Shown here piece by piece: positions 1 to 64,000 of a stretch of DNA of 64,000 nucleotides. The stretch covers positions 1,488,001-1,552,000 of the forward strand of contig NZ_CP060394.1 of NCBI RefSeq assembly GCF_014274465.1. The letters run 5' to 3'. The stretch is from Alloacidobacterium dinghuense. Its GTDB lineage: Bacteria > Acidobacteriota > Terriglobia > Terriglobales > Acidobacteriaceae. The notes below the pieces were generated by a model. That model was not told where the DNA came from. It did not search any database and saw nothing but the letters and a program-made list of their open reading frames with translations. Positions within the stretch are counted from its first letter, which is position 1, and the number at the start of each line of letters is the position of its first letter. The position numbers and the translations under genes were made by a program.

Positions 1-19
1 CCAGTCCGAGGAACTCCTT

Positions 20-1165
20 ATGCAGACCGGGCAAAAAACCTCGCGTGTCCTGATTTTTTCGCAACGCAACCTCACCAGCATTCAACCGTTCTTGTGCCCC
101 CACGTCGAATTCGAAGATGTCATTGCGCAGGTCGATGACGTCGATATGCTGGCGCCGCGGTTCAACCCCAACACAAGGCGTCAGAGAATTGCGAAGCAGC
201 TTGCTTACCATACGCCTCTCAGGTTGAACCCCGGTATTGAATCGACGTCGATTGGAGCCAAATACGATCTCTTTCTGGCTATTTGCGGCAACCCAACCGA
301 TCTTCTTCGAGTTCACGCCGCCGGCGACTGGAGGTCGAAGTGTCGGATGGCAGTTTGCTTGATCGATGAGATGTGGGCGCGGCAGATCAACCACTACAAA
401 AACTATATCCGCATGCTTGCCGAGTTCGACCTCGTGGTTCTTTACTACAGCATGAGCATCGAGCCCCTCAATCAACACATCGGGAATAAGGGCCTGTTCA
501 TGCCACCTGGTGTAGACACCCTCCGCTTTTGCCCCTGGCCCGACCCGCCTCAGCGCGCAATTGATGTTTACAGCATAGGAAGGCGTTCGGCTGTCACCCA
601 TCACGCGCTCCTTGGCATGGCAAAAGAAGAAGATATCTTCTACGTCCATGACAGTACTTCTGCCGACCGGGTTCTGGTTCCGACCGAGCACCGAGTGCTT
701 TTCGCAAATCTCTTGAAGCGGAGCCGGTATTTCATCGTCAATCCTGGCTTGATCGATCAACCTGCTGCCCGTGGCAATCAGATAGAGATTGGCAACCGCT
801 ATTTTGAAGGTGCTGCAGCCGGCGCCATCATGATCGGCGTACGGCCTAACAACGACGTCTTCGAAAAGGTCTTCAACTGGCCCGAGCCCATGATTGACCT
901 TCCGTGGGATTCTTCAGCGGTCGCGGATGTGATCCGGGAATGCGACAGAGATTCTGAGCGCCAGGAAACGATCCGCCGCCGGAACGTGGAACAGGCACTC
1001 CTGCAGCATGACTGGCTGTACCGATGGGAAACCGTGCTCAACGCTTTGGGGATGGATCTTCTACCCAAGGCGCAAGCGCGCAAACAAAGACTTCATTCTC
1101 TCGCCGAGATGGTTAGGAAAGGCGTTTCATCTTACTCGGCTCCATATATTGTCGGGGCTAAGTGA
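20..1165 (+). CDS. CgeB-like glycosyltransferase
   Basis: A 381-residue protein, likely a cytoplasmic GT-B-type glycosyltransferase that adds a sugar to a surface glycan. The C-terminal third has the block NRYFEGAAAGAIMIG (about residues 255-270), typical of the nucleotide-sugar-binding half of CgeB/Glycos_transf_1_2 proteins. The start has a GAGGAA ribosome site 7-12 bases upstream. No signal peptide or membrane segment is seen. It opens the visible part of a glycan operon; only 19 bases precede it, so earlier genes may lie outside the window. The donor and acceptor sugars cannot be read from sequence. The family call is fairly safe, the specificity unknown. Confidence 0.6.
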   Translation: MQTGQKTSRVLIFSQRNLTSIQPFLCPHVEFEDVIAQVDDVDMLAPRFNPNTRRQRIAKQLAYHTPLRLNPGIESTSIGAKYDLFLAICGNPTDLLRVHAAGDWRSKCRMAVCLIDEMWARQINHYKNYIRMLAEFDLVVLYYSMSIEPLNQHIGNKGLFMPPGVDTLRFCPWPDPPQRAIDVYSIGRRSAVTHHALLGMAKEEDIFYVHDSTSADRVLVPTEHRVLFANLLKRSRYFIVNPGLIDQPAARGNQIEIGNRYFEGAAAGAIMIGVRPNNDVFEKVFNWPEPMIDLPWDSSAVADVIRECDRDSERQETIRRRNVEQALLQHDWLYRWETVLNALGMDLLPKAQARKQRLHSLAEMVRKGVSSYSAPYIVGAK

Positions 1166-1252
1166 ATCGGCAGATAAAGCTCTCCTGTGATGGCGATCTT
1201 TCACCTACTGAACTGAATTTCTCTCGCTGGAAATAACGTCCTTCGGGTACTC

Positions 1253-2317
1253 ATGCAAACAAGTCGTACGTCATCGTCGTCCATGCCGGATATAGGGCGC
1301 AAATTGTTTGACTTCTATCTCAGACATCTCCGCCGCATTTGGCGATACACACCCAATTTCGTGCGCGTGCGTCGGGCCGGACGCATTTATGCGCGCTTTC
1401 TGGATAAGATGGTTCGCCGCAGTTCGGACCGCTCCCAGTCTTTCACCACATTTTTCCTGCGCAACCGCCCCGAGTTGGAGTTGCTGCAGATGCTGATCGC
1501 CGACAAGCCGACAGGGGCCGAGTTGAAGATCACTGTCCTCGCCTGCAGCAAGGGAGCTGAGGTTTACTCCATGGCCTGGGCCATTCGATCAGCGCGTCCA
1601 GACCTGCGAATCAGTCTTCAGGCCATCGACATTTCACCAGCGATCGTCGAGTTCGCAAAAAGAGGTGTATATTCGCTGCGAAAACCGCAGCCAACGGACT
1701 TGTCGAGTGATAGCTACGTCCGCCAGAATGGCCACGTCGACGCGATCCCCTCCAGCGATCCTAACCATTGGCTCTTCGAACATGTAAGCAATGAGGAAAT
1801 GGAAGGCATGTTCGATATCCGCGGCGATCAGGCGATTGTCAAGCCGTGGCTGCGCGAGGGCATTCAGTGGTTTTGCGGCGACGCGAATGATCCGAACCTC
1901 ATTGTAAGGCTTGGCGGGTCCCAGGAGATCGTCGTTGCCAATCGCTTCCTCTGCCATATGCGTCCTCCAGAGGCCATGAACTGCCTGCGCAACATCGGAC
2001 GCCTTGTTGCACCCGGGGGACATCTCTTTGTCTCCGGCATCGACCTCGACGTACGCACTGCGGTCGCTCGCGAACGGCGCTGGATCCCCGTCGCCCAGCG
2101 CATGCGCGAAATCCATGACGGTGATGAGTCCCTGCACAGGGGCTGGCCTACGCAATGGTGGGGTCTAGAGCCATTCGACGAAACCCGAAGTGATTGGCAA
2201 ATGCGCTACGCCTCTGTGTTCCAGATAGGAATAACGTCCACCCGAGTTCCCCCAATTGGTGGAACTAACTGGAAGCCGGAACTCGTTTCCGCGAACGGGG
2301 AAATCCGACAGCGATGA
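1253..2317 (+). CDS. CheR-like SAM-dependent methyltransferase
   Basis: 354 residues. Residues about 60-75 (TTFFLRNRPELELLQML) resemble the region before the SAM site of CheR chemoreceptor methyltransferases. LACSKGAEVYSMAWAIRSA (about 95-113) matches the CheR SAM-binding motif I, and AIDISPAIVEFAKRGVY (about 125-142) the acidic second motif. CheR's N-terminal helical domain is not obvious, and there are no chemotaxis genes nearby. It sits between a glycosyltransferase and a pyruvyltransferase, so a role in modifying a polysaccharide or sugar nucleotide is more likely than receptor methylation (inference). The stop overlaps the next start by four bases (ATGA), indicating translational coupling. 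Confidence 0.6.
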   Translation: MQTSRTSSSSMPDIGRKLFDFYLRHLRRIWRYTPNFVRVRRAGRIYARFLDKMVRRSSDRSQSFTTFFLRNRPELELLQMLIADKPTGAELKITVLACSKGAEVYSMAWAIRSARPDLRISLQAIDISPAIVEFAKRGVYSLRKPQPTDLSSDSYVRQNGHVDAIPSSDPNHWLFEHVSNEEMEGMFDIRGDQAIVKPWLREGIQWFCGDANDPNLIVRLGGSQEIVVANRFLCHMRPPEAMNCLRNIGRLVAPGGHLFVSGIDLDVRTAVARERRWIPVAQRMREIHDGDESLHRGWPTQWWGLEPFDETRSDWQMRYASVFQIGITSTRVPPIGGTNWKPELVSANGEIRQR

Positions 2318-3636
2318 AAGACAACGCCAGAATCGCCATCCTGCACCACACGGGCGGCGGCAATCTCGGCGATGACGCCATTATTGATGTTGTCATCGGT
2401 AACATCCGGCGCCGCCAGCCCGGAGCCGACATCGTCGTCTTCTCAATGAACCCGGACGATACCACCCGGCGTCATGGGGTTACCGCCTTCCCTCTTCGCC
2501 GTCACTGCTGGAGCATTGGCTACAAATCTGCCAAAAACCCCGAAATTGCTTCCGGTGGACCGTACCGGGTTGGCGAAATGCGCAACCTTCTGCTGCGCAT
2601 TCCACGGAGCTTGCTCCTAGAGTTGCGCTTCCTCGCGAAATCGTACCGTCGACTCAAAACCTGCGAGATGCTCGTTGTCAGTGGAGGCGGACAACTCACC
2701 GAACGCGGTGGGCCCTGGAGCTTCCCCTATGCGCTCTTCACATGGACGCTCCTGGCCAAGATCGCCGGTGTTCGCTGTCTCTTCCTCAACGTCGGCGCCG
2801 GTCCCCTCAACCATTCGCTCAGTCGATTCTTCGCTAAACGCGCCCTTTTGGCCGCCGATTATGTTTCATTCCGGGATCGGCAGTCGCAGTCGCTCGCTGT
2901 AAGCGTCGGCTTCCGGCGCGAAAGTCACGTATATCCCGACAATGTCTTCAGCCTCACGGTCGAAGCCCCTGCTGATGAGGATCAACGCCCGTCACGGATC
3001 GTCGGCATTGCTCCGATGCCTTTCCCGTTTAGTGACCTCTTGACGCCTCCTGACGATCCGCAGAGCATCCAAGCTGAGTTCATTGAAAAGCTTGCGGACT
3101 TTTCTTCACAAGTGGCTGCACTCTCCTACAGACTTCAGCTCTTTGGCAGCGATGTCGGCGCAGATCCCAAGGAGATCGAGCACCTCCGTACTATCCTGAG
3201 CTCCCGGCATGCTATCTCGCTCCCCGCATGCGAACCGGTCAGCTCGGTGGATGAACTGCTCTCTAGAATCGGGGCGATGGATTATGTGGTTACTTGCCGA
3301 TTCCATGGTGTGGTCTTCTCGCTTCTACTCAACAAGCCCGTATTGGCTATATCGCACCATCCCAAGGTCGCTGAGCTCATGAGAACTCTCGGGCTCTCTC
3401 GCTACTGCGTCGACATGCAGAACTTTGATTCCGAGACTCTCTTCGAGAAGTTCCTCTCCCTTGTAAGTGAATCGGACAATGTGCGTCAGCGCATGTCAGC
3501 CAGCCTCACCGGATTTCGTTCGCAGCTGGCAACCCAGTTTGACGATCTCTTCCCACCCTTAGCTCAAGCCGCAGTGAGGCGGCTGGTCGCTTCCGCCGGG
3601 ACCGAGGCGGTGGCAGTTGGTCAGGAACGGCAGTAG
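2314..3636 (+). CDS. Polysaccharide pyruvyltransferase family protein
   Basis: 440 residues of the CsaB/WcaK-type polysaccharide pyruvyltransferase family, which in characterised members transfers pyruvate from phosphoenolpyruvate to a glycan hexose as a ketal. Visible family marks are HHTGGGNLGDDAIIDVV (about 10-26), VSGGGQLTERGG (about 125-136), LFLNVGAGPL (about 155-164) and the C-terminal CRFHGVVFSLLLNKPVLAISH (starts near 328), whose RFHG block is highly conserved. It starts inside the stop of the methyltransferase gene. The family is broad and some members do not transfer pyruvate, so the activity is likely but unproven. Confidence 0.65.
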   Translation: MKDNARIAILHHTGGGNLGDDAIIDVVIGNIRRRQPGADIVVFSMNPDDTTRRHGVTAFPLRRHCWSIGYKSAKNPEIASGGPYRVGEMRNLLLRIPRSLLLELRFLAKSYRRLKTCEMLVVSGGGQLTERGGPWSFPYALFTWTLLAKIAGVRCLFLNVGAGPLNHSLSRFFAKRALLAADYVSFRDRQSQSLAVSVGFRRESHVYPDNVFSLTVEAPADEDQRPSRIVGIAPMPFPFSDLLTPPDDPQSIQAEFIEKLADFSSQVAALSYRLQLFGSDVGADPKEIEHLRTILSSRHAISLPACEPVSSVDELLSRIGAMDYVVTCRFHGVVFSLLLNKPVLAISHHPKVAELMRTLGLSRYCVDMQNFDSETLFEKFLSLVSESDNVRQRMSASLTGFRSQLATQFDDLFPPLAQAAVRRLVASAGTEAVAVGQERQ

Positions 3637-3753
3637 CTTTCCCCCTCTTCATTCGAAACCTGGGGAATGCGGATCCGCGTTTGCCCAACCAAAGTTCTGT
3701 TGTCGATAACGCAACCTCGGCCCCCCGCCCCGAGGTGACTTGAGGAGGTTCTT

Positions 3754-4635
3754 ATGAAAGTAGTTTTGTTCTGTGGTGGACTCGGTCTGCGCATCCGGGA
3801 CTCGGAAAATATTCCGAAGCCTTTGGTCGAGATCGGATACCGTCCCATTCTCTGGCACGTGATGAAATACTATGCCCACTTCGGCCATAAAGACTTCATC
3901 CTTTGTCTCGGTTACGGTGCGGACGCCATCAAGAAGTACTTCCTCAACTACAGCGAATGCGTGTCAAACGACTTCGTACTCTCTTGCGGCGGAAAGCGGG
4001 TGGAGTTGCTTAGCAGCGATATCGATGAATGGCGGATCACGTTCGTTGATACCGGCACTCATGCCAACATCGGGCAGCGCCTCAAAGCAGTCGAGCATTA
4101 TCTCGATGGTGAGGAAGAATTCCTCGCGAATTATAGCGATGGATTGACAGACCTTCCGCTGCCGCAGCAACTTGCCCAATTTCACGAACAAGACAAGATC
4201 GCGAGCTTCCTCTGCGTGCTGCCTAACCTCAGTTACCACATGGTCGCCGTGGACAAGGAAAGCAACCTTGTGTCGGGTATTCACGCTATTACCAACGGCA
4301 CAGTCCGCATAAATGGCGGCTACTTTGCTTTCAAGCGCGAAATATTCGACTATATTGGCGATGGTGAAGAACTCGTGCTTGAGCCATTCCAGCGGCTGAT
4401 CGCGGAGAAACAACTACTTGGCTATACCTACGATGGCTTTTGGGGGGGCATGGATACCTTCAAGGACAAGCAGCAGCTAGAAGCGCTTTGGAGCAGCGGC
4501 ACGGCTCCGTGGAAGATCTGGCAAACCACCACCGATGGCAAGAACGGCGCGAGAGCGAGCATAGCACCGGATATAGGCGGTATGCTCGAAACCACCAGCA
4601 GGGCAGGCCGGTCCTCGAGAGTGACTCGCAATTGA
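3754..4635 (+). CDS. rfbF: Glucose-1-phosphate cytidylyltransferase-like
   Basis: 293 residues. A nucleotidyltransferase expected to make CDP-glucose from CTP and glucose 1-phosphate. The N-terminus MKVVLFCGGLGLRIRD is the nucleotide-binding loop (variant of GGxGTRL), followed by PKPLVEIGYRPILWHVMKYY. NYSDGLTDLPLP (about 128-139) and GGYFAFKREIFDY (about 188-200) are further RfbF blocks. Typical RfbF is about 257 residues; here homology ends near WKIWQ (about residue 257) and a 35-residue low-complexity tail follows. A good AGGAGG site precedes the ATG. Together with rfbG two genes downstream it supports a CDP-deoxysugar branch. Confidence 0.75.
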   Translation: MKVVLFCGGLGLRIRDSENIPKPLVEIGYRPILWHVMKYYAHFGHKDFILCLGYGADAIKKYFLNYSECVSNDFVLSCGGKRVELLSSDIDEWRITFVDTGTHANIGQRLKAVEHYLDGEEEFLANYSDGLTDLPLPQQLAQFHEQDKIASFLCVLPNLSYHMVAVDKESNLVSGIHAITNGTVRINGGYFAFKREIFDYIGDGEELVLEPFQRLIAEKQLLGYTYDGFWGGMDTFKDKQQLEALWSSGTAPWKIWQTTTDGKNGARASIAPDIGGMLETTSRAGRSSRVTRN

Positions 4636-4662
4636 TCGCTTCTACGGCGGCGGGAGATTCTG

Positions 4663-5997
4663 ATGAATAGTGTAGATACTGTACTCAACATGCGCGAAGT
4701 ATCTGGCAGGCAGATTCGCGTTGGCATGATTGGAGCTGGGGCAACCGGTCGCGCCATTGCGCTGCAGCTGGGAACGCCAGCACCTGGTATACGGCTCGTG
4801 GCGATCTGCAATCGTAGTCTAGAGAACGGAGAGCGCGCTTTCCGCGAAGCAGGAGTGACTGATTGGGCTAGAGTCGATTCCGCCCTGGAAGCCGACCAGC
4901 AGATTTGCAGCGGTAGGCCCGTGCTCACGAACAACCCTGCCGTTCTTGCCGGCTGCGAATCGATCGACATTCTACTTGAAGTGACGGGTACGGTCGAGGC
5001 TGCCGCGGCGGTTGTTGTTAATGCCCTCCGACATCGCAAGCATGTGGTCATCGTCAATGCCGAGCTAGATTCGCTCGTCGGCCCCATCCTGAAAGCCAAA
5101 GCCGACGAAGCGGGAGTGGTGCTGACCAACACGGACGGCGACGAACCCGGCGTTGCTATGACCCTGGTTCGGTATCTTAGAACACTCGGCCTGAAAGTGG
5201 TTGCAGCCGGCAACATTAAGGGGATGGTCGACTATTACCGTACACCAGCGACGCAGAAAGCCTTCGCCGAAAAGTACGATCAGGACGCCAGGAAGGTCAC
5301 ATCTTTCGCTGACTCGACCAAGCTGTCGATGGAAGCGACGGTGCTGGCAAACGCTACGGGTTTCCGGGTTGGCCGTCGCGGAATGCATGGTCCTGCCTGC
5401 GGTTACGTCCGCGAGGTTGGCAACCTACTTCCCGCCGATCAGATGCTGTCCACCGGTCTCGTCGATTATGCGCTTGGCGCTGCTCCACACACTGGTGCGT
5501 TCGCTGTGATTCACGAAGAAAACGCGCTGAAAAAAGCTCAACTCGGCTATTACAAATTGGGAGACGGGCCTTTTTACGTCTTCTACACCCCGTACCATCT
5601 GCCTCATCTGCAGATCGCGTCGACCATTGGCCGTGCCGTTGTACATCAGGATGCGACCGTTGCGCCATTGGACGGTCCGGTGTGCGAAGTGGTCAGCGTG
5701 GCGAAGTGTGATCTTAAGGCTGGCGAACGCCTCGACGGGGTTGGCGGCTTCTGCACATACGGCCTCATTGACAACCGGCAGACTGCCCGCGATATGAACG
5801 CCTTGCCCATCGGACTCTCTGAGGGTTGTGTGCTGCGCAGCGATGTACAGAAAGATACCGTGATCAGCTTCGACGATGTCGAGCAAGTTCCTGGGGGCGT
5901 TGCCTGGGACCTGTGGCAGGAACAGAATGCCCGCTGGCCTGTAATCGGTGCGCCAACTCTCGCGCAGGAACGCGAATTCTCCGTGAGCGTTCGATGA
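4663..5997 (+). CDS. SAF-domain NAD(P)-dependent oxidoreductase
   Basis: 444 residues. The N-terminal Rossmann fold has GMIGAGATGRAIALQLG (about 20-36), as in homoserine-dehydrogenase-like proteins. The C-terminal part (about 345-415), with CDLKAGERLDGVGG and DVQKDTVISFDDV, resembles a SAF domain, the beta-clip found in sialic-acid synthases and related sugar enzymes. It lies between rfbF and rfbG, with a GGGAG ribosome site before the start and a four-base ATGA overlap with rfbG at its end. Its substrate is unknown. Placement between the two CDP-glucose enzymes suggests a redox step on a CDP-sugar or on a side-chain precursor (inference). Confidence 0.6.
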   Translation: MNSVDTVLNMREVSGRQIRVGMIGAGATGRAIALQLGTPAPGIRLVAICNRSLENGERAFREAGVTDWARVDSALEADQQICSGRPVLTNNPAVLAGCESIDILLEVTGTVEAAAAVVVNALRHRKHVVIVNAELDSLVGPILKAKADEAGVVLTNTDGDEPGVAMTLVRYLRTLGLKVVAAGNIKGMVDYYRTPATQKAFAEKYDQDARKVTSFADSTKLSMEATVLANATGFRVGRRGMHGPACGYVREVGNLLPADQMLSTGLVDYALGAAPHTGAFAVIHEENALKKAQLGYYKLGDGPFYVFYTPYHLPHLQIASTIGRAVVHQDATVAPLDGPVCEVVSVAKCDLKAGERLDGVGGFCTYGLIDNRQTARDMNALPIGLSEGCVLRSDVQKDTVISFDDVEQVPGGVAWDLWQEQNARWPVIGAPTLAQEREFSVSVR

Positions 5998-7082
5998 CCC
6001 TGAACCGTTCCTTCTGGAAGGGCCGCCGCGTTTTTCTTACGGGTCACACAGGATTCAAGGGTAGCTGGCTGTCGCTCTGGCTCCATTCGCTCGGAGCTGA
6101 GGTCACCGGCTACGCGCTCGATCCGCCGACCGAACCGAATCTCTTCACGCAGGCTCGAGTTGCCGGGTGCATCCGCTGCCTGCGTGGAGACATCCGCGAC
6201 TACCCGGCGCTGAAAAAGGCCATTGCTGAGTGCCGGCCGGAAGTCGTTCTGCACATGGCCGCGCAGTCCGTCGTCCGGACCAGCTATGAGAATCCGGTTG
6301 AGAACTACGCGACGAACGTCATGGGCACTGTCCATGTTTTCGAGGCTGTGCGCGAGCTCGGTCGCGCGTGCGTGATCGTCAACGTTACCAGCGACAAGTG
6401 CTATGAAAATCGCGAATGGGTCTGGGGCTATCGCGAAAGCGAGCCCATGGGTGGCAAAGATCCCTACTCCAATTCAAAGGCGTGCTCCGAACTTGTCACC
6501 TCCGCCTACCGGGAATCATTCTTTTCACCGGAGACAATTGAAAAGCATGGTATTGCACTCGGCAGTGCGCGCGCCGGCAACGCCATCGGCGGCGGCGACT
6601 GGACCCCACACCAACTCATCCCCGATCTCATTCGAGCTTTCACGGCAGGCGAACCCTGCCTCATCCGAAACCCCCTCTCGTACCGGCCTTGGCAGTTCGC
6701 GCTCGAACCACTGCGCGGCTATCTCATTTTGGCAGAACGGCTCAGCGAGGATGCACTTGGATTCGCTTCCGGGTGGAATTTCGGCCCCGTGGACGCCGAT
6801 GTTCAACCGGTCTCGTGGATCGCCGACACGCTAGTCCGATTCTGGGGAGACGGCGCTGCGTGGCAACTCGATTCGGGCTCGCACCCACACGAGGCCCGAG
6901 CGCTCAAGCTCGACGCTTCCAAAGCAGGTGCTTTCCTGAACTGGCGTCCGGCATTGTCCCTTGCCGAGGCGCTTGCCTGGATTGTTCAATGGTATCGTGG
7001 ACTTCAACAGGGAAGTGACATGCGCGAGTTGACACTCGCGCAAATCCAACGCTATGAAGCGCTCATCGGAATGACAATTTGA
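5994..7082 (+). CDS. rfbG: CDP-glucose 4,6-dehydratase
   Basis: 362 residues from the ATG that overlaps the previous stop; a longer in-frame opening exists upstream but runs inside the neighbour's coding sequence. It is an extended short-chain dehydrogenase that converts CDP-glucose to CDP-4-keto-6-deoxyglucose. It shows the NAD-binding GHTGFKGSWLS (about 15-25), the conserved NVTSDKCYENREW near residue 130, and the catalytic DPYSNSKACSE (Y and K of YxxxK, about 156-166). GNAIGGGDW is also typical of RfbG. It works directly after RfbF. The expected 3-dehydrase partner (RfbH) is not in the window. Confidence 0.85.
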   Translation: MTLNRSFWKGRRVFLTGHTGFKGSWLSLWLHSLGAEVTGYALDPPTEPNLFTQARVAGCIRCLRGDIRDYPALKKAIAECRPEVVLHMAAQSVVRTSYENPVENYATNVMGTVHVFEAVRELGRACVIVNVTSDKCYENREWVWGYRESEPMGGKDPYSNSKACSELVTSAYRESFFSPETIEKHGIALGSARAGNAIGGGDWTPHQLIPDLIRAFTAGEPCLIRNPLSYRPWQFALEPLRGYLILAERLSEDALGFASGWNFGPVDADVQPVSWIADTLVRFWGDGAAWQLDSGSHPHEARALKLDASKAGAFLNWRPALSLAEALAWIVQWYRGLQQGSDMRELTLAQIQRYEALIGMTI

Positions 7083-7166
7083 AACGAACGTTCTCTGGTG
7101 CGCACATCTGAAACGGAAATACGTCAGTTCTCACAATTGAACTTAGTCTGGAGAAATAAATTACTC

Positions 7167-8489
7167 ATGTCCATGCCCAACATCGTTGTTCTCGGTTCAG
7201 GAATGGGAGGTTTTGGCGCCGCCTACCGCCTACATCAAGAGGGGATTGCTCCTGTCATGTACGACAAGAACGGTTACTACGGCGGCCACACCATGTCGTT
7301 TCGATATGAGAGCGGATTCCTTTTTGACATCGGGCCGCACATCTCCTTTACCAAGGACACACGCATACAGGAACTTCTGGCTGAGAGCGTCGGCGGCCGT
7401 TACGAGACACTGCAGATCAATCTTAATAATTACTGGCGTGGATACTGGCCGACCCATCCGGTGCAGCTCCATTTGCACGGTCTTCCCGAAGAGACCATTG
7501 TCAAAGTCATCAGCGACTTCGTCGAGGAACGATCCGCGCCTGAGAAGACGATCAGGAACTATGAAGACTGGCTTTATGCCAGCTTTGGCAAGACCTTCGC
7601 CGAGTCATTCCCAATGCAGTACACTCGTAAATACCATACAACTACCGCCGACAACATGAGCACCGACTGGCTTGGGCCCCGTGTTTATCGCCCCAGCCTT
7701 GAAGAGGTTCTGCGTGGTGCGATCTCTGCTTCCGCACCGCAGGTGCACTACATCACGCATTTTCGGTATCCGAGTGACGGTGGATTCCGACTCTATCTGA
7801 ACAAGTTCGTTCCGATGGGGAACATCAAGCTCGAGCACGAACTCATCTCGGTCGATCCGCGCGCGCGGGAGCTCACGTTCTCAAACGGTCTGGTCACCCA
7901 ATACGATTCGCTCGTCTCGTCTGTGCCTTTGCCCGACATGATTCGCATGATTCAGGGTGCTCCCGGCGATGTCGTCGAAGCCTCCCGCAAGCTCGCCTGT
8001 TCCACATGCGTGCTCGTGAACATCGGGATCAACCGCGCCGACATTTCCAATGCTCACATGACCTACTTTTATGACGAGGACATTTGTTTCACGCGTTTGA
8101 GTTTTCCGCATATGCTCTCTTCGCGTAATGCGCCTCCGGGAACCGGCAATATCCAGGCGGAGGTCTACTTCTCCGAGAAATACAAGCCCTTCAGCGGCAA
8201 AGCTGAAGACTGGATTGATCCCGTGATTCGTGACCTGAAGAAGGTCGGACTGGTGCGGGAGGAAGATGAGATCCTCTGCCGCAAGGCGATGCTGCTTCGC
8301 TATGCGAACATTATCTTCGATCTCGAGCGTGCCGATGCTCTGAAGACAGTTCATGGCTATCTCGACGATATCGGCATCGCCTACTGCGGCCGCTACGGCG
8401 ACTGGGGTTATATGTGGACGGACGAGAGCTTTATCAGCGGCGAACGTGCTGCAGAGCGTGCTCTTGACTCGGTCGTTAGTGCCACATAA
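7167..8489 (+). CDS. FAD/NAD(P)-binding protein, UDP-galactopyranose-mutase-like
   Basis: 440 residues from the ATG at 7167, where the dinucleotide-binding motif IVVLGSGMGGFGAAYRL begins five residues in; an upstream GTG at 7098 would add 23 unconserved residues. A GGAG precedes the chosen start by 13 bases. The motif plus GGHTMSFRYESGFLFDIGPH (about 37-56) is typical of UDP-galactopyranose mutase, protoporphyrinogen oxidase and amine-oxidase-like flavoproteins. In a glycan operon the mutase-like role (ring isomerisation or redox of a nucleotide sugar) is most likely, but the true mutase active site could not be checked by alignment. Confidence 0.6.
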   Translation: MSMPNIVVLGSGMGGFGAAYRLHQEGIAPVMYDKNGYYGGHTMSFRYESGFLFDIGPHISFTKDTRIQELLAESVGGRYETLQINLNNYWRGYWPTHPVQLHLHGLPEETIVKVISDFVEERSAPEKTIRNYEDWLYASFGKTFAESFPMQYTRKYHTTTADNMSTDWLGPRVYRPSLEEVLRGAISASAPQVHYITHFRYPSDGGFRLYLNKFVPMGNIKLEHELISVDPRARELTFSNGLVTQYDSLVSSVPLPDMIRMIQGAPGDVVEASRKLACSTCVLVNIGINRADISNAHMTYFYDEDICFTRLSFPHMLSSRNAPPGTGNIQAEVYFSEKYKPFSGKAEDWIDPVIRDLKKVGLVREEDEILCRKAMLLRYANIIFDLERADALKTVHGYLDDIGIAYCGRYGDWGYMWTDESFISGERAAERALDSVVSAT

Positions 8490-8522
8490 CCCGCTAAAGC
8501 AGCCCCGACCCGATATCGAAGC

Positions 8523-9197
8523 GTGAAGAACCACCTATCATTGATGATCAAACTGAACCTGGATGCCAAGAAGGACGGACCGCTCAATGTACTCTGCTTG
8601 GGCGCCCACTCCGACGACATAGAGATTGGCTGTGGAGGGACGATCCTCCGTCTGATTCACGAATACCCGCAAGTCACCTTTCATTGGGTAGTCTTCAGCG
8701 CGCGCGGCGTTCGCCGCCTTGAAGCGGAGCATGCAGCCGAGCTGTTTGTGGGACGTCAGCGTCTTGCCAGACTTGTGCTGAAGGAGTTTCCCGACGGCCT
8801 TTTGCCGTACGTGGGTGCAGACGTCAAAGCCGCGTTCGAGGATCTCAAAGAGACCGGCTCGCCCGACCTAATCTTCACGCATCAGCCCCATGATGCTCAT
8901 CAGGATCATCGCCTGCTGTGCGAACTGACCTGGAATACCTTCCGGAATCACTTCATCCTCGAATACGAAATTCCTAAGTACGACGGCGATCTGGGACGGC
9001 CCTCCTTTTTTTGCCCGCTGGAAGTTTCCCAGTACCAGACCAAGGTCCGTCATCTGATGGAAGTGTTCGGATCGCAGCGGAGCAAACACTGGTTTCAGGA
9101 GTCCACCTTCGAGGGACTCATGCGCCTCCGCGGCATGGAATGCAATGCGCCCAGCGGATACGCAGAGGCTTTCTATTGCAGGAAAGCGGTGTTTTGA
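8523..9197 (+). CDS. PIG-L family N-deacetylase
   Basis: 224 residues from a GTG start (ATG at 8544 is an equally plausible start that loses seven residues; neither has a strong ribosome site). PIG-L/LmbE proteins are zinc-dependent hydrolases that remove acetyl groups from N-acetylated sugars. The zinc motif is present as AHSDDIEIGCGG (about 27-38; the usual form is AHPDD), and the second metal and catalytic block as HQPHDAHQDHR (about 120-130). It lies just upstream of a UDP-HexNAc dehydrogenase, so an N-acetylhexosamine residue or its nucleotide is a natural substrate (inference). Confidence 0.75.
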   Translation: MKNHLSLMIKLNLDAKKDGPLNVLCLGAHSDDIEIGCGGTILRLIHEYPQVTFHWVVFSARGVRRLEAEHAAELFVGRQRLARLVLKEFPDGLLPYVGADVKAAFEDLKETGSPDLIFTHQPHDAHQDHRLLCELTWNTFRNHFILEYEIPKYDGDLGRPSFFCPLEVSQYQTKVRHLMEVFGSQRSKHWFQESTFEGLMRLRGMECNAPSGYAEAFYCRKAVF

Positions 9198-9345
9198 ATG
9201 ACTGATGTTGCGGGCATTCACTGGTTCGGCTTCTATAGACAGCACTTGTATTCTCGGCTTGACATTATTCAATTCATCGAAGTTCTTGGGCACCCTGAGC
9301 AGTTATCCGGGGGCTTACTGAGGCTTGTAGATACAGAAGGCATTC

Positions 9346-10695
9346 ATGACACCTATCACATCACTGGATCAAACTACCGCAATTAAGGATCTTATCGCGA
9401 GCCGACGGGCTCGCATCGGCATCGTGGGCATGGGCTACGTCGGCCTGCCGTTGGCGCTTTTGTTTTGTGAAGCCGGGTTCCGCGTGACGGGATTTGACGT
9501 GGACATGCGCAAAGTAGAAACCCTCAACGGCGGCGGGTCCTATATCGTGCGTATCCCTGCCACTGAAATCCAGGTTGCGCTGGATACCGGCTTCAACGCA
9601 ACTGAAGATTACTCCGAAATCGCCACGATGGATGTAGTGATCATTTGCGTGCCAACACCTCTCAATGACTATCATGAGCCGGATCTCAGTTATGTCACTG
9701 GCACCGTGCGGAGTATCGCTCCGCATGTTTACGAACGGCAACTCATCATCCTCGAGAGCACTACGTATCCAGGCACCACAGAAGAGATCGTTGTCCCATT
9801 GTTAGAGGCCGGTAATCCTTCCGGTTTAAAAGTTGCTCGCGATGCAGAGACCCCGGGATTTTATGTAGCATTTTCTCCGGAACGTGAAGACCCCGGCAAT
9901 GACTCCGTTGCTCGTCGCGATATCCCGAAGGTCGTTGGCGGCTGCGGACCTGTGGCCCAGAACCTTGCCAGCGCTGTATATGAAGCGATATTCAACCGCA
10001 CCGTTCGGGTATCCTCTCCAGCGGCTGCAGAAATGACGAAGTTACTCGAGAATATCTACCGCTGCGTCAACATTGCTCTGGTGAATGAATTGAAGCAGCT
10101 TTGCATGCGCATGGGCATCGACGTGTTCGAGGTGATTGAAGCCGCAAAAACCAAGCCGTTTGGTTTTCAGGCATTCTATCCGGGCCCAGGTCTCGGCGGG
10201 CACTGTATTCCCATCGATCCCTTCTATTTGTCTTGGAAGGCCAAAGAGTTTGATTTTCACACGCGGTTCATTGAGCTTGCAGGCCAAGTCAATCTAGGAA
10301 TGCCTTACTTTGTGGTCGAGAACATCGTTGAGGCGATGAGCCGCCAAGGCAAGGCCCTTAAAGGGTCGAGAGTGCTTGTGCTCGGAATGGCTTATAAGCG
10401 CGACATCGATGATCTTCGCGAGTCTCCCTCTCTTACGATCATTGAGTTGTTGCAGAAGAGGGGTTCGCAGGTTGAATACAATGACCCCTACTTCCCGTCG
10501 GTTGGCCAGGGGAGAAAATATGCCTTGAACATGACCTGCACCCCTCTCGAACTGATTCCTGAATTTGACTGCGTGGTGATCGCCACGGATCATTCGCACT
10601 ACGACTACCAGGACATAGTGACGAAGGCTAAACTTGTGGTGGACACCCGCAATGCAACGAAGGGAATTACTGCCGAAAATATTGTGAAGTGCTAG
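9346..10695 (+). CDS. wbpA: UDP-N-acetylhexosamine 6-dehydrogenase, WbpA type
   Basis: 449 residues, a nucleotide-sugar dehydrogenase that oxidises C6 of a UDP-sugar to a uronic acid with two NAD+. It has the N-terminal GIVGMGYVGLPLALLF (about 24-39), the middle domain ending in PGPGLGGHCIPIDPFYL with catalytic Cys287, and a C-terminal UDP-binding domain with LGMAYKRDIDDLRESP. The LGGHCIP(I/V)DP form, rather than FGGSCFPKD, points to the UDP-GlcNAc or UDP-ManNAc dehydrogenases (WbpA, WecC, TviB) instead of UDP-glucose dehydrogenase. GAAGG precedes the ATG. It closes the glycan operon; the next gene is convergent. Confidence 0.8.
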   Translation: MTPITSLDQTTAIKDLIASRRARIGIVGMGYVGLPLALLFCEAGFRVTGFDVDMRKVETLNGGGSYIVRIPATEIQVALDTGFNATEDYSEIATMDVVIICVPTPLNDYHEPDLSYVTGTVRSIAPHVYERQLIILESTTYPGTTEEIVVPLLEAGNPSGLKVARDAETPGFYVAFSPEREDPGNDSVARRDIPKVVGGCGPVAQNLASAVYEAIFNRTVRVSSPAAAEMTKLLENIYRCVNIALVNELKQLCMRMGIDVFEVIEAAKTKPFGFQAFYPGPGLGGHCIPIDPFYLSWKAKEFDFHTRFIELAGQVNLGMPYFVVENIVEAMSRQGKALKGSRVLVLGMAYKRDIDDLRESPSLTIIELLQKRGSQVEYNDPYFPSVGQGRKYALNMTCTPLELIPEFDCVVIATDHSHYDYQDIVTKAKLVVDTRNATKGITAENIVKC

Positions 10696-10718
10696 GTGCG
10701 GTAGTCCGCTGCCAACTC

Positions 10719-11333
10719 TTACAGCCAGCCTTTTGATCGCGCTATGCGAGCTGCTTCCACGCGATTTGATGCGCCTAGCTTGCTGATTGCTTCTGAGAGG
10801 TAATTGCGCACTGTTCCTTCGGACAGGTGCAGATCCTCAGCAATTTCTGTGCTGGATTTGCCTTCTCCTGCGCGCCAGAGGATTTGCCTTTCGCGTTCAG
10901 TGAGTGGATCCGGGTCGGCGCTCCAGGCTTCTGCGGCGAGATCTGGATCGACAACGCGCAAGCCATTATGCACGCGCCGTACGGCGTCTGCTAATTCTGC
11001 CGCTGGACGATCTTTGAGTAGGTAACCTTTCGCACCGGCATCGAGAGCACGCCTGAGGTATCCGGGCCTTGCGAAGGTTGTCAGAATTACAACTCTGGTC
11101 TTCGGGTAGCGGGAGTTGACCTCGCTCGCTAGCGTGAGGCCAGTCATTTCAGGCATTTCGATATCGGTCACCAGGACGTCGGGCGAATGCTTACCGACGG
11201 CGGACAGCGCTTCGCGGCCATTTCTAGCTCTTGCGCAAACGGCGATGTCAGATTCTGTTTCGAGCAAAGCGGCAAGGGCGCCAAGCACCATAGCCTGGTC
11301 TTCCGCGACGATGACCTGGATCTTCTTGTTCAT
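10719..11333 (-). CDS. NarL/DesR-type response regulator
   Basis: 204 residues. N-terminal receiver domain with acidic pair E11/D12, phospho-acceptor Asp57 (LVTDIEMPEMTG) and the conserved K of LLKD near residue 109. C-terminal LuxR-type helix-turn-helix with LTERERQILWRAGEGKSSTEI (about 142-162). It starts within the stop of the histidine-kinase gene (ATGA overlap) and is the last gene of a four-gene minus-strand operon with an ABC-2 exporter. It probably controls that exporter in response to an envelope or drug signal, as in many DesKR or LiaRS-like modules (inference). Confidence 0.85.
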   Translation of the reverse strand: MNKKIQVIVAEDQAMVLGALAALLETESDIAVCARARNGREALSAVGKHSPDVLVTDIEMPEMTGLTLASEVNSRYPKTRVVILTTFARPGYLRRALDAGAKGYLLKDRPAAELADAVRRVHNGLRVVDPDLAAEAWSADPDPLTERERQILWRAGEGKSSTEIAEDLHLSEGTVRNYLSEAISKLGASNRVEAARIARSKGWL

Positions 11334-12544
11334 GCGGACCGAACCGGAATATCGATATTGATGCGCGTGCCTTGGTTGCCATCGATGCTGAAGTGTCCTC
11401 CCAGGCTTTCGATGCGTTCACGCATGCCACGCAGCCCATTTCCTTCCTGACGGATATTGCCGCGACCATCATCTTCCACGGTGAGCGACGTGCGGCCCTT
11501 CTCGCTTACAAATTTCATCCGACACTGACTGGCCTGTGCATGGCGGACGATGTTCGTCACCGCCTCGCGCACGGCTAACGCGATCACAGTCTCCTCGGCT
11601 GCCGACAAGGATGGTGGCTTAGATTCGCATGTAAGCGTCACACCGGCTGCATCGAGCGTGCGATGCGCCCGCTCGATTTCAGCCGCCAGTCCTTCCGAGC
11701 GATAGCCTCGAATCGCTTCTCTTACCTCGCTCAACGCTTTTCGCGAGACCTGCTCGACTTCGCCAATCTCCTGACGAGCTCGCTCCGGGTCACGTTCGAA
11801 GAGGCGTCCAGCCAATTCTGACTTCAGGACAATTACAGAGAGTGTGTGGCCTAGCACGTCGTGTAGGTCACGTGCTATCCGTTCGCGCTCAGCAAGCTTT
11901 GCGAGCTGTTCGATCTCTTCCTGCGCGAGCTGAAGCTTGGCTTTCGAGCGAATCTTTTGAGATGTGAGAAGATTTGTGCCGCCAACGACAACACAGAAAA
12001 ATGCGGGAAAGCCCCAAGCCCAGGGGCTGATTTGCAGAAAGTATCCTTCAATCGCAACTGCAGCGCAAACGAAAGCGATGGTGCCCGCTACAACTGCGAG
12101 CGAGTCACTGATGAATGGGATGAATGCTGCAACATAAACCAACATGCCGCAGGCTGAGTTGTTGATAGGCAAATATGCCAAACCGAGGACACACATCGCG
12201 CTGAGCAGTAGATAGCTCTGGGTCTTTGTACGAGCATGTACCAGGCCGGAATAGATGACAAGGAAAAGGCCGTAAGCTCCAGCAAATTGCAGCCAGTAGC
12301 GCAGATTGTGACGTGCTATGGGTTCGATAAAGAAGAAGACAGAGTAGACGAGCCAGACGTAATCGTAAAGACGGTTCTTATCCGGCCAACCATCCCGGCG
12401 AGGCTTTGCGCTTCCGGGTACGGTATGAATCCGAAGCGCTTCATTTGCGTCTTCGGGGCCAATCTTCTCGCAGCCGCTCGCTATAGAGTGCCACACCCCG
12501 AGTGGCATGTGAGAGGAGCGGTTGGATTTCTCGGTATCAGCCAC
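11330..12544 (-). CDS. DesK-type sensor histidine kinase
   Basis: 404 residues from a GTG two bases after the permease stop, with AAAGG at the right distance. About five hydrophobic segments lie between residues 60 and 195 and no large sensory domain is seen, so sensing is probably within the membrane. The HisKA_3 dimerisation helix has RERIARDLHDVLGHTLS with phospho-accepting His228. The ATPase domain shows ALAVREAVTNIVRHAQ (N box) and VEDDGRGN followed by NGLRGMRERIESLGG. It phosphorylates the downstream NarL-type regulator. This kinase class is common beside ABC-2 exporters in Firmicutes, Actinobacteria and Acidobacteriota. Confidence 0.85.
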   Translation of the reverse strand: MADTEKSNRSSHMPLGVWHSIASGCEKIGPEDANEALRIHTVPGSAKPRRDGWPDKNRLYDYVWLVYSVFFFIEPIARHNLRYWLQFAGAYGLFLVIYSGLVHARTKTQSYLLLSAMCVLGLAYLPINNSACGMLVYVAAFIPFISDSLAVVAGTIAFVCAAVAIEGYFLQISPWAWGFPAFFCVVVGGTNLLTSQKIRSKAKLQLAQEEIEQLAKLAERERIARDLHDVLGHTLSVIVLKSELAGRLFERDPERARQEIGEVEQVSRKALSEVREAIRGYRSEGLAAEIERAHRTLDAAGVTLTCESKPPSLSAAEETVIALAVREAVTNIVRHAQASQCRMKFVSEKGRTSLTVEDDGRGNIRQEGNGLRGMRERIESLGGHFSIDGNQGTRINIDIPVRSA

Positions 12545-12546
12545 AA

Positions 12547-13338
12547 TTATGCCTTTGCTTCGCTACGTGTAAAGACCAGCCATGCAGTTCCCAACATGAG
12601 GCAGGCAAATCCCGCGAGTGCCTCCCAATGAATGAGCGTAGCACCGGAGCGCGCATAACCGAAAACGTTGAGAGCGAGCTGCGCATAATGGTAGGTGGGC
12701 AGTGCCGGAGCGATTTTCTGGAGCCAGTGGGGAAGCACTTCGATCGGCATCCACAGGCCAGAACAGAACGACATCGGTAAGTAGATAAGATTGATAACCC
12801 CAGGGGCTGCATTTGCAGGCATAAGCAGAGAGAGCAGCAAGCCAAGGCTGGCAAAGGGGATCGAGCCGACGACAACGACAGTCGTAAGATGCACGACCTG
12901 AAGGACCGTGACATGAACACCACCCAGCGCTATTCCTAATGTAACCAAAGCTGTGACAATTGCCACGCCAAAGAGCATGGATGTGAGCACCTTTGCTCCC
13001 AGGTACGCGAGCCTTGGCATGGGGCTGGCTTGTTTCAGCTCCAGCCACCCTTGGGCCCGTTCTGTGGCGACGCCCGCGCCAAGATTGAAGAGCGCGGCTG
13101 CGATCATCCCAAAACAGCTATATCCTGCGACTAAATACTGAGCGTAATTCAGGCCGGGGCCGATGTGCCTGTTGGTCACTCCGAAGAGAAGGTAAAACAT
13201 GATCGGAAAGCCGAGGGTTGCCAGGGAGTACATGCGGTTGCGCGCGGCCTTCAGGAATTCGTACTTCGTCTCTTTGGCGAAGAGGTTCAGATAATACGGC
13301 GCGGTTAGAGTGATTGGGCGAATTGCTGCAGTGGCCAT
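12547..13338 (-). CDS. ABC-2 type transporter permease
   Basis: 263 residues with six predicted hydrophobic segments, of the ABC-2 (DrrB/NatB-like) permease family. Recognisable pieces are the N-terminal cytoplasmic stretch ending in FPIMFYLLFG, the central GWLELKQASPMPRLAYLGAK, and YLPMSFCSGLWMPIEVLP near residue 190, a typical ABC-2 block. A GGAAGGA ribosome site precedes the ATG. It forms the membrane part of an exporter with the ATPase encoded 17 bases upstream. The substrate (drug, lipid or peptide) cannot be told. Confidence 0.8.
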   Translation of the reverse strand: MATAAIRPITLTAPYYLNLFAKETKYEFLKAARNRMYSLATLGFPIMFYLLFGVTNRHIGPGLNYAQYLVAGYSCFGMIAAALFNLGAGVATERAQGWLELKQASPMPRLAYLGAKVLTSMLFGVAIVTALVTLGIALGGVHVTVLQVVHLTTVVVVGSIPFASLGLLLSLLMPANAAPGVINLIYLPMSFCSGLWMPIEVLPHWLQKIAPALPTYHYAQLALNVFGYARSGATLIHWEALAGFACLMLGTAWLVFTRSEAKA

Positions 13339-13355
13339 CTTGTCCTTCCTTTTGT

Positions 13356-14306
13356 TTAGCTCGCTTGCGATTTAGTCAGCGCAACGAAGGCGTCCTCAAG
13401 TGCCGCGGCCGAGATCTCCAGATCGCGCAAGGTGAGGTCGCGTTGAAGAATGATCCGAATAACTGATTCGGGATGGGTTGCGGTGATGACCAGGGCGTCG
13501 CGGTCTGTTATTACATCGCTTACAGTGGGCAGGTTTCGAACAAAATCAATATCGAGTTCTGTCACGCAGCGGATCCTGCGTCCGGTAACCTGGCTCTTGA
13601 TTTGTGCGGGTGTGCCGTGCGCTACCAAGGTTCCTTTATTCAAGACGATGATGCGGTTTGCGAGTGCGTCTGCTTCCTCCAGATAGTGAGTGGTGAGCAG
13701 AATGCTCTTGCCACGGGAGGACAGGGCACGAATCTGGTCCCAGAGGTTGCGCCGGGCCTCGATATCCATGCCGACTGTCGGCTCGTCGAGGAAGACAAGA
13801 TCCGGATTTCCGCACAATGCGATGGCAAAGAGAAGACGCTGCTTCTGCCCGCCGGAGAGCTTGCCGAAAAACTTGTCTTCGATGCCTTCCAGCCCTGCTC
13901 TCTGAACAATCTCTTTCGTGCCCAGCGGAGCGGGGTAGTAGCTCCGGAACAGGTCGATGTGGTCGCGGACGCGAAGATTCTCCGGTACGCGCGCGATTTG
14001 CAGCATCGCTCCGATGCGTGTCCGCGCTGAAGACTCGCGGGGATCACGGCCGAGAACGCGAGCACTGCCCGAGTCCGGTGAGATCAGCCCCAGCAACAAG
14101 CGAACTGCTGTCGTTTTCCCGGCTCCGTTGGGACCCAGGAGGGCGACAATTTCGCCAGGGTGGATTTCGAAAGAGAACTGATCGAGTGCGGTGTTTGACC
14201 CGTATCGCTTGGTGACTGAGTGCAATCGCGCAACGGCTTGAGTCCCCTCTGATTGGGGTTCACGCCATTTGTCGATTCTGTCCGGAATGATGGTTGTGGC
14301 CGACAT
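13356..14306 (-). CDS. ABC transporter ATP-binding protein
   Basis: 316 residues from the ATG at 14306, chosen because AAGGAG lies six bases before it; an in-frame ATG at 14351 would add 15 residues with no ribosome site. Walker A is GPNGAGKTT (58-66), the signature is LSGGQKQRL (about 152-160), and Walker B is LVFLDEPTVGMD (about 172-183). A C-terminal extension of the DUF4162 kind follows, as in DrrA-type drug exporters. It is the first gene of the exporter and two-component operon. Confidence 0.85.
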   Translation of the reverse strand: MSATTIIPDRIDKWREPQSEGTQAVARLHSVTKRYGSNTALDQFSFEIHPGEIVALLGPNGAGKTTAVRLLLGLISPDSGSARVLGRDPRESSARTRIGAMLQIARVPENLRVRDHIDLFRSYYPAPLGTKEIVQRAGLEGIEDKFFGKLSGGQKQRLLFAIALCGNPDLVFLDEPTVGMDIEARRNLWDQIRALSSRGKSILLTTHYLEEADALANRIIVLNKGTLVAHGTPAQIKSQVTGRRIRCVTELDIDFVRNLPTVSDVITDRDALVITATHPESVIRIILQRDLTLRDLEISAAALEDAFVALTKSQAS

Positions 14307-14405
14307 CGTGTCTCCTTGGCTTCCGGAGACAGATTGCGGCATTTCCATCAAGGAAAGCAGTGGAGTGTGTCACGAAACGGAGATGACAGTTGTCATGTGG
14401 ATGGA

Positions 14406-15128
14406 TCAAGGGTTGTGCTTCCATAGCGCGACGCCGCCGAGCAAGCCATCCTGGTTCGAGATTACTTTGATGGTGTCGCTCAGTTGGAAGCGGATTTCCT
14501 TGGCGTTGCCGCCGCCGAGATAGAGGCGGTCCCAGTTAAATGTCGCCGCGGTTTGCTCGATGGCTTTTGTCAGCAGCTTGTTCCACCGTTTCGCTCCTTC
14601 TCTCTTCAGGCCGCGTTTCCCGAGGTAGTCCTCGTACGTCTTGTCCTTCAGCCAGGGGTGGTGGGCCAGTTCCATGCCGGGGCAAAGGCGTCCTTCGGTG
14701 TAAATGGCGGAGCCTAGGCCGGTGCCGAGAGTAAGGATCATTTCGACTCCGTTGCCCTGAATTGCAGCATAGCCCTGCACGGCGGCGTCGTTTGCGACCC
14801 GCACGGGTCTTTTCCAGCGCTTCTCGAGCTCGGCTTGGAGATTGAACTCTACCCATTGAGGATGGAGGTTGGCGGCGGTGTAGACGACGCCTCGCTTAAT
14901 GACACCGGGAAATCCGACGGCTACACGGTCGAATCCCGCAACCTGGTCCTTCAATTTGTCCAGCTCCGCGAGCAGGCGCTGTGGGGTTGGTTGCTCCGGC
15001 GTCGGAGTGCGCAGACGGTCGGTGAGCGGTTTGCCCCGAGGGTCAAGGAGCATGATCTTGAGGCCGGTTCCACCCACGTCGACACAGAGGGTGACTGGAG
15101 ATTTCTCGTCAGAAGTCTTTGCAGCCAT
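14406..15128 (-). CDS. ppgK: Polyphosphate glucokinase-like ROK kinase
   Basis: 240 residues of the ROK sugar-kinase superfamily, closest in layout to polyphosphate glucokinases. N-terminal phosphate loop CVDVGGTGLKIMLLD (about 15-29), RVAVGFPGVIKRGVVYTAANL (about 68-88), VANDAAVQGYAA (about 110-121) and the second phosphate site LTLGTGLGSAIYTEG (about 130-144). The zinc-binding cysteine motif of ordinary ROK regulators and kinases is absent, as in PpgK. It would phosphorylate glucose with polyphosphate and/or ATP in the cytoplasm. The phosphate donor is inferred only from the family. Confidence 0.7.
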   Translation of the reverse strand: MAAKTSDEKSPVTLCVDVGGTGLKIMLLDPRGKPLTDRLRTPTPEQPTPQRLLAELDKLKDQVAGFDRVAVGFPGVIKRGVVYTAANLHPQWVEFNLQAELEKRWKRPVRVANDAAVQGYAAIQGNGVEMILTLGTGLGSAIYTEGRLCPGMELAHHPWLKDKTYEDYLGKRGLKREGAKRWNKLLTKAIEQTAATFNWDRLYLGGGNAKEIRFQLSDTIKVISNQDGLLGGVALWKHNP

Positions 15129-15163
15129 ATCTGAGCAATATACCTTGCGGTAACAGTGGATGG

Positions 15164-15688
15164 CTAAGTGTTCAGCCAGGCGAGCGCCTGTGGAAGGATC
15201 GAATCGATTCCGTGCGATGTGTCGAGGTCGAGTTTTTCCCGTGTGATTGGCTCGAAGGCCGCCTTGACGCGGTGATAAAGTGCAGCGTCGCGGTTGCCCG
15301 CAGGGTGTTCAGGGTCGGGTGATTTCAGGCGAGTTTCCGCGACTTCGTCTGAGACGGTGAGGTGCAGGATGCGCCATTTGGCGCCGGCCTTCTCAGAGGC
15401 GGTGATCACCTCCTCGATCTGAGTGCTGCGCGAGAAGGTTCGGCCATCGAAGATGATGTAGCCGGCGAGCTGATTGCGGGTCATGTACGAAGCTGCTTCG
15501 ATCATGGCCTGTACGCAGAGAGCGTCCTGTGTGGTGGTGTAATCGGTCATCGGGCCGGGGAAGAGCACGGCGCGTACGCTGTCTTTGTCGAGGATGGCGC
15601 AGCGGCCAAGTCGAGAAGACAGGGCTCGGGCCAGGGTGCTCTTTCCGGTCGCGGGCGCTCCTGCGAGCAGAACCCATACGGTCGTCAC
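15164..15688 (-). CDS. Small P-loop kinase-like ATPase
   Basis: 174 residues from a GTG with a GGGGAGGG upstream. Walker A is GAPATGKST (about 9-17), and a lid-like arginine-rich segment follows later. The fold resembles the AAA_33/zeta-toxin and gluconate-kinase-like small-molecule kinases: short, single domain, DKDSVRAVLF after the P-loop, and FDGRTFSRSTQIEEV as the Walker B region (about 100-114). It lies 35 bases downstream of the start side of ppgK on the same strand, so co-transcription is possible. No antitoxin-like gene is adjacent. Substrate unknown. Confidence 0.6.
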   Translation of the reverse strand: MTTVWVLLAGAPATGKSTLARALSSRLGRCAILDKDSVRAVLFPGPMTDYTTTQDALCVQAMIEAASYMTRNQLAGYIIFDGRTFSRSTQIEEVITASEKAGAKWRILHLTVSDEVAETRLKSPDPEHPAGNRDAALYHRVKAAFEPITREKLDLDTSHGIDSILPQALAWLNT

Positions 15689-16059
15689 GGCTCGGGACCC
15701 TCCCCAACTAAAAACCTAAATTCTTGACACTAAAAGGTTTACGGTTGATGCAAATCTGTAAGTGCCTCATTCTGCCGAATTTAAGTGTAAATTCCTCATT
15801 TACTTCGGTTTAAAGGCAAGAGTCGATTTTTCTGCCCGGATATCAGTGCTTGAAGATCTAGAAACGGAAATGGCACAGCTATCGCCGTGCCTCTCAAGAA
15901 AATACCTGTCCTATTTCCAGTATAGCTTTTACGGGCATAATTCCACGCCAGTATTCGTTGCAACAAGTGAAATTATTCTAACTCGTATTCCCAAAATGGG
16001 GATTGACAGCTATATTTCTGATCATTTAATTGATTGATCGTTCAACTAAGTAAAGGTAA
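15689..16059. other. AT-rich intergenic stretch
   Basis: 371 bases between the divergent kinase and TetR genes, clearly more AT-rich than the flanking genes. A 91-codon opening (15762-16037, plus) lies in it, but it has no recognisable domain, an odd composition and no ribosome site, so I do not call it a gene. The stretch should hold the promoters of both neighbours; I could not identify them with confidence. Confidence 0.5.
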
Positions 16060-16695
16060 ATGCCTAAGAAACAATCATCGTCGCGCCAACGCATTATCGA
16101 AGCCGCAGTGTGGCTGTTCTATGCCAATGGATATAGCGCGACGGGCGTGGCCGAGATTCTCAAGAAGGCGAAGGTGAACAGCGGGAGCTTCTACTTCTTT
16201 TTCAAGAGCAAGGAGGAGCTGCTGCTGGCGGTGCTGGATTGGTATCTCGAAAACCTGGAGCCGATTCTGTTATGGCCGGTGTACGAGGTGACGGACGATC
16301 CGATCGAGCGCGTTTTTGCGCTGCTGGATGGCTACCGGCAGAAGATTCTGATGACCGAATTTGATTTCACCTGCCCGATCGGGCGGCTGGCTCTGGAAAT
16401 CGACCCTGCGCGCAAGCAAGTCCACGCGAAGATTGCGGCAAATTTTCGCGGATGGACTGAGGCGGTGAAGCGTTGTCTTGAAGATGCGGGCGAACGCCTT
16501 CCGAATGGCACGGATACTGAGGCGCTGGCGAAGTTTGTGCTGACGGTGATGGAAGGCGGCGTGATGCAGTCGCGATCGCACAAAAGCATCGTGCCATTCG
16601 ATGCGTCGATCGAGCAGTTGCGCCAGTATTTCCGCTTTCTGGAGCAATCCAAGAATTCTTCCCCCCGGGCCAAAGACAACTCAACCAGGAGATGA
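16060..16695 (+). CDS. TetR/AcrR family transcriptional regulator
   Basis: 211 residues. The N-terminal TetR_N helix-turn-helix is clear: QRIIEAAVWLFYANGYSATG, then VAEILKKAKVNSGSFYFFFKSKEELLLAVLDWY (residues about 9-65). The ligand-binding C-terminal half is of the TetR_C type with ALEIDPARKQVHAKI and FRGWTEAVKRCLED. AAAGG precedes the ATG. It overlaps the next gene by four bases (ATGA), so it may autoregulate a two-gene unit. The inducer is unknown. Confidence 0.85.
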   Translation: MPKKQSSSRQRIIEAAVWLFYANGYSATGVAEILKKAKVNSGSFYFFFKSKEELLLAVLDWYLENLEPILLWPVYEVTDDPIERVFALLDGYRQKILMTEFDFTCPIGRLALEIDPARKQVHAKIAANFRGWTEAVKRCLEDAGERLPNGTDTEALAKFVLTVMEGGVMQSRSHKSIVPFDASIEQLRQYFRFLEQSKNSSPRAKDNSTRR

Positions 16696-17228
16696 TCGTT
16701 ATGAAAGTTAAGATATGCAGCAGAGTTCTTTTCGCGCTGTTCAACTTGTTTCTGTTTGCAACCGTTGCCGTCTGTGAGACGGACCCTCCGGCTGTGCCTG
16801 TGGGACATGTTTCCGACCTCGCGTTTCTGGCGGGGCGCTGGCAGGGAACAGTAGATTCGAGCAAGATTGCGCAGGTTTGCGATTCGCCTGACGCAAGCTC
16901 GATGGTCTGCATTTTTCACCTGTTGAACGAGGCCGGGAAGCTGGACATGATTGAGGTCTACACGCTGCGCGATACGCCAGAGGGCGTAGTGGAGAAAGTC
17001 AGGTTCTTTTCGCCAGAGCTGGGAGAGGAAGCGGGGACTGCAGCGACAACGATGAAGCTGGTAAGCGTGAGCTCCGACAAATTGGTCTTTGAAAACCCGA
17101 ATGGGACGTATCCGAAGCGGAGCACGATTTATCGTACGAGTGCGGATGCCTTTACTTCGAAGGTGGAATTGATCGACGCGAAAGGCGTGGCGACGGAGTT
17201 TGAAGCTTATTGGCACAGGGTTTCGTAA
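16692..17228 (+). CDS. Secreted DUF6265-like protein
   Basis: 178 residues. Residues 1-28 form a Sec signal peptide (MKVKICSRVLFALFNLFLFA after an alternative start at 16701). The mature part begins with VSDLAFLAGRWQGTVDSS, a pattern shared by DUF6265-like and lipocalin-like periplasmic proteins, and ends in TEFEAYWHRVS. Function is not known; an eight-stranded calycin-like fold is plausible. It is translationally coupled to the TetR gene upstream, so it may be that regulator's target. Confidence 0.55.
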   Translation: MIVMKVKICSRVLFALFNLFLFATVAVCETDPPAVPVGHVSDLAFLAGRWQGTVDSSKIAQVCDSPDASSMVCIFHLLNEAGKLDMIEVYTLRDTPEGVVEKVRFFSPELGEEAGTAATTMKLVSVSSDKLVFENPNGTYPKRSTIYRTSADAFTSKVELIDAKGVATEFEAYWHRVS

Positions 17229-17380
17229 TTGGGTCCCTGGGCGATGCAAACTCAGACCAGCGGGGAATCTTGGACCTCGGGCGTTAAGGGCCTTTGATTT
17301 CATTCAGTGAATTGCGTGCGCTCAGTCCACGTCTAACTCAAACGCGACTTTTGCATCATCCTTATGTGTGCTCCATGGCT

Positions 17381-20300
17381 TCATAGAGCGCCGCCGGAGA
17401 AGGAGAGGATGTGGACGGTGGGACCGCCGAAGATGGCAGCGGCGATGCCGGGCTGACCGGTGGAGTAGGTGTTGGCCGAGTCGATGTAGGTGAGCATGAG
17501 AGCGCCGTTGAAGTAGACGCGGTGGGTGTTGCCCTGCGATTCCAGGCGCAGACGGCGGGGAGCGACGCTCACGTCTACGTTGGCTGAAGCGAGCCAGCTG
17601 AAGCTCGGGTAGCCGACATCGTCGGTGCGGTAGAGAGTGACTTGACCGTTATAGGCGATGGCAAGGTAGCCGCTGCCGTTGGTTGCGCTCTGCATGCGGG
17701 TCATGACGGCGGGCCAGCTGGCGTTACCGGGATCCTGGTCGTAGGTGATCTCGGCGAACTGGTCGGCTGCGACGACGGGGGTGAGGAGGCGAGCGGCGCT
17801 GGTGGTGCTGGTGGTGTAGGCGCCGTTGTTTTTCTTGAGGGTGGACCAGGAGCCGGAGGCACCCCACATGCCGTTCTCGGATAAGGGATCCTCGACGCCG
17901 TTGAAGGTGCTGGTGGCGGTGCTGCCGTTGGCGCCGGTGCCGCTGGTGCTGTTGGCGACGGAGAAGGCGATGGAGTAGTCGTCGGGGTTGGCGTTGCCGG
18001 AGCTGTCCTGGCAGCGGACGGAGTAGCTGTAGCTGCCGCCATCCTGGAGGCCGGTGATTGGCGTTGCGTGCGCAGTTCCCCCGGTGGTGGTGAAGGTGCT
18101 GGTCATCGCTGAGAAGGCGACGCCGGCGGAGGTGGCATAGCGGCAGGTGGCGTTCTCGTCCGTGGTCAGGCTCAGGGTTACCTGCGTGGTTCCCGAGGGC
18201 AGAGAGCCGGTGGGTTGTCCTCCAGTGCGTACCGGTGGGGTGGTGTCGGTGGTTCCACCGCCACTGCGGTTTCCAGAGAGAGCGCCGCCGGAGAAGGAGA
18301 GGATGTGGACGGTGGGACCGCCGAAGATGGCAGCAGCGATGCCGGGCTGACCGGTGGAGTAGGTGTTGGCCGAGTCGGTGTAGGTGAGCATGAGTGCGCC
18401 GTTGAAGTAGACGCGGTGGGTGTTGCCCTGCGATTCCAGGCGCAGGCGGCGTGGGGCTACGCTAATGTCGGTGTTGGCTGAAGCGACCCCGTTGAAGCTC
18501 GGGTAGCCGACATCGTCGGTGCGGTAGAGAGTGACTTGACCGTTATAGGCGATGGCGAGATAGCCGCTGCCGTTGGTTGGGCCCTGCATGCGGGTCATGA
18601 CGGCGGGCCAGGCGGCATTGCCTGGGTCCTGATCATAGGTGATCTCGGCGAACTGGTCGGCTGCGACGACGGGGGTGAGGAGGCGAGCGGCGCTGGTGGT
18701 GCTGATGGTGTAGGCGCCGTTGTTCTTCTTGAGCGTGGACCAGGAGCCGGAGGCGCCCCACATGCCGTTCTCGGATAAGGGATCCTCGACGCCGTTGAAG
18801 GTGCTGGTGGCGGTGCTGCCGTTGACGCCTGTGCCATCGCTGCTGCTGGCGACGGTGAAGGCGATGGAGTAGTCGTCGGGGTTGGCGTTGCCGGAGCTGT
18901 CCTGGCAGCGGACGGAGTAGCTGTAGCTGTTGCCGTCCTGGAGGCCGGTGATTGGCGTTGCGTGCGCAGTTCCCCCGGTAGTGGTGAAGGTGCTGGTCAT
19001 CGCTGAGAAGGCGACGCCGGCGGAGGTGGCATAGCGGCAGGTGGCGTTCTCGTCCGTGGTCAGGCTCAGGGTTACCTGCGTGGTTCCCGAGGGCAGAGAG
19101 CCGGTGGGTTGTCCAGCGCTGCGCACCGGCGGGGTGGTGTCGGTGGTTCCAGTTCCGGTTCCAGAGAGAGCGCCGCCGGAGAAGGAGAGGATGTGGACGG
19201 TGGGGCCGCCGAAGATGGCAGCAGCGATGCCGGGCTGACCTGTGGAGTAGGTGTTGGCCGAGTCGGTGTAGGTGAGCATGAGAGCGCCGTTGAAGTAGAC
19301 GCGGTGGGTGTTGCCCTGCGATTCGAGGCGCAGGCGGCGGGGAGCGACGCTCACGTCGGTATTGGCTGTGGCGAGCCAGCTGAAGCTCGGGTAGCCGACA
19401 TCGTCGGTGCGGTAGAGAGTGACTTGACCGTTATAGGCGATGGCGAGGTAGCCGCTGCCGTTGGTTGGGCTCTGCATGCGGGTCATGACGGCGGGCCAGG
19501 CGGCATTGCCTGGGTCCTGATCGTAGGTGATCTCGGCGAACTGGTCAGCGCTGACGACGGGCAGCACCAGGCGAGCGGCGCTGGTGGTGCTGGTGGTGTA
19601 GGCGCCGTTGTTCTTCTTGAGGGTGGACCAGGAGCCGGAGGCGCTCCACATGCCGTTCTCGGATAAGGGATCCTCGACGCCGCTGAAGGAGCTGGTGGCG
19701 GTGCTGCCGCTGACGCCTGTGCCATCACTGCTGCTGGCGACGGTGATGGCGATGGTGTAGTCGTCGGGGTTGGCGTTGCCGGAGCTGTCCTGGCAGCGGA
19801 CGGAGTAGCTGTAGCTGTTGCCGTCCTGGAGGCCGGTGATCGGAGTTGCGTGCGCAGTTCCCCCGGTAGTGGTGAAGGTGCTGGTCATCGCTGAGAAGGC
19901 GACGTCGGCGGAGGTGGCATAGCGGCAGGTGGCGTTCTCGTCCGTGGTCAGGCTCAGGGTTACCTGCGTGGTTCCCGAGGGCAGAGTGCCGCTGGGTTGT
20001 CCAGCGCTGCGCACCGGCGGGGTGGTGTCGGGGGTTCCAGTTCCGGTTCCGGAGAGGGCGCCGCCGGAGAAGGAGAGGATGTGGACGGTGGGGCCGCCGA
20101 AGATGGCGTCGGCGATGCCGGGCTGACCTGTGGAGTAGGTGTTGGCCGAGTCGGTGTAGGTGAGCATGAGCGCGCCGTTGAAGTAGACGCGGTGGGTGTT
20201 GCCCTGCGATTCGAGGCGCAGGCGGCGGGGAGCGACGCTCACGTCGGTGGCGGCCGAAGCAAGTGTGGTGAAGTTTAGGTAGCCGATATCGTCGGTGCGA

Positions 20301-21937
20301 TAGAGGATGACCTGTCCGGCATAGGCGATGGCGAGGTAGCCGCTGCCGTTGCCCGGGCTCTGCATGCGGGTCATGACGCCGATCCAGCTGGCGTTGCCGG
20401 GATCCTGATCGTAGGTGATCTCGGAGAACTGGTCAGTGCCGACGACGGGCAGCACCAGGCGAGCGGCGCTGGTGCTGCTGGTGGTGTAGGCGCCGTTGTT
20501 TTTCTTGAGGGTGGACCAGGAGCCGGAGGCGCCCCACATGCCGTTCTCGGATAAGGGATCCTCGACGCCGCTGAAGGTGCTGGTGGCGGTGCTGCCGCTG
20601 ACGCCTGTGCCATCGCTGCTGCTGGCTACGGTGAAGGCGATGGTGTAGTCGTTCGGGTTGGCGTTGCCGGAACTGTCCTGGCAGCGGACGGAGTAGCTGT
20701 AGCTGCCGCCATCCTGGAGGCCGGTGATTGGCGTTGCGTGCGCAGTTTCCCCGGTAGTGGTGAAGGTGCTGGTCATCGCTGCGTAGGCGACACCGGCGGA
20801 GGTGGCATAGCGGCAGGTGGCGTTCTCGTCCGTGGTCAGGCTCAGGGTTACCTGCGTGATTCCTGCGGGAAGCGCACCGGCTGGCAGCCCTCCGCTGCGT
20901 GCCGGTGTGAGGCCTGGTGTCGGGGGAGAAAGAGTTGCATTGGCGTCGAGATCAGTCACTGCGCCGTCCAGCCAGCCGCTGCCCCAACTGTGTGCGCGAA
21001 CTCCGCCTTGCACCCATGTGTGCGGAATCCCAGCCGCGGTCAGCTGACTGTTAAGTTGAATCATGTCGGCAGTCCATGCAGCTTGGTCGCCGCTGACCCA
21101 AAGCCGGTTCTGCTGCTGGAAGGGCTGGGCATTGCTCGAGACGAGTGCCGGGATGTTGTAGGTGTTGTAATTTGCCTGCGTGCCAAAATTCATTGGCAGC
21201 GCGTCGAAGGCCGAGAGATCACTGAGTTGCGCCGGGGAGTCCCAGGCTGCAGCCGCGCTGAAGACGCCGGGATGTCTGAGAATCAGGAAGAGGACGCCGT
21301 TTCCAGATTTGCTAAACCCGATCAGATAGCGCTGTGGAGTTCCGGCGCCTTGGGCAAGGGTGTCTCCGAAGGGAACGAGATTATCAATAATGAAGCTCTC
21401 CATTCTCTTCGTTGGATCGAGAACGTTGTCGCCATACCATGGTTCGTAGTTGAACGATGGCGCAATGAGCGTCAGGTTGAAGCGATCCTGGACATCGAGG
21501 AGGCGCAGTTCTTCCAGGCCGTCGCTGAATGGTGCAGAGGACAGACTGGCGACGCCAGAGCCAACTGGCAGCACATAAAGAAAGCGCCGCGGTTTTCCTG
21601 GTGCTGGATTTGTGGGCTCCAATACCCGGATGATTTGTTGCTGTGAGCCCTGGTAGACAGATGTTACTGGATAATACTTCACCCCATTGGCGTCGACCGT
21701 GTAGGGTCCAACAGTCATGGTTGGAGGCAATGAGGTGCTTTGGGCGTGTGCGGACGAGATGCACGTTCCAAGGCCGAACCACGCAGCGAGGGCTAGAACC
21801 AGGAAATTGAGACTCCACACACGGCGCTTAGAGAGGCTCGTCCGTAGGCAGGCGCCACGGTCGGCAGGGTCGCAGGTCGCGTCCTGATCAGGCAGACTAC
21901 TATTCCGGATGGTCCAGTCAATCAATAAATTCATCAT
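17381..21937 (-). CDS. Secreted multidomain protein: hydrolase-like head plus four tandem Ig/LamG-like repeats
   Basis: 1518 residues. Residues about 38-66 form a signal peptide after a long N-region, ending in SSAHAQ. Residues about 70-335 look like an esterase-type alpha/beta hydrolase: YLIGFSKSGNGVLF holds a possible nucleophile Ser, LWVSGDQAAW a possible Asp region, and RAHSWGSGW a possible His. From about residue 345 come four repeats of 296-298 residues. Each has an Ig/fibronectin-like module (TTQVTLSLTTDENATCRYAT to YSYSVRCQDSSGNANP) and a jelly-roll or LamG-like module (ITYDQDPGNA to GPTVHILSFSGGAL). The protein stops at the end of repeat 4 with no anchor or sorting domain. It is probably a secreted or surface polymer-binding esterase; the substrate is unknown. 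The N-terminus is uncertain because no good ribosome site is seen. Confidence 0.65.
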   Translation of the reverse strand: MMNLLIDWTIRNSSLPDQDATCDPADRGACLRTSLSKRRVWSLNFLVLALAAWFGLGTCISSAHAQSTSLPPTMTVGPYTVDANGVKYYPVTSVYQGSQQQIIRVLEPTNPAPGKPRRFLYVLPVGSGVASLSSAPFSDGLEELRLLDVQDRFNLTLIAPSFNYEPWYGDNVLDPTKRMESFIIDNLVPFGDTLAQGAGTPQRYLIGFSKSGNGVLFLILRHPGVFSAAAAWDSPAQLSDLSAFDALPMNFGTQANYNTYNIPALVSSNAQPFQQQNRLWVSGDQAAWTADMIQLNSQLTAAGIPHTWVQGGVRAHSWGSGWLDGAVTDLDANATLSPPTPGLTPARSGGLPAGALPAGITQVTLSLTTDENATCRYATSAGVAYAAMTSTFTTTGETAHATPITGLQDGGSYSYSVRCQDSSGNANPNDYTIAFTVASSSDGTGVSGSTATSTFSGVEDPLSENGMWGASGSWSTLKKNNGAYTTSSTSAARLVLPVVGTDQFSEITYDQDPGNASWIGVMTRMQSPGNGSGYLAIAYAGQVILYRTDDIGYLNFTTLASAATDVSVAPRRLRLESQGNTHRVYFNGALMLTYTDSANTYSTGQPGIADAIFGGPTVHILSFSGGALSGTGTGTPDTTPPVRSAGQPSGTLPSGTTQVTLSLTTDENATCRYATSADVAFSAMTSTFTTTGGTAHATPITGLQDGNSYSYSVRCQDSSGNANPDDYTIAITVASSSDGTGVSGSTATSSFSGVEDPLSENGMWSASGSWSTLKKNNGAYTTSTTSAARLVLPVVSADQFAEITYDQDPGNAAWPAVMTRMQSPTNGSGYLAIAYNGQVTLYRTDDVGYPSFSWLATANTDVSVAPRRLRLESQGNTHRVYFNGALMLTYTDSANTYSTGQPGIAAAIFGGPTVHILSFSGGALSGTGTGTTDTTPPVRSAGQPTGSLPSGTTQVTLSLTTDENATCRYATSAGVAFSAMTSTFTTTGGTAHATPITGLQDGNSYSYSVRCQDSSGNANPDDYSIAFTVASSSDGTGVNGSTATSTFNGVEDPLSENGMWGASGSWSTLKKNNGAYTISTTSAARLLTPVVAADQFAEITYDQDPGNAAWPAVMTRMQGPTNGSGYLAIAYNGQVTLYRTDDVGYPSFNGVASANTDISVAPRRLRLESQGNTHRVYFNGALMLTYTDSANTYSTGQPGIAAAIFGGPTVHILSFSGGALSGNRSGGGTTDTTPPVRTGGQPTGSLPSGTTQVTLSLTTDENATCRYATSAGVAFSAMTSTFTTTGGTAHATPITGLQDGGSYSYSVRCQDSSGNANPDDYSIAFSVANSTSGTGANGSTATSTFNGVEDPLSENGMWGASGSWSTLKKNNGAYTTSTTSAARLLTPVVAADQFAEITYDQDPGNASWPAVMTRMQSATNGSGYLAIAYNGQVTLYRTDDVGYPSFSWLASANVDVSVAPRRLRLESQGNTHRVYFNGALMLTYIDSANTYSTGQPGIAAAIFGGPTVHILSFSGGAL
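17387..20905 (-). repeat. Four-copy 888/894-bp tandem DNA repeat
   Basis: The coding sequence of the four protein repeats is itself a direct tandem repeat. An identical landmark (GCCGGAGAAGGAGAGGATG) recurs at offsets of 894, 888 and 888 bases, with landmark bases at 17400, 18294, 19182 and 20070. All offsets are multiples of three. Copies differ by scattered substitutions and short linker changes (for example NRSGGG versus TGTG linkers). Copy number could change by recombination, and the array is a risk for assembly collapse or expansion. Confidence 0.95.
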
Positions 21938-22557
21938 GGTTTCTAGGAAGGAATCAGGGAATGGGCCAACAGACTTGGAGTATCAACAACGGCGTGAGCA
22001 TTCTGGTTGCCACAGGTGTGTAGATGGGCGCTCTTCTCTTCCCAAGACCGCGTGTCTCCTGCAACTCATTCATTTCAAGGCGTATACAGATATGACGAGA
22101 GATGCGGGATCGGCGGCTCATCACTCAGAACATGACAAAAAATGTCATTCTGAACGAAAAAACCGACAAAGTGACGGATGAGTGATCGCTCCAAGGCGAT
22201 GAAAAAGGACTCCCAGGTGTTAGTTTTTGTGGCTTAGTAAAATTTGAGTAGTCTCATTGCTTTTGCATCTTTGACGACATTGAAACACCTCAAAGCAGTG
22301 GCATTCGCAAATCATCGCAATCGGGCTTACGGCTTGGGCTGTGATGCGGTATCGAGATGCCACTACCCGCTCTGACGGCGACCGTCAGTTCGTCTTCTCG
22401 ATAGCTAAGATTTTCTGTCTCGAAATCGTATACATCCTGCTTTCCTCGTGCTTCTATCGCGTAACTTGCAACATGGTTTTTAGTAACTCGTTACTTCAAA
22501 CAAAGGCGGTGTAAAGGTAAGTTATGATGTAAGGCTCGATTCACTCAAGGAGGGCGG
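21938..22557. other. Long divergent intergenic region
   Basis: 620 bases between the giant repeat protein (minus) and the nucleotidyltransferase gene (plus). No convincing gene is seen; a 90-codon opening at 21909-22181 overlaps the N-terminus of the minus-strand gene and has no domain. It should carry both promoters. The only clear structure is the palindrome at 22482-22495. Confidence 0.5.
22482..22495. promoter_or_regulatory. Perfect 14-bp palindrome, possible operator
   Basis: AGTAACTCGTTACT: six-base arms AGTAAC/GTTACT around TC. It lies 63 bases upstream of the nucleotidyltransferase start, a normal operator position. Related GTAAC half-sequences lie just before it (22461-22465). TetR-family repressors often bind this kind of short palindrome, but no regulator can be assigned. 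Confidence 0.35.
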
Positions 22558-23715
22558 ATGCCGGCCGTTTCCGAATCTTGTGACCTGCTGCGTGCGATTG
22601 CGCGGTCGGCTAAGGCTGACGAAATCTATCAGCTTGCCGCTGGAGTTCGCGACTGGGATTCGCTACTCAAGCGGGCGGAGGAGCATCGCGTCTTGCCCCT
22701 GGTTTTCTCGCGCCTCGCGGACATGGGATCGGCAGCACCCGCGATCACGCAGGAACGCTTGCGGGCGGAATATCATCGCAATGTATTTCACTGTCTGGCG
22801 AATGCAGCGGAATTGATCGCCGTGCTCCAGGCCTTCGATGGCGAGAGGATTCCTGCGATGCCGTTCAAGGGTGTTGCGCTCGCTGCGTCGATCTATGGCG
22901 ATCTGACGATGCGTTCTGCCGGTGATTTGGATGTACTCATCCGCTATTGCGATCTTGCGCGAGCCACGGCTGTTCTTCAGAAAAGAGGCTTCGAACTGCG
23001 AACCGATGTACTGGCTGACGGAGCGCCGGCCATGCCAGACCACTACGAATTTCAATTCGAGCGACAGTCAGATGGAATGTTCATTGAACTTCGCTGGAGA
23101 CTACAGCTTTCTCAGCCTAACAATAGAAGGGTACCAAGGTTCGGACACGCTCTCGGCTTGGACTGGGTGCAGCAACGCGCACGAACGACAACGCTAGCAG
23201 GGGCTGAGGTTCTAGACATGAATCCGGAGACCGCATTGCTCGTGCTTTGCATGCACGGAAGCAAGCATGTGTGGTCACGACTTGCCTGGATCTGTGACGT
23301 CGCGCAGCTTCTGCGTGTATCGCCCGACCTAGATTGGAACGAGGTCATCCGCGAAGCTAAAGAGTTAGGACTGTGGCGAGCTCTGGCTTTGGGAATACTG
23401 GTCGCACACCGAGTTGCGGGTGCCTCGGTTCCGCAGCCGACGTTGCAGGACTTCGAGGCCGATGCCGTGGTATGCAAGCTGGCAAGACATATACAAGAGA
23501 GTTTGTTTGTCGCGCCTGGAAGCACGCCCAAGGGTGGCGTGCCATACGACATCCGGCTGTTGGGATTGCGTGATCGAGCAAGGCTAATCGGGTCGCTCGA
23601 TTGGTTACGGCCAGGCCACAGGGACATCGCGGTTTTCCCGCTGCCCAAAGCCCTTTATCCTCTTTATTACTTAATTCGACCTTTTCGCTTGCTATTCGAC
23701 CGATCGGCTCGGTGA
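22558..23715 (+). CDS. Uncharacterised nucleotidyltransferase family protein (PF14907-like)
   Basis: 385 residues with a very strong ribosome site (AAGGAGGGCGG). The block MPFKGVALAASIYGD (about 101-115) followed by RSAGDLDVLIRY (119-130) is characteristic of the NTP_transf_5 family: K104 and the D/D pair of GDLDVLI are the expected nucleotide- and metal-binding residues. Members often sit near exopolysaccharide or peptide-modification genes, but here none adjoin. It is a single-gene unit converging on the TPR gene 30 bases away. The substrate is unknown. Confidence 0.7.
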   Translation: MPAVSESCDLLRAIARSAKADEIYQLAAGVRDWDSLLKRAEEHRVLPLVFSRLADMGSAAPAITQERLRAEYHRNVFHCLANAAELIAVLQAFDGERIPAMPFKGVALAASIYGDLTMRSAGDLDVLIRYCDLARATAVLQKRGFELRTDVLADGAPAMPDHYEFQFERQSDGMFIELRWRLQLSQPNNRRVPRFGHALGLDWVQQRARTTTLAGAEVLDMNPETALLVLCMHGSKHVWSRLAWICDVAQLLRVSPDLDWNEVIREAKELGLWRALALGILVAHRVAGASVPQPTLQDFEADAVVCKLARHIQESLFVAPGSTPKGGVPYDIRLLGLRDRARLIGSLDWLRPGHRDIAVFPLPKALYPLYYLIRPFRLLFDRSAR

Positions 23716-23745
23716 CGCCTGACGCCGCATTCATGCGGATTGCAA

Positions 23746-24246
23746 TTACTCCGAGAGGATAGGTTCTGGCGCTTCTTCGGTTTTGGGGCGCAGGTCTTTG
23801 TGGCGTTCGAGGAAGCGCACGCAGGTGTTCCAGCGAAGGATGGCGTCGTCGTTGCCAGTGGGACGCAGATGTTCTGCCTGCTCGAAAAATTGCAGCGCTT
23901 TGACGATCCAGTCATGGACGTAGCCGGTGGAGCCGGGGCCGTTGGCGTCGAAGTAGGATTTGGCGCGCCGCTCCCATGCGATTCCGGAATAGTAGGCGCG
24001 GTCATATTCGGATTCGAGGTTGGAGATTGCGGATAGGGCGCTGTTGAAGGCGGCGGGTTCCTGTGGGATCTCGTCGGTGAGCGCGAGGACGAGGCTGATG
24101 CGGGCCTCGCGGTTGGCGGGATCGATGGCCAGGATGTCGTGGCAAATGCTTTCGGCTTCGTGGGGCTCGTTGAGTAGGCGGTAGCGCTCGGCTTTGGCGA
24201 GGGCGGTTTCGATACTGTCGTGCGAGATGGGCTTGAGGTTGAACAT
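23746..24246 (-). CDS. TPR-like protein at the end of the sdh operon
   Basis: 166 residues from the ATG at 24246, which has an AGGAGGAG site; a longer frame upstream runs into sdhB. Helical repeats are seen: ALAKAERYRLLNEPHEAESICHDILAIDPANREARISLVLA (about 14-54) is a clear tetratricopeptide unit, and a second one is AYYSGIAWERRAKSY to ALQFFEQAEHLRP. No signal peptide. It begins 17 bases after the sdhB stop, so it is co-transcribed with succinate dehydrogenase; a role in assembly or in regulating the complex is possible but unproven. Confidence 0.65.
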   Translation of the reverse strand: MFNLKPISHDSIETALAKAERYRLLNEPHEAESICHDILAIDPANREARISLVLALTDEIPQEPAAFNSALSAISNLESEYDRAYYSGIAWERRAKSYFDANGPGSTGYVHDWIVKALQFFEQAEHLRPTGNDDAILRWNTCVRFLERHKDLRPKTEEAPEPILSE

Positions 24247-24263
24247 CGGATTCTCCTCCTGAG

Positions 24264-25001
24264 TTACAGGATGCGGAAGAGCCGCTTCAGGGGATCGAAG
24301 TAGCGGTCCACGACCCGCTCTTTGAGCGGGATGATGGCGTTCTCGGTAATCGTAATTGACTCGGGGCAGACTTGTCGGCAGCAGGTTGTGATATTGCAAT
24401 AACCGATGCTGTGCTTGTGGCGCAGGTCGCTGACGCGGTCTTCGGTGTCGAGCGGGTGCATTTCAAGGGCGGCGGCGTAGACGAGCAGGCGCGGGCCGAT
24501 GAACTCGTCGTGCTTGTGGTGTTCGCGGAGGACATGGCAGACATCCTGACATAAGAAACACTCGATGCACTTGCGAAATTCCTGTACGCGCTCGACGTCG
24601 TCCTGCTGCATGCGCCATGTACCGTCAGGGGCGTCGGGAGTGCGTGGCTTGAAGGGCTTGATGGTTTTCTTGGCGCGGAAATTCCATGAGACGTCGGTGA
24701 CGAGATCACGGATGGGCGGGAAGGCATGCATCGGTTCGAGGGTGACGGGTGCTTCGAGGTTGATGTCGCTGAGGCGTGTCATGCACATGAGCTTCGGCGT
24801 GCCGTTGATTTCCGCAGAGCAGGAGCCGCACTTGCCGGCTTTGCAGTTCCATCGGACGGCAAGGTCGTTGGCCTGCTGGGCCTGGATGCGGTGGACGGCG
24901 TCGAGGACGACCATGCCTTCTTCCACTTGCGTGGTGTAATCCTGAAACTGGCCGCCTGCGGCGTCGCCGCGCCAGATGCGGAATGTGGCTTGGGTGGCCA
25001 T
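24264..25001 (-). CDS. sdhB: Succinate dehydrogenase/fumarate reductase iron-sulfur subunit
   Basis: 245 residues. It carries the three Fe-S clusters that pass electrons from the flavoprotein to quinone. The N-terminal [2Fe-2S] ferredoxin domain has CKAGKCGSCSAEINGTPKLMC (about 53-73). The C-terminal domain has CIECFLCQDVC (about 145-155) and CNITTCCRQVCPES (about 202-215), ligands for the [4Fe-4S] and [3Fe-4S] clusters. It lies 16 bases after sdhA. The length and domain order fit the soluble subunit of complex II in Actinobacteria and Acidobacteriota. Confidence 0.9.
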   Translation of the reverse strand: MATQATFRIWRGDAAGGQFQDYTTQVEEGMVVLDAVHRIQAQQANDLAVRWNCKAGKCGSCSAEINGTPKLMCMTRLSDINLEAPVTLEPMHAFPPIRDLVTDVSWNFRAKKTIKPFKPRTPDAPDGTWRMQQDDVERVQEFRKCIECFLCQDVCHVLREHHKHDEFIGPRLLVYAAALEMHPLDTEDRVSDLRHKHSIGYCNITTCCRQVCPESITITENAIIPLKERVVDRYFDPLKRLFRIL

Positions 25002-25017
25002 TTATTTCATCTCCCCC

Positions 25018-26832
25018 TTATTTCATCTCTGCGATCACGGCCTTGAGTTCTTCGGGCATGGGTGCGATGGCGCGTTTCTCGATTTGCATTTCGCCTTGCG
25101 TACCTTGCTTGACGATGATGTTGTACTTGCCCCATTCGGCGTCTTTGTTGGGGAAGTCTTCGCGGAACTGGGCGCCGCGGCTTTCTTTTCGCAGGATGGC
25201 GGCATGGGTGACGGCTTCGGAGACGAGCAGCATGTTTGGGACGTCGAATGACGTGTGCCAACCGTTGTTGTATTCGCGGTTGCCGGTGATGCCGATGCGC
25301 TCGGCGCGCTCATCGAGTTGCGTGATTTTGTCGAGGGCCTGCTCCATTTCGCTTTCGGTGCGCACGATGCCGACGAGGTCCTGCATGGTGTCCTGCAGGT
25401 CGTATTGGATCTGGTAGGGATTTTCGCCAGATGGGCCACGCTCAAAGGGTGCGAGGGCTGCGGTTGCGGTGGATTGCAGATATTGTTCGTCAATGGTGGG
25501 TGCGCTGTTGGACTTCGCGAATTCGGCGGCGTAGCGTCCGGCGCGGCGACCGAAGACGAGAAGATCAGAGAGGGAATTGCCGCCCAGGCGATTTGCGCCG
25601 TGGAGGCCGGCGGCTGCTTCGCCGGCGGCGAAGAGGCCAGGAACGTTGGACATTTGCGAGTCGCCGTCTACGCGTATGCCGCCCATCATGTAGTGCGTGG
25701 TGGGGCCGACTTCCATTGGCTCTTTCGTGATGTCGAGGTCGGCGAGCTGCTTGAACTGGTGGTACATGCTGGGGAGCTTGCGCTTGATGTGCTCCTCGGA
25801 TCCGGGGATGTGCTGCTTGATCCATGAAATGTCGAGGAAGACGCCGCCGTGCGGCGAGCCGCGCCCGGCTTTGACTTCGATATTGATGCAGCGGGCGACG
25901 TGGTCGCGCGTAAGGAGTTCGGGTGGGCGGCGAGCGTTTTTGTCGCCTTGGGTGTAGCGCCAGCCTTCTTCTTCGGTGTCGGCGGTTTGCTCTTTGTAGA
26001 GGTCGGGGATGTCGTCGAACATGAAGCGGCGGCCTTCACTGTTGCGAAGGACCCCGCCTTCGCCGCGTACGCCTTCGGTGACGAGGATGCCGCGAACGCT
26101 GATGGGCCAGACCATTCCCGTTGGATGGAATTGTACGAATTCCATGTCCTGGAGTTCTGCGCCGACGCGATAGGCGAGAGCGAGGCCGTCGCCGGTGTAT
26201 TCCCAGCTATTGCTGGTGATTTTGAAGGCTCGGCCGATGCCTCCAGTGGCGATGACGACGGCTTTTGCCTGCCAAAGATGGAAACGGCCTTTTTCGCGAT
26301 CGTAGCCGCAGGCTCCGGCGACGCGTCCTGAGTCCATCAAGAGGCTGAGAACGGTGCACTCCATATGGACTTCCATGCCGCAGTGAATGCCGTGGTCCTG
26401 GAGGGTGCGGATCATCTCAAGACCAGTGCGGTCGCCTACGTGGGCGAGACGAGGGTAGCGATGGCCGCCGAAGTTGCGCTGAAGGATGCGGCCGTCTTTG
26501 GTGCGGTCGAAGAGTGCACCCCAGGCTTCGAGCTCGCGCACGCATTCGGGAGCTTCTTTGGCGTGCAGTTCGGCCATGCGCCAGTTGTTGAGATATTGAC
26601 CGCCGCGCATGGTGTCAGAGAAGTGGACGCGCCAGTTGTCGCGGTCGTCGACGTTGGCGAGTGCGGCGGCGACTCCGCCTTCAGCCATGACGGTGTGGGC
26701 TTTGCCGAGGAGCGATTTGCAGACGACGCCGACTTTTGCGCCGGTGGCTGCGGCTTCAATGGCGGCGCGCAGTCCGGCTCCGCCCGCTCCGATTATCAAG
26801 ACATCGTAGGAGAAGCGTTGGAATTCGGGCAT
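25018..26832 (-). CDS. sdhA: Succinate dehydrogenase/fumarate reductase flavoprotein subunit
   Basis: 604 residues. It oxidises succinate to fumarate (or the reverse) at a covalently bound FAD. FAD-binding VLIIGAGGAGLRAAIEA (11-27), the flavinylated His46 within KAHTVMAEGGVAAAL, and the active-site FHPTGMVWP (about 247-255) and substrate block RGSPHGGVFLD (about 338) are present. The C-terminal helical domain ends with a family-typical basic stretch. The start directly abuts the sdhC stop. The direction of the reaction cannot be fixed from sequence; the aerobic context favours succinate oxidation. Confidence 0.92.
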   Translation of the reverse strand: MPEFQRFSYDVLIIGAGGAGLRAAIEAAATGAKVGVVCKSLLGKAHTVMAEGGVAAALANVDDRDNWRVHFSDTMRGGQYLNNWRMAELHAKEAPECVRELEAWGALFDRTKDGRILQRNFGGHRYPRLAHVGDRTGLEMIRTLQDHGIHCGMEVHMECTVLSLLMDSGRVAGACGYDREKGRFHLWQAKAVVIATGGIGRAFKITSNSWEYTGDGLALAYRVGAELQDMEFVQFHPTGMVWPISVRGILVTEGVRGEGGVLRNSEGRRFMFDDIPDLYKEQTADTEEEGWRYTQGDKNARRPPELLTRDHVARCINIEVKAGRGSPHGGVFLDISWIKQHIPGSEEHIKRKLPSMYHQFKQLADLDITKEPMEVGPTTHYMMGGIRVDGDSQMSNVPGLFAAGEAAAGLHGANRLGGNSLSDLLVFGRRAGRYAAEFAKSNSAPTIDEQYLQSTATAALAPFERGPSGENPYQIQYDLQDTMQDLVGIVRTESEMEQALDKITQLDERAERIGITGNREYNNGWHTSFDVPNMLLVSEAVTHAAILRKESRGAQFREDFPNKDAEWGKYNIIVKQGTQGEMQIEKRAIAPMPEELKAVIAEMK

Positions 26833-27621
26833 CTAGAAAAGTCTCCAATCGTGCCAGATGCCCATGGCGCAGAGGCGGATATAGATATCGGAGAAGCCGA
26901 CCCAGAAGAGGGAGGCCCATGCCCAGTTCTTGTGCTTGCTGTTGAGGAAGCTGACGGCGTTGTAGAGCTTGTGGCGGATGGGGTGCTCGGAGATGGAGTC
27001 GAAGGTGCCTCCGATGAGGTGACGGAAGGCGTGACAGCCGAAGACGTATCCGCCGAGCAGGATGACGTTGATGGTCAGCACGAGGCTGCCAACGCCGATG
27101 CCGAAGCCGCTTGGGAAACGGAAGGAAACGATGGCGTCGTAGACGAGGGAGAACCAGACAATATAGGAGAGGCGCAAGAAGTAACGATGGTAATTTTGCA
27201 TGATGAGCGGGAAGCTTCTCTCGCCGAGGTAGCTTTTGCGCGGTTCGCCTACGGCGCAGGCGGGGGGATCGGCCCAAAAGGATTTGTAGTACGCGCCGCG
27301 ATAGTAGTAGCAGGTAAGGCGGAAGAGGCCGGGAATCCAGAGGATGAGGAATGCAGGCGAATAGGGTAAAAAGCCTGGAAGCCAGTGTGGTTTCGGGCCG
27401 AAGAGCGCGTGCGACGAACTGCCAAAAAGCTCCGGTGAATAAAACGGCGATATGTATGGTCCGAAGGTGTAGTACTGGTTCTGAAATGCTGCCCAGGTGG
27501 AATAAACGATAAAGGCGCTGAAGCCGAGGAAGACCAGGGTGGGAGAAAGCCACCAGGCATCACGGCGCGAAGTTTGGCCGAACTTGCCGTTTTTCCAGAC
27601 TACGTCGGGCGCTGCAGACAT
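26833..27621 (-). CDS. sdhC: Succinate dehydrogenase membrane anchor subunit
   Basis: 262 residues from the ATG at 27621, which has a GGAGGG site; the frame extends further upstream without support. Five hydrophobic segments are seen (about 30-48, 85-105, 140-160, 168-190, 230-250). YGYxxx-like aromatic loops and the CHAFRHLIGG segment (about 195-204) supply histidines that could bind haem. It anchors SdhAB to the membrane and passes electrons to quinone. It is the first gene of the sdhCAB-TPR operon; the type (one or two haems) is not resolvable here. Confidence 0.75.
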   Translation of the reverse strand: MSAAPDVVWKNGKFGQTSRRDAWWLSPTLVFLGFSAFIVYSTWAAFQNQYYTFGPYISPFYSPELFGSSSHALFGPKPHWLPGFLPYSPAFLILWIPGLFRLTCYYYRGAYYKSFWADPPACAVGEPRKSYLGERSFPLIMQNYHRYFLRLSYIVWFSLVYDAIVSFRFPSGFGIGVGSLVLTINVILLGGYVFGCHAFRHLIGGTFDSISEHPIRHKLYNAVSFLNSKHKNWAWASLFWVGFSDIYIRLCAMGIWHDWRLF

Positions 27622-27745
27622 GAGTCCCTCCACGGCAGAGGGATTCACACCCGGCCCATTCCGCCGCTGGCACGGCATTCTATAGCAAGGAGTCTGCTAC
27701 TTGCTACCCAGCTTTTTTTTTGAGTTTGTCAGGTTGAGTACGTGC

Positions 27746-29887
27746 TTAGATTTCCTTATCGAGGGAGAGTGCTGTGGTAGCGATGCTGCGCGATAAGGAA
27801 AGGAATGTCTGCGTTTGCGCTGCCAAGGCCGGCCCGGGTTCTGTTACCGGCTCCTTTGCAGAGGCGGTCTGTACGGCTTTTTCCAAACGATCGATGGCTG
27901 CTTGGTTACTCATATCAAGGTGCGGCCCTTTTCCTTCAAGCCGGTCCGCCATGCCGTCCAGCAGTTGGGCCAGCCATTCGTCGAAGGTCAGTTGCGCGGC
28001 GTGAAGTTCTTCCGGCAGCACAAAACCGGGGAGACCGAGGCGGTACTTGAGTAGAGCGATTCGCGTTACGAAGATGAGACGGAGTTGCGGCTGCAATTGC
28101 ACTATGCGGGTTCGTAAAGCCATATCCCGCTGTCGGGACGACCCGAATTCGAATAGAACAGCGTCGGCGAGTGATCGGACTTTGTCGATGGTCTTGTTGA
28201 TGGCCTCGCGCATCGAAGCGGCGCGTTCAATGGCGACTTTTCTGTCGCTGGAACGAGGTTCTCTCATGAATTCGGCGAGCGATCGAACGCCTGAGATGAA
28301 TGTACGCTTCATCTCGATGACAGCTGGCGCGCCGCCGATCTGATCAAAGACGATCCACATGACGGCAAGGCCAAAGAGGATGCCGACGACGCGATCTCTT
28401 GCTATGGCGAGCGACGTCTGGAATTTGAACTCCTGCACGTTAAGAAGGCAGAAGGCGACTGCAGTTTGCGATCCGCCGTAGGAGAGGCGCGGACTACATG
28501 TCGCGACCCAGGCCGCGAGGGTCATCACCGCCGCGAAGAGAACGGTGAATTCCCAGATGGAGTCGAGAGAAGGCAGGACGAATATTTGCGCGCCCATCCC
28601 ACATATGACCCCGCCCAGAATGGCCCCGGCAAAACGCAAGATCTGTTTCTGGCGGGATGAGCCAATGGTTGTGAGGGCGGTCAACAGGCAGGTGGTAATG
28701 GCCGTGCTGATGCCGGGCCAATCGATCGCGTTGTAAGTGATGTAGCACAGGCTTGCCGCAAAGCAACCACGCAAGCCGAACTTAATGTGGTCGGGGTTTG
28801 AGAAGGCGTCCGGCACAAACAGCTTCCACGGCTTTTCGGTACTGATTTCAGTGCGTGCGTATGGGCTGATGGACGGCGAATGTGAGAATATCTCGGAGAT
28901 CTGAGAGACCGTTCTCTGTATTTCGACTAACAATGGAACGCTGCGCGCGGCAGCCTCTTCACTCTCAAACGCGATGGGCGAAGGAAGTTTTCCATTAAGG
29001 AGATTGGTGCGAATATCCGCAACGCCGGCGGCGAGTGTGCGGATTCGTTTCCGGCTTGCATCGTCGGGAATACTGATCTCGAGATATGCCAGGACGGCAG
29101 TTAGATCTACAAGCCTTCCAGTGAGCGCGACGATGGCGCTCATTCTCTCAGCATATTGGGCGGAGTAGGTGCTGCGTTGCAGAATCCGTCGCAACCTCGA
29201 TGTGCCGAGCATGCTGTAGCGGGTAATTGTTTTTCTTGCCGCGGGATCGACAGGGTGAGCCCCGCCGTCGGTGTTAAGAACCACTTCGACCGCGCGCAAG
29301 CGCTCTGCGATGGATTCAACAAGATCATCCCACGGTTTTAAATGCGAGAAGATGAGCTCGAAGGCTACCGTGAGCAGGCTGGCAATCATCACTCCGAAGA
29401 TCGCCCAGAGAGTGTCTTCAACTTGTGTTCCGGCGGGGACGTGCCGGTCCCAGAGTGGAATTGTGACCGCAACCAGGTATGCGAAGCGGTTCGCTGCGAA
29501 GTAATTCGTTGTGGCGCTGAGGGCGAAGAAGAGCAGGAAGAACGTTCCGATGACCCACAGCATGCGCGGAAATGGTTCACCGGCAAAGAAAATGGCACCG
29601 ATGAGGATATAACTTCCTGACAGAATGAATGCGATGATGGCGGTTTTCGCGGCAGTCACTGTCGCTTCGGTACTATCTCGCGAAATGGTGAAAGCATAGA
29701 TCGCGCCGTAGGCACCGAAGGGGATTTTGAAGGTCATCGTAATGACCATCACGACGGTGGCTGCAATGACCATGCGCGCGACAAGCGCGCCTCTTCCTGG
29801 ATAGGGTGCGAGTTCTTCTTTGAGAAAGTCCTTGAGCCAGATGAGTGGCGAAGGGCGTTCCGGCAAGGTTTGGGTCACTGTCGCCAT
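27746..29887 (-). CDS. FUSC-family inner-membrane protein
   Basis: 713 residues of the fusaric-acid-resistance/aromatic-acid-exporter-like family (FUSC). An N-terminal bundle of hydrophobic segments (about 38-185) with IPFGAYGAIYAFTISRDS, a soluble middle domain, and a second membrane bundle (about 380-520) with FRLRGCFAASLCYITYNAIDW-like sequence make the typical two-half layout. Members export aromatic acids or drugs together with a membrane-fusion protein, but no MFP gene is adjacent. It lies between fumC and sdhC on the same strand; 88 and 124-base gaps leave room for its own promoter and for that of sdh. Confidence 0.75.
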   Translation of the reverse strand: MATVTQTLPERPSPLIWLKDFLKEELAPYPGRGALVARMVIAATVVMVITMTFKIPFGAYGAIYAFTISRDSTEATVTAAKTAIIAFILSGSYILIGAIFFAGEPFPRMLWVIGTFFLLFFALSATTNYFAANRFAYLVAVTIPLWDRHVPAGTQVEDTLWAIFGVMIASLLTVAFELIFSHLKPWDDLVESIAERLRAVEVVLNTDGGAHPVDPAARKTITRYSMLGTSRLRRILQRSTYSAQYAERMSAIVALTGRLVDLTAVLAYLEISIPDDASRKRIRTLAAGVADIRTNLLNGKLPSPIAFESEEAAARSVPLLVEIQRTVSQISEIFSHSPSISPYARTEISTEKPWKLFVPDAFSNPDHIKFGLRGCFAASLCYITYNAIDWPGISTAITTCLLTALTTIGSSRQKQILRFAGAILGGVICGMGAQIFVLPSLDSIWEFTVLFAAVMTLAAWVATCSPRLSYGGSQTAVAFCLLNVQEFKFQTSLAIARDRVVGILFGLAVMWIVFDQIGGAPAVIEMKRTFISGVRSLAEFMREPRSSDRKVAIERAASMREAINKTIDKVRSLADAVLFEFGSSRQRDMALRTRIVQLQPQLRLIFVTRIALLKYRLGLPGFVLPEELHAAQLTFDEWLAQLLDGMADRLEGKGPHLDMSNQAAIDRLEKAVQTASAKEPVTEPGPALAAQTQTFLSLSRSIATTALSLDKEI

Positions 29888-29975
29888 GCTCGATATTCGC
29901 GACGGCTCAAAACAGCCGGCTTGTCAATCGTAATATCAGTGATGGCCGAAGCAGAGAAGGATTAAAAGGAGCGTG

Positions 29976-31415
29976 TTAGCTACCTGAAGACTTCTTTTGC
30001 AGTGGATGGGTCATGTCCTCCGGCCGCACCCACTCGTCAAATTGTTCGGCGGTGAGAAAGCCGAGCTTGAGCGCGGCTTCCCGCAGGCTGATGTCTTCGC
30101 GGTATGCGGTGAGGGAGATCTTCGCGGCCTTCTCGTATCCGATGTGAGGATTGAGGGCGGTGACCAGCATCAGCGAGTTCTCAAGATGCTCTTTGATGCG
30201 TTTTTCGTTCGGCTCGATTCCATTGGCGCAATGCTCGGTGAAGGAGCGGCAGGCATCGGCTAGCAATTCGGTGGATGCGAGAACATTGTGCAGCATGACC
30301 GGCTTGTAGACGTTGAGTTGGAAGTTGCCCTGCGATCCGGCGAAGGCCACGGCATGGTCATTGCCGAAGACCTGAACCGCGACCATGGTGAGAGCTTCGC
30401 ACTGCGTCGGGTTTACTTTTCCCGGCATGATGGATGATCCCGGCTCGTTTTCCGGGATCTTGAGTTCGCCAAAACCAGCTCGTGGGCCGCAGGCGTACCA
30501 GCGAACATCGTTGGCAATTTTCATGAGCGCACCTGCGAGCGTGCGCAGTGTTGCGCTGACGGTGACCATGCCGTCGTGAGCGGAGAGTGCCGCGAACTTG
30601 TTCGGAGCCGAGATGAAGGGCTTGCTGGTTTCTTGGGCTATGTAACGGGCAGTGACTTCGCCGAAGCGTGAGTCGGCGTTGAGCCCGGTGCCGACGGCGG
30701 TGCCTCCGATGGCCAGTTCATAAATCAACGGGAGCGATTGGCGAATGGTGTCGAGGGCTTGATCGAGTTGCGCGACCCAGCCGGAAATCATCTGGCCGAC
30801 CGTCAATGGTGTCGCGTCCTGAAGATGGGTTCGGCCGATCATGACAATGTGTTCATAGGCCTGTGACTTGGTGTTGAGCACTTCGCGGAGTTCGGCCACG
30901 GCCGGAAGCAGCAGGCTCTCGATGGCTTCGACGGTTGCAATGTGCATTACGGTTGGGAAGGTGTCATTCGACGATTGGCTGTGGTTTACATCGTCGTTGG
31001 GGTGAATGGGTTTCTTTGAGCCGGGTTGGCCTCCTACGATCTGGATCGCACGATTCGCGATCACCTCGTTTGCATTCATGTTGGTCTGTGTGCCGGAGCC
31101 TGTCTGAAAGACGACCAGCGGGAATTCGCTGTCCCACTTGCCCTCGATGACTTCCTGGGAGGCGCGCACGATGAGGTCTACTTTTTCCTTCGGCAGTTGG
31201 CCCAATTCTCCATTGGCGAGGGCAGCGCATTTTTTCAGGATGCCGAGGGCGCGGATTACGTGACGCCCCCAGCGAAAGCGCTCTACGCCGATCTGAAAAT
31301 TAACGTGAGAGCGTTCGGTTTGTGCGCCCCAAAGATGATCTGCGGGAACCTTGACTTCACCCAGGGCGTCCTCTTCAATCCGAAAGGGATGCGCTGCTGT
31401 TTCGCTGATTGCCAT
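29976..31415 (-). CDS. fumC: Fumarate hydratase class II
   Basis: 479 residues. It hydrates fumarate to L-malate without a metal. The superfamily signature [17 protein letters not shown] is present near residue 325, and the substrate-binding blocks [14 protein letters not shown] (about 107-120), [14 protein letters not shown] (about 138-151) and [10 protein letters not shown] (about 195-204) match FumC. It starts 34 bases after the maeA stop, so poxB-maeA-fumC form an operon on the minus strand. Confidence 0.93.
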
Positions 31416-31449
31416 GGCGGGACCCTCTCACATCTTTAGATGATGATCG

Positions 31450-33159
31450 CTATGCTTCTTTATGCTCGTACGACTCGTATACCGGTTCCCAGATGTTGGA
31501 GTCGAGTTCGCGGCTGAGGGCATTCTCATCCGCCACTTGTGCCTGCCTATCTTTGATCGCTTGTTTGCCGACGGCTTCGGCGATGGAGCGACCGAGGCTG
31601 CGGGCTTCTGCGATTGGGGGCAGCAGGCTGCCTTGTTTATTTGTCTGCGTGGGGAGGTGTCTTATCAACTCTGTGGCAGCGGCCTTGACCATCGTGTCGG
31701 TGACGTGTCTGGATTTCGAAGCGATGATTCCGAGCGCGAGCCCAGGAAAGATGTAAGAGTTGTTTGTCTGAGCAACATGAAACGTTTTGCCATTCACGTT
31801 TACCGGTGGGAAGGGACTTCCGGTGCCGATGAGAGCGCGGCCTTCTGTCCAGTCCATCAGATCCTGTGGAGTGGCTTCGCTGCGTGAGGTTGGGTTGGAC
31901 AGCGGGAAGATGACGGGCCTGGCTGTATGCTTCGCCATTTCGCGGACCGCCTCTTGCGTAAAGGCTCCCGTTTGACCGGAGACACCGATGAGGACAGACG
32001 GTTTTACGTTCCGGACTACATCAAGAAGAGAGATTTCTCCGCTCGGCGGCCGCCAACTCTGCACTTCCTGATCTTTGCGCGCATAGGGTCGCTGCTCAGG
32101 ATGTACATCTTTTGTGCTCTCGGTAATCAGGCCGTAGCGATCGATGGCGTAAAAGCGGCTGCGTGCTTCTTCTGGTGAGAGACCCTTGTCCTGAACGAAT
32201 TGCGCAAGCAAATTCGTGATGCCCAGGCCCGCGCTTCCGAAGCCCACGACGACAATTTTCTGCTGCTCTAGTGGAACGCCGGTGACATTGACTGCGGAGA
32301 CCAGAGTGGTTGCCGCGATTGCTGCGGTGCCTTGAATGTCGTCGTTGAAAGTGCAGAGCTGGTCTCTGTAGCGAGCAAGGAAGCGGGCGGCATTCGCGCC
32401 GGCAAAGTCTTCAAATTGCAGCAGAACATGCGGCCAGCGTTTCTTCACAGCATTCACGAAGGTATCGACGAAATCGTCGTACTCCTGGCCGCGGACGCGA
32501 TGATGTCTCCATCCGACGTAGATGGGTTGCTTCAGTTTTTCCTCACTGTCGGTGCCTACGTCGAGCAGAATCGGCAGGCAGTGCTCGGGATGAATGCCGC
32601 CGAGGGCGGTGTAGAGCGCCATCTTTCCGATGGGAATGCCCATACCGCCTGCGCCCTGATCGCCGAGGCCGAGAATGCGCTCACCATCACTGACGACAAT
32701 GCTCTTGATCTCGTCGTAGCGGGGATGACTGAAGATCTGCTCGATGCGGTCTTTGTTTGGGTAGCTGAGGAAGAGTCCGCGTGGCTTTCGCCATATCTCA
32801 CTGAAGCGCTGGCAGCCTTCACCAACGGTTGGCGTGTAGACGAGAGGCAGCATCTTTTCTACATTGCGGACCAGCAATGCGTAGAAGAGCGTCTCGTTCG
32901 CGTCCTGAAGATCGCGGAGAAATGCATACTTGGCGAAGGGGGTTGGCTGTTCGTCCAATACCTGCATGCGGCGCTCAATCTGCTCGTCGAGATCCCCGAT
33001 ATGCGGAGGCAGCAGGCCGTGGAGGTGAAATACGTCACGTTCGTGATCCGTGAAGGCTGTACCTTTGTTGAGGCGTGGAGAATTGATGAGGCTGAATCCG
33101 GAAAGTGAAATCTGACGAGTTGCTGCGGGGGCTGTCGCAAATTGCGTGCTCATTTCCAT
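31450..33159 (-). CDS. maeA: NAD-dependent malic enzyme
   Basis: 569 residues, the length of E. coli MaeA (565). It decarboxylates malate to pyruvate. The N-terminal malic domain has LPLVYTPTVGEGCQRFSE (about 105-122) and the metal-binding FEDFAGANAARFL plus FNDDIQGTAA (about 252-285). The NAD domain has KIVVVGFGSAGLGIT (about 303-317), consistent with NAD rather than NADP use (inference). It sits between poxB and fumC, giving a direct fumarate-malate-pyruvate-acetate gene order. Confidence 0.9.
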   Translation of the reverse strand: MEMSTQFATAPAATRQISLSGFSLINSPRLNKGTAFTDHERDVFHLHGLLPPHIGDLDEQIERRMQVLDEQPTPFAKYAFLRDLQDANETLFYALLVRNVEKMLPLVYTPTVGEGCQRFSEIWRKPRGLFLSYPNKDRIEQIFSHPRYDEIKSIVVSDGERILGLGDQGAGGMGIPIGKMALYTALGGIHPEHCLPILLDVGTDSEEKLKQPIYVGWRHHRVRGQEYDDFVDTFVNAVKKRWPHVLLQFEDFAGANAARFLARYRDQLCTFNDDIQGTAAIAATTLVSAVNVTGVPLEQQKIVVVGFGSAGLGITNLLAQFVQDKGLSPEEARSRFYAIDRYGLITESTKDVHPEQRPYARKDQEVQSWRPPSGEISLLDVVRNVKPSVLIGVSGQTGAFTQEAVREMAKHTARPVIFPLSNPTSRSEATPQDLMDWTEGRALIGTGSPFPPVNVNGKTFHVAQTNNSYIFPGLALGIIASKSRHVTDTMVKAAATELIRHLPTQTNKQGSLLPPIAEARSLGRSIAEAVGKQAIKDRQAQVADENALSRELDSNIWEPVYESYEHKEA

Positions 33160-33181
33160 TCCTCCTGAATCCGGCTATCTT

Positions 33182-34906
33182 TTAGCGGATAAGGTTGGTC
33201 TTGGCGAGATCGATCACTTCATTGCCGCGTCCGCTCAGAACGCAGCGAATCATATAGAGACTGAAGCCCAATGCCTGTTCGAGACTGATCGTTGGCGGCA
33301 TCGAGAGTTCTTGCCGGTTCACAATGACTTCGACTAACGCCGGGCCATTATGCGCGAGCGCGCTGCTCAGGGCTGGGCGCAGCTCCTCCGGCTTTTCCAC
33401 GCGAACGCCGAAGATGTTCGCTGACTCTGCTAGTTTCGTAAAGTTTGGATTGACCAGATCGGTGCCATAATCGACGAGACCTGCGGCTTTCATCTCCAGT
33501 TCGACGAAGCCTAAAGTGCCGTTGTTAAAGAGCACCACTTTAACTGGCAGGTTGAGTTGTTTGAGCGTCAGCATATCGCCGAGCATCATCGCGAGGCCGC
33601 CGTCCCCGGAGAGCGTGACGACCTGCCGCCCGGGATGGCTCGCCTGCACGCCGATCGCATGGGGCAAAGCATTTGCCATGGATCCATGCGTGAAGGAGCC
33701 GAGCAATCTGCGCTTGCCGTTCATGGTGAGGTAACGCGCGGACCAGACCACGGGCGTGCCGACATCACAGGTAAAGACTGCATCGTCCGCGGCAAGTTCA
33801 TCGAGAGTTTTTGCGACGTATTGGGGATGAATCGGCGTTCGTCCAGGCTCGCCCACTGCGAGGTCATCGAGGCTCTTACGCGCGTCCTTATAGTGGTTGA
33901 GGCACAGGTCGAGATACGAGCGATCGGACTTGTCGTCGAGCAGCGGTATTAACGCATTGAGCGTGTCCTTCACGTTTCCGATCAGACCGAGATCGACGGG
34001 CGTGCGTCGACCAATTTGTTCGCCGAGCCGGTCTACCTGAATGATCTTTGCGTTCTTCGGAAAGAACTGCGTGTAAGGGAAATCCGTGCCGAGCATGAGC
34101 AGCGCATCGCAGTTCATCATGGCGTGATAGCCGGAAGAAAAACCAAGCAGGCCGGTCATGCCCACGTCATACGGATTGTCGTACTCGATAAACTCCTTGC
34201 CGCGTAAAGCGTGCACGATCGGCGATTTCAGATGTTCCGCGGCTTCGATGAGTTCGCTATGAGCGCCTTCACAGCCTGCTCCGCCAAGAATGGTGACCTT
34301 GCGCGCATTGTTGAGAATGTCGGCGGCGGATTTGAGCTCACTGCTGGATGGGCGAAGGACAGAGTTGGATTCTTCGATGCCGAGCGAAATTGCGGGTGCG
34401 GGGCATTCGCGCAGCGCCACATCGCCGGGAAGAATGACCACGGCAACGCCTTGCTTCGTGATTGCCGTGCGCATGGCAATAGCCAGGACGCGCGGCATCT
34501 GTTCCGCTTGCGAGACCAGCTCGCAGTAGTGGCTGCAATCTTTGAAAAGGTGGTCGGGACGCGTCTCTTGAAAATAGCTGCTTCCGATCTCGTGGCTGGG
34601 AATCTGCGCGGCGATGGCAAGCACCGGCACGCGGCTGCGTTGACAATCAAAGAGCCCATTGATGAGGTGAAGATTGCCGGGGCCGCAACTGCCCGCACAT
34701 ACTGCCAGCTTTCCGGTAAGATGGGCTTCCGCACCGGCGGCGAATGCGGCCGCTTCTTCATGGCGCATATGCAGCCAGTCGATGCCTTTGGTTCTGCGGA
34801 TGACATCGGTCAGGCCGTTGAGAGAATCTCCAACTACGCCGTAGACACGCTTTACGCCTGCATTCACGAGTGTTTCGATAAATACTTCGGCTACCTTCCT
34901 TGGCAT
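33182..34906 (-). CDS. poxB: Pyruvate:quinone oxidoreductase-like ThDP enzyme
   Basis: 574 residues (E. coli PoxB is 572). A thiamine-diphosphate and FAD enzyme that converts pyruvate to acetate and CO2 and feeds electrons to quinone. The N-terminal pyrimidine domain has the catalytic Glu in RHEEAAAFAAGAEAHL (about 48-63). ThDP binding is GDGGLAMMLGDM to NNGTLGFV (about 432-464). It is the promoter-proximal gene of the poxB-maeA-fumC operon. Pyruvate oxidase and acetolactate synthase share this fold; the GVVGDSLNGL N-terminus and C-terminal tail favour PoxB. Confidence 0.82.
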   Translation of the reverse strand: MPRKVAEVFIETLVNAGVKRVYGVVGDSLNGLTDVIRRTKGIDWLHMRHEEAAAFAAGAEAHLTGKLAVCAGSCGPGNLHLINGLFDCQRSRVPVLAIAAQIPSHEIGSSYFQETRPDHLFKDCSHYCELVSQAEQMPRVLAIAMRTAITKQGVAVVILPGDVALRECPAPAISLGIEESNSVLRPSSSELKSAADILNNARKVTILGGAGCEGAHSELIEAAEHLKSPIVHALRGKEFIEYDNPYDVGMTGLLGFSSGYHAMMNCDALLMLGTDFPYTQFFPKNAKIIQVDRLGEQIGRRTPVDLGLIGNVKDTLNALIPLLDDKSDRSYLDLCLNHYKDARKSLDDLAVGEPGRTPIHPQYVAKTLDELAADDAVFTCDVGTPVVWSARYLTMNGKRRLLGSFTHGSMANALPHAIGVQASHPGRQVVTLSGDGGLAMMLGDMLTLKQLNLPVKVVLFNNGTLGFVELEMKAAGLVDYGTDLVNPNFTKLAESANIFGVRVEKPEELRPALSSALAHNGPALVEVIVNRQELSMPPTISLEQALGFSLYMIRCVLSGRGNEVIDLAKTNLIR

Positions 34907-35454
34907 GCGCTTAACCCTTCTCTATTGAAAGTTGTCGAGATTGTCTGCTGATCAGCAAGTCAGGTTGTCTAGAGGGAAGATGACGGGAAAAATGGTCTTT
35001 GAAGGAGCGATATTCGGCTGGATCTCGCGAGTATGGATGACGCCTATAGCGCAACGGATGACGCATGGATGGTTCTCCGTGTGGAGATGCTTGCTATTGC
35101 TGAGTGCTTGAAGCGTATTTAGTGGAGCCCGGTTGTGACATCACCCTCGGATTGGTGTCATCTGTTTTGGGGTAAATCGCGTTTGCTCTCTCAAGTTGCA
35201 GATAGCGTGAGCAATGACATGAATTTTAGTAGCTCAAAAGCAAAGCCGAAATACCAAGACGAGGAAAATGTGGATTACCCATTTGGGTAAGTATTTTCCG
35301 TCGTTCCTAGGCAGTTTTCTTCTTATGGTGGTGAAGGGGATGGCAGGTTTTGTCGCAGGTGGAATGTATACAAAGATGTATACTCCATCCCCGAGACGAA
35401 ATTGCGAGTTGAACTGTGTCACTCCTCGCCAATCGAGGGTTCACTGGAGGATGA
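34907..35454. other. Divergent intergenic region with repeated GTATAC sites
   Basis: 548 bases between poxB (minus) and the S9 peptidase gene (plus). No gene is supported. A 94-codon opening at 35268 overlaps the peptidase start in another frame and has no domain. It contains the promoters of both units and the paired ATGTATAC sites at 35364-35383. Confidence 0.5.
35364..35383. promoter_or_regulatory. Paired ATGTATAC direct repeats, possible operator
   Basis: Two copies of ATGTATAC start 12 bases apart (35364 and 35376), 72-91 bases upstream of the peptidase start. Each contains the palindromic core GTATAC, which also forms the core of the 10-bp palindrome upstream of the GH127 gene at 43122. 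Spacing of about one helical turn suits side-by-side binding of a repressor. The core alone is short enough to occur by chance. Confidence 0.35.
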
Positions 35455-37727
35455 ATGCCGAAGAAATGCTGGATGCTCTCTTGTTGTTTATTTGCCTGGT
35501 TAGGTTTTGGGGCCGCATCGATTCACGCTCAGGTAACGCGTGCGGACTATGAGCGCGCTGCTCAATTGCGGGACAAATATAAGGGGCTGGCGCTGAATAT
35601 TGTGGAATCGCCGAGCTGGGTCGAAGATACGGACACATTCTGGTATCGCAAAACGGTTGAAGGCGGCCACGCATTCGTATTGGTGGATGCGAATACGAAG
35701 ATAAAAAAAACCGCGTTTGACCATGACAAGCTGGCTGCTGCTCTCTCGGAGGCGGATGGGGAGAAGTACACGGGAGTTACTCTGCCCTTCGCGCGCTTTC
35801 GGTATGTTGACAAGCAAGTGGCTATAGAGTTTGTTCTGAAGAATCATCGATGGCACTGCGACCTGATCAACTATGCGTGCACAAAACCTGAGCCATTACG
35901 GGCTGATGACCAGGAATACGAGAGCGATGATGATTACGACAATACGCCGAGAGCGATTAACAACGATACGCGTGCAGAAGCGTCGCCTGATGGCAAGCTG
36001 GAAGCGTTTGTAGAGAACTACAACGTTTTTGTCCGCGAAAAAGGGAAGGCGGACAAGACTGCACTGAGCACGGATGGCTCGGAGGACAATTATTACGCCT
36101 ACGGTACTTTGGTCTGGTCGCCGGACTCACGGCATCTGGTCGCTTACCGGATTCGGCCCGGCTACAAGCGCGAGGTGCACTATGTGGAATCGTCGCCTGC
36201 GGACCAGTTGCAGCCGAAGTATTCGATGATGGTCTATCCGAAGGCGGGTGATGTGCTGGCGCTGCCGCAGCCGGTGCTCTTCGACGTGCCATCGAAGCAC
36301 GAGATTCCTATCGCCAACAGCCTGTTTCCGAATCCATTCGAGTTGTCGCCCGCTGTCTGGTGGAAAGACAGTCGCGGCTTTACTTTTGAGTACAACCAAC
36401 GCGGGCACCAGGATTATAGAGTGATCGAGGTGGATGCGGCGAGTGGGGTGCCGCGTGTCCTGATTGATGAGGAGAGTAAGACCTTTGTTGACTATCGTCC
36501 ACTTGTGCCTGACCAGTTCGACACGACGGCAAAGAGATCGTGTGGGCCTCAGAACGGAGCGGATGGGAGCATCTGTATCTCTATGACGGCAAGACAGGAG
36601 AGGTCAAGAATCAGATCACGAAAGGCGATTGGGTGGTGCGTAATGTCGATCACGTCGATCCCGAGAAGCGAGTGATCTGGTTTGAGGCTAGCGGCATGGA
36701 AGCGGGTAAGGATCCGTACTACATGCATCCGTATCGGATCAATTTCGATGGCACGGGAATGACGCCGCTTTCAAAGGAGGAAGCGGATCATCGCGTCGTC
36801 TTTTCGCCCGATGGCAAGTTCTACATTGATACGTGGTCGCGCATTGATCTGCCACCTGTCATGGAATTGCGGACGGCAGACGACAAGGCGGCGATGACAG
36901 TCGAGCAGGGCGATGATCATAAGTTGATTGACACTGGATGGCAACCGCCGGAGGTGTTTACAGCGAAGGGGCGCGATGGAAAAACCGACATCTGGGGTGT
37001 GATTTATAAGCCAGATCATTTTGACCCGGCAAAGAAATATCCCGTTATTGAGTCGATTTACGCAGGGCCGCAAGGGTCGTTCGTGCCCAAGTCTTTCGGG
37101 CCTTGGGCACAGCCCCTTACCGAACTTGGCTTTGTGGTGGTGCAGATTGACGGCATGGGCACGAACAATCGCTCCAAGGCGTTTCACGATGTGGCCTGGA
37201 AAAATCTGAAGGATGCAGGCTTTGAAGACCGCATTCTCTGGCATAACGCGGTTGCGACGAAGTATCCGTGGTACGACATTTCGCGCGTTGGTGTCTTTGG
37301 CACTTCTGCCGGAGGGCAGAGTGCCATGGGCGCGTTGTTGTTTCATCCTGAGTTCTATAAGGCGGCTGTTTCCAACAGTGGATGCCATGACAACCGAATG
37401 GACAAAATATGGTGGAACGAGCAATGGATGGGATGGCCGGTTGGACCGCAGTATGCTGCGTCATCGAATGTAGACAATGCGTACCGGCTGCAAGGTAAGC
37501 TGCTTTTGGTGGTGGGCGAGATGGACAAGAATGTGGATCCCTCGTCGACATTCCAGGTTGCAAATGCCTTGATCAAAGCAAATAAGCGGTTTGATCTGCT
37601 CTATGTTCCTGGTGGGGGCCATGGCGCAGGCGGTGAGTACGGTCAGCGGTTACTCGCGGATTTTTTTGTCCACAATCTGCTTGGCGAGGAGCCGCCGGAT
37701 TGGAATCGTTTGTCGGGGACAAAATAG
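35455..37727 (+). pseudogene. Frameshifted S9 (DPP4-like) prolyl peptidase
   Basis: Two overlapping frames (35455-36675 and, from a GTG at 36540, 36540-37727) together encode about 757 residues with the layout of S9B dipeptidyl peptidase IV. The first holds a signal peptide (ending GAASIHAQ) and the beta-propeller domain. The second begins [21 protein letters not shown], the end of the propeller, and holds the catalytic domain with [15 protein letters not shown] (nucleophile Ser codon at 37305), Asp in [11 protein letters not shown] and His in GGGHGAGG. The frame changes between about 36510 and 36525, consistent with loss of one base. The rest is intact. Such exported enzymes cleave after proline. 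It is a recent inactivation, a sequencing error, or less likely a programmed frameshift; no slippery heptamer is visible. Confidence 0.75.
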
Positions 37728-37746
37728 CGCGACCTGAAAGGTGCGG

Positions 37747-38859
37747 GTGACAGGGAAGCGAGTCTCATGGTGCGTGCTTTGGCTGGTGCCTGCGCTTGCG
37801 GCGCAAGGGCAGGCACCGCCGGGCGCGCCTGCACAGTCATCGCTGCCTCCGTCGCAGAATAGCCAATTGTCAGAAGGCGAGACGGAGTCGCGTCTTGGGA
37901 CGGCTCTCACCCGCGAGGGCAGGTTTGCAGAGGCCATTCCGCACCTCACAGCAGCAAGAGGGCGGGTTACGAACGAATACGCGGTCAGCTTCAATCTAGC
38001 TTTGTGCTACCTGGGCCTTCGTCAGTATCAGCAGGCTATCGATGTCCTCCAAGGTTTGCGCGCCAATCAGAAAGGTACGGCGCAAGTGGAGAATCTGCTG
38101 GCACAGGCATACATGGGCGTTGATCAGCCGGAGAATGCGCTCGCGGCGCTCCGTCGTGCTGCCAGTCTCACACCGCTGGACGAGAAACTGTACACCTTTG
38201 TTGCCGATGCCTGTACGGATAACAAGGAGTACGAGCTTGGTTTGCGAGTGGTTGGAATAGGATTGCACCACCTGCCCTCGTCGGCGAGGCTGCACTATGA
38301 ACGGGCCATGTTTCTCGCCCGGCTGGACCGCTTTGAAGAGGCGAAACCAGAATTCGAACGTGCTGTCGCACTGGCGCCTGAAAGTGACATCGCCTATCTG
38401 GCAAGCGCTCAGAATCTGCTGTTTCAAGGAGATGTCCAATCTGCCATTCGGACGGTGCGAAAAGGCATCAACAAAGGGCATCACGACTATGTTTTGCAGG
38501 ATCTTCTGGCGGAGGTGCTGATTCACGCCGGAGCAATGCCAGGGCAACCGGAGTTTGTTGAAGCTCGCACTCTGCTCGAAAGCGCGGTAGCCCAGAAGCC
38601 GGATTATTCGACTGCTCAGATTGCATTGGGCAAGCTTTACCTGATGGAGGGCAGGTTCAATGAGGCGGTAACGCATCTGGAGATTGGCCGACGGCTCGAA
38701 CCGCAGAACCCGGCAGTCTATTCCAGCCTGGCGGATGCCTATCGCCGGTTGGGCGAGGAGCAGAAGGCCCATGAGATGTTGGATCAACTGAAAGTGATAT
38801 TGCAGAAAGAAGGCCAGTCCGAGCCGCATAACCAGCAACCGGTCGAGCCCGATCAATAA
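37747..38859 (+). CDS. Secreted TPR protein
   Basis: 370 residues from the GTG at 37747, which has AAAGG five bases upstream (another GTG at 37741 is less well placed). Residues about 1-24 are a signal peptide (VSWCVLWLVPALAAQGQA), followed by a Pro/Ser/Gln-rich linker and then eight or so tetratricopeptide units from about residue 50 to 350, for example FAEAIPHLTAARGRVTNEYAVSFNLALCYLGL and ALGKLYLMEGRFNEAVTHLEIGRRLEPQNPAVYSSLADAYRRLGEE. It begins 19 bases after the S9 peptidase and is probably co-transcribed with it. TPR proteins of this type are common beside acidobacterial peptidases and receptors; the partner is unknown. Confidence 0.75.
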   Translation: MTGKRVSWCVLWLVPALAAQGQAPPGAPAQSSLPPSQNSQLSEGETESRLGTALTREGRFAEAIPHLTAARGRVTNEYAVSFNLALCYLGLRQYQQAIDVLQGLRANQKGTAQVENLLAQAYMGVDQPENALAALRRAASLTPLDEKLYTFVADACTDNKEYELGLRVVGIGLHHLPSSARLHYERAMFLARLDRFEEAKPEFERAVALAPESDIAYLASAQNLLFQGDVQSAIRTVRKGINKGHHDYVLQDLLAEVLIHAGAMPGQPEFVEARTLLESAVAQKPDYSTAQIALGKLYLMEGRFNEAVTHLEIGRRLEPQNPAVYSSLADAYRRLGEEQKAHEMLDQLKVILQKEGQSEPHNQQPVEPDQ

Positions 38860-38878
38860 GCAAATTTTATTCCTCGAA

Positions 38879-38936
38879 AAGGTACAAAATTAAATCTTGC
38901 TAAAAATACAAAAATAAATACATAATTCTGTACCTT
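38879..38936 (+). promoter_or_regulatory. AT-rich promoter flanked by an 8-bp inverted repeat
   Basis: Perfect arms AAGGTACA (38879-38886) and TGTACCTT (38929-38936) enclose a very AT-rich 42-base stretch. Within it TTGCTA (38897-38902) and TACATA (38919-38924), 16 bases apart, could be -35 and -10 boxes for the receptor gene at 39069. The arms are about 50 bases centre to centre, about five helical turns, a spacing suitable for looping by a repressor dimer. Promoter and operator roles are inferred. Confidence 0.4.
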
Positions 38937-39035
38937 CGATTGATGACTGAGTTTGGCAGCGAAATTCAGCCAGAGCTGCAGGCCAGGACAGAAGGGCAAC
39001 GGAAAAAACTCTTACGAGAAGAGACAGAGGCAGCC

Positions 39036-39051
39036 GGGAAAGCGTTTCCCC
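39036..39051. promoter_or_regulatory. GGGAAA-GCG-TTTCCC palindrome, LacI/cre-like site
   Basis: GGGAAAGCGTTTCCCC with six-base arms GGGAAA/TTTCCC; it resembles the CG-centred operators of LacI/CcpA-family proteins (core GAAANCGNTT). A closely similar site lies upstream of the other receptor gene (61077-61092). It is 17 bases before the receptor start, ahead of the GGAGG ribosome site, so it could also act as an RNA hairpin in the leader. Confidence 0.4.
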
Positions 39052-39068
39052 GGAATTTGGAGGATCAG

Positions 39069-42000
39069 ATGCATCGCTTAAAAAACAACTGTAAATTGGT
39101 GAGCCTGATTGCCGGCTTGATCTTCAGTGCAGTCATTTTTACGCTGACAGCACGCGGACAAAGTGGATCGCAGGGAAGCGTCATTGTGACGGTTCAAGAT
39201 CCTACCGGAAATCTCGTGCCGGGGGCACACCTCGAACTCATAGACGTTTCAACGAATGACATTCGATTGGCTGAAACCCAGGACAGAGGGAGCTATACGT
39301 TCGTCAACCTGAATATCGGGACGTACAGGCTCACTGTCTCAAAGAGCGGTTTTGCTCAGCAGGTGTTTGAATCGGTCATCATTCATTCAGCGCAGGTTAC
39401 GGATGTAAACGCCTCATTGAGGATTGGGCAGGAGAGTCAAACAGTCCAGGTGACAGAGAGCGCTACGCCGGTTCTGGAAACGTCGTCGAATGCGATTGGC
39501 ACGGTTGTGGATATGAAACAGATCCAGGACTTGCCGGTGGCTGATCGCGACCTGTCATCGCTGGCTTTGATCACGCCGGGATACAACGGAACGTGGAACG
39601 GTCTGCCCTCCATCGATCAGGGCAGTAACATCGACGGCGTGATGGGCAGCCCTAGCCGTATGAAGTTCACGGGGAATGCGTCGCCCGCGGTAACGGCACG
39701 GCTCGAAGACATCGAAGAGATGACGATCCAGACCGACCAACTTGCGTTGAACTCCGGCTTTGGTCAGTCGAGCATGCAGATCAATTTTGTAACCAAGCGC
39801 GGCTCAAATCACTTTCATGGTGGAGTCTTCGGAGATTTTCAGAACTCCGGTTTGAATGCGAACAGCTGGACAAACAATGCAGCAGACGTCCGGAAGGATA
39901 AGTTCATTAAGAATAGTTTCGGCGCTAATGCGGGGGGGCCGATCCTGCATGACAAGCTCTTCTTCTTCGGCAGCTTCGCTTTTACCAAGGAGCCGGCCAC
40001 AATCACCGCGTTCAATAACGTTTTTACGCAGGGCGCCCAGTCGGGCAATTTCACGTATATCGGAAGTGATGGACAAAGTCACACGGAGAACCTGTTTCAA
40101 CTGGCACAGCAAACCAATCCCAGCCTGCCTACTACGTTGAATTCGGCAGTATCATCACAGCTGCAGACGATCAACAAATCTCTGTCGGGCGGTAGCGTTT
40201 CCAGCAGCTCTGATCCGAACTTCAGCACTGTGCGCTGGAACGTTGCCTCGCCGACCACCTACTATTTCCCGACGGTTCGCGTGGATTACAGTCTCTCGCA
40301 AAAGCTGCGCATGTATCTTGCCTGGAACATGACGCAGCAGACGCAGCCAAGTGTCAATCCGCCGAATTTCCCGGGTTCGGATTTCAGCGATCAGACTACC
40401 GGCAACTGGACTCGGAGCTACATTGCGTCTTATGGCCTGGATTGGATCATTTCGCCTTCGCTGATTAATCAGTTCAAAGCGGGCTTTCTGTACAACGCAA
40501 CCAAGTACTCGTACAACGCAAAGCCTCTTTACGCAACGGAGCCGACGGTTGCCTGGAACTTTAATAGCTATGGCTCGACCAGTTCGACCTGCAACAACAA
40601 CGGCATGTCCGGTCAGTGCTATCAGACACCCATAGGTCCCTACTATCCCGTCTTCAATGCGTCTGACTCCGTTACGTGGCAACATGGAGCCCATAATTTC
40701 GATTTCGGTTTCTCCTGGTATCGCGAGCAGGATCACTATTGGAATGGACCTCTTGGTTTTCCAGCCTACAACCTCGGTCTGTCTACCGGCGACCCTGCCT
40801 TGCAGGCTTTCAACGCAACCACGTTGCCGGGAGCAAGCACGCATTCTCAAGCAGAGGCTCAGCAGCTCTACGCGGTGCTTACAGGAAGAATCGGTGGTGG
40901 TTCGGGTACACAAGCGGTGAACGGCACCTTTGCCTACAATCCCAGCACCGGCTCATATTTCAACGGAATCGGTTCCTATAACCTCAATGAGCTTTCCAAA
41001 GCCTGGGGCGTATTTTTTGAGGACTCCTGGCACGTAACGCCAAACTTCACACTTAACTACGGTCTGCGCTGGGACTTCACAGGCGATAACCACGATCTGA
41101 CCGGCGCTTATCACTCCGTCTCGCCCAGCGGCATCTTCGGGCCATCAGGAATCGGAAACCTATTCAACCCAGGTTCGCTGCAGGGCGACATGAATCCACA
41201 GATCATAACCCAACCCCACGCCTACAGCCCCTGGAATGTGTCCCCGCAGCCAGCGATCGGCTTTGCCTGGAATCCTAAGGGCGATGAGGGTGTGCTGGGC
41301 AAGCTCTTTGGCGACGGCAAAACTGTTATTCGAGGCGGCTTTAACCTGCGGCGCTTTACCGAGCCATATCAATACTTCTGGGACGCGGCCTCGGACTACG
41401 CTGCATTCTTCTACCAGACGTTCTATCTCAATGCGAACAACACCGGACAGTCCGGCACATTTACGCCTGGCAGCCTTGCCCTGGGCGGCAATCTGCCAGC
41501 ATATGGGTTGGCTCCAGCTACGTATCAGAAATCTGAAGCGCTGTCTGATTTCACTTTCCAGAATTCCGTGGGAACAAACGGCATTAACCCCGGGATCAAG
41601 CAGCCCTACAGCCAGGCGTGGAACTTCGGTATTCAGCGCCAGCTGGGGAACTCGCGCGCCATTGAGATCCGCTATAACGGCAATCGCACCGTTCATCAGT
41701 GGCTCAATTTGAATCCGAATGAGGTCAACATCTTCGAGAATGGATTCCTCAATGAGTTCAAGAATGCACAGACAAACCTTGCACTCAATGGCGGAACCTC
41801 GTTTGCGTATAACGGCATGGCTGGCCAGAAGCCGCTCCCGATCTTCAATGCGGCCTTTGCCGGTGAATCCTCCGGCGGCCCAGGCGTCCCGCTGGCAGAT
41901 TATTCCAACAGTCAGTTCATTACTTATCTGCAGACCGGACAAGCTGGAGCCATGGCCAACGTGCTTGCGGGCGTGAACGGCACGGCTCCGTACTTCTGCA

Positions 42001-42977
42001 ATCTCGTAGGTTCAAGCTTCGCTCCCTGTGTCACCAACGCTGGATACACTGGCGGCGGCGCAGGCTATCCCATCAACTTCTTCCAGGCCAATCCATATGC
42101 TGCCGGAACATCCACAGGCTACATGACCGCGGCTGGCTACTCCAACTACAACGCGTTGCAGGTAGACTTCCGCCAGAATGCGTGGAGCGGCCTGCAGTTT
42201 GATGCCAACTACACATGGAGCCAGTCACTGGGGCTTTCAACTTATAACGACTGGACCTCTGCGTTTGCGGCGTATACACTCCGCGATCTGGCAAAGAGCT
42301 ATGGGCCCTCCCTCTTCGACCTGCACAATGTCTTCCACTTCAGCGGGACATATGACCTTCCCTTCGGTGCGGGCAAGCCGTTCCTGAGCTCAGGGCACCT
42401 CGTCGATAAGATGCTGGGTAACTGGACCGCGGGAACAATTCTCACTTTCCAGAGCGGCGCTCCCTGGCGCTTAACTGGCGGCTACAACACTTTCAATGAC
42501 TACGGTGATGGCGGTATTGTGCTCAATGGAGTCACGTCATCGCAGCTGCAGCATTCGATCGGTGTGCACCACATTACACCCGCTCAGAATGGAGGTACTC
42601 CGGCGACCTTTGTTGACTTTATTGATCCGAAGTATCTGGCTAGTCCGACGGGTGGAGCGAACCCAACGTTCATTACGCCGAACACGACACCCGGTACCTT
42701 TGGCAGCATTATCTATCTCCACCAACCGCATACTTTCCAGAACGATGTGTCTTTGACCAAGGCATTTCCGATCAAGGAAAACCTCCGCGTCAGGTTTCAG
42801 GGTGAGTTCCTGAACGCCTGGAACCATCCTCTCTTTGGGAATGGGGGCAGCGGAAACACGTATTACAACGGAAATATCCAGGGCACCAGCTTTGGAACCG
42901 GCACTGAGCTGAATCAATTCACCACGCCGTCATATACACCGCGTCAGATTGAGTTGCGCGTGAACGTCGACTTCTAG
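39069..42977 (+). CDS. Oar-type TonB-dependent outer-membrane receptor
   Basis: 1302 residues from the ATG at 39069, chosen because GGAGG lies five bases upstream and the signal peptide starts there (MHRLKNNCKLVSLIAGLIFS); an opening to 38940 would add 43 polar residues. A carboxypeptidase-regulatory-like domain follows (about 30-115: SVIVTVQDPTGNLVPGAHLEL to RLTVSKSGFAQQVF), then the plug (IGTVVDMKQIQDLPVADRDLSSL) and the 22-strand barrel ending in the aromatic-terminated RQIELRVNVDF. Oar receptors import large or poorly soluble substrates with TonB-ExbBD energy. There is no SusD-like partner. Context (peptidase before, GH127 after) suggests a glycopeptide or arabinoside cargo (inference). 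Confidence 0.85.
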   Translation: MHRLKNNCKLVSLIAGLIFSAVIFTLTARGQSGSQGSVIVTVQDPTGNLVPGAHLELIDVSTNDIRLAETQDRGSYTFVNLNIGTYRLTVSKSGFAQQVFESVIIHSAQVTDVNASLRIGQESQTVQVTESATPVLETSSNAIGTVVDMKQIQDLPVADRDLSSLALITPGYNGTWNGLPSIDQGSNIDGVMGSPSRMKFTGNASPAVTARLEDIEEMTIQTDQLALNSGFGQSSMQINFVTKRGSNHFHGGVFGDFQNSGLNANSWTNNAADVRKDKFIKNSFGANAGGPILHDKLFFFGSFAFTKEPATITAFNNVFTQGAQSGNFTYIGSDGQSHTENLFQLAQQTNPSLPTTLNSAVSSQLQTINKSLSGGSVSSSSDPNFSTVRWNVASPTTYYFPTVRVDYSLSQKLRMYLAWNMTQQTQPSVNPPNFPGSDFSDQTTGNWTRSYIASYGLDWIISPSLINQFKAGFLYNATKYSYNAKPLYATEPTVAWNFNSYGSTSSTCNNNGMSGQCYQTPIGPYYPVFNASDSVTWQHGAHNFDFGFSWYREQDHYWNGPLGFPAYNLGLSTGDPALQAFNATTLPGASTHSQAEAQQLYAVLTGRIGGGSGTQAVNGTFAYNPSTGSYFNGIGSYNLNELSKAWGVFFEDSWHVTPNFTLNYGLRWDFTGDNHDLTGAYHSVSPSGIFGPSGIGNLFNPGSLQGDMNPQIITQPHAYSPWNVSPQPAIGFAWNPKGDEGVLGKLFGDGKTVIRGGFNLRRFTEPYQYFWDAASDYAAFFYQTFYLNANNTGQSGTFTPGSLALGGNLPAYGLAPATYQKSEALSDFTFQNSVGTNGINPGIKQPYSQAWNFGIQRQLGNSRAIEIRYNGNRTVHQWLNLNPNEVNIFENGFLNEFKNAQTNLALNGGTSFAYNGMAGQKPLPIFNAAFAGESSGGPGVPLADYSNSQFITYLQTGQAGAMANVLAGVNGTAPYFCNLVGSSFAPCVTNAGYTGGGAGYPINFFQANPYAAGTSTGYMTAAGYSNYNALQVDFRQNAWSGLQFDANYTWSQSLGLSTYNDWTSAFAAYTLRDLAKSYGPSLFDLHNVFHFSGTYDLPFGAGKPFLSSGHLVDKMLGNWTAGTILTFQSGAPWRLTGGYNTFNDYGDGGIVLNGVTSSQLQHSIGVHHITPAQNGGTPATFVDFIDPKYLASPTGGANPTFITPNTTPGTFGSIIYLHQPHTFQNDVSLTKAFPIKENLRVRFQGEFLNAWNHPLFGNGGSGNTYYNGNIQGTSFGTGTELNQFTTPSYTPRQIELRVNVDF

Positions 42978-43007
42978 CCATCCACTTGAACGAAGTGGTA
43001 CTCCTAG

Positions 43008-43040
43008 CCGTGGGAGCGAAAGCTTCCGCGGTTCTTTTTT
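43008..43040 (+). terminator. Rho-independent terminator
   Basis: Ten-base stem CCGTGGGAGC/GCTTCCGCGG (two G-T wobbles) closed by a GAAA tetraloop, followed by TTCTTTTTT. It lies 31 bases after the receptor stop and ends the peptidase-TPR-receptor transcript before the GH127 gene. Confidence 0.85.
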
Positions 43041-43121
43041 CTCCGGCTTACTGGATGAGGGGCGTTCCGATGATGCTTTTAAAAGGCGCACGAGGAGACT
43101 CCTAAAAAATAGAGTTCAATT

Positions 43122-43131
43122 TTGTATACAA
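43122..43131. promoter_or_regulatory. TTGTATACAA palindrome, GntR-like operator
   Basis: A perfect 10-bp palindrome, TTGTATACAA, the kind of site bound by FadR-subfamily (FCD) GntR regulators. It lies 44-53 bases upstream of the GH127 start, next to a TATATA (43149-43154) that could be a -10 box. Related sites occur before the hydroxyproline operon and the second receptor gene. Confidence 0.45.
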
Positions 43132-43174
43132 GAGAACGGCATCCGATGTATATAGAAGATAAAGGGCCGAAGAT

Positions 43175-45112
43175 ATGAGTTCTCTTACCCGCCGACATTT
43201 TCTTGCCTCGGTTTCCACCGCTGCTGCAGGTACCGTTTTAATGCCAAAGAGTTTGACCGCATTCGCTCAGGATGCGGTTGCCGATGTCCCGCGAAGCAAT
43301 CGTGCCGGCGGTTATGAAAAGGTTTTCTGGAAGGCAGAGCCTTTCCCCATGACGGCGGTGCGACTGCGCAGCGGGCCGATGAAAGACGCGCAGGAGATCA
43401 ATCTTCGCTATATCAATTCGATTCCGAATGACCGGTTGCTGCACATGTTTCGCGTGACTGCGGGACTGCCTTCTACTGCGGAACCATTAGGTGGATGGGA
43501 AGAACCGAAGTGCGAGCTTCGCGGGCACTTTGCGGGTGGACACTACCTTTCGGCGTGCGCGCTGATGTATGCGAGCACTGGCGATGAGGGGATTCGGGAT
43601 AAAGGCAATGCTCTGGTTGTAGAACTGGCGAAATGCCAGAAGGCGAATGGCTACTTGGGGGCGTATCCGGAGGATTTTTACGACCGGCTCAAAAATCACC
43701 AGAAGGTCTGGGCACCGTTTTACACGTACCACAAGATCATGGCGGGCCATGTGGACATGTATGTTCATTGCGGCAATGAGCAGGCGCTCGGGACCGCAGA
43801 GAAGATGGCGGGATGGGCGAATGACTGGGCAAAGCCTATCAGTGACGCTGACTTTCAGAGAATCCTGAATGTTGAGTATGGAGGCATGCAGGAGGTGCTG
43901 TTCAACCTTTATGCCCTTACTGGCAAGGAAGAATATGCGCAGCTAGCCCAGGGCTTCAGCAAGAAGAAATTTTTCGATCCGCTCGCGGAGGGCGAGGATG
44001 ATCTGGCTGGCATTCATGCCAATACGCATATCCCACAGGTGATTGGCGCGGCTCGTGGATATGAGCTGACGGGCGATGCACACTATCACGAAATTGCCGA
44101 TTACTTCTGGCATCAGTGCGTGGGGCACCATACGTACGCGACCGGCGGCACGAGTAACGGCGAGTTCTGGCAGGCTCCGGATAAGTTGGCAGACCAGCTT
44201 GGGCCGGCAGCGGAGGAATGCTGCTGCAGTTACAACATGATGAAGCTCTCGCGCCACGTTTTCGGGTGGAATCCTGATCCGAGAGTGATGGATTACTATG
44301 AGCGGCTCCTGTTCAATGTGCGGCTCGGCACGCAGGATCCGGATGGAATGCTGATGTATTACGTGTCACTCAAGCCTGGATTCTGGAAGACGTTTGGAAC
44401 ACCCTACAATGCGTTCTGGTGCTGCACGGGGACCGGCGTTGAGGAGTATTCGAAGACGAACGATTCGATCTACTTTCACGATGACAAGAGCATTTACGTG
44501 AATCTCTTTATCGGTTCAGAGGTGGACTGGAAGGAGAAGGGCGTACGTCTGGTGCAGGACACGAACTTCCCTGAAGAAGAGGGAACGACGCTGACCTTCA
44601 AGGCTGCGAAGGCAACGCCGCTGGCGCTGAAGATTCGGACTCCTTACTGGGCGACAGAAGGAGTTCAGATCAAGGTCAACGGCAAGGTTGAGAAAGTAGA
44701 GACGGCGCCGAGCAGCTATGCCGAAATCAAGCGGACGTGGCATGACGGCGATAAGGTGGAAGTTGCGTTACCGATGCATCTGCATACTTCTCCGCTGCAG
44801 GATGATCAGACGCTGCAGGCAGCGATGTATGGGCCTCTGGTGCTGGCCGCAGAGATGGGCAAAGATGGCCTGACGAAGAAGATGATCTACGGCGACTATG
44901 GACCTGATGAAAAGCACGAGAAAGTTCCTTTGCCAGAAGTGCACGTGGCTGCGAATGAGCCGACGAGCTGGTTTGAGAAGGCGCCGGGTGGCGGGTTGAA
45001 ATTCCAGACTGTGGGACAGAGCCAACAGATGAACCTCATTCCGCTATACAAACTGCTGGATGAGCGCTACAGCGTCTACTGGAAGGTGAATCCCAAGCCT
45101 GCGCAGGGCTGA
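43175..45112 (+). CDS. GH127 beta-L-arabinofuranosidase, Tat-exported
   Basis: 645 residues of the GH127 (DUF1680) family, which in HypBA1 removes beta-L-arabinofuranose, including that linked to hydroxyproline in plant extensins. The N-terminus SSLTRRHFLASVSTAAAG is a Tat signal. The zinc-thiolate active site is present: Glu348 and Cys350 in EECCCSYNMMKL, and Cys416-Cys417 in FWCCTGTGVEEY, matching HypBA1 Glu338, Cys340, Cys417 and Cys418. Barrel motifs HFAGGHYLSACALMY and HVDMYVHCGNEQAL are also typical. It has its own promoter region after the terminator. The fine specificity (monosaccharide or oligomer) is unknown. Confidence 0.85.
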   Translation: MSSLTRRHFLASVSTAAAGTVLMPKSLTAFAQDAVADVPRSNRAGGYEKVFWKAEPFPMTAVRLRSGPMKDAQEINLRYINSIPNDRLLHMFRVTAGLPSTAEPLGGWEEPKCELRGHFAGGHYLSACALMYASTGDEGIRDKGNALVVELAKCQKANGYLGAYPEDFYDRLKNHQKVWAPFYTYHKIMAGHVDMYVHCGNEQALGTAEKMAGWANDWAKPISDADFQRILNVEYGGMQEVLFNLYALTGKEEYAQLAQGFSKKKFFDPLAEGEDDLAGIHANTHIPQVIGAARGYELTGDAHYHEIADYFWHQCVGHHTYATGGTSNGEFWQAPDKLADQLGPAAEECCCSYNMMKLSRHVFGWNPDPRVMDYYERLLFNVRLGTQDPDGMLMYYVSLKPGFWKTFGTPYNAFWCCTGTGVEEYSKTNDSIYFHDDKSIYVNLFIGSEVDWKEKGVRLVQDTNFPEEEGTTLTFKAAKATPLALKIRTPYWATEGVQIKVNGKVEKVETAPSSYAEIKRTWHDGDKVEVALPMHLHTSPLQDDQTLQAAMYGPLVLAAEMGKDGLTKKMIYGDYGPDEKHEKVPLPEVHVAANEPTSWFEKAPGGGLKFQTVGQSQQMNLIPLYKLLDERYSVYWKVNPKPAQG

Positions 45113-45224
45113 GCGCTGGCTGAAGCCTGTGGTCGACCGACGGACATGTTCAACAAGTATCGTGATCACAGGGTACAAGTGATTCAGTAGGCTAAGTTGA
45201 GCGCACGGGTATCGGTTGAAATCT

Positions 45225-46814
45225 CTAGGAAATGGCTTCGGTCGTCATCTTGCCATTGAGCATACGTAAAATTCCCAGCGGATTCTGATTCTTCAATTCC
45301 TCAGGAAGAGCTGATTGCGGCAGGTTCTGGTAGCAGACGGGGCGCGAGAAGCGGAAGATTGCTTGACTGCCGACGGACGTTGAACGGCCATCCGATGTGG
45401 CAGGATATGGGCCCCCGTGCACCATCGCGTGGCAAACTTCTACTCCAGTTGGATATCCATTGAAGATGACGCGGCCGACTTTACGCTCAAGGATGGCGAT
45501 CAGGTCTTGATTCGCAGACAGGTCTTCTTCGGTGCCAATGAGCGTTGCGGTGAGGTGTCCTTTGAGCGCGTGTGCCGCCTGGAGTAGTTGCTCGCGGCTG
45601 CTGGAACGGACGAGGAGCGTTGTGGGACCGAAGATTTCTTCTGACAGCGAGGGATTGTTGAGCACTTCTTCCACATCTGCTTCGAAGAGCGCGGCGGTGG
45701 TGGATGCGGGTGCTGGCGCTGGCTGTACCGTCGAGGCTGTTACGACCTGGGCATAGTCCGATTCTCTTCGCTGCGTCAGTCCTCTTTGGTATTGCGCGGC
45801 TATGCCGGCGGTCAGCATGGTGAAAGCGGGAAGATCGGCGGCGCGCTTGCGCAATTCTTCGACGAGATTTGAGGACTCGGCTTGCGTCGGCAGAAAGACG
45901 AGTCCGGGCTTTGTGCAGAATTGGCCTGCTCCTAATGTGTAAGAGACAGTGAGGTCGGCAGCGATCTTTTCGTGTTGTTTGAGTGCTCCGGGCAAGATGA
46001 AGACCGGGTTTACGCTGCTCATTTCGGTGTAGCAGGGGATGGGATCGGGTCGGGCGGCGGCGAGGTCCATAAGAGCGCGGCCTGCTGCGAGCGATCCAGT
46101 GAAGCCTACGGCTTTGATGAGCGGATGTTGCACCAAGTTTTGGCCGACTTGAATGCCCGCATCGAAGAGCAGCGAGAAGACGCCTTCGTGCAAGCCGCAT
46201 GCGGCGATACTCTCGCGGATTACGTTGCCGACTAATTCGCTGGTTCCCGGATGCGCTGGATGTGCCTTAACGATGACCGGATTGCCAGCAGCCAGTGCTG
46301 ATGCCGTGTCTCCGCCAGCAACGGAAAACGCCAGAGGAAAATTGCTGGCGCCAAAGACGGCGACGGGACCAAGCGGCAAAAACATGGAACGGATGTCAGG
46401 CTTGGGCAATGGTTTGCGCTCGGGATCGGCGGTGTCGATGCGCGCCGTGACCCACGAGCCTTCTTCAGCGACGTCGGCGAAGAGACGAAGCTGGTTGGCG
46501 GTGCGGGCCACTTCTCCCTGAAGACGCGGAATCGGAAGCGCCGTCTCCTGATTTGCGCGTTGCACCAGGTCATCCGCGATCGCCTGGAGGCCGTCGGCGA
46601 TTCTGCGCAGAAATGCTCCGCGTTCGCGGCCAGAGAGTCTGCGGTAGCTCGAGAAGGCTGCCTCTGCCGAAGTCGCAGCGTGGTCTACTTCCTCGATCGA
46701 GGCGGAGAAGTAGGTGGGCTGAAGGCGCTCACCTGTTGCAGGATTTGTGCCTTGAAACGGTGCTCCAGACTGCAAGCCGCGCGTGGAGCCGAGAAATGAT
46801 GTGCCCTGGAGCAT
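45225..46814 (-). CDS. Alpha-ketoglutarate semialdehyde dehydrogenase
   Basis: 529 residues. An NADP-type aldehyde dehydrogenase of the KGSADH (2,5-dioxovalerate dehydrogenase) class, here the last step of hydroxyproline breakdown: alpha-ketoglutarate semialdehyde to 2-oxoglutarate. Catalytic Cys300 (GAGQFCTKPGL) and general base Glu264 (CYTEMSSVNP) are present; GPVAVFGASNFPLAFSVAGGD (150-170) lies in the cofactor domain. The start has AAGGA upstream. It ends the operon; the same enzyme class also ends the non-phosphorylative pentose pathway, relevant because pentose genes lie nearby. It corresponds to LhpG in Pseudomonas. Confidence 0.85.
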   Translation of the reverse strand: MLQGTSFLGSTRGLQSGAPFQGTNPATGERLQPTYFSASIEEVDHAATSAEAAFSSYRRLSGRERGAFLRRIADGLQAIADDLVQRANQETALPIPRLQGEVARTANQLRLFADVAEEGSWVTARIDTADPERKPLPKPDIRSMFLPLGPVAVFGASNFPLAFSVAGGDTASALAAGNPVIVKAHPAHPGTSELVGNVIRESIAACGLHEGVFSLLFDAGIQVGQNLVQHPLIKAVGFTGSLAAGRALMDLAAARPDPIPCYTEMSSVNPVFILPGALKQHEKIAADLTVSYTLGAGQFCTKPGLVFLPTQAESSNLVEELRKRAADLPAFTMLTAGIAAQYQRGLTQRRESDYAQVVTASTVQPAPAPASTTAALFEADVEEVLNNPSLSEEIFGPTTLLVRSSSREQLLQAAHALKGHLTATLIGTEEDLSANQDLIAILERKVGRVIFNGYPTGVEVCHAMVHGGPYPATSDGRSTSVGSQAIFRFSRPVCYQNLPQSALPEELKNQNPLGILRMLNGKMTTEAIS

Positions 46815-46879
46815 AGCTTTTTCCTTGTTATGTTTTGCACTCTTACCTCAAGCGTTACTTGAGGATGTTCTAGGAGATG

Positions 46880-47800
46880 TTAACGACTTGCGCCTGCGAA
46901 TACCGCTTCTTCAATCATAGGCCGACTCTTGAGCGCTTCGGTCAATACCTGCTTTGTCTCGGTGAGCTCGTCGCCGGTGATTTCTAGGCGCGGCGCGCGT
47001 ACACGGGCACTGCCAACGCCGACTTCTTGTTGAACGAATTTGATAAGTTGGATGAATTTTGGGACAGTATCCATGCGCAACAAGGGTAGGAACCAGCGGT
47101 AGAGTTCGAGGGCCTCCTTGTGCTTGCCCTCGTATGCGAAGTTGAAGAGAGCGACTGATTCGGCAGGCATGGCGTTGACGAGTCCTGCGATCCAACCAGT
47201 AGCACCTGCGGCTATGCCTTCGACGATGGCGTCGTCGACGCCGACGAAAATTTTCAGGCGATCATTGAGCAGCGCGCGGATGGCTGAAACGCGGCGCACA
47301 TCGGTGCTTGATTCCTTTACGGCGTGAAAGTTGGCGTGCTCGGCGGAGAGTTCGGCGATCTGTTCAGGTAAGAAATCAGTGCCGTAGGCGACGGGGTTGT
47401 TATAGAGCATGCACGAAAGAGGCGTGGCGCGAAAGATTGTCGCGATGTGGGCCTTCGTCTCGCGCCAATCACCGCGATAGACGTAAGGCGGTAACACCAT
47501 CAAGCCGGAGCATCCGTTATCGGCTGCGGTTTTGGCGAGGGAAACGGCCTCGGCGGTTGAAAGCGCGGAAATAGCAGCGACGACCGGCACACCTTTCACA
47601 GTTGCGACGATGTTTTTGAGGATGGAGACCTTTTCGTCCGGGGTTAGCGTTGCAGCTTCGCCCAGCGAGCCGAGCATCACCAATCCTGTACAGCCATTTT
47701 CGATCATCCAGGTTGCGTGTTTTGCCATGAACACGTGATCGATATTCAGCTTTTCGTCGAAGGCGGTTGTCATTGCGGGCATTACGCCGAACCAGTTCAT
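46880..47800 (-). CDS. lhpC: Delta1-pyrroline-4-hydroxy-2-carboxylate deaminase-like (DapA family)
   Basis: 306 residues of the dihydrodipicolinate synthase/N-acetylneuraminate lyase family. Schiff-base Lys162 (HAVKESSTD) and Tyr133 (MLYNNPVAY) are present, and GSLGEAATLTPDEK is the family phosphate-loop equivalent. In the hydroxyproline pathway this enzyme deaminates and dehydrates pyrroline-4-hydroxy-2-carboxylate to alpha-ketoglutarate semialdehyde. GTAGGAG precedes the ATG. The assignment rests on its place between the D-hydroxyproline dehydrogenase and KGSADH genes; by itself the family is functionally mixed. Confidence 0.8.
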   Translation of the reverse strand: MNWFGVMPAMTTAFDEKLNIDHVFMAKHATWMIENGCTGLVMLGSLGEAATLTPDEKVSILKNIVATVKGVPVVAAISALSTAEAVSLAKTAADNGCSGLMVLPPYVYRGDWRETKAHIATIFRATPLSCMLYNNPVAYGTDFLPEQIAELSAEHANFHAVKESSTDVRRVSAIRALLNDRLKIFVGVDDAIVEGIAAGATGWIAGLVNAMPAESVALFNFAYEGKHKEALELYRWFLPLLRMDTVPKFIQLIKFVQQEVGVGSARVRAPRLEITGDELTETKQVLTEALKSRPMIEEAVFAGASR

Positions 47801-47809
47801 TTGTGTCTC

Positions 47810-49087
47810 CTACTTTGTTTTAAGTTGTGCTTCGAGGGGCGCTGACGCGTCAGCCAGACTGGACAAGTGTGTTGGGAAAACGGGTGGCCGTATCGAGTCC
47901 GGGCGCCAACCGAAAAGAAATTCTGCGGCTGGTCCGCAGATACGGCCCTGGCATGGACCCATGCCGCAGCGCGTTTGCAGCTTGGCATCGCGCCAGGATG
48001 AATGGGATGCCATGGCGTTGAAGGGGACGTCTTCGCAGCGACAGACGATCGTGTCACTTTTCGGCAAATGGCGAAGTGCGGGGTCGAGGCCGAACGCTGT
48101 CTCCAGTCGCGAAGCAAACTCGTGCAGCTTTCTGCGTTTGCCTTGCAGCGCGTTTGCTTTGGACATTTGCCCGCTGGCAGAGTAGCCGGCAATTTCGCCT
48201 TCAATCAGAGACGACTCCAGACCGCCGATGCCAGTTGGTTCGCCCGCACAGTAGATGCCGGGGATGGAGGTTAACTGGTTCTCATCGACTTTCACCTGTA
48301 CTGAGGTGACGGTGCAACCTAGAAGTTCAGCGAGCTCGGTGTTGGGAACAAGATGAAAGCCACACGCCAGATAATCGCATGGAATGGTCCACTCGCGGTT
48401 GCCTTTGCGCAAGGTGACCGATTCGAGCCTGTCATCCGATCCATGAGCCGCTATGGGCCAACAGCTGGTGTGAAAATGTGCCCCGCGAGTTTGCCATCTT
48501 AAGGTCATGGCCTGTTGAAGCTTCTCGAAATTTGTAACGATTGAAGTGGCAAATGCCGCGAGGCGCGCGCGGGAGGCTTGTTCGCAGATCTCGAGGATGC
48601 GCGCTCCATGTTTTGTGAGATAGGCGGCGACAGCGAGTAAGAGAGGGCCGCTTCCGGCAATGACGACGCGCTTGCCTTCGATGGGGAGACCTGATTTTAC
48701 AAGCGCCTGTAGAGCGCCTGCTCCGAGTACGTTGGGTAATGTCCATCCGGGGAAGGGAAGGAAACGCTCGCGCGCGCCGGTTGCGAGAATCAGTTTGTTG
48801 TAGGCAATATCTAAGTGCACGCCGTTCTTCTCAGCGCGGAGTATGCCTCGTGAAGGTTGGCTGAAAATTCGCCAGCCTTGCAACTGCATAGCTGGAGAGG
48901 CTGCCAGTCGCTTGTACCACTCGGCAGCGGCGGATGATAGTGCGTCGGCGCCACGCCAGATCTGCCCGCCGGGAGCGAAGTTGTCATCGACCAGTCCAAC
49001 GCGCTTTCCGCTTTCGGCGGCTCGCGTGGCGGCTGCTATGCCAGCTGGGCCTGCGCCAACAACCAATATGTCAAACGACTGGCTCAC
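47810..49087 (-). CDS. D-hydroxyproline dehydrogenase, FAD/BFD-domain subunit
   Basis: 425 residues from a GTG that overlaps the previous stop by four bases (GTGA). It has the FAD motif DILVVGAGPAGIAAATRAAE at the N-terminus, a central NAD-like motif KRVVIAGSGPLLLAVAAYL and a C-terminal BFD-like [2Fe-2S] domain with CRCEDV and RCGMGPCQGRICG. This is the layout of the alpha subunits of heterotrimeric D-hydroxyproline or D-proline dehydrogenases and of HcnB. It works with the small 2Fe-2S protein and the DAO-type subunit encoded just upstream. Confidence 0.8.
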   Translation of the reverse strand: MSQSFDILVVGAGPAGIAAATRAAESGKRVGLVDDNFAPGGQIWRGADALSSAAAEWYKRLAASPAMQLQGWRIFSQPSRGILRAEKNGVHLDIAYNKLILATGARERFLPFPGWTLPNVLGAGALQALVKSGLPIEGKRVVIAGSGPLLLAVAAYLTKHGARILEICEQASRARLAAFATSIVTNFEKLQQAMTLRWQTRGAHFHTSCWPIAAHGSDDRLESVTLRKGNREWTIPCDYLACGFHLVPNTELAELLGCTVTSVQVKVDENQLTSIPGIYCAGEPTGIGGLESSLIEGEIAGYSASGQMSKANALQGKRRKLHEFASRLETAFGLDPALRHLPKSDTIVCRCEDVPFNAMASHSSWRDAKLQTRCGMGPCQGRICGPAAEFLFGWRPDSIRPPVFPTHLSSLADASAPLEAQLKTK

Positions 49088-49326
49088 TGGCTGCGTACCT
49101 CCATGCCTGGTTCGCACAGCATCTGGCAGGTGCGGCAATGCGGAAGACCGTTGACCATGGCGCGGCATTCGAAGCAGATGCCCATACCGCAGAGGGGTGA
49201 TCGCGGCTCGCCTGCTACGGATGTGCGGCAGTGCACTCCAGTCATCATGATCGCGGCGGCTACGCTGGTACCGGGGGCCACGCTGAGCGGTTGGCCATTG
49301 ACAGTTACCGTGATGCGCTCAGGCAT
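49084..49326 (-). CDS. D-hydroxyproline dehydrogenase, small [2Fe-2S] subunit
   Basis: 80 residues from the second Met (49326), which overlaps the previous stop by eight bases. A ferredoxin-like domain with Cys ligands in HCRTSVAGEPRSPLCGMGIC, FECRAMVNG and CRTCQM (residues about 33-70). It is the HcnA/LhpE-type gamma subunit that carries electrons between the two flavoprotein subunits. Overlapping starts and stops on both sides show a single translational unit. Confidence 0.8.
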   Translation of the reverse strand: MPERITVTVNGQPLSVAPGTSVAAAIMMTGVHCRTSVAGEPRSPLCGMGICFECRAMVNGLPHCRTCQMLCEPGMEVRSQ

Positions 49327-50443
49327 GGGCGGTCTCCAGGGCAAAGCGCGCAGGCAGATATGGATCTATGGGGATGGCTGATGTTCGCTTGAGAATGGAG
49401 TCGGCCAAGAGTCGCGCGGTCGCGAGAGATGTTGTGATGCCAAGGCCTTCGTGGCCCGTGGCAAGGAAGACTGTCGGGTCGTCCGTCGGTCCGATAAGCG
49501 GAAGCTTGTCAGGTGTTGCAGCACGGAAGCCGGTCCAGGCGCGGATGGTGGAAAGATTTGCGATTCCGGGCAGGTACTCGCATGTGCGCTTCAGCATGGA
49601 CTCGAGAATGGAGTGGTCGATAGCCGAGTCTTCTGCTCCGTACTGGCGTGATGAGCCGATGAGCAACTGGCCGGTACGGCGTGGCTGTACGTTGAATGCC
49701 ACGGAATCGCTGATGACGGAATGTGCGCTCTTCAAGTAACCCAGTTCGACCAGTTGATGTCGCACGAAACCGGGATAGCGATCAGTGATCACGAGATGAC
49801 CTTTGCGCTTCTTGATGGGGAGATCGGGCAGAAGCGATGTCGCACCTGCGCCGGTGGCATGGACGAGATACGCTGACGAGATTGATGTTCCGTCATTGAG
49901 TTGGACCTTGCCATGTTCGGCGCTGAGGATGGTTTTGCCCAGCATCAGGTCGGCGCCCTGCTGTTGTGCGCTGGTAATGAGAAATGACGCAGCGCATGGA
50001 GGATAGAGGACCGCATCGGATGGAACCAGTAGGGCTCCGGCGAGGGGCTTGCGCAGGTTGGGTTCCGCTTCGGCGAGCGCATGGCTATCCAGAACCTGCG
50101 TGGGAACATTCGCGGACGCATACAAAGCGTGCTTGCGGCGGACTTCGATCATTTCTGCTTCGTCAGCGGCGATCCAGAGGGTCCCGCAGCAATCGTATTC
50201 AATGCTGGAAGGAAGCGCGGGGGACAGGGAATTCCACAAGGACTGCGAGTACTGGGTGAGTGCCAGCTGTGCGGGCGAGTCATCCATTACGACGATGTGA
50301 CCCATGCCAGCGGCTGTCGCGCCGCCTCCAACGATGTCGCGCTCGACGATGACGACGCGCATGCCTTCGCGTGCCAGTTCATAGGCACAGGCGGCGCCTA
50401 CGATGCCGGCTCCGATGACAACTGCGTCGTAGGTAGGATTCAT
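49319..50443 (-). CDS. D-hydroxyproline dehydrogenase, DAO-type flavoprotein subunit
   Basis: 374 residues of the D-amino-acid oxidase (DadA/HcnC) family. FAD motif YDAVVIGAGIVGAACAYELAR (5-25), AGMGHIVVMDD near residue 46, and the C-terminal TGHEGLGITTSLATARLLAD. It oxidises D-4-hydroxyproline (from the epimerase) to pyrroline-4-hydroxy-2-carboxylate. It overlaps the epimerase stop by four bases and the small subunit start by eight. The first 25 residues show no signal peptide, so it is cytoplasmic or membrane-associated. Confidence 0.82.
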   Translation of the reverse strand: MNPTYDAVVIGAGIVGAACAYELAREGMRVVIVERDIVGGGATAAGMGHIVVMDDSPAQLALTQYSQSLWNSLSPALPSSIEYDCCGTLWIAADEAEMIEVRRKHALYASANVPTQVLDSHALAEAEPNLRKPLAGALLVPSDAVLYPPCAASFLITSAQQQGADLMLGKTILSAEHGKVQLNDGTSISSAYLVHATGAGATSLLPDLPIKKRKGHLVITDRYPGFVRHQLVELGYLKSAHSVISDSVAFNVQPRRTGQLLIGSSRQYGAEDSAIDHSILESMLKRTCEYLPGIANLSTIRAWTGFRAATPDKLPLIGPTDDPTVFLATGHEGLGITTSLATARLLADSILKRTSAIPIDPYLPARFALETAHA

Positions 50444-51396
50444 GGCACGATGCCGAGGCGGAATGGATCGTCTGCGTCGAGAATGAGGGACGATTCAGCT
50501 GTGACATATGCGGTGCTTGTAATGCTGGGCAGGATCAGACCATTCTCGATCTGAATGCTGCCTTCGAAGATCGTGTCAAGGATGCCTTCCTGGCGCCAGA
50601 TTTGTCCGGGAGCGAGCTGGCCCTCGGCATACATGCAGGCCATTTTGGCGCTGGTACCTGTGCCACAGGGAGAGCGATCGTATGCTTTGCCGGGGCATAG
50701 GACGAAGTTGCGGCTGTCAGAATGGCCATTTTGCGGTGGTGCGAAGAGTTCAATATGGTCAATTTCTGAGCCGTTCTCGCCAGTGACGCCATAGGCAGCT
50801 AATGCGCTTTTGACAGCCCATGCGAAGTCGGTGAGTTCGGAGACGTGGCGCAGATCCAGGTGGAGACCGTGATCTTCCATCAGATAAAACCAGTTGCCAC
50901 CCCAGGCAACATCACCGCTCACTCTGCCGTAGCCAGGGACGTTTACCGCCACACACTTCTGACTCCGGTAACTCGGCACATTTTCCACGGTGACCTTGCC
51001 GGAATCGTGCAGTCTTGTGCTGACTACTCCTACGGGCGTCTCAATGCGATGCGTTCCGGGCTGAAGTTTTCCAAGGTAGGCGAGGCTTACGACGACGCCG
51101 ATGGTTCCGTGGCCGCACATGCCAAGGTAGCCGACGTTGTTGAAAAAGATGACTCCCGCATCGCAGCTGGGGTCTGCGGGTTCGCAGAGGAGTGCGCCGA
51201 CAAGAACCTCGGACCCACGCGGTTCGTTCACGACGGCAGAGCGGAAGTAGTCATGCGAAGTGCGAAAGCGCTCCAGCCGGTCCGCGAGCGGGCCATTACC
51301 CAAGTCAGGGCCACCAGACAGGACAAGCCTGGTTGGTTCGCCAGCGGTATGGGAATCAACGACTTCTACGCGTTGTACGCGCTTGGCAATTTGCAT
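50440..51396 (-). CDS. lhpA: 4-hydroxyproline 2-epimerase
   Basis: 318 residues of the proline-racemase superfamily. Both catalytic cysteines are present, Cys94 (GMCGHGTIG) and Cys244 (DRSPCGTGTSAKMA), so it is an epimerase or racemase and not the Thr-containing 3-hydroxyproline dehydratase. It converts trans-4-hydroxy-L-proline to cis-4-hydroxy-D-proline. HTAGEP near the N-terminus is the family motif. It is the first gene of the operon, whose later genes identify hydroxyproline as the substrate rather than proline. Confidence 0.88.
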   Translation of the reverse strand: MQIAKRVQRVEVVDSHTAGEPTRLVLSGGPDLGNGPLADRLERFRTSHDYFRSAVVNEPRGSEVLVGALLCEPADPSCDAGVIFFNNVGYLGMCGHGTIGVVVSLAYLGKLQPGTHRIETPVGVVSTRLHDSGKVTVENVPSYRSQKCVAVNVPGYGRVSGDVAWGGNWFYLMEDHGLHLDLRHVSELTDFAWAVKSALAAYGVTGENGSEIDHIELFAPPQNGHSDSRNFVLCPGKAYDRSPCGTGTSAKMACMYAEGQLAPGQIWRQEGILDTIFEGSIQIENGLILPSITSTAYVTAESSLILDADDPFRLGIVP

Positions 51397-51405
51397 AGTT
51401 CACAA

Positions 51406-51424
51406 TGTCGACAAAATTGGATAC
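51406..51424. promoter_or_regulatory. Operator-like site upstream of the hydroxyproline operon
   Basis: TGTCGACA (51406-51413) is a perfect palindrome immediately followed by AATTGGATAC (51415-51424), the latter repeated exactly before the second receptor gene at 61118. On the minus strand it reads GTATCCAATT, close to GTATACAA upstream of GH127. It lies 10-28 bases upstream of the epimerase ATG, between that gene and the divergent GntR gene, the expected place for that regulator's site. Confidence 0.45.
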
Positions 51425-51658
51425 GATTTCATCTTAACCTACAGGTGGACGAGTTGCCATGCTTTTTCCTCGATCTCAAGGCGGTGTCGCTCATGCGCTA
51501 TCTCTTCGGCTGATTTACAGAACGGGCACGTCTCTTGAACGATTCGGGCTCGTCACTGTGTGTGAATGATACGACTGGCGGTGCAAGCGGGTGCAGGTAA
51601 TGGATTGGCTATTCCTCTAACCGTGTTTCATCCTTTACTCTGTGCATTGGCCGATCGA

Positions 51659-52384
51659 ATGACTACTGCAAAGAAAAAGACGCGCACGCCCAGAGCCGAG
51701 CATGGTACAAGCCTGCATACGGCATTTAAGGAAATACGTGAATTGATTGTCCACGGAAAGCTTTCGCCGGGCACGTGGATTGTGGAAGGCGATTTGGCCG
51801 ACCGCATGGGGATGAGCCGCACGCCGGTGCGCGGAGCCTTGCATTGGCTTCAGCGCGAGGGCTATGTTCTGGAACACAAGAACGTCAGCAAGTCGCGTAT
51901 GGTGGTGGCTCCGCTCACGAAAGAGGATGCCAGCGAACTGTATTCCATTATAGGCCGGATTGAGGGCCTTGCCGGACGGCGCATGGCGATGCTTCCGAAG
52001 GCAGAGCGTATGGAGATTGTGCAGAGCCTGAAGAGCTACAATCAGCAGCTCAATGAGATTGTGAAGGCGCGTCCGAGCAAAGCCGCAGGGATTTTTGATT
52101 TAGACCACAACTTTCATCGCAGGATTGTGGAGTCAGGGGCGGGGCCTCGGCTAATGGCGCTACACAAGGCTATTGAGCCGCAGACAGAACGCTACTGGCG
52201 GCTTTATGCCAGTTCCATTATTCATGACCTGCATCTTTCGATCGCTGAGCATGAGGAGATTATCAGCGCGATCGCGACTGGTGATTCGGACCGCGTGGAA
52301 CGCGGGCTGCAAACGAACTGGGAAAGAGGCGCAGAGCGCCTTGCGCACGTGATCGATGTCTTCGGTGAGCGGGGAAGCTGGTAG
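51659..52384 (+). CDS. GntR/FCD family regulator, hydroxyproline-type
   Basis: 241 residues from the ATG at 51659; the frame is open to 51566 but no better start or ribosome site is seen. The winged helix is IRELIVHGKLSPGTWIVEGD, ADRMGMSRTPVRGALHWLQREGYV (about 23-65). The FCD effector domain has DLDHNFHRRIVES and LHLSIAEHEEIISAI, supplying the metal and ligand Asp/His residues (about 140-210). It is divergent from the hydroxyproline operon, as HypR-type regulators often are. The ligand is likely hydroxyproline or a pathway intermediate (inference). Confidence 0.8.
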   Translation: MTTAKKKTRTPRAEHGTSLHTAFKEIRELIVHGKLSPGTWIVEGDLADRMGMSRTPVRGALHWLQREGYVLEHKNVSKSRMVVAPLTKEDASELYSIIGRIEGLAGRRMAMLPKAERMEIVQSLKSYNQQLNEIVKARPSKAAGIFDLDHNFHRRIVESGAGPRLMALHKAIEPQTERYWRLYASSIIHDLHLSIAEHEEIISAIATGDSDRVERGLQTNWERGAERLAHVIDVFGERGSW

Positions 52385-52539
52385 GCGGTCTCCCCGAATT
52401 TTGTCTTAAGAAGTGAGTCTGATTTCCATCGTTTCGAACTAAGGGCGGATCGGAAGTTTCAGATTTTTGTCGTCTTCTCAAGAAAACATTTACTGAAAGC
52501 TTGTGTTTGCTGTTCATCTCTAATTGCTTGGAGCTGTAG

Positions 52540-54777
52540 ATGGCTGCTGATCTCTCACGAAGGACTCTGCTGCGTAACATAGGCGCCAGCGCGATGACGA
52601 CGTTGTTGCGGGAACGACTTGCTCTCGCCCCGTTTCTAAGCGCTGCAGGTTTCGATCCATCACACACGGGTGATCCGGCACTGCAGCTTAGTCTGACCGC
52701 CGTAGGTGAGAACACGCTGCGCGTGACCATTGCTGCGGTAGGCGTGGACCTGGAGCAGACATTTACAGATGGCAGTTTGAGTGCGAGGTCGTGGCCATCT
52801 CCCATGTCACAGGTGCGTACGAGTGAAGCTGTGCGATCCATTCAGTGGGGCAAGCGGCGCATTCAAATGTCAATCGATCCGCTTCGTATCGCGGTTGAAG
52901 ACGATGACGGACATCTGCGACAGGAATTGCGTTTCGAATCCGGCATGAGTCAGGTGCGGTTTCACTATGGCGATGGTCCGGTCTTCGGACTAGGCGAGGG
53001 TGTTCATCCCCTTGATCGCCGCGGCACAACTGATGCCATGCGGAATGGGCAGCATGGAGAAGAATTGAAGGTGTACGGCGCGCGCGTACCTATTCCGTTG
53101 CTGATTGGCGCAAGCGGGTGGGGCCTTTTCTTCCATGAGCCGTGGGGTAGTTTTGATCTTACCGGCGAGACTGGCATGTTTCGCTCAGGAGAGAGCGCGC
53201 GAGGGCTGGATATCTTTCTCATGCTGGGTGATACTCCGGCGCAACTGATGCGCGAATGGGCGGAACTGACTGGTTATCCGCATATGCCGCCGATTTGGGC
53301 GTTGGGATATCAGCAGTCGCATCGCACGCTGGCCAGCCGTGAGGAAGTACTCAAAGAGGCGAAGACCTTTCGCGAAAAACAATTGCCCTGCGATGCGTTG
53401 ATCTATCTGGGAACAGGATTCTGCCCCTCCGGCTGGAATACCGGGCATGGATCATTCGTGTTCAATGACGCAGCGTTTCCCGATCCTGAAGCAATGATTC
53501 AGCAACTGCACGCCGATCACTTCAAGGTCGTGCTGCATATCGTCAATCCGCCGGAAGATCTGCATGGCAAGGTTTCAGATACTGGTTCCGCGATCGAAGA
53601 ATCAGGGGATGCCGCGGCCTATTGGCGCAGACATCTTCCCTTGGTGCGCATGGGCGTGGATGGATGGTGGCCTGACGAAGGAGATGTTCTGCCGGTGGCA
53701 TCGCGGCTGGCTCGAAATGAGATGTATTGGGAGGGCGAGCGGCAGGCGCGGCCGAATCTGCGGCCCTATGCGCTCCATCGGAATGGGTATGCCGGACTGC
53801 AGCGCTACGGGTGGCTTTGGTCGGGGGACATTTTTTGCACCTGGAAGACACTTGCCGCTCAGGTGATGATCGGTATAAATGCTGGATTGTGTGGCATCTC
53901 TTACTGGGGCACGGACACGGGCGGGTTTGTGCCGACGAAGGAATTCACCGCTGAGTTGTTTGTGCGCTGGTTCCAGTTCAGCGCGTTCTGTCCGCTATTT
54001 CGCAGCCATGGACGGACATGGAAGTTGCGTCTTCCGTGGGGCTGGAATACAGGAGATTATGAGCCTGCCGAATTGGAGCCGGAATATGCGGCCGAAGTGC
54101 TGCCGAAGCCGAATGATCTTCATAATCTGGATGTAGAACGCATCTGTAGGAAATATCTCAACACGCGATATCAGCTCCTGCCCTACATTTATTCCGCAGT
54201 TGCAGAAGGACACCGAACAGGAATGCCGCTGATGCGCGCGCTTTGGCTGCACTATCCCCACGATCAAAAAGCGCGAACGATAGAAGACACTTATCTGTTT
54301 GGCGATGCGTTGCTTGTGGCTCCGGTGCTTGAACCGGGGACTCGCGAGCGAAGGATCTACCTGCCTCAAGGCGCATGGTGGGACTTCTGGACAGGGGAGC
54401 GAGTGGAGGGGGGAACGGTCGTCACCCGGAATGTTGATCTGGAAACGATGCCCGTTTATGCGAAAGCCGGTGCGATTGTGCCGACTGGCCCCTTGAAACA
54501 ATTTGCACTCGCTCCCTCAACCGAACCGGTCAAGCTCGCGGTCTATCCGGGCGCAGACGGCAAGTGCTCTTTATATGAGGATGACGGACAGAGCTTCGCA
54601 TATGAGCATGAGGAATTTACCCGCCTGGAACTGGAGTGGTCGGATGCGACTCGAAGCTTAAGCGTGAGAGCTGGTGGCGGAAAAGCTACGCGTGGACGCA
54701 AGTTTCGCGTTGCTCTTGCGAATGGACCGGAGCAGGAAATCACCTTCGACGGAAGAGAAGTGAAAATTCACCTGTAA
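52540..54777 (+). CDS. GH31 glycosidase, probably alpha-xylosidase/glucosidase-like
   Basis: 745 residues. A twin-arginine-like N-terminus (SRRTLLRNIGASAMTT) suggests Tat export, though the h-region is weak. The GH31 barrel has nucleophile Asp379 in GWWPDEGDVLP and acid/base Asp430 in WSGDIFCTW. GGFVPTKEF and FSAFCPLFRSHG are also family blocks, and the C-terminal beta domain follows with a DUF5110-like ending. Specificity is uncertain; the WWPDEGD form differs from the usual WxDMNE of glucosidases and xylosidases. GGAG precedes the ATG. GH39 follows 33 bases later. Confidence 0.75.
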   Translation: MAADLSRRTLLRNIGASAMTTLLRERLALAPFLSAAGFDPSHTGDPALQLSLTAVGENTLRVTIAAVGVDLEQTFTDGSLSARSWPSPMSQVRTSEAVRSIQWGKRRIQMSIDPLRIAVEDDDGHLRQELRFESGMSQVRFHYGDGPVFGLGEGVHPLDRRGTTDAMRNGQHGEELKVYGARVPIPLLIGASGWGLFFHEPWGSFDLTGETGMFRSGESARGLDIFLMLGDTPAQLMREWAELTGYPHMPPIWALGYQQSHRTLASREEVLKEAKTFREKQLPCDALIYLGTGFCPSGWNTGHGSFVFNDAAFPDPEAMIQQLHADHFKVVLHIVNPPEDLHGKVSDTGSAIEESGDAAAYWRRHLPLVRMGVDGWWPDEGDVLPVASRLARNEMYWEGERQARPNLRPYALHRNGYAGLQRYGWLWSGDIFCTWKTLAAQVMIGINAGLCGISYWGTDTGGFVPTKEFTAELFVRWFQFSAFCPLFRSHGRTWKLRLPWGWNTGDYEPAELEPEYAAEVLPKPNDLHNLDVERICRKYLNTRYQLLPYIYSAVAEGHRTGMPLMRALWLHYPHDQKARTIEDTYLFGDALLVAPVLEPGTRERRIYLPQGAWWDFWTGERVEGGTVVTRNVDLETMPVYAKAGAIVPTGPLKQFALAPSTEPVKLAVYPGADGKCSLYEDDGQSFAYEHEEFTRLELEWSDATRSLSVRAGGGKATRGRKFRVALANGPEQEITFDGREVKIHL

Positions 54778-54810
54778 CCTGGCTTGATGATGCACAGGAG
54801 CTAATCAGCT

Positions 54811-56487
54811 ATGCGCCGATCCATTTCTCTTTTCTCTTTTATACTGCTTGGATTCAGTTGTGGAGCACAGATTCAGACTGCGGTGCAAGTGAGTGTGGAT
54901 CTCTCCGCGAGCGAAGGAAAATTCACGCCCATTTATAGCTGGTTCGGTTATGACGAATCGAACTATACAACTACGAAAAATGGCCAAGCGCTTCTGCGGG
55001 AGCTACACGACCTCAGCCCTGTACCGGTGAATATCCGCGCCCATTTTCTGCTGGCGAGTGGGGACGGGAAGCCTGAGCTGAAGTGGAGCTCGACCAATGT
55101 GTATACGGAAGATGCGCAGGGCAATCCCGTTTACAGCTGGACCATTCTGGATCAGATTTTCGATGCTTATGCGGCGGCACACGTTCGTCCAATGGTTGAG
55201 CTGGGTTTTATGCCGAAGGCGTTATCGAGCCGTGCCGATCCTTACCACATACCCTGGCCAACAAAACCTGGCGATGTGGAAGGGTGGTCGTTTCCGCCAA
55301 AAGACTATGCACGCTGGGGTGAGCTTGTCTACCAGGTCGCCGCCCACATGGCGCAGAGATACGGAACAGATGTGGTTTCAAGCTGGTATTGGGAAGTCTG
55401 GAATGAGCCGGATATTTTTTACTGGCACGGTACGCAGGAGGAATACAACAAGCTTTACGACTTTGCGGCTGCGGGAGTGAAGCGAGCCATTCCACAGGCC
55501 AGAGTGGGAGGTCCCGCGACGACGGGGCCAGTGCCCAACGGACACTCAGCGCAGTTTCTTGAGGCATTTCTGCAGCACTGCGCGAAAGACAAGAGTTCAG
55601 CAACCGGCAGAGCCATACCGCTTGATTTCATTTCGTTTCATGTGAAGGGAAGTCCCAACATCGTGGTAGACCACGTGCAAATGGGGCTGAATCGAGAGCT
55701 GGATAGTGCTGCTACGGGCTTCGATATTGTGCGAAAGTTTCCTCAATTTGAGAAACTGCCGATTATTTTGAGCGAGGCTGATCCAGAAGGGTGCGCGGCA
55801 TGCTCATCCCGAAAATATCCGCACAATGCTTATCGAAACGGCACGTTATATCCCTCGTACACGGCTGTCGCCATGAAGGGGCTATTTGCATTGCAAGATC
55901 GCTATCAGGTGAATCTGATCAGCATGCTTACGTGGGCTTTCGAATTTGAGGACCAGCCTTACTTCGATGGCTTTCGCGCGCTATCGACTAACGGTGTGGA
56001 CAAGCCGGTGATCAATTTCTTCCGAATGGCTGGACTGATGACGGGGAGTCGTGTCCGCGTAGAGAGTAACGGTGCGGTGCCGCTCGATGACATTATCAAA
56101 GGCGGTGTTCGACAACAGGATGATGTGGATGCACTGGCGACGGCCGCCGATCATGAAGCTGCGGTGATGCTTTGGAATTATCACGATAATGATGTTCCCG
56201 GTCCATCTGCGCAGATACAGCTCACCGTAAGGGATTTTCCGTCCGCCGTGCATCGCGTGTTGATGCAGCACTACAGGATTGATGACACGCACAGCAACGC
56301 CTACACAGCTTGGAAGCAGATGGGTTCGCCCCAGAATCCCGCACAGGAGCAGTATGCTCAATTGCAAGCATCAGGAGCGCTGCAACTTGAAGAGTCACCG
56401 CGATGGGTCGACTTAGATTCTGGCACGGTGAAACTGAATTTTGCATTGCCGCGACAGGGCGTTTCTCTGGTGCGCTTTAGTTGGTAG
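54811..56487 (+). CDS. GH39 glycosidase (beta-xylosidase-like)
   Basis: 558 residues. Sec signal peptide MRRSISLFSFILLGFSCGAQ (about 1-20), then a clan-A barrel with acid/base Glu199 in WYWEVWNEPD and nucleophile Glu322 in IILSEADPEG. The spacing fits GH39 beta-xylosidases and related iduronidases. A beta-sandwich domain follows (about 415-558). It probably releases xylose or a related pentose from a short oligosaccharide in the periplasm. Co-transcribed with GH31; together they suggest a xyloglucan- or xylan-derived ligand, without proof. Confidence 0.78.
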   Translation: MRRSISLFSFILLGFSCGAQIQTAVQVSVDLSASEGKFTPIYSWFGYDESNYTTTKNGQALLRELHDLSPVPVNIRAHFLLASGDGKPELKWSSTNVYTEDAQGNPVYSWTILDQIFDAYAAAHVRPMVELGFMPKALSSRADPYHIPWPTKPGDVEGWSFPPKDYARWGELVYQVAAHMAQRYGTDVVSSWYWEVWNEPDIFYWHGTQEEYNKLYDFAAAGVKRAIPQARVGGPATTGPVPNGHSAQFLEAFLQHCAKDKSSATGRAIPLDFISFHVKGSPNIVVDHVQMGLNRELDSAATGFDIVRKFPQFEKLPIILSEADPEGCAACSSRKYPHNAYRNGTLYPSYTAVAMKGLFALQDRYQVNLISMLTWAFEFEDQPYFDGFRALSTNGVDKPVINFFRMAGLMTGSRVRVESNGAVPLDDIIKGGVRQQDDVDALATAADHEAAVMLWNYHDNDVPGPSAQIQLTVRDFPSAVHRVLMQHYRIDDTHSNAYTAWKQMGSPQNPAQEQYAQLQASGALQLEESPRWVDLDSGTVKLNFALPRQGVSLVRFSW

Positions 56488-56500
56488 CAGGAAACTTCGT

Positions 56501-57673
56501 TCATTCGATGATTTCGAAGCGTTTCAGGCTCTCTTCACTGATCATGAGCCCCAGTCCGGGTAGGTCATCGTTGAGATCGATGTAACCGTCTTTGGCTTTC
56601 GGCTCACCGTCAAAGATATACCAGAAGAGTTCGTTTCCTATCTCGACGTCAACGGGAGGGAAGTATTCAGCCATGGGCGAATTCAGACTTGCCATAACGA
56701 TGTGGTAGTTATGCATCTGGCCGGCGTGGGGAATAACCGGAACCGAATAGGCTTCAGCAAGGGCTGCGATTTTGCGCGCCTGAGAAATTCCTCCTACGCG
56801 ATTGGTATCGAACTGGATATAGTCGAGCGCCTTCGCCTCTAACATCTGGCGGAATCCGTAGATCGTGAATTCATGCTCTCCACCAGCAATAGGGACGCGA
56901 TTCTGAACCTTTAGCACGGCGTAGCCGCCTATGTCGTCGGGTATGACCGGTTCCTCAAGCCAGCGTAACTGGAAAGGTTCAATGAGGGGGAGCATGCGTT
57001 GTGCATAGTCAAGAGTCCACCCCATATAGGCATCGGCCATTAAGTCGATTTCGTATCCGATGACTTCCCGGACTGTGCGCAGCAACTCGACATTTCGTTG
57101 CATGCCAGCAGCCCCATCGGTCGGTCCCCAGCCGAATCGAAGCTTCATCGCCTTATAACCCCTATCCTTGTATTGCTGAGCTTCCTTTGCCAGGTCGTCC
57201 AGGGGCTGACTGTAGAGTCGGCTGGCATAGACAGGGACTTTCTGCTTCGTGCGCCCGCCTAGTAATCGGAAGACAGGTTGATTTATAGCTTTTCCCAGCA
57301 GATCCCAGATGGCGATATCAATCGCGCTGATGGCGACCATGCCGATGCCTTTGCGGCCAAAGGCCATGGTGAGGCGATACATATGTTGCCACAGAAATTC
57401 GGTGTCGAAAGGGTCTTTTCCGATCAGAACCGGCTTGAGATAGGTGTCGATCACTTGCTTGGTTATGCGAGGAGCAAGAGCGGCATTGCCGATGCCGACG
57501 TGACCGCTGTCGGTGAAAATCTCGACGATCAACCAGCCGTGGAATCGAAATCCGGCCATTGAGTCGGCTGGCAACTGCAGGAGATCCATCGGGTTCGTGC
57601 AGAAGTGTGGTTGCGGAGGAACGGTCTGGCCGCGCCATTCGACAACGCGCGTGCGAACTTCGGTGATCTTCAT
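56501..57673 (-). CDS. Enolase-superfamily sugar-acid dehydratase, rhamnonate-dehydratase-like
   Basis: 390 residues of the mandelate-racemase subgroup. The barrel shows KLRFGWGPTDGAAG (about 173-186), metal ligands in MADAYMGW (Asp), RWLEEPVIPDD (Glu) and GGEHEFT (Glu), and the catalytic-side His in PHAGQMHNYH. The GPTDGAAG and GEH features resemble L-rhamnonate dehydratase, while several related acid-sugar dehydratases share them. It removes water from an aldonate to a 2-keto-3-deoxy acid. It overlaps the MFS permease stop by four bases (ATGA), so both belong to one minus-strand unit. Confidence 0.75.
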   Translation of the reverse strand: MKITEVRTRVVEWRGQTVPPQPHFCTNPMDLLQLPADSMAGFRFHGWLIVEIFTDSGHVGIGNAALAPRITKQVIDTYLKPVLIGKDPFDTEFLWQHMYRLTMAFGRKGIGMVAISAIDIAIWDLLGKAINQPVFRLLGGRTKQKVPVYASRLYSQPLDDLAKEAQQYKDRGYKAMKLRFGWGPTDGAAGMQRNVELLRTVREVIGYEIDLMADAYMGWTLDYAQRMLPLIEPFQLRWLEEPVIPDDIGGYAVLKVQNRVPIAGGEHEFTIYGFRQMLEAKALDYIQFDTNRVGGISQARKIAALAEAYSVPVIPHAGQMHNYHIVMASLNSPMAEYFPPVDVEIGNELFWYIFDGEPKAKDGYIDLNDDLPGLGLMISEESLKRFEIIE

Positions 57674-58998
57674 GCTTGCGTGCTCGCTTTCAAAGGCTGA
57701 TAGATGGGAGCAATGACGGGAATTGTAACTATGATGAGTACAAACGCGATGATGTGAAGCGTGCTGACAGCACCGAAGACGGCACTGTAGCCGAATCCGT
57801 GATCGAGCAGATAGCCCACAACGAATCCAAAGATAGTGCCTCCGATTGCGCCGCCAAAGCCTACGAGGCCGGCCACTGAACCGACTGCGGAGCGGGGAAA
57901 GAGATCGGTGGGCAGGATCATAATGAGTGTGGACCAGGATTGCTGACCGAAGAACGCGAGGCTGAAGAGGAGCAAAGCGAATTGGACTGGCACATGCGTG
58001 ACTAAGAGAATCGATGGCATGACGGCAGCGCTCAATCCCAGGGCGAGCTTACGTGAAAAGTTCAGCGACTTACCGCGACGCAGCAGCCATGCCGACAGCC
58101 AGCCTCCGGTGAGACATCCAACGCCTGACGCTGCATAGGGGATCCAGGCGTAGGCGCCCACCTGTTTTATGTCGAATCCGCGCGCGTCATAGAGGTATTT
58201 CGGAAGCCAGAAGAGATAGAAGTACCAAGCTGCATCGGTGAGGAACTTTGCCAGGACCAAAGCCCACGTCTCGATATGGGCTAGGAGATGAAGCCAAGGT
58301 ATCCGCGTGGCCGACTCGTTCTCTGTTGGCTCTGGTAGAGAAGCGAGCGTTTCGCGGCGTGCTTCACCGGAGAGCTGAGGGTGCAGGGATGGCGGGAAAT
58401 ATCCATGCCACCATGCGAGCGACCAAAGTAATCCAATGACGCCAGAAAGAAAGAAGACCCATCGCCAACTGGCGATGCCGAGAACGAGAGCAATAAGCGG
58501 CGGTGCGACGACTGCTCCGATGGCAGTGCCGGCATTCATTATGCCCATTGCCAACGAACGCTGATCGATCGAATACCACTCGGCTACAACGCGAGTGGCT
58601 GCGGGAAAGCCTCCACCTTCTCCCATTCCAAGGAGAAGGCGACTGATCAGCAGCATTCCGAACCCAGTTGCAAGACCATGGCTGGCGCAAGCGAGCGACC
58701 ACCAGATCATGATGAGCAGAAAGCCGCGGCGCGTTCCCAGTGTGTCGATGAGTTTTCCTCCCGCAGCGTACATGACAGCGTAGGCGATGAGGAAGGCCGC
58801 CTGTAGTTCGGAATACGCAGTGTTTGAGAGGGGAATATCACGCTGAATCGCGGTCACAGCGACAGGAAGCGTCTGCCGGTCGAAGTAGCTGACCGCGATG
58901 CCCAGGGAAACCAGGAGAGCGATTCGCCAGCGGAGGGACGGCAAGAAGGTGTAGGCCCTAACCTTTCTCAGATTGCATGCTCGCTGTGCTGCGAGCAT
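57670..58998 (-). CDS. MFS sugar-acid permease (anion:cation symporter type)
   Basis: 442 residues from the ATG at 58998; a TTG at 59022 would add eight. Twelve hydrophobic segments are seen, with DRQTLPVAVTAIQRDI and the loop DTLGTRRGFLLIM (about 85-97) of the ACS family (hexuronate, glucarate and galactonate carriers). LLLGMGEGGGFPAATRVVAEW is the GxGxGG-like block typical of this family. It most likely brings the substrate of the coupled dehydratase into the cell. Confidence 0.78.
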   Translation of the reverse strand: MLAAQRACNLRKVRAYTFLPSLRWRIALLVSLGIAVSYFDRQTLPVAVTAIQRDIPLSNTAYSELQAAFLIAYAVMYAAGGKLIDTLGTRRGFLLIMIWWSLACASHGLATGFGMLLISRLLLGMGEGGGFPAATRVVAEWYSIDQRSLAMGIMNAGTAIGAVVAPPLIALVLGIASWRWVFFLSGVIGLLWSLAWWHGYFPPSLHPQLSGEARRETLASLPEPTENESATRIPWLHLLAHIETWALVLAKFLTDAAWYFYLFWLPKYLYDARGFDIKQVGAYAWIPYAASGVGCLTGGWLSAWLLRRGKSLNFSRKLALGLSAAVMPSILLVTHVPVQFALLLFSLAFFGQQSWSTLIMILPTDLFPRSAVGSVAGLVGFGGAIGGTIFGFVVGYLLDHGFGYSAVFGAVSTLHIIAFVLIIVTIPVIAPIYQPLKASTQA

Positions 58999-59091
58999 AA
59001 TTGGAGGGCGCTGCGGAGTCAATTTGGCGGACGTAGAGAAGTGCTCCTGATGGGGCGGAACTAAGCGGTCTCATGGGAGGAGCTTTCGAAT

Positions 59092-60093
59092 ATGCGCCTT
59101 GTTCAACTGACTCATCACAAGGAAAGACTCGTGGCTCTGGTCGACGGAGAAGCGCTGCATCCCCTTCCGGAATATCACTCGATATATCAGCTTGCCTTTA
59201 CTGCCATCCGGGGCGAGCGAACGATTCCTGACATTGTGCATGATGCGAAGGCGAACTCGGCGCTGAGTTACGACGCGGTGTATGAAGGTTCGTCTCCGTG
59301 GCGGTTGTTGCCGTCTTTCGATCATCCGGAAGATTCGGCCCATCTGACCGTGAGCGGAACCGGCTTGACGCACAAGGCAAGTGCAGAAAATCGCGCTGCC
59401 ATGCACAAAAACGAAACTGCAGTTGTTACAGATAGTATGCGCATGTATCAGCTAGGCATGGAGGGCGGACATCCCGCGCAGGGAAAAATTGGCGTGCGGC
59501 CGGAATGGTTCTACAAGGGCGACGGATCTGTTCTCAGAGCTCATGGTGAAGAGCTGGTGGCGCCACCTTACGGCGATGATGGCGGGGAGGAGCCGGAGAT
59601 TGCCGGAATATACGTCATCGATTTGGACGGGCAGCCTTTTCGCGTGGGTCTGACTGTTGGGAATGAATTTGCGGATCACGTCATGGAGCGGAAGAATTAT
59701 CTCTATCTGGCTCCGTCGAAGCTGCGAGAATGCTCGATTGGTCCAGAACTATGGGTGGACTGCGAGCCGTTCAGTGATATCGACGGGACTGTGACGATTG
59801 AGCGCCAGAAGGAAACTGTGTGGAAGGCGAAGATCTATTCTGGCGAGAACAACATGTGTCATTCGGTTGCAAATCTTGAGCATCACCACTTCAAGTATGC
59901 TTTGCATCGCAGGCCCGGGGATGCGCACATCCATTTCTTCGGAGCCGATGCCTTCAGTTTTGGAGACAATGTACGTCTGCAGGATGGCGATGTGATGGAG
60001 ATCAGCTTTCCGGCATTCGGAAGGCCCTTGCGCAACACGCTTAGAATCTCGGGGGACCAGGACCAGTTCGTGAGAGTTAAGCGCCTCGATTAG
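59092..60093 (+). CDS. FAH-family protein, AraD1/2-keto-3-deoxy-pentonate dehydratase-like
   Basis: 333 residues of the fumarylacetoacetate-hydrolase superfamily, AraD1 type. The metal-binding acidic cluster is represented by GEEPEIAGIYVID (about 163-175), and TVGNEFADHVMERKN (about 185-199) is the usual active-site region. Members turn 2-keto-3-deoxy-pentonates into alpha-ketoglutarate semialdehyde or hydrolyse diketo acids. A strong GGGAGGAG site precedes the ATG. It is divergent from the dehydratase-permease unit (starts 93 bases apart), an arrangement expected of one pathway. Confidence 0.7.
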   Translation: MRLVQLTHHKERLVALVDGEALHPLPEYHSIYQLAFTAIRGERTIPDIVHDAKANSALSYDAVYEGSSPWRLLPSFDHPEDSAHLTVSGTGLTHKASAENRAAMHKNETAVVTDSMRMYQLGMEGGHPAQGKIGVRPEWFYKGDGSVLRAHGEELVAPPYGDDGGEEPEIAGIYVIDLDGQPFRVGLTVGNEFADHVMERKNYLYLAPSKLRECSIGPELWVDCEPFSDIDGTVTIERQKETVWKAKIYSGENNMCHSVANLEHHHFKYALHRRPGDAHIHFFGADAFSFGDNVRLQDGDVMEISFPAFGRPLRNTLRISGDQDQFVRVKRLD

Positions 60094-60125
60094 AAACTCA
60101 TTGCAAACAGGAAGGCAGGTAAGCC

Positions 60126-61004
60126 ATGCAGAGTGTCGCACTGCTAGGTTTGGGAACGATGGGCCGCGGCATGGCCAGCAATTTGACCAAGGCTGGATTC
60201 CCGTTGAGTGTGTACAACCGTCGTAGCGAAGTCGCCCGGCAGTGGGCGCACGAGAACAGACTCGATGAAAAGATTCGGTTGGAGAACAATCCCGCAGACG
60301 CTGTAAGCAGCGCCGATGTTGTTATCAGCATGCTTGCAGATGATGACGCGGCCAAGAGCGTGTGGTTAGGAGCTAAGGGGGCTATGTCAGCTGTAAGACC
60401 GGAGACGATTCTCGTCGAATCGAGTACGGTGTCGCCTGCATGGATTGCAGAATTAAACTCTGCTGGAGCCGCGAAGCAATGCCGGGTTCTGGACGCGCCG
60501 GTTACCGGCAGCAAGGTGCAAGCCGCGAATGGGGAATTGCTCTTCCTGGTAGGAGGCGACGCTGACACACTTGATCTCGTTCGCCCCGTTCTTCAAGCAA
60601 TGTCACGAGCAATTGTTCACGTTGGGCCTTCAGGATCAGGAGCATGCATGAAGCTCGTCAACAATTTCTTGAGCGGAGTGCAGGCTGCGTCCTTGGCGGA
60701 AGCTCTGTCGATGGCAATGCGGCTGGGGATCTCTGAGGACGTTACTTACGATGTGCTTACGAACGGCGCTCCCGGAAGCCCCTTAGTAAAGACGTTGACC
60801 CAGCGAATTCGGGGAAAGAATTATGACACGCAGTTTGCCTTGCAGTTGATGGCCAAGGATCTCAGTTATGCCATCAAGCTCAGCGAGGAAACCGGCCTTC
60901 CTCTTCATACTGCAAGAGGAGCACTGAAGGTTTTTGAGAGAGGGCTTTCATCGGGATTGGGTGAAAAGGACATGTCTGCTGTCTTTGAGGCGATCAAGCC
61001 ATAG
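60126..61004 (+). CDS. Beta-hydroxyacid dehydrogenase (3-hydroxyisobutyrate dehydrogenase family)
   Basis: 292 residues. N-terminal NAD-binding LGLGTMGRGMASNLTKAG (6-23), the substrate block DAPVTGSKVQAANG (about 125-138) and the catalytic GSGACMKLVNNFLSG with the conserved Lys (about 172-186), followed by KDLSYAIKL. The family reduces or oxidises small 3-hydroxyacids such as tartronate semialdehyde (GarR) or 3-hydroxyisobutyrate. Next to the FAH protein it may take a C3 or C4 product of sugar-acid breakdown. Exact substrate not assignable. Confidence 0.75.
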   Translation: MQSVALLGLGTMGRGMASNLTKAGFPLSVYNRRSEVARQWAHENRLDEKIRLENNPADAVSSADVVISMLADDDAAKSVWLGAKGAMSAVRPETILVESSTVSPAWIAELNSAGAAKQCRVLDAPVTGSKVQAANGELLFLVGGDADTLDLVRPVLQAMSRAIVHVGPSGSGACMKLVNNFLSGVQAASLAEALSMAMRLGISEDVTYDVLTNGAPGSPLVKTLTQRIRGKNYDTQFALQLMAKDLSYAIKLSEETGLPLHTARGALKVFERGLSSGLGEKDMSAVFEAIKP

Positions 61005-61038
61005 CGCCAATTGCTGAAATGACGTAATCGAGAAATTA

Positions 61039-61066
61039 TTGACAATCGCAATTCTGCCCTGATATA
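61039..61066 (+). promoter_or_regulatory. Sigma70-like promoter of the second receptor gene
   Basis: TTGACA (61039-61044), a 16-base spacer and GATATA (61061-61066); an alternative -10 ATATAC starts one base later with a 17-base spacer. It lies about 100 bases upstream of the receptor ATG. Confidence 0.5.
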
Positions 61067-61076
61067 CCGGTTTGCT

Positions 61077-61092
61077 GAGAAAACGCTTTCCC
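61077..61092. promoter_or_regulatory. LacI/cre-like operator
   Basis: GAGAAAACGCTTTCCC, with a near-perfect CG-centred palindrome GAAAACGCTTTC (61079-61090). It matches the site at 39036-39051 at 13 of 16 positions when aligned on CG. It lies about 12 bases after the -10 box, where a bound repressor would block transcription. Confidence 0.5.
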
Positions 61093-61117
61093 ATATTGGA
61101 TTCAAAACTAGATTCGC

Positions 61118-61127
61118 AATTGGATAC
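61118..61127. promoter_or_regulatory. AATTGGATAC motif shared with the hydroxyproline operon
   Basis: Exact 10-base copy of the motif at 51415-51424. Read on the minus strand it is GTATCCAATT. It lies 33 bases upstream of the receptor ATG, in the leader. A GntR-type site is suggested by similarity to TTGTATACAA. Confidence 0.35.
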
Positions 61128-61159
61128 TTGCATGCCCGATTTATCAGGAGGTACATGAG

Positions 61160-64000
61160 ATGAAACGCGTGTATTTGTTTGGGTTCCTTTTGTTTGCGAT
61201 TGTCATTTTCTCGTTGCAGAGCGCGCAAGCACAATTCAGCGGCACGATCACGGGAGAAGTCCAGGATCCCAGCGGCTCTCTCCTCCCGAATGTAAGGCTG
61301 GTCCTCACTAAAACCGATACTGGAGAGCAGAGAACCGCTACATCAAACGCTTCCGGTGTGTATCAGTTTGTGAGCCTGGCTCCCGGAAATTATGACCTGA
61401 TGGCCAGCGCCTCTGGGTTCGCGCAGTTGCATAGTGCGATCGTGCTGCAGACGGGCCAAACGCTGGATTTTCCCGTCAAGCTTGCGGTCGGTCAAGCAAC
61501 GCAGACGATCGAAGTCTCCACGGAAGCTCCGGTAATTGACACCGCTGACACGCGTTTGCAGGAAACGTTATCAACACAGACACTCTCATCTTTACCGCTT
61601 GCGGGCCGCAACATGATCTCTCTAGTCACGCTTGCTCCGGGGGTAAGCGGCCTGGGTGTAACCAGCAACGGCAGTCCGGGGTCTGGACGCGACAACTATT
61701 CGACAGAGACGCAGGTGGATGCCAGCGCGAATGGCCAGGGAGCGGTGGGGAATATGTATGTCGTTGACGGTCTGGATGTCACGAGTTCCATCCGACCGGG
61801 CGTGTTGAACATGACGCCGAATCCCGATTCCATTCAGGAAACAAGTATTCAGACGAATATATATAACGTGGACTATGGCCGGGCAAGTTCGATACAGATG
61901 ACGATGACCACGAAGTCCGGCACGAATACATATCACGGAAATGCCAGCGACTACTTCACGTATCAGGGTTGGCTGGCCGGCACTGAGTTCAGCAAGAAGT
62001 ATGCGCCGTTTCACAGCAATAATATTTCGGCGACGATCGGGGGCCCCATCATTCCTCATCGCAACGCGGGCTTCTTCTTCTTCGCCATTGAGCCTTTACG
62101 GTCATCGGCCGCAGTGAGCAACAACATTACATTTGAAGACCCAGCCTTCACCGCGTTTGCTCAATCCACGTTCCCAAATACGATCGGAACGCAGTTGTTG
62201 ACGACGTATCCAGTGAGCAAGGTGAATGATATAACCGTGGCGTCTACAGCGGCCGCGCTCTATCCAGACACCTGCGGTACTCCTGCAACGAACAATCTGC
62301 CGTGTGGTCTCGCCATGATCGATACAGGCAATTACACGGATTCTGCGTACAGGAACGGGACGCAGTACAACATACGGGTGGATAAGGACTTTGCGAAAGA
62401 TCGTCTCTATGGGACTTTTTATCGGACGACACTGAGTACGAATGGCGTAAATCAGCGCGCGGCCTTTAATACGACGAGCACATTCAGTCAGTACGCGATT
62501 CAAGTGAACGAAACGCACACATTCAGCCCGTCGACTTTAAACGAAGCGTCTTTCGCCGCCATGCGAGTCGAGGGAGTCCAACCGGCAAAAGGGCTTTTTT
62601 CCGTTCCTGTTGTGAACGTTACGGGTATCGGATCGGGATTTGGCGCAGGATTTGCGCAGGGTGATTTTATTCAGCACAACTATCATTGGCGCGACGTGCT
62701 AACGCACACTATTAAATCTCACGTCATTAAGGTTGGTTACGAGGGATTGTTTGGCGATGACGTTGAGATTTTCAATGGCCCATACGATCAGCCAACATTC
62801 CAATTCAATAGCCTGCTTGATCTGGCAAAGGACAATGTCTATACCGAGACCGGTCTTGCCTACAATCCTTTAGCGGGCGAGCGCGATCAATACAATTGGA
62901 ATGCAGCTGGCGTCACCAACGGGGTGTTTGCAGAAGATACATGGCGGGTCAAGCCCAACCTGACAGTCAACTTCGGCTTGCGGTGGGATGACTTCGGGAA
63001 TCCCTGGTCAAGGAGCGCGAACACTGCCTTTTCGAACTTTTACTATGGGCCAGGCCAGACGCTGCAAGAGCAAACAGCAAATGGCATATTGATTCGTCAT
63101 AATCATGCCCTTAATCGGGCTATCACGGATGTGTTCAGTCCGCGCGGCGGAGTTGCGTGGGATGTGATGGGAGACAGCAAGTGGCTGGTAAAGGGCGGAG
63201 CCGGATTCTTCCACAACTGGCCTACGCTGGCTAATCTGCAGGAGCAGTATCGTGGTAATCCTCCAGGAGATATCTTCCCGACCTTCTATGGTGGCCAGAC
63301 TCCAGCGCCTGTATTCGGATTCGGCACCTCCAATGAGAAGCCCTTTAATTTCCCCGCACCGGATGTTTCCGCTTACACGTTGAATGCAAAAGGCGGAATC
63401 AATGGATTGCAGTTTGGTATTGGTGGTATCGATCCGAACCTGCACTCGCCCGTCACGTATACCTATTCCGCGTCTTTGGAACATCCGCTTTCATCCGCGC
63501 TGGCAGCCAGCATCGCCTATTCGGGTGCTACTGGCAGAAGCTTGCTGTCTGGCGGAGGACAGGTCTATAACGTCAGCTATGGGCAGAATATCAACGAACT
63601 TCCGGGCGACCTGATCATTCACAACAGCCTTACACCCACACGTCTAAATACCAGCTTTGGTCCTGTTCTCTATACGCAGAACGATAGAGAATCGAACTAC
63701 AATGCGCTGATTCTTTCGCTGAGAGGGCGCTTCAAGCGAGCGTTTTTCACAGCTTCTTACACTCACTCAGCATCGCAGGATGACACACAGGTCTATCCGA
63801 CCTACATCAATCCGCATCAGTTTTATGGCCCATCATTGTGGGATGTTCCCAATCGTTTTTCGCTCGGATGGAACTACCAATTCCCCGACGTGAATGGTGG
63901 ACGGGGACTTGTTGGCCGAATCGCGAGCGGATGGCAGATAAGCGGCACCACCATCCTGCAGGACGGTACGCCGATCTTTGTGTCGACGAATGCTGCATTT
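61160..64000 (+). CDS. Oar-type TonB-dependent receptor, right end cut by window
   Basis: 947 codons open to the window edge. The ATG follows AGGAGGT by seven bases. The signal peptide is VYLFGFLLFAIVIFSLQSAQAQ. A carboxypeptidase-regulatory-like domain follows (about 25-110: GTITGEVQDPSGSLLPNVRL to YDLMASASGFAQL), then the plug (TLSSLPLAGRNMISLV; MYVVDGLDVTS) and the barrel start (YDRGR-like DYGRASSIQMTMTTKSGTN). No SusD partner is visible. Upstream enzymes point to a plant-polysaccharide or sugar-acid-bearing ligand (inference). About 350 residues of the C-terminus are probably missing. Confidence 0.85.
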   Translation, partial: MKRVYLFGFLLFAIVIFSLQSAQAQFSGTITGEVQDPSGSLLPNVRLVLTKTDTGEQRTATSNASGVYQFVSLAPGNYDLMASASGFAQLHSAIVLQTGQTLDFPVKLAVGQATQTIEVSTEAPVIDTADTRLQETLSTQTLSSLPLAGRNMISLVTLAPGVSGLGVTSNGSPGSGRDNYSTETQVDASANGQGAVGNMYVVDGLDVTSSIRPGVLNMTPNPDSIQETSIQTNIYNVDYGRASSIQMTMTTKSGTNTYHGNASDYFTYQGWLAGTEFSKKYAPFHSNNISATIGGPIIPHRNAGFFFFAIEPLRSSAAVSNNITFEDPAFTAFAQSTFPNTIGTQLLTTYPVSKVNDITVASTAAALYPDTCGTPATNNLPCGLAMIDTGNYTDSAYRNGTQYNIRVDKDFAKDRLYGTFYRTTLSTNGVNQRAAFNTTSTFSQYAIQVNETHTFSPSTLNEASFAAMRVEGVQPAKGLFSVPVVNVTGIGSGFGAGFAQGDFIQHNYHWRDVLTHTIKSHVIKVGYEGLFGDDVEIFNGPYDQPTFQFNSLLDLAKDNVYTETGLAYNPLAGERDQYNWNAAGVTNGVFAEDTWRVKPNLTVNFGLRWDDFGNPWSRSANTAFSNFYYGPGQTLQEQTANGILIRHNHALNRAITDVFSPRGGVAWDVMGDSKWLVKGGAGFFHNWPTLANLQEQYRGNPPGDIFPTFYGGQTPAPVFGFGTSNEKPFNFPAPDVSAYTLNAKGGINGLQFGIGGIDPNLHSPVTYTYSASLEHPLSSALAASIAYSGATGRSLLSGGGQVYNVSYGQNINELPGDLIIHNSLTPTRLNTSFGPVLYTQNDRESNYNALILSLRGRFKRAFFTASYTHSASQDDTQVYPTYINPHQFYGPSLWDVPNRFSLGWNYQFPDVNGGRGLVGRIASGWQISGTTILQDGTPIFVSTNAAF

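Follow-up and report, generated by a model that had tools for sequence, protein, structure and literature searches.

The locus described here, from Alloacidobacterium dinghuense, belongs in reduced form to a gene cluster that recurs in the family, and it is probably a member of an Acidobacteriaceae utilisation locus for arabinosylated hydroxyproline (Hyp)-rich plant glycoproteins, either extensin or arabinogalactan-protein (AGP) glycopeptides or both. Gene content, catalytic motifs, conserved linkage and co-directional gene strings are observed directly. The window, that is the whole stretch of DNA analysed, comprises 64,000 nt (GCF_014274465.1, NZ_CP060394.1, positions 1,488,001-1,552,000, forward strand). 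Every gene named in an earlier note on this DNA was found in it by Pfam, NCBIfam, motifs and the ORF list (Table 1). These are a putatively exported, frameshifted DPP4-like peptidase, seen as two overlapping frames by Pfam and homologue alignment; an Oar-type receptor; an arabinosidase; a complete trans-4-hydroxyproline operon, all enzyme classes of which are present on the minus strand; and a divergent GntR regulator.

Table 1. Features of the locus and the evidence for their assignment (positions in the window).
Feature	Position	Strand	Basis
DPP4-like (S9) peptidase, N-terminal piece of frameshifted gene; export read by eye	35455..36675	+	Pfam DPPIV_N 4.7e-19
DPP4-like peptidase, C-terminal piece, other frame	36540..37727	+	Pfam Peptidase_S9 1.4e-44; GTSAGG motif
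TPR protein	37741..38859	+	Pfam TPR
Oar-type outer-membrane receptor	38940..42977	+	Pfam CarboxypepD_reg + OMP_b-brl_4
GH146, putative beta-L-arabinofuranosidase; RR signal by eye, Zn-Cys3-Glu site	43175..45112	+	Pfam GH127_cat 2.5e-112
Probable alpha-ketoglutarate semialdehyde dehydrogenase (KGSADH)	45225..46814	-	Pfam Aldedh; GQFCT motif
DapA-family protein, probable 1-pyrroline-4-hydroxy-2-carboxylate deaminase by context	46880..47800	-	Pfam DHDPS 5.8e-54; AVKES motif
D-hydroxyproline dehydrogenase, FAD/iron-sulphur subunit	47810..49168	-	Pfam Pyr_redox_2; CRCE + CGMGPC motifs
D-hydroxyproline dehydrogenase, small Cys-rich ferredoxin-like subunit	49084..49344	-	ORF + Cys motifs only
D-hydroxyproline dehydrogenase, DAO-type subunit	49319..50443	-	Pfam DAO 1.2e-67
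4-hydroxyproline 2-epimerase	50440..51396	-	NCBIfam PRK13970 423 bits vs cut-off 442; both Cys motifs
GntR/FCD regulator, divergent from Hyp operon	51566..52384	+	Pfam FCD and GntR
GH31 alpha-glycosidase, possible accessory gene	52540..54777	+	Pfam GH31
GH39 glycosidase, possible accessory gene	54811..56487	+	Pfam GH39 1.6e-60
RhmD-like dehydratase (MR family)	56501-57673
GguC/AraD1	59092-60093		445 bits vs model cut-off 340

The epimerase with its two Cys, the multi-subunit dehydrogenase, the DapA-like protein and the KGSADH stand in one gene string, as in known trans-4-hydroxy-L-proline operons, and the epimerase is the sole Pro_racemase-family gene found in the genome (single match). The best NCBIfam model for the KGSADH candidate was a KGSADH model, at 118 bits and far under its cut-off of 770. 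No PDB match was obtained for the DapA-like protein at E 1e-40. Gene content was compared across 33 loci in which arabinosidase and epimerase are linked, so the counts of these two genes are set by the selection and do not serve as evidence. The DapA-like cluster was represented in 27 of these loci, the Oar receptor in 22 and the TPR protein (cluster c16) in seven, the window counted in the last two figures, and the regulator in 17. In the two nearest relatives the regulator is 86% and the receptor 69-70% identical. ORFs were called as the longest frames of at least 80 aa, so that small genes, the ferredoxin-like subunit among them, are undercounted. Homologues of the GH31 and GH39 genes occurred in 13 and 4, respectively, of 180 stretches from relatives, some of which overlap; two of the GH39 hits are overlapping stretches of the G104 locus.

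The N-terminal piece of the peptidase covers positions 45-236 of DPPIV_N and is at most 64% identical to unbroken homologues. The C-terminal piece covers positions 251-354 and Peptidase_S9; it is 67-79% identical to 18 of the 24 members of its cluster and 49-52% identical to six. Since both pieces match consecutive parts of intact homologues, they read as one gene broken by a frameshift. The beta-propeller and the alpha/beta-hydrolase with the G-x-S-x-G-G serine of DPP IV (S9) are both there, split over the two frames, and the enzyme of the window strain is presumably inactive because of the frameshift. The sequence G-x-S-A-G-G was present in 21 of the 24 cluster members. Its Ala presumably occupies the position of Tyr631 in human DPP IV and Asn614 in PmDAP IV, a placement based on the position of Tyr631 after the catalytic Ser, and not on an alignment. 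Among solved structures a module peptidase came closest to 2ecf, which we take to be Stenotrophomonas maltophilia DPP IV. By the excerpted text of PMC5807507, Asn614 is the S1 residue of PmDAP IV and Tyr631 its human counterpart, and a reference title there has the S. maltophilia enzyme acting on a 4-Hyp substrate.

The arabinosidase had been described as a GH127 enzyme with the full Glu/Cys site. The site was borne out: E348, C350, C416 and C417 are invariant in alignment A1 (16 sequences), and the active-site Glu and Cys align with those of 5opj. The HypBA1-type GH127 identity was dropped, as 3wkw, presumably HypBA1, is a far weaker match than the best solved relative, 5opj, both by sequence (E 5e-9 against 2.2e-104) and by profile comparison (2e-29 against 5e-175). 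The three best solved relatives were 5opj, 8k7y and 8k7x, which we take to be the structures of BT0349 and Bll3HypBA1. Both proteins belong to GH146, with a site of a Zn-coordinating Glu and three Cys, one of them the nucleophile, according to the parts of PMC10850190 available. The window enzyme is thus, by sequence, a GH146 member and a putative beta-L-arabinofuranosidase; the Tat (RR) signal assigned to it comes from inspection of the sequence and not from a prediction tool. Its reported position directly beside the Hyp operon held as well, with a gap of 112 bp, but a joint operon did not: the gene (+) is aimed at the 3' end of the operon (-), so the two are convergent, separate transcription units in the window.

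Synteny between arabinosidase and Hyp genes in relatives had been set beforehand as a test and was found within the family. Among 398 Acidobacteriaceae genomes, the epimerase was present in 135, an arabinosidase homologue (best three candidates per genome scored) in 123 and both in 82. The two genes shared a contig in 38 of these 82 and lay <30 kb apart in 32, where about 1.3 would be expected for genes placed uniformly over a genome taken to be 5.2 Mb long; the 30 kb limit and the E-value cut-offs were the analyst's choice. The 32 pairs span 15 genus labels, counted by hand. A GH127-type gene that lies shortly beyond the window (L006:3523-5370) was tried as a module member, dropped and used as the control, scored in the same way. 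Among the matches listed it lay <30 kb from the epimerase in 5 of 76 genomes (about 1.1 expected), 134 of 200 matching genomes (150 rows) having entered the count; the difference in linkage, among the matches listed, gave a Fisher p of 1e-6. Some enrichment close to the epimerase is thus seen for the control gene too.

Linkage is not universal. Of the 82 co-occurring genomes, 50 did not show it, the genes being on different contigs in 44, many of them fragmented assemblies, and on one contig but >30 kb apart in six; no matching arabinosidase was found in 53 of the 135 epimerase genomes. The two nearest relatives (G017, G088) keep the arabinosidase-Hyp linkage, and their DPP4 gene sits away from it. 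The three other genomes under the window's genus label held no arabinosidase and, in one case, an epimerase. In the phylum sample outside the family, none of six genomes with both genes had them on one contig, a weak comparison because three of the assemblies have at least 290 contigs and the epimerase match of G464 and G573 is only 36% identical. One Bryobacteraceae locus, outside the Acidobacteriaceae, is linked.

The DPP4-like peptidase is a more faithful companion of the epimerase than the arabinosidase is. It was found in 47 family genomes (best two candidates per genome scored), of which 45 also have the epimerase (hypergeometric 1.5e-21, phylogeny ignored); in those 45 the two share a contig in 31 and lie <30 kb apart in 29, a count that favours linked subfamilies since the query was drawn from a linked locus. 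Further recurrent partners in the linked loci, by Pfam typing, are the Oar receptor, a permease, GH27, GH43, DUF885 peptidases and DUF5695. Among the Pfam-typed window genes (35455-61004) there is no GH43, GH27, DUF5695, DUF885 or APC permease. In 18 of the 33 loci a co-directional string contains Hyp genes together with genes for glycosidases, peptidases or permeases. One (G066) runs through Oar, an untyped gene, epimerase, DAO, FAD subunit, DapA, GH27, DUF5695, DPP4 and GH146; another (G117) runs from epimerase to KGSADH, then GH27, DUF5695, permease and GntR; and the G263 locus also encodes two peptidases of family M1 and an M24 enzyme of the aminopeptidase-P type. The module order is variable, with 30 distinct orders among the 33 loci, a figure inflated by contig ends.

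These data bear on whether one system is present, as the earlier note proposed, or two neighbours: a pectic-arabinan unit of GH146 and Oar, and a pathway for free Hyp, collagen Hyp included, brought together in a catabolic hot spot. A single system is favoured by the linkage of both arabinosidase and peptidase and by the shared strings, and the broken peptidase and convergent arabinosidase of the window speak against it. The convergence would suit two neighbours, as would the control gene lying near the epimerase above chance (among the matches listed), the zero of six outside the family, and the membership of the GH146 enzyme BT0349 in an RG-I locus (PMC10850190, in excerpt). However, the arabinosidase is linked at about six times the control rate (among the matches listed), nearly all peptidase genomes carry the epimerase, and strings are shared in more than half of the loci, and we regard two separate neighbours as unlikely.

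Extensin, suggested in the earlier note, is unsupported as the specific substrate, because GH146 is known to act on arabinan and AGPs (available text of PMC10850190) and DUF5695 has a fold resembling an AGP lyase (PL27), in a model of low confidence. It is conceivable, if rather doubtful, that the substrate is instead a gum-arabic-like AGP, from which DUF5695 would remove uronic-acid caps and GH39, GH27, GH43 and GH146 would trim the arabinose and galactose caps before the Hyp core is burned. Yet by sequence DUF5695 matched the BACCELL_00875 profile weakly (E 0.23); the single copy in the window genome is distant from the locus; the GH43 genes are typed to family and not to subfamily; and no galactanase-type Pfam family occurred when 53 more ORFs of 330 aa or longer from linked loci were typed (20 + 33; for the 33, among the 25 of 45 families listed). 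The predicted structure of cluster c14 (mean pLDDT 57.6) had one PDB match with E <0.001, to the GH127-type BT_1003, followed by other alpha/alpha-barrel enzymes. For DUF5695 the open-licence PMC literature gave one paper, on fungal regulators.

A further reading extends the role of KGSADH to L-arabinose as well as Hyp, with arabinose oxidised to alpha-ketoglutarate semialdehyde (KGSA) by the RhmD-like dehydratase and GguC/AraD1. The Weimberg route does run via KGSA (PMC7374468, in excerpt), GguC/AraD1 scores above its model cut-off, and G366 has an AraD1 homologue with an IlvD/EDD-type gene and G123 an IlvD/EDD gene. However, the sugar-acid genes (56501-61004) were dropped as module members, homologues of the MR, MFS, AraD1 and HIBADH-like genes occurring in 0, 2, 3 and 0 of the 180 stretches, and AraD1 activity was not found in the available open-licence PMC texts. 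This reading is improbable; it is compatible with the glycoprotein reading and no exclusive alternative to it.

If glycoproteins are the substrate, exported glycosidases would strip arabinose and other sugars, GH146 in the window and GH43, GH51, GH27, GH31 and DUF5695 in fuller relatives. The DPP4-like peptidase would take off X-Hyp dipeptides with help from DUF885-type peptidases, and fragments would enter via the Oar receptor, joined in relatives by a permease of the APC type; export and the order of these outer steps are conjectural. The steps of Hyp breakdown follow the order epimerase, D-Hyp dehydrogenase, deaminase, KGSADH. Inside the cell the epimerase would convert Hyp to cis-4-hydroxy-D-proline, which the three-subunit dehydrogenase would oxidise; deamination by the DapA-like protein would give KGSA, and KGSADH would oxidise this to 2-oxoglutarate, under the putative control of the GntR/FCD regulator. 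There is perhaps an even chance that this is an undescribed locus class for whole glycoproteins, joining cap removal by DUF5695 as a new family of PL27-like fold, GH146/GH43/GH51 for arabinose, GH27 for alpha-galactose, X-Hyp removal by DPP4 enzymes of a subfamily that has lost the bulky Tyr from the S1 pocket (G-x-S-A-G-G), uptake, conversion of Hyp to 2-oxoglutarate and a Hyp-responsive regulator.

Hyp-rich glycoproteins are a protein-bearing part of plant walls. Known systems for them in Bifidobacterium longum (PMC7263609) and Xanthomonas (PMC6085000) are described, in the excerpts available, as taking sugars. The former, hypBA1-hypBA2-hypAA (GH127, GH121, GH43) with an ABC importer, is likewise a cluster for Hyp-rich-glycoprotein beta-arabino-oligosaccharides, and the excerpt mentions neither Hyp catabolism nor a peptidase; in contrast, the window has GH146, no GH43 among typed genes 35455-61004, and an Oar-type receptor, with no SusD of a SusC/SusD locus in the same range. 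Xanthomonas euvesicatoria xehypBA1/BA2/AA shares Hyp-arabinoside enzymes and an adjoining predicted prolyl oligopeptidase gene that is likewise frameshifted, but has GH127/GH121/GH43 where GH146/DUF5695 occur here, and no Hyp operon in the excerpted text. BT0349 and Bll3HypBA1, presumably the closest solved relatives of the window enzyme and sharing its Zn-Cys3-Glu site, are known from the setting of an RG-I locus and from that of an AGP cluster (PMC10850190, in excerpt). For Latescibacteria, extensin/AGP use including a beta-L-arabinofuranosidase was proposed in silico from gene presence, not a locus, with no Hyp operon in the part available (PMC4454575). Unlike known bacterial Hyp operons, those of Acidobacteriaceae are repeatedly joined to glycosidases, DPP4 and an Oar receptor. 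Searches of the open-licence PMC literature gave no paper on Acidobacteria with a Hyp epimerase or on gene clusters for Hyp and arabinofuranosidase and, in titles and abstract starts, no comparable sugar, peptide and Hyp locus. Such a locus, if real, would identify soil bacteria, and the enzymes they use, in the turnover of Hyp-rich glycoproteins and would give GH146, DUF5695 and the DPP4 subfamily a testable substrate. What becomes of wall-bound Hyp in soil could then be tested directly in relatives, Granulicella for example.

The window (G000:C1:1488001-1552000) lies on the single 6.27 Mb contig of its genome, which contains five matches to the GH127 Pfam family and one to the Pro_racemase family. 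The arabinosidase gene and the hydroxyproline (Hyp) operon are convergent and separated by a gap of 112 bp. A sugar-acid cluster was also seen in the window, followed by another Oar receptor gene and, just beyond the window end, by a GH127-type gene.

Features of the locus and of the neighbouring sugar-acid cluster (window positions)
Feature	Position	Strand	Remark
DPP4-like peptidase	35455-36675 and 36540-37727	+	two frames
TPR protein	between DPP4 pieces and Oar gene	+	
Oar-type receptor	38940-42977	+	
Arabinosidase (GH127 Pfam)	43175-45112	+	RR signal read by eye
Hyp operon	51396 down to 45225	-	
GntR/FCD gene	beside Hyp operon		divergent from operon
Sugar-acid cluster	56501-61004		RhmD-like MR-family dehydratase, MFS transporter, GguC/AraD1, 3-hydroxyisobutyrate-dehydrogenase-like gene
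Oar receptor	61160 on		after sugar-acid cluster

In a sequence search against solved structures, the best relative of the arabinosidase was 5opj (E 2e-104), which we take to be BT0349, followed by 8k7y, presumably Bll3HypBA1, and 8k7x (both about 1e-53). The match to 3wkw, which we take to be HypBA1, had an E value of 5e-9, and a 16-sequence profile ranked the solved relatives in the same way. BT0349 and Bll3HypBA1 are classed as GH146 in PMC10850190. Judged by sequence, the window enzyme is thus a member of GH146, and not the HypBA1-type GH127 enzyme proposed in the earlier note. Residues E348, C350, C416 and C417 were unchanged across the 16 aligned sequences. In two Xanthomonas records (L166 and L194), homologues of GH146 (52% and 50% identity) lie close to homologues of AraD1.

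The linkage of the arabinosidase to the Hyp genes was surveyed in 398 genomes of the family, using cut-offs of E up to 1e-40 for the epimerase and up to 1e-60 for the arabinosidase. The epimerase was found in 135 genomes, the arabinosidase in 123 and both in 82, a co-occurrence with a phylogeny-uncorrected Fisher odds ratio of 8.4 (p 1e-19). The two genes shared one contig in 38 of the 82 genomes, lying less than 30 kb apart in 32 and less than 15 kb apart in 24 of these, under 15 genus labels; uniform placement in an assumed genome size of 5.2 Mb would give about 1.3 pairs closer than 30 kb. As a control, the second GH127-type gene of the window's genome was used in place of the arabinosidase; among the 150 matches listed, it was within 30 kb of the epimerase in 5 of 76 genomes (about 1.1 expected), and the two linkage rates differed with a Fisher p of 1e-6. 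Linkage was not observed for 50 of the 82 genomes, six of which had both genes on one contig but more than 30 kb apart. Among three other genomes with the genus label of the window, none had the arabinosidase and one had the epimerase.

A scan of genome contigs with the GH146 alignment gave 80 best loci, 75 with Acidobacteriota-type record titles, and at least one Hyp-operon homologue was present in the flanks (up to 10 kb) of 12. One of the 12, a Bryobacteraceae locus (L174), carries DUF885, Oar, GH146, DPP4, the ORF cluster c14 and Hyp genes. Among 199 genomes drawn from the phylum, six non-family genomes, some of them fragmented assemblies, had both genes and none had them on one contig. 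On this evidence, the GH146-Hyp linkage is mainly a family trait. The synteny expected in relatives was borne out within the family, and was not seen in the six sampled genomes outside it that have both genes.

ORFs were clustered over 33 loci, namely the 32 linked ones (window included) and that of G381, with the genes 31.7 kb apart. The loci were unequal in length and some were ended by contig ends. Apart from the genes by which the loci were selected, the most frequent partners were Oar (22), DPP4 (22, leaving out the split copy of the window), DUF5695 (21) and GntR (17), followed by an APC permease (13), GH27 (11), DUF885 (10 and 4, in two clusters), c14 (8), GH43 (8), TPR (7), GH31 (6) and GH51 (3). 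Thirty distinct gene orders were found, and in 18 of the 33 loci Hyp genes and a module gene formed one co-directional string with gaps below 350 bp. The string of G066 reads Oar, one untyped gene, epimerase, DAO, FAD subunit, DapA, GH27, DUF5695, DPP4 and GH146; that of G215 runs from the epimerase to the alpha-ketoglutarate semialdehyde dehydrogenase (KGSADH), then GH146 and DUF5695; and that of G117 from the epimerase to KGSADH, then GH27, DUF5695, permease and GntR. The G263 locus additionally has a second GH127-type gene and more peptidase genes, namely another DUF885, two of family M1 and an M24 enzyme of aminopeptidase-P type. Where the two halves were separated, partners were found with either, as in G047, with DPP4 by the Hyp genes and DUF5695 and DUF885 by GH146.

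Two further clusters were noted. Members of c14 are about 780 aa long (e.g. L042:12333-14750 and L149:7517-9871); a Pfam scan gave nothing beyond a weak Tat signal, and a low-confidence model suggests a likeness to alpha/alpha-barrel glycosidases. Cluster c30 (587 aa; L031:1270-3033 and L116:11922-13682), with an RR signal read by eye and no Pfam family matched, directly adjoins GH146 in the two nearest relatives of the window's genome, and homologues lie near GH146 in six further loci (L125, L138, L163, L169, L181 and L191).

The module DPP4 of G098 was used as peptidase query (E up to 1e-150); as it comes from a linked locus its subfamily is favoured in the counts, by which 47 family genomes had DPP4 and 45 of them also the epimerase (hypergeometric p 1.5e-21). 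DPP4 and epimerase shared one contig in 31 genomes and were less than 30 kb apart in 29; DPP4 and arabinosidase were within 30 kb in 22. In the nearest relatives, G017 and G088, DPP4 is away from the locus. The pattern G-x-S-A-G-G was present in 21 of 24 cluster members and G-T-S-S-G-G in one, two being without a pattern match; GTSAGG is found in the piece from the window. Among solved structures, the module peptidase is closest to 2ecf, which we take to be the Stenotrophomonas maltophilia enzyme. The Ala after the catalytic serine presumably corresponds to Tyr631 of human DPP IV and Asn614 of PmDAP IV. According to PMC5807507, Asn614 stands in the S1 pocket of PmDAP IV where human DPP IV has Tyr631, and a title cited there has the S. 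maltophilia enzyme acting on a 4-Hyp substrate. The Ala may help Hyp binding. In the window the gene is broken by a frameshift, although both pieces (35455-37727) still align to intact copies; a predicted prolyl oligopeptidase gene adjoining the Xanthomonas Hyp-rich glycoprotein (HRGP) enzymes is likewise reported to be frameshifted (PMC6085000). The single DUF5695 homologue in the window's genome is distant and lies elsewhere. The window is a reduced member of the recurring locus, with a broken peptidase gene.

Extensins carry Ser-linked alpha-galactose, which could be the target of GH27, and arabinogalactan-protein (AGP) caps would fit as an alternative. AGP is favoured by DUF5695 (PF18951; e.g. 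L034:12449-15238 and L117:7107-9917), whose nearest fold in a low-confidence model would be the PL27 gum-arabic lyase BACCELL_00875, ahead of other folds. No galactanase-type family was found when 53 more ORFs from the loci, each 330 aa or longer, were typed (for part of them, among the 25 families listed of 45), which favours extensin. Collagen as the sole Hyp source would not explain the glycosidases. HRGP arabinoside clusters are described for B. longum (PMC7263609) and Xanthomonas (PMC6085000), and HRGP use is predicted from gene presence in Latescibacteria (PMC4454575); no description of Hyp catabolism and arabinosidases in one locus was found in the titles and abstract openings of the open-licence papers listed. 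The idea of a locus for Hyp-rich glycoproteins was right in kind and is now better supported, with another enzyme family than first named and with extensin itself as a candidate substrate. GH146, Hyp oxidation and DPP4 together point to arabinosylated Hyp peptides as the substrate.
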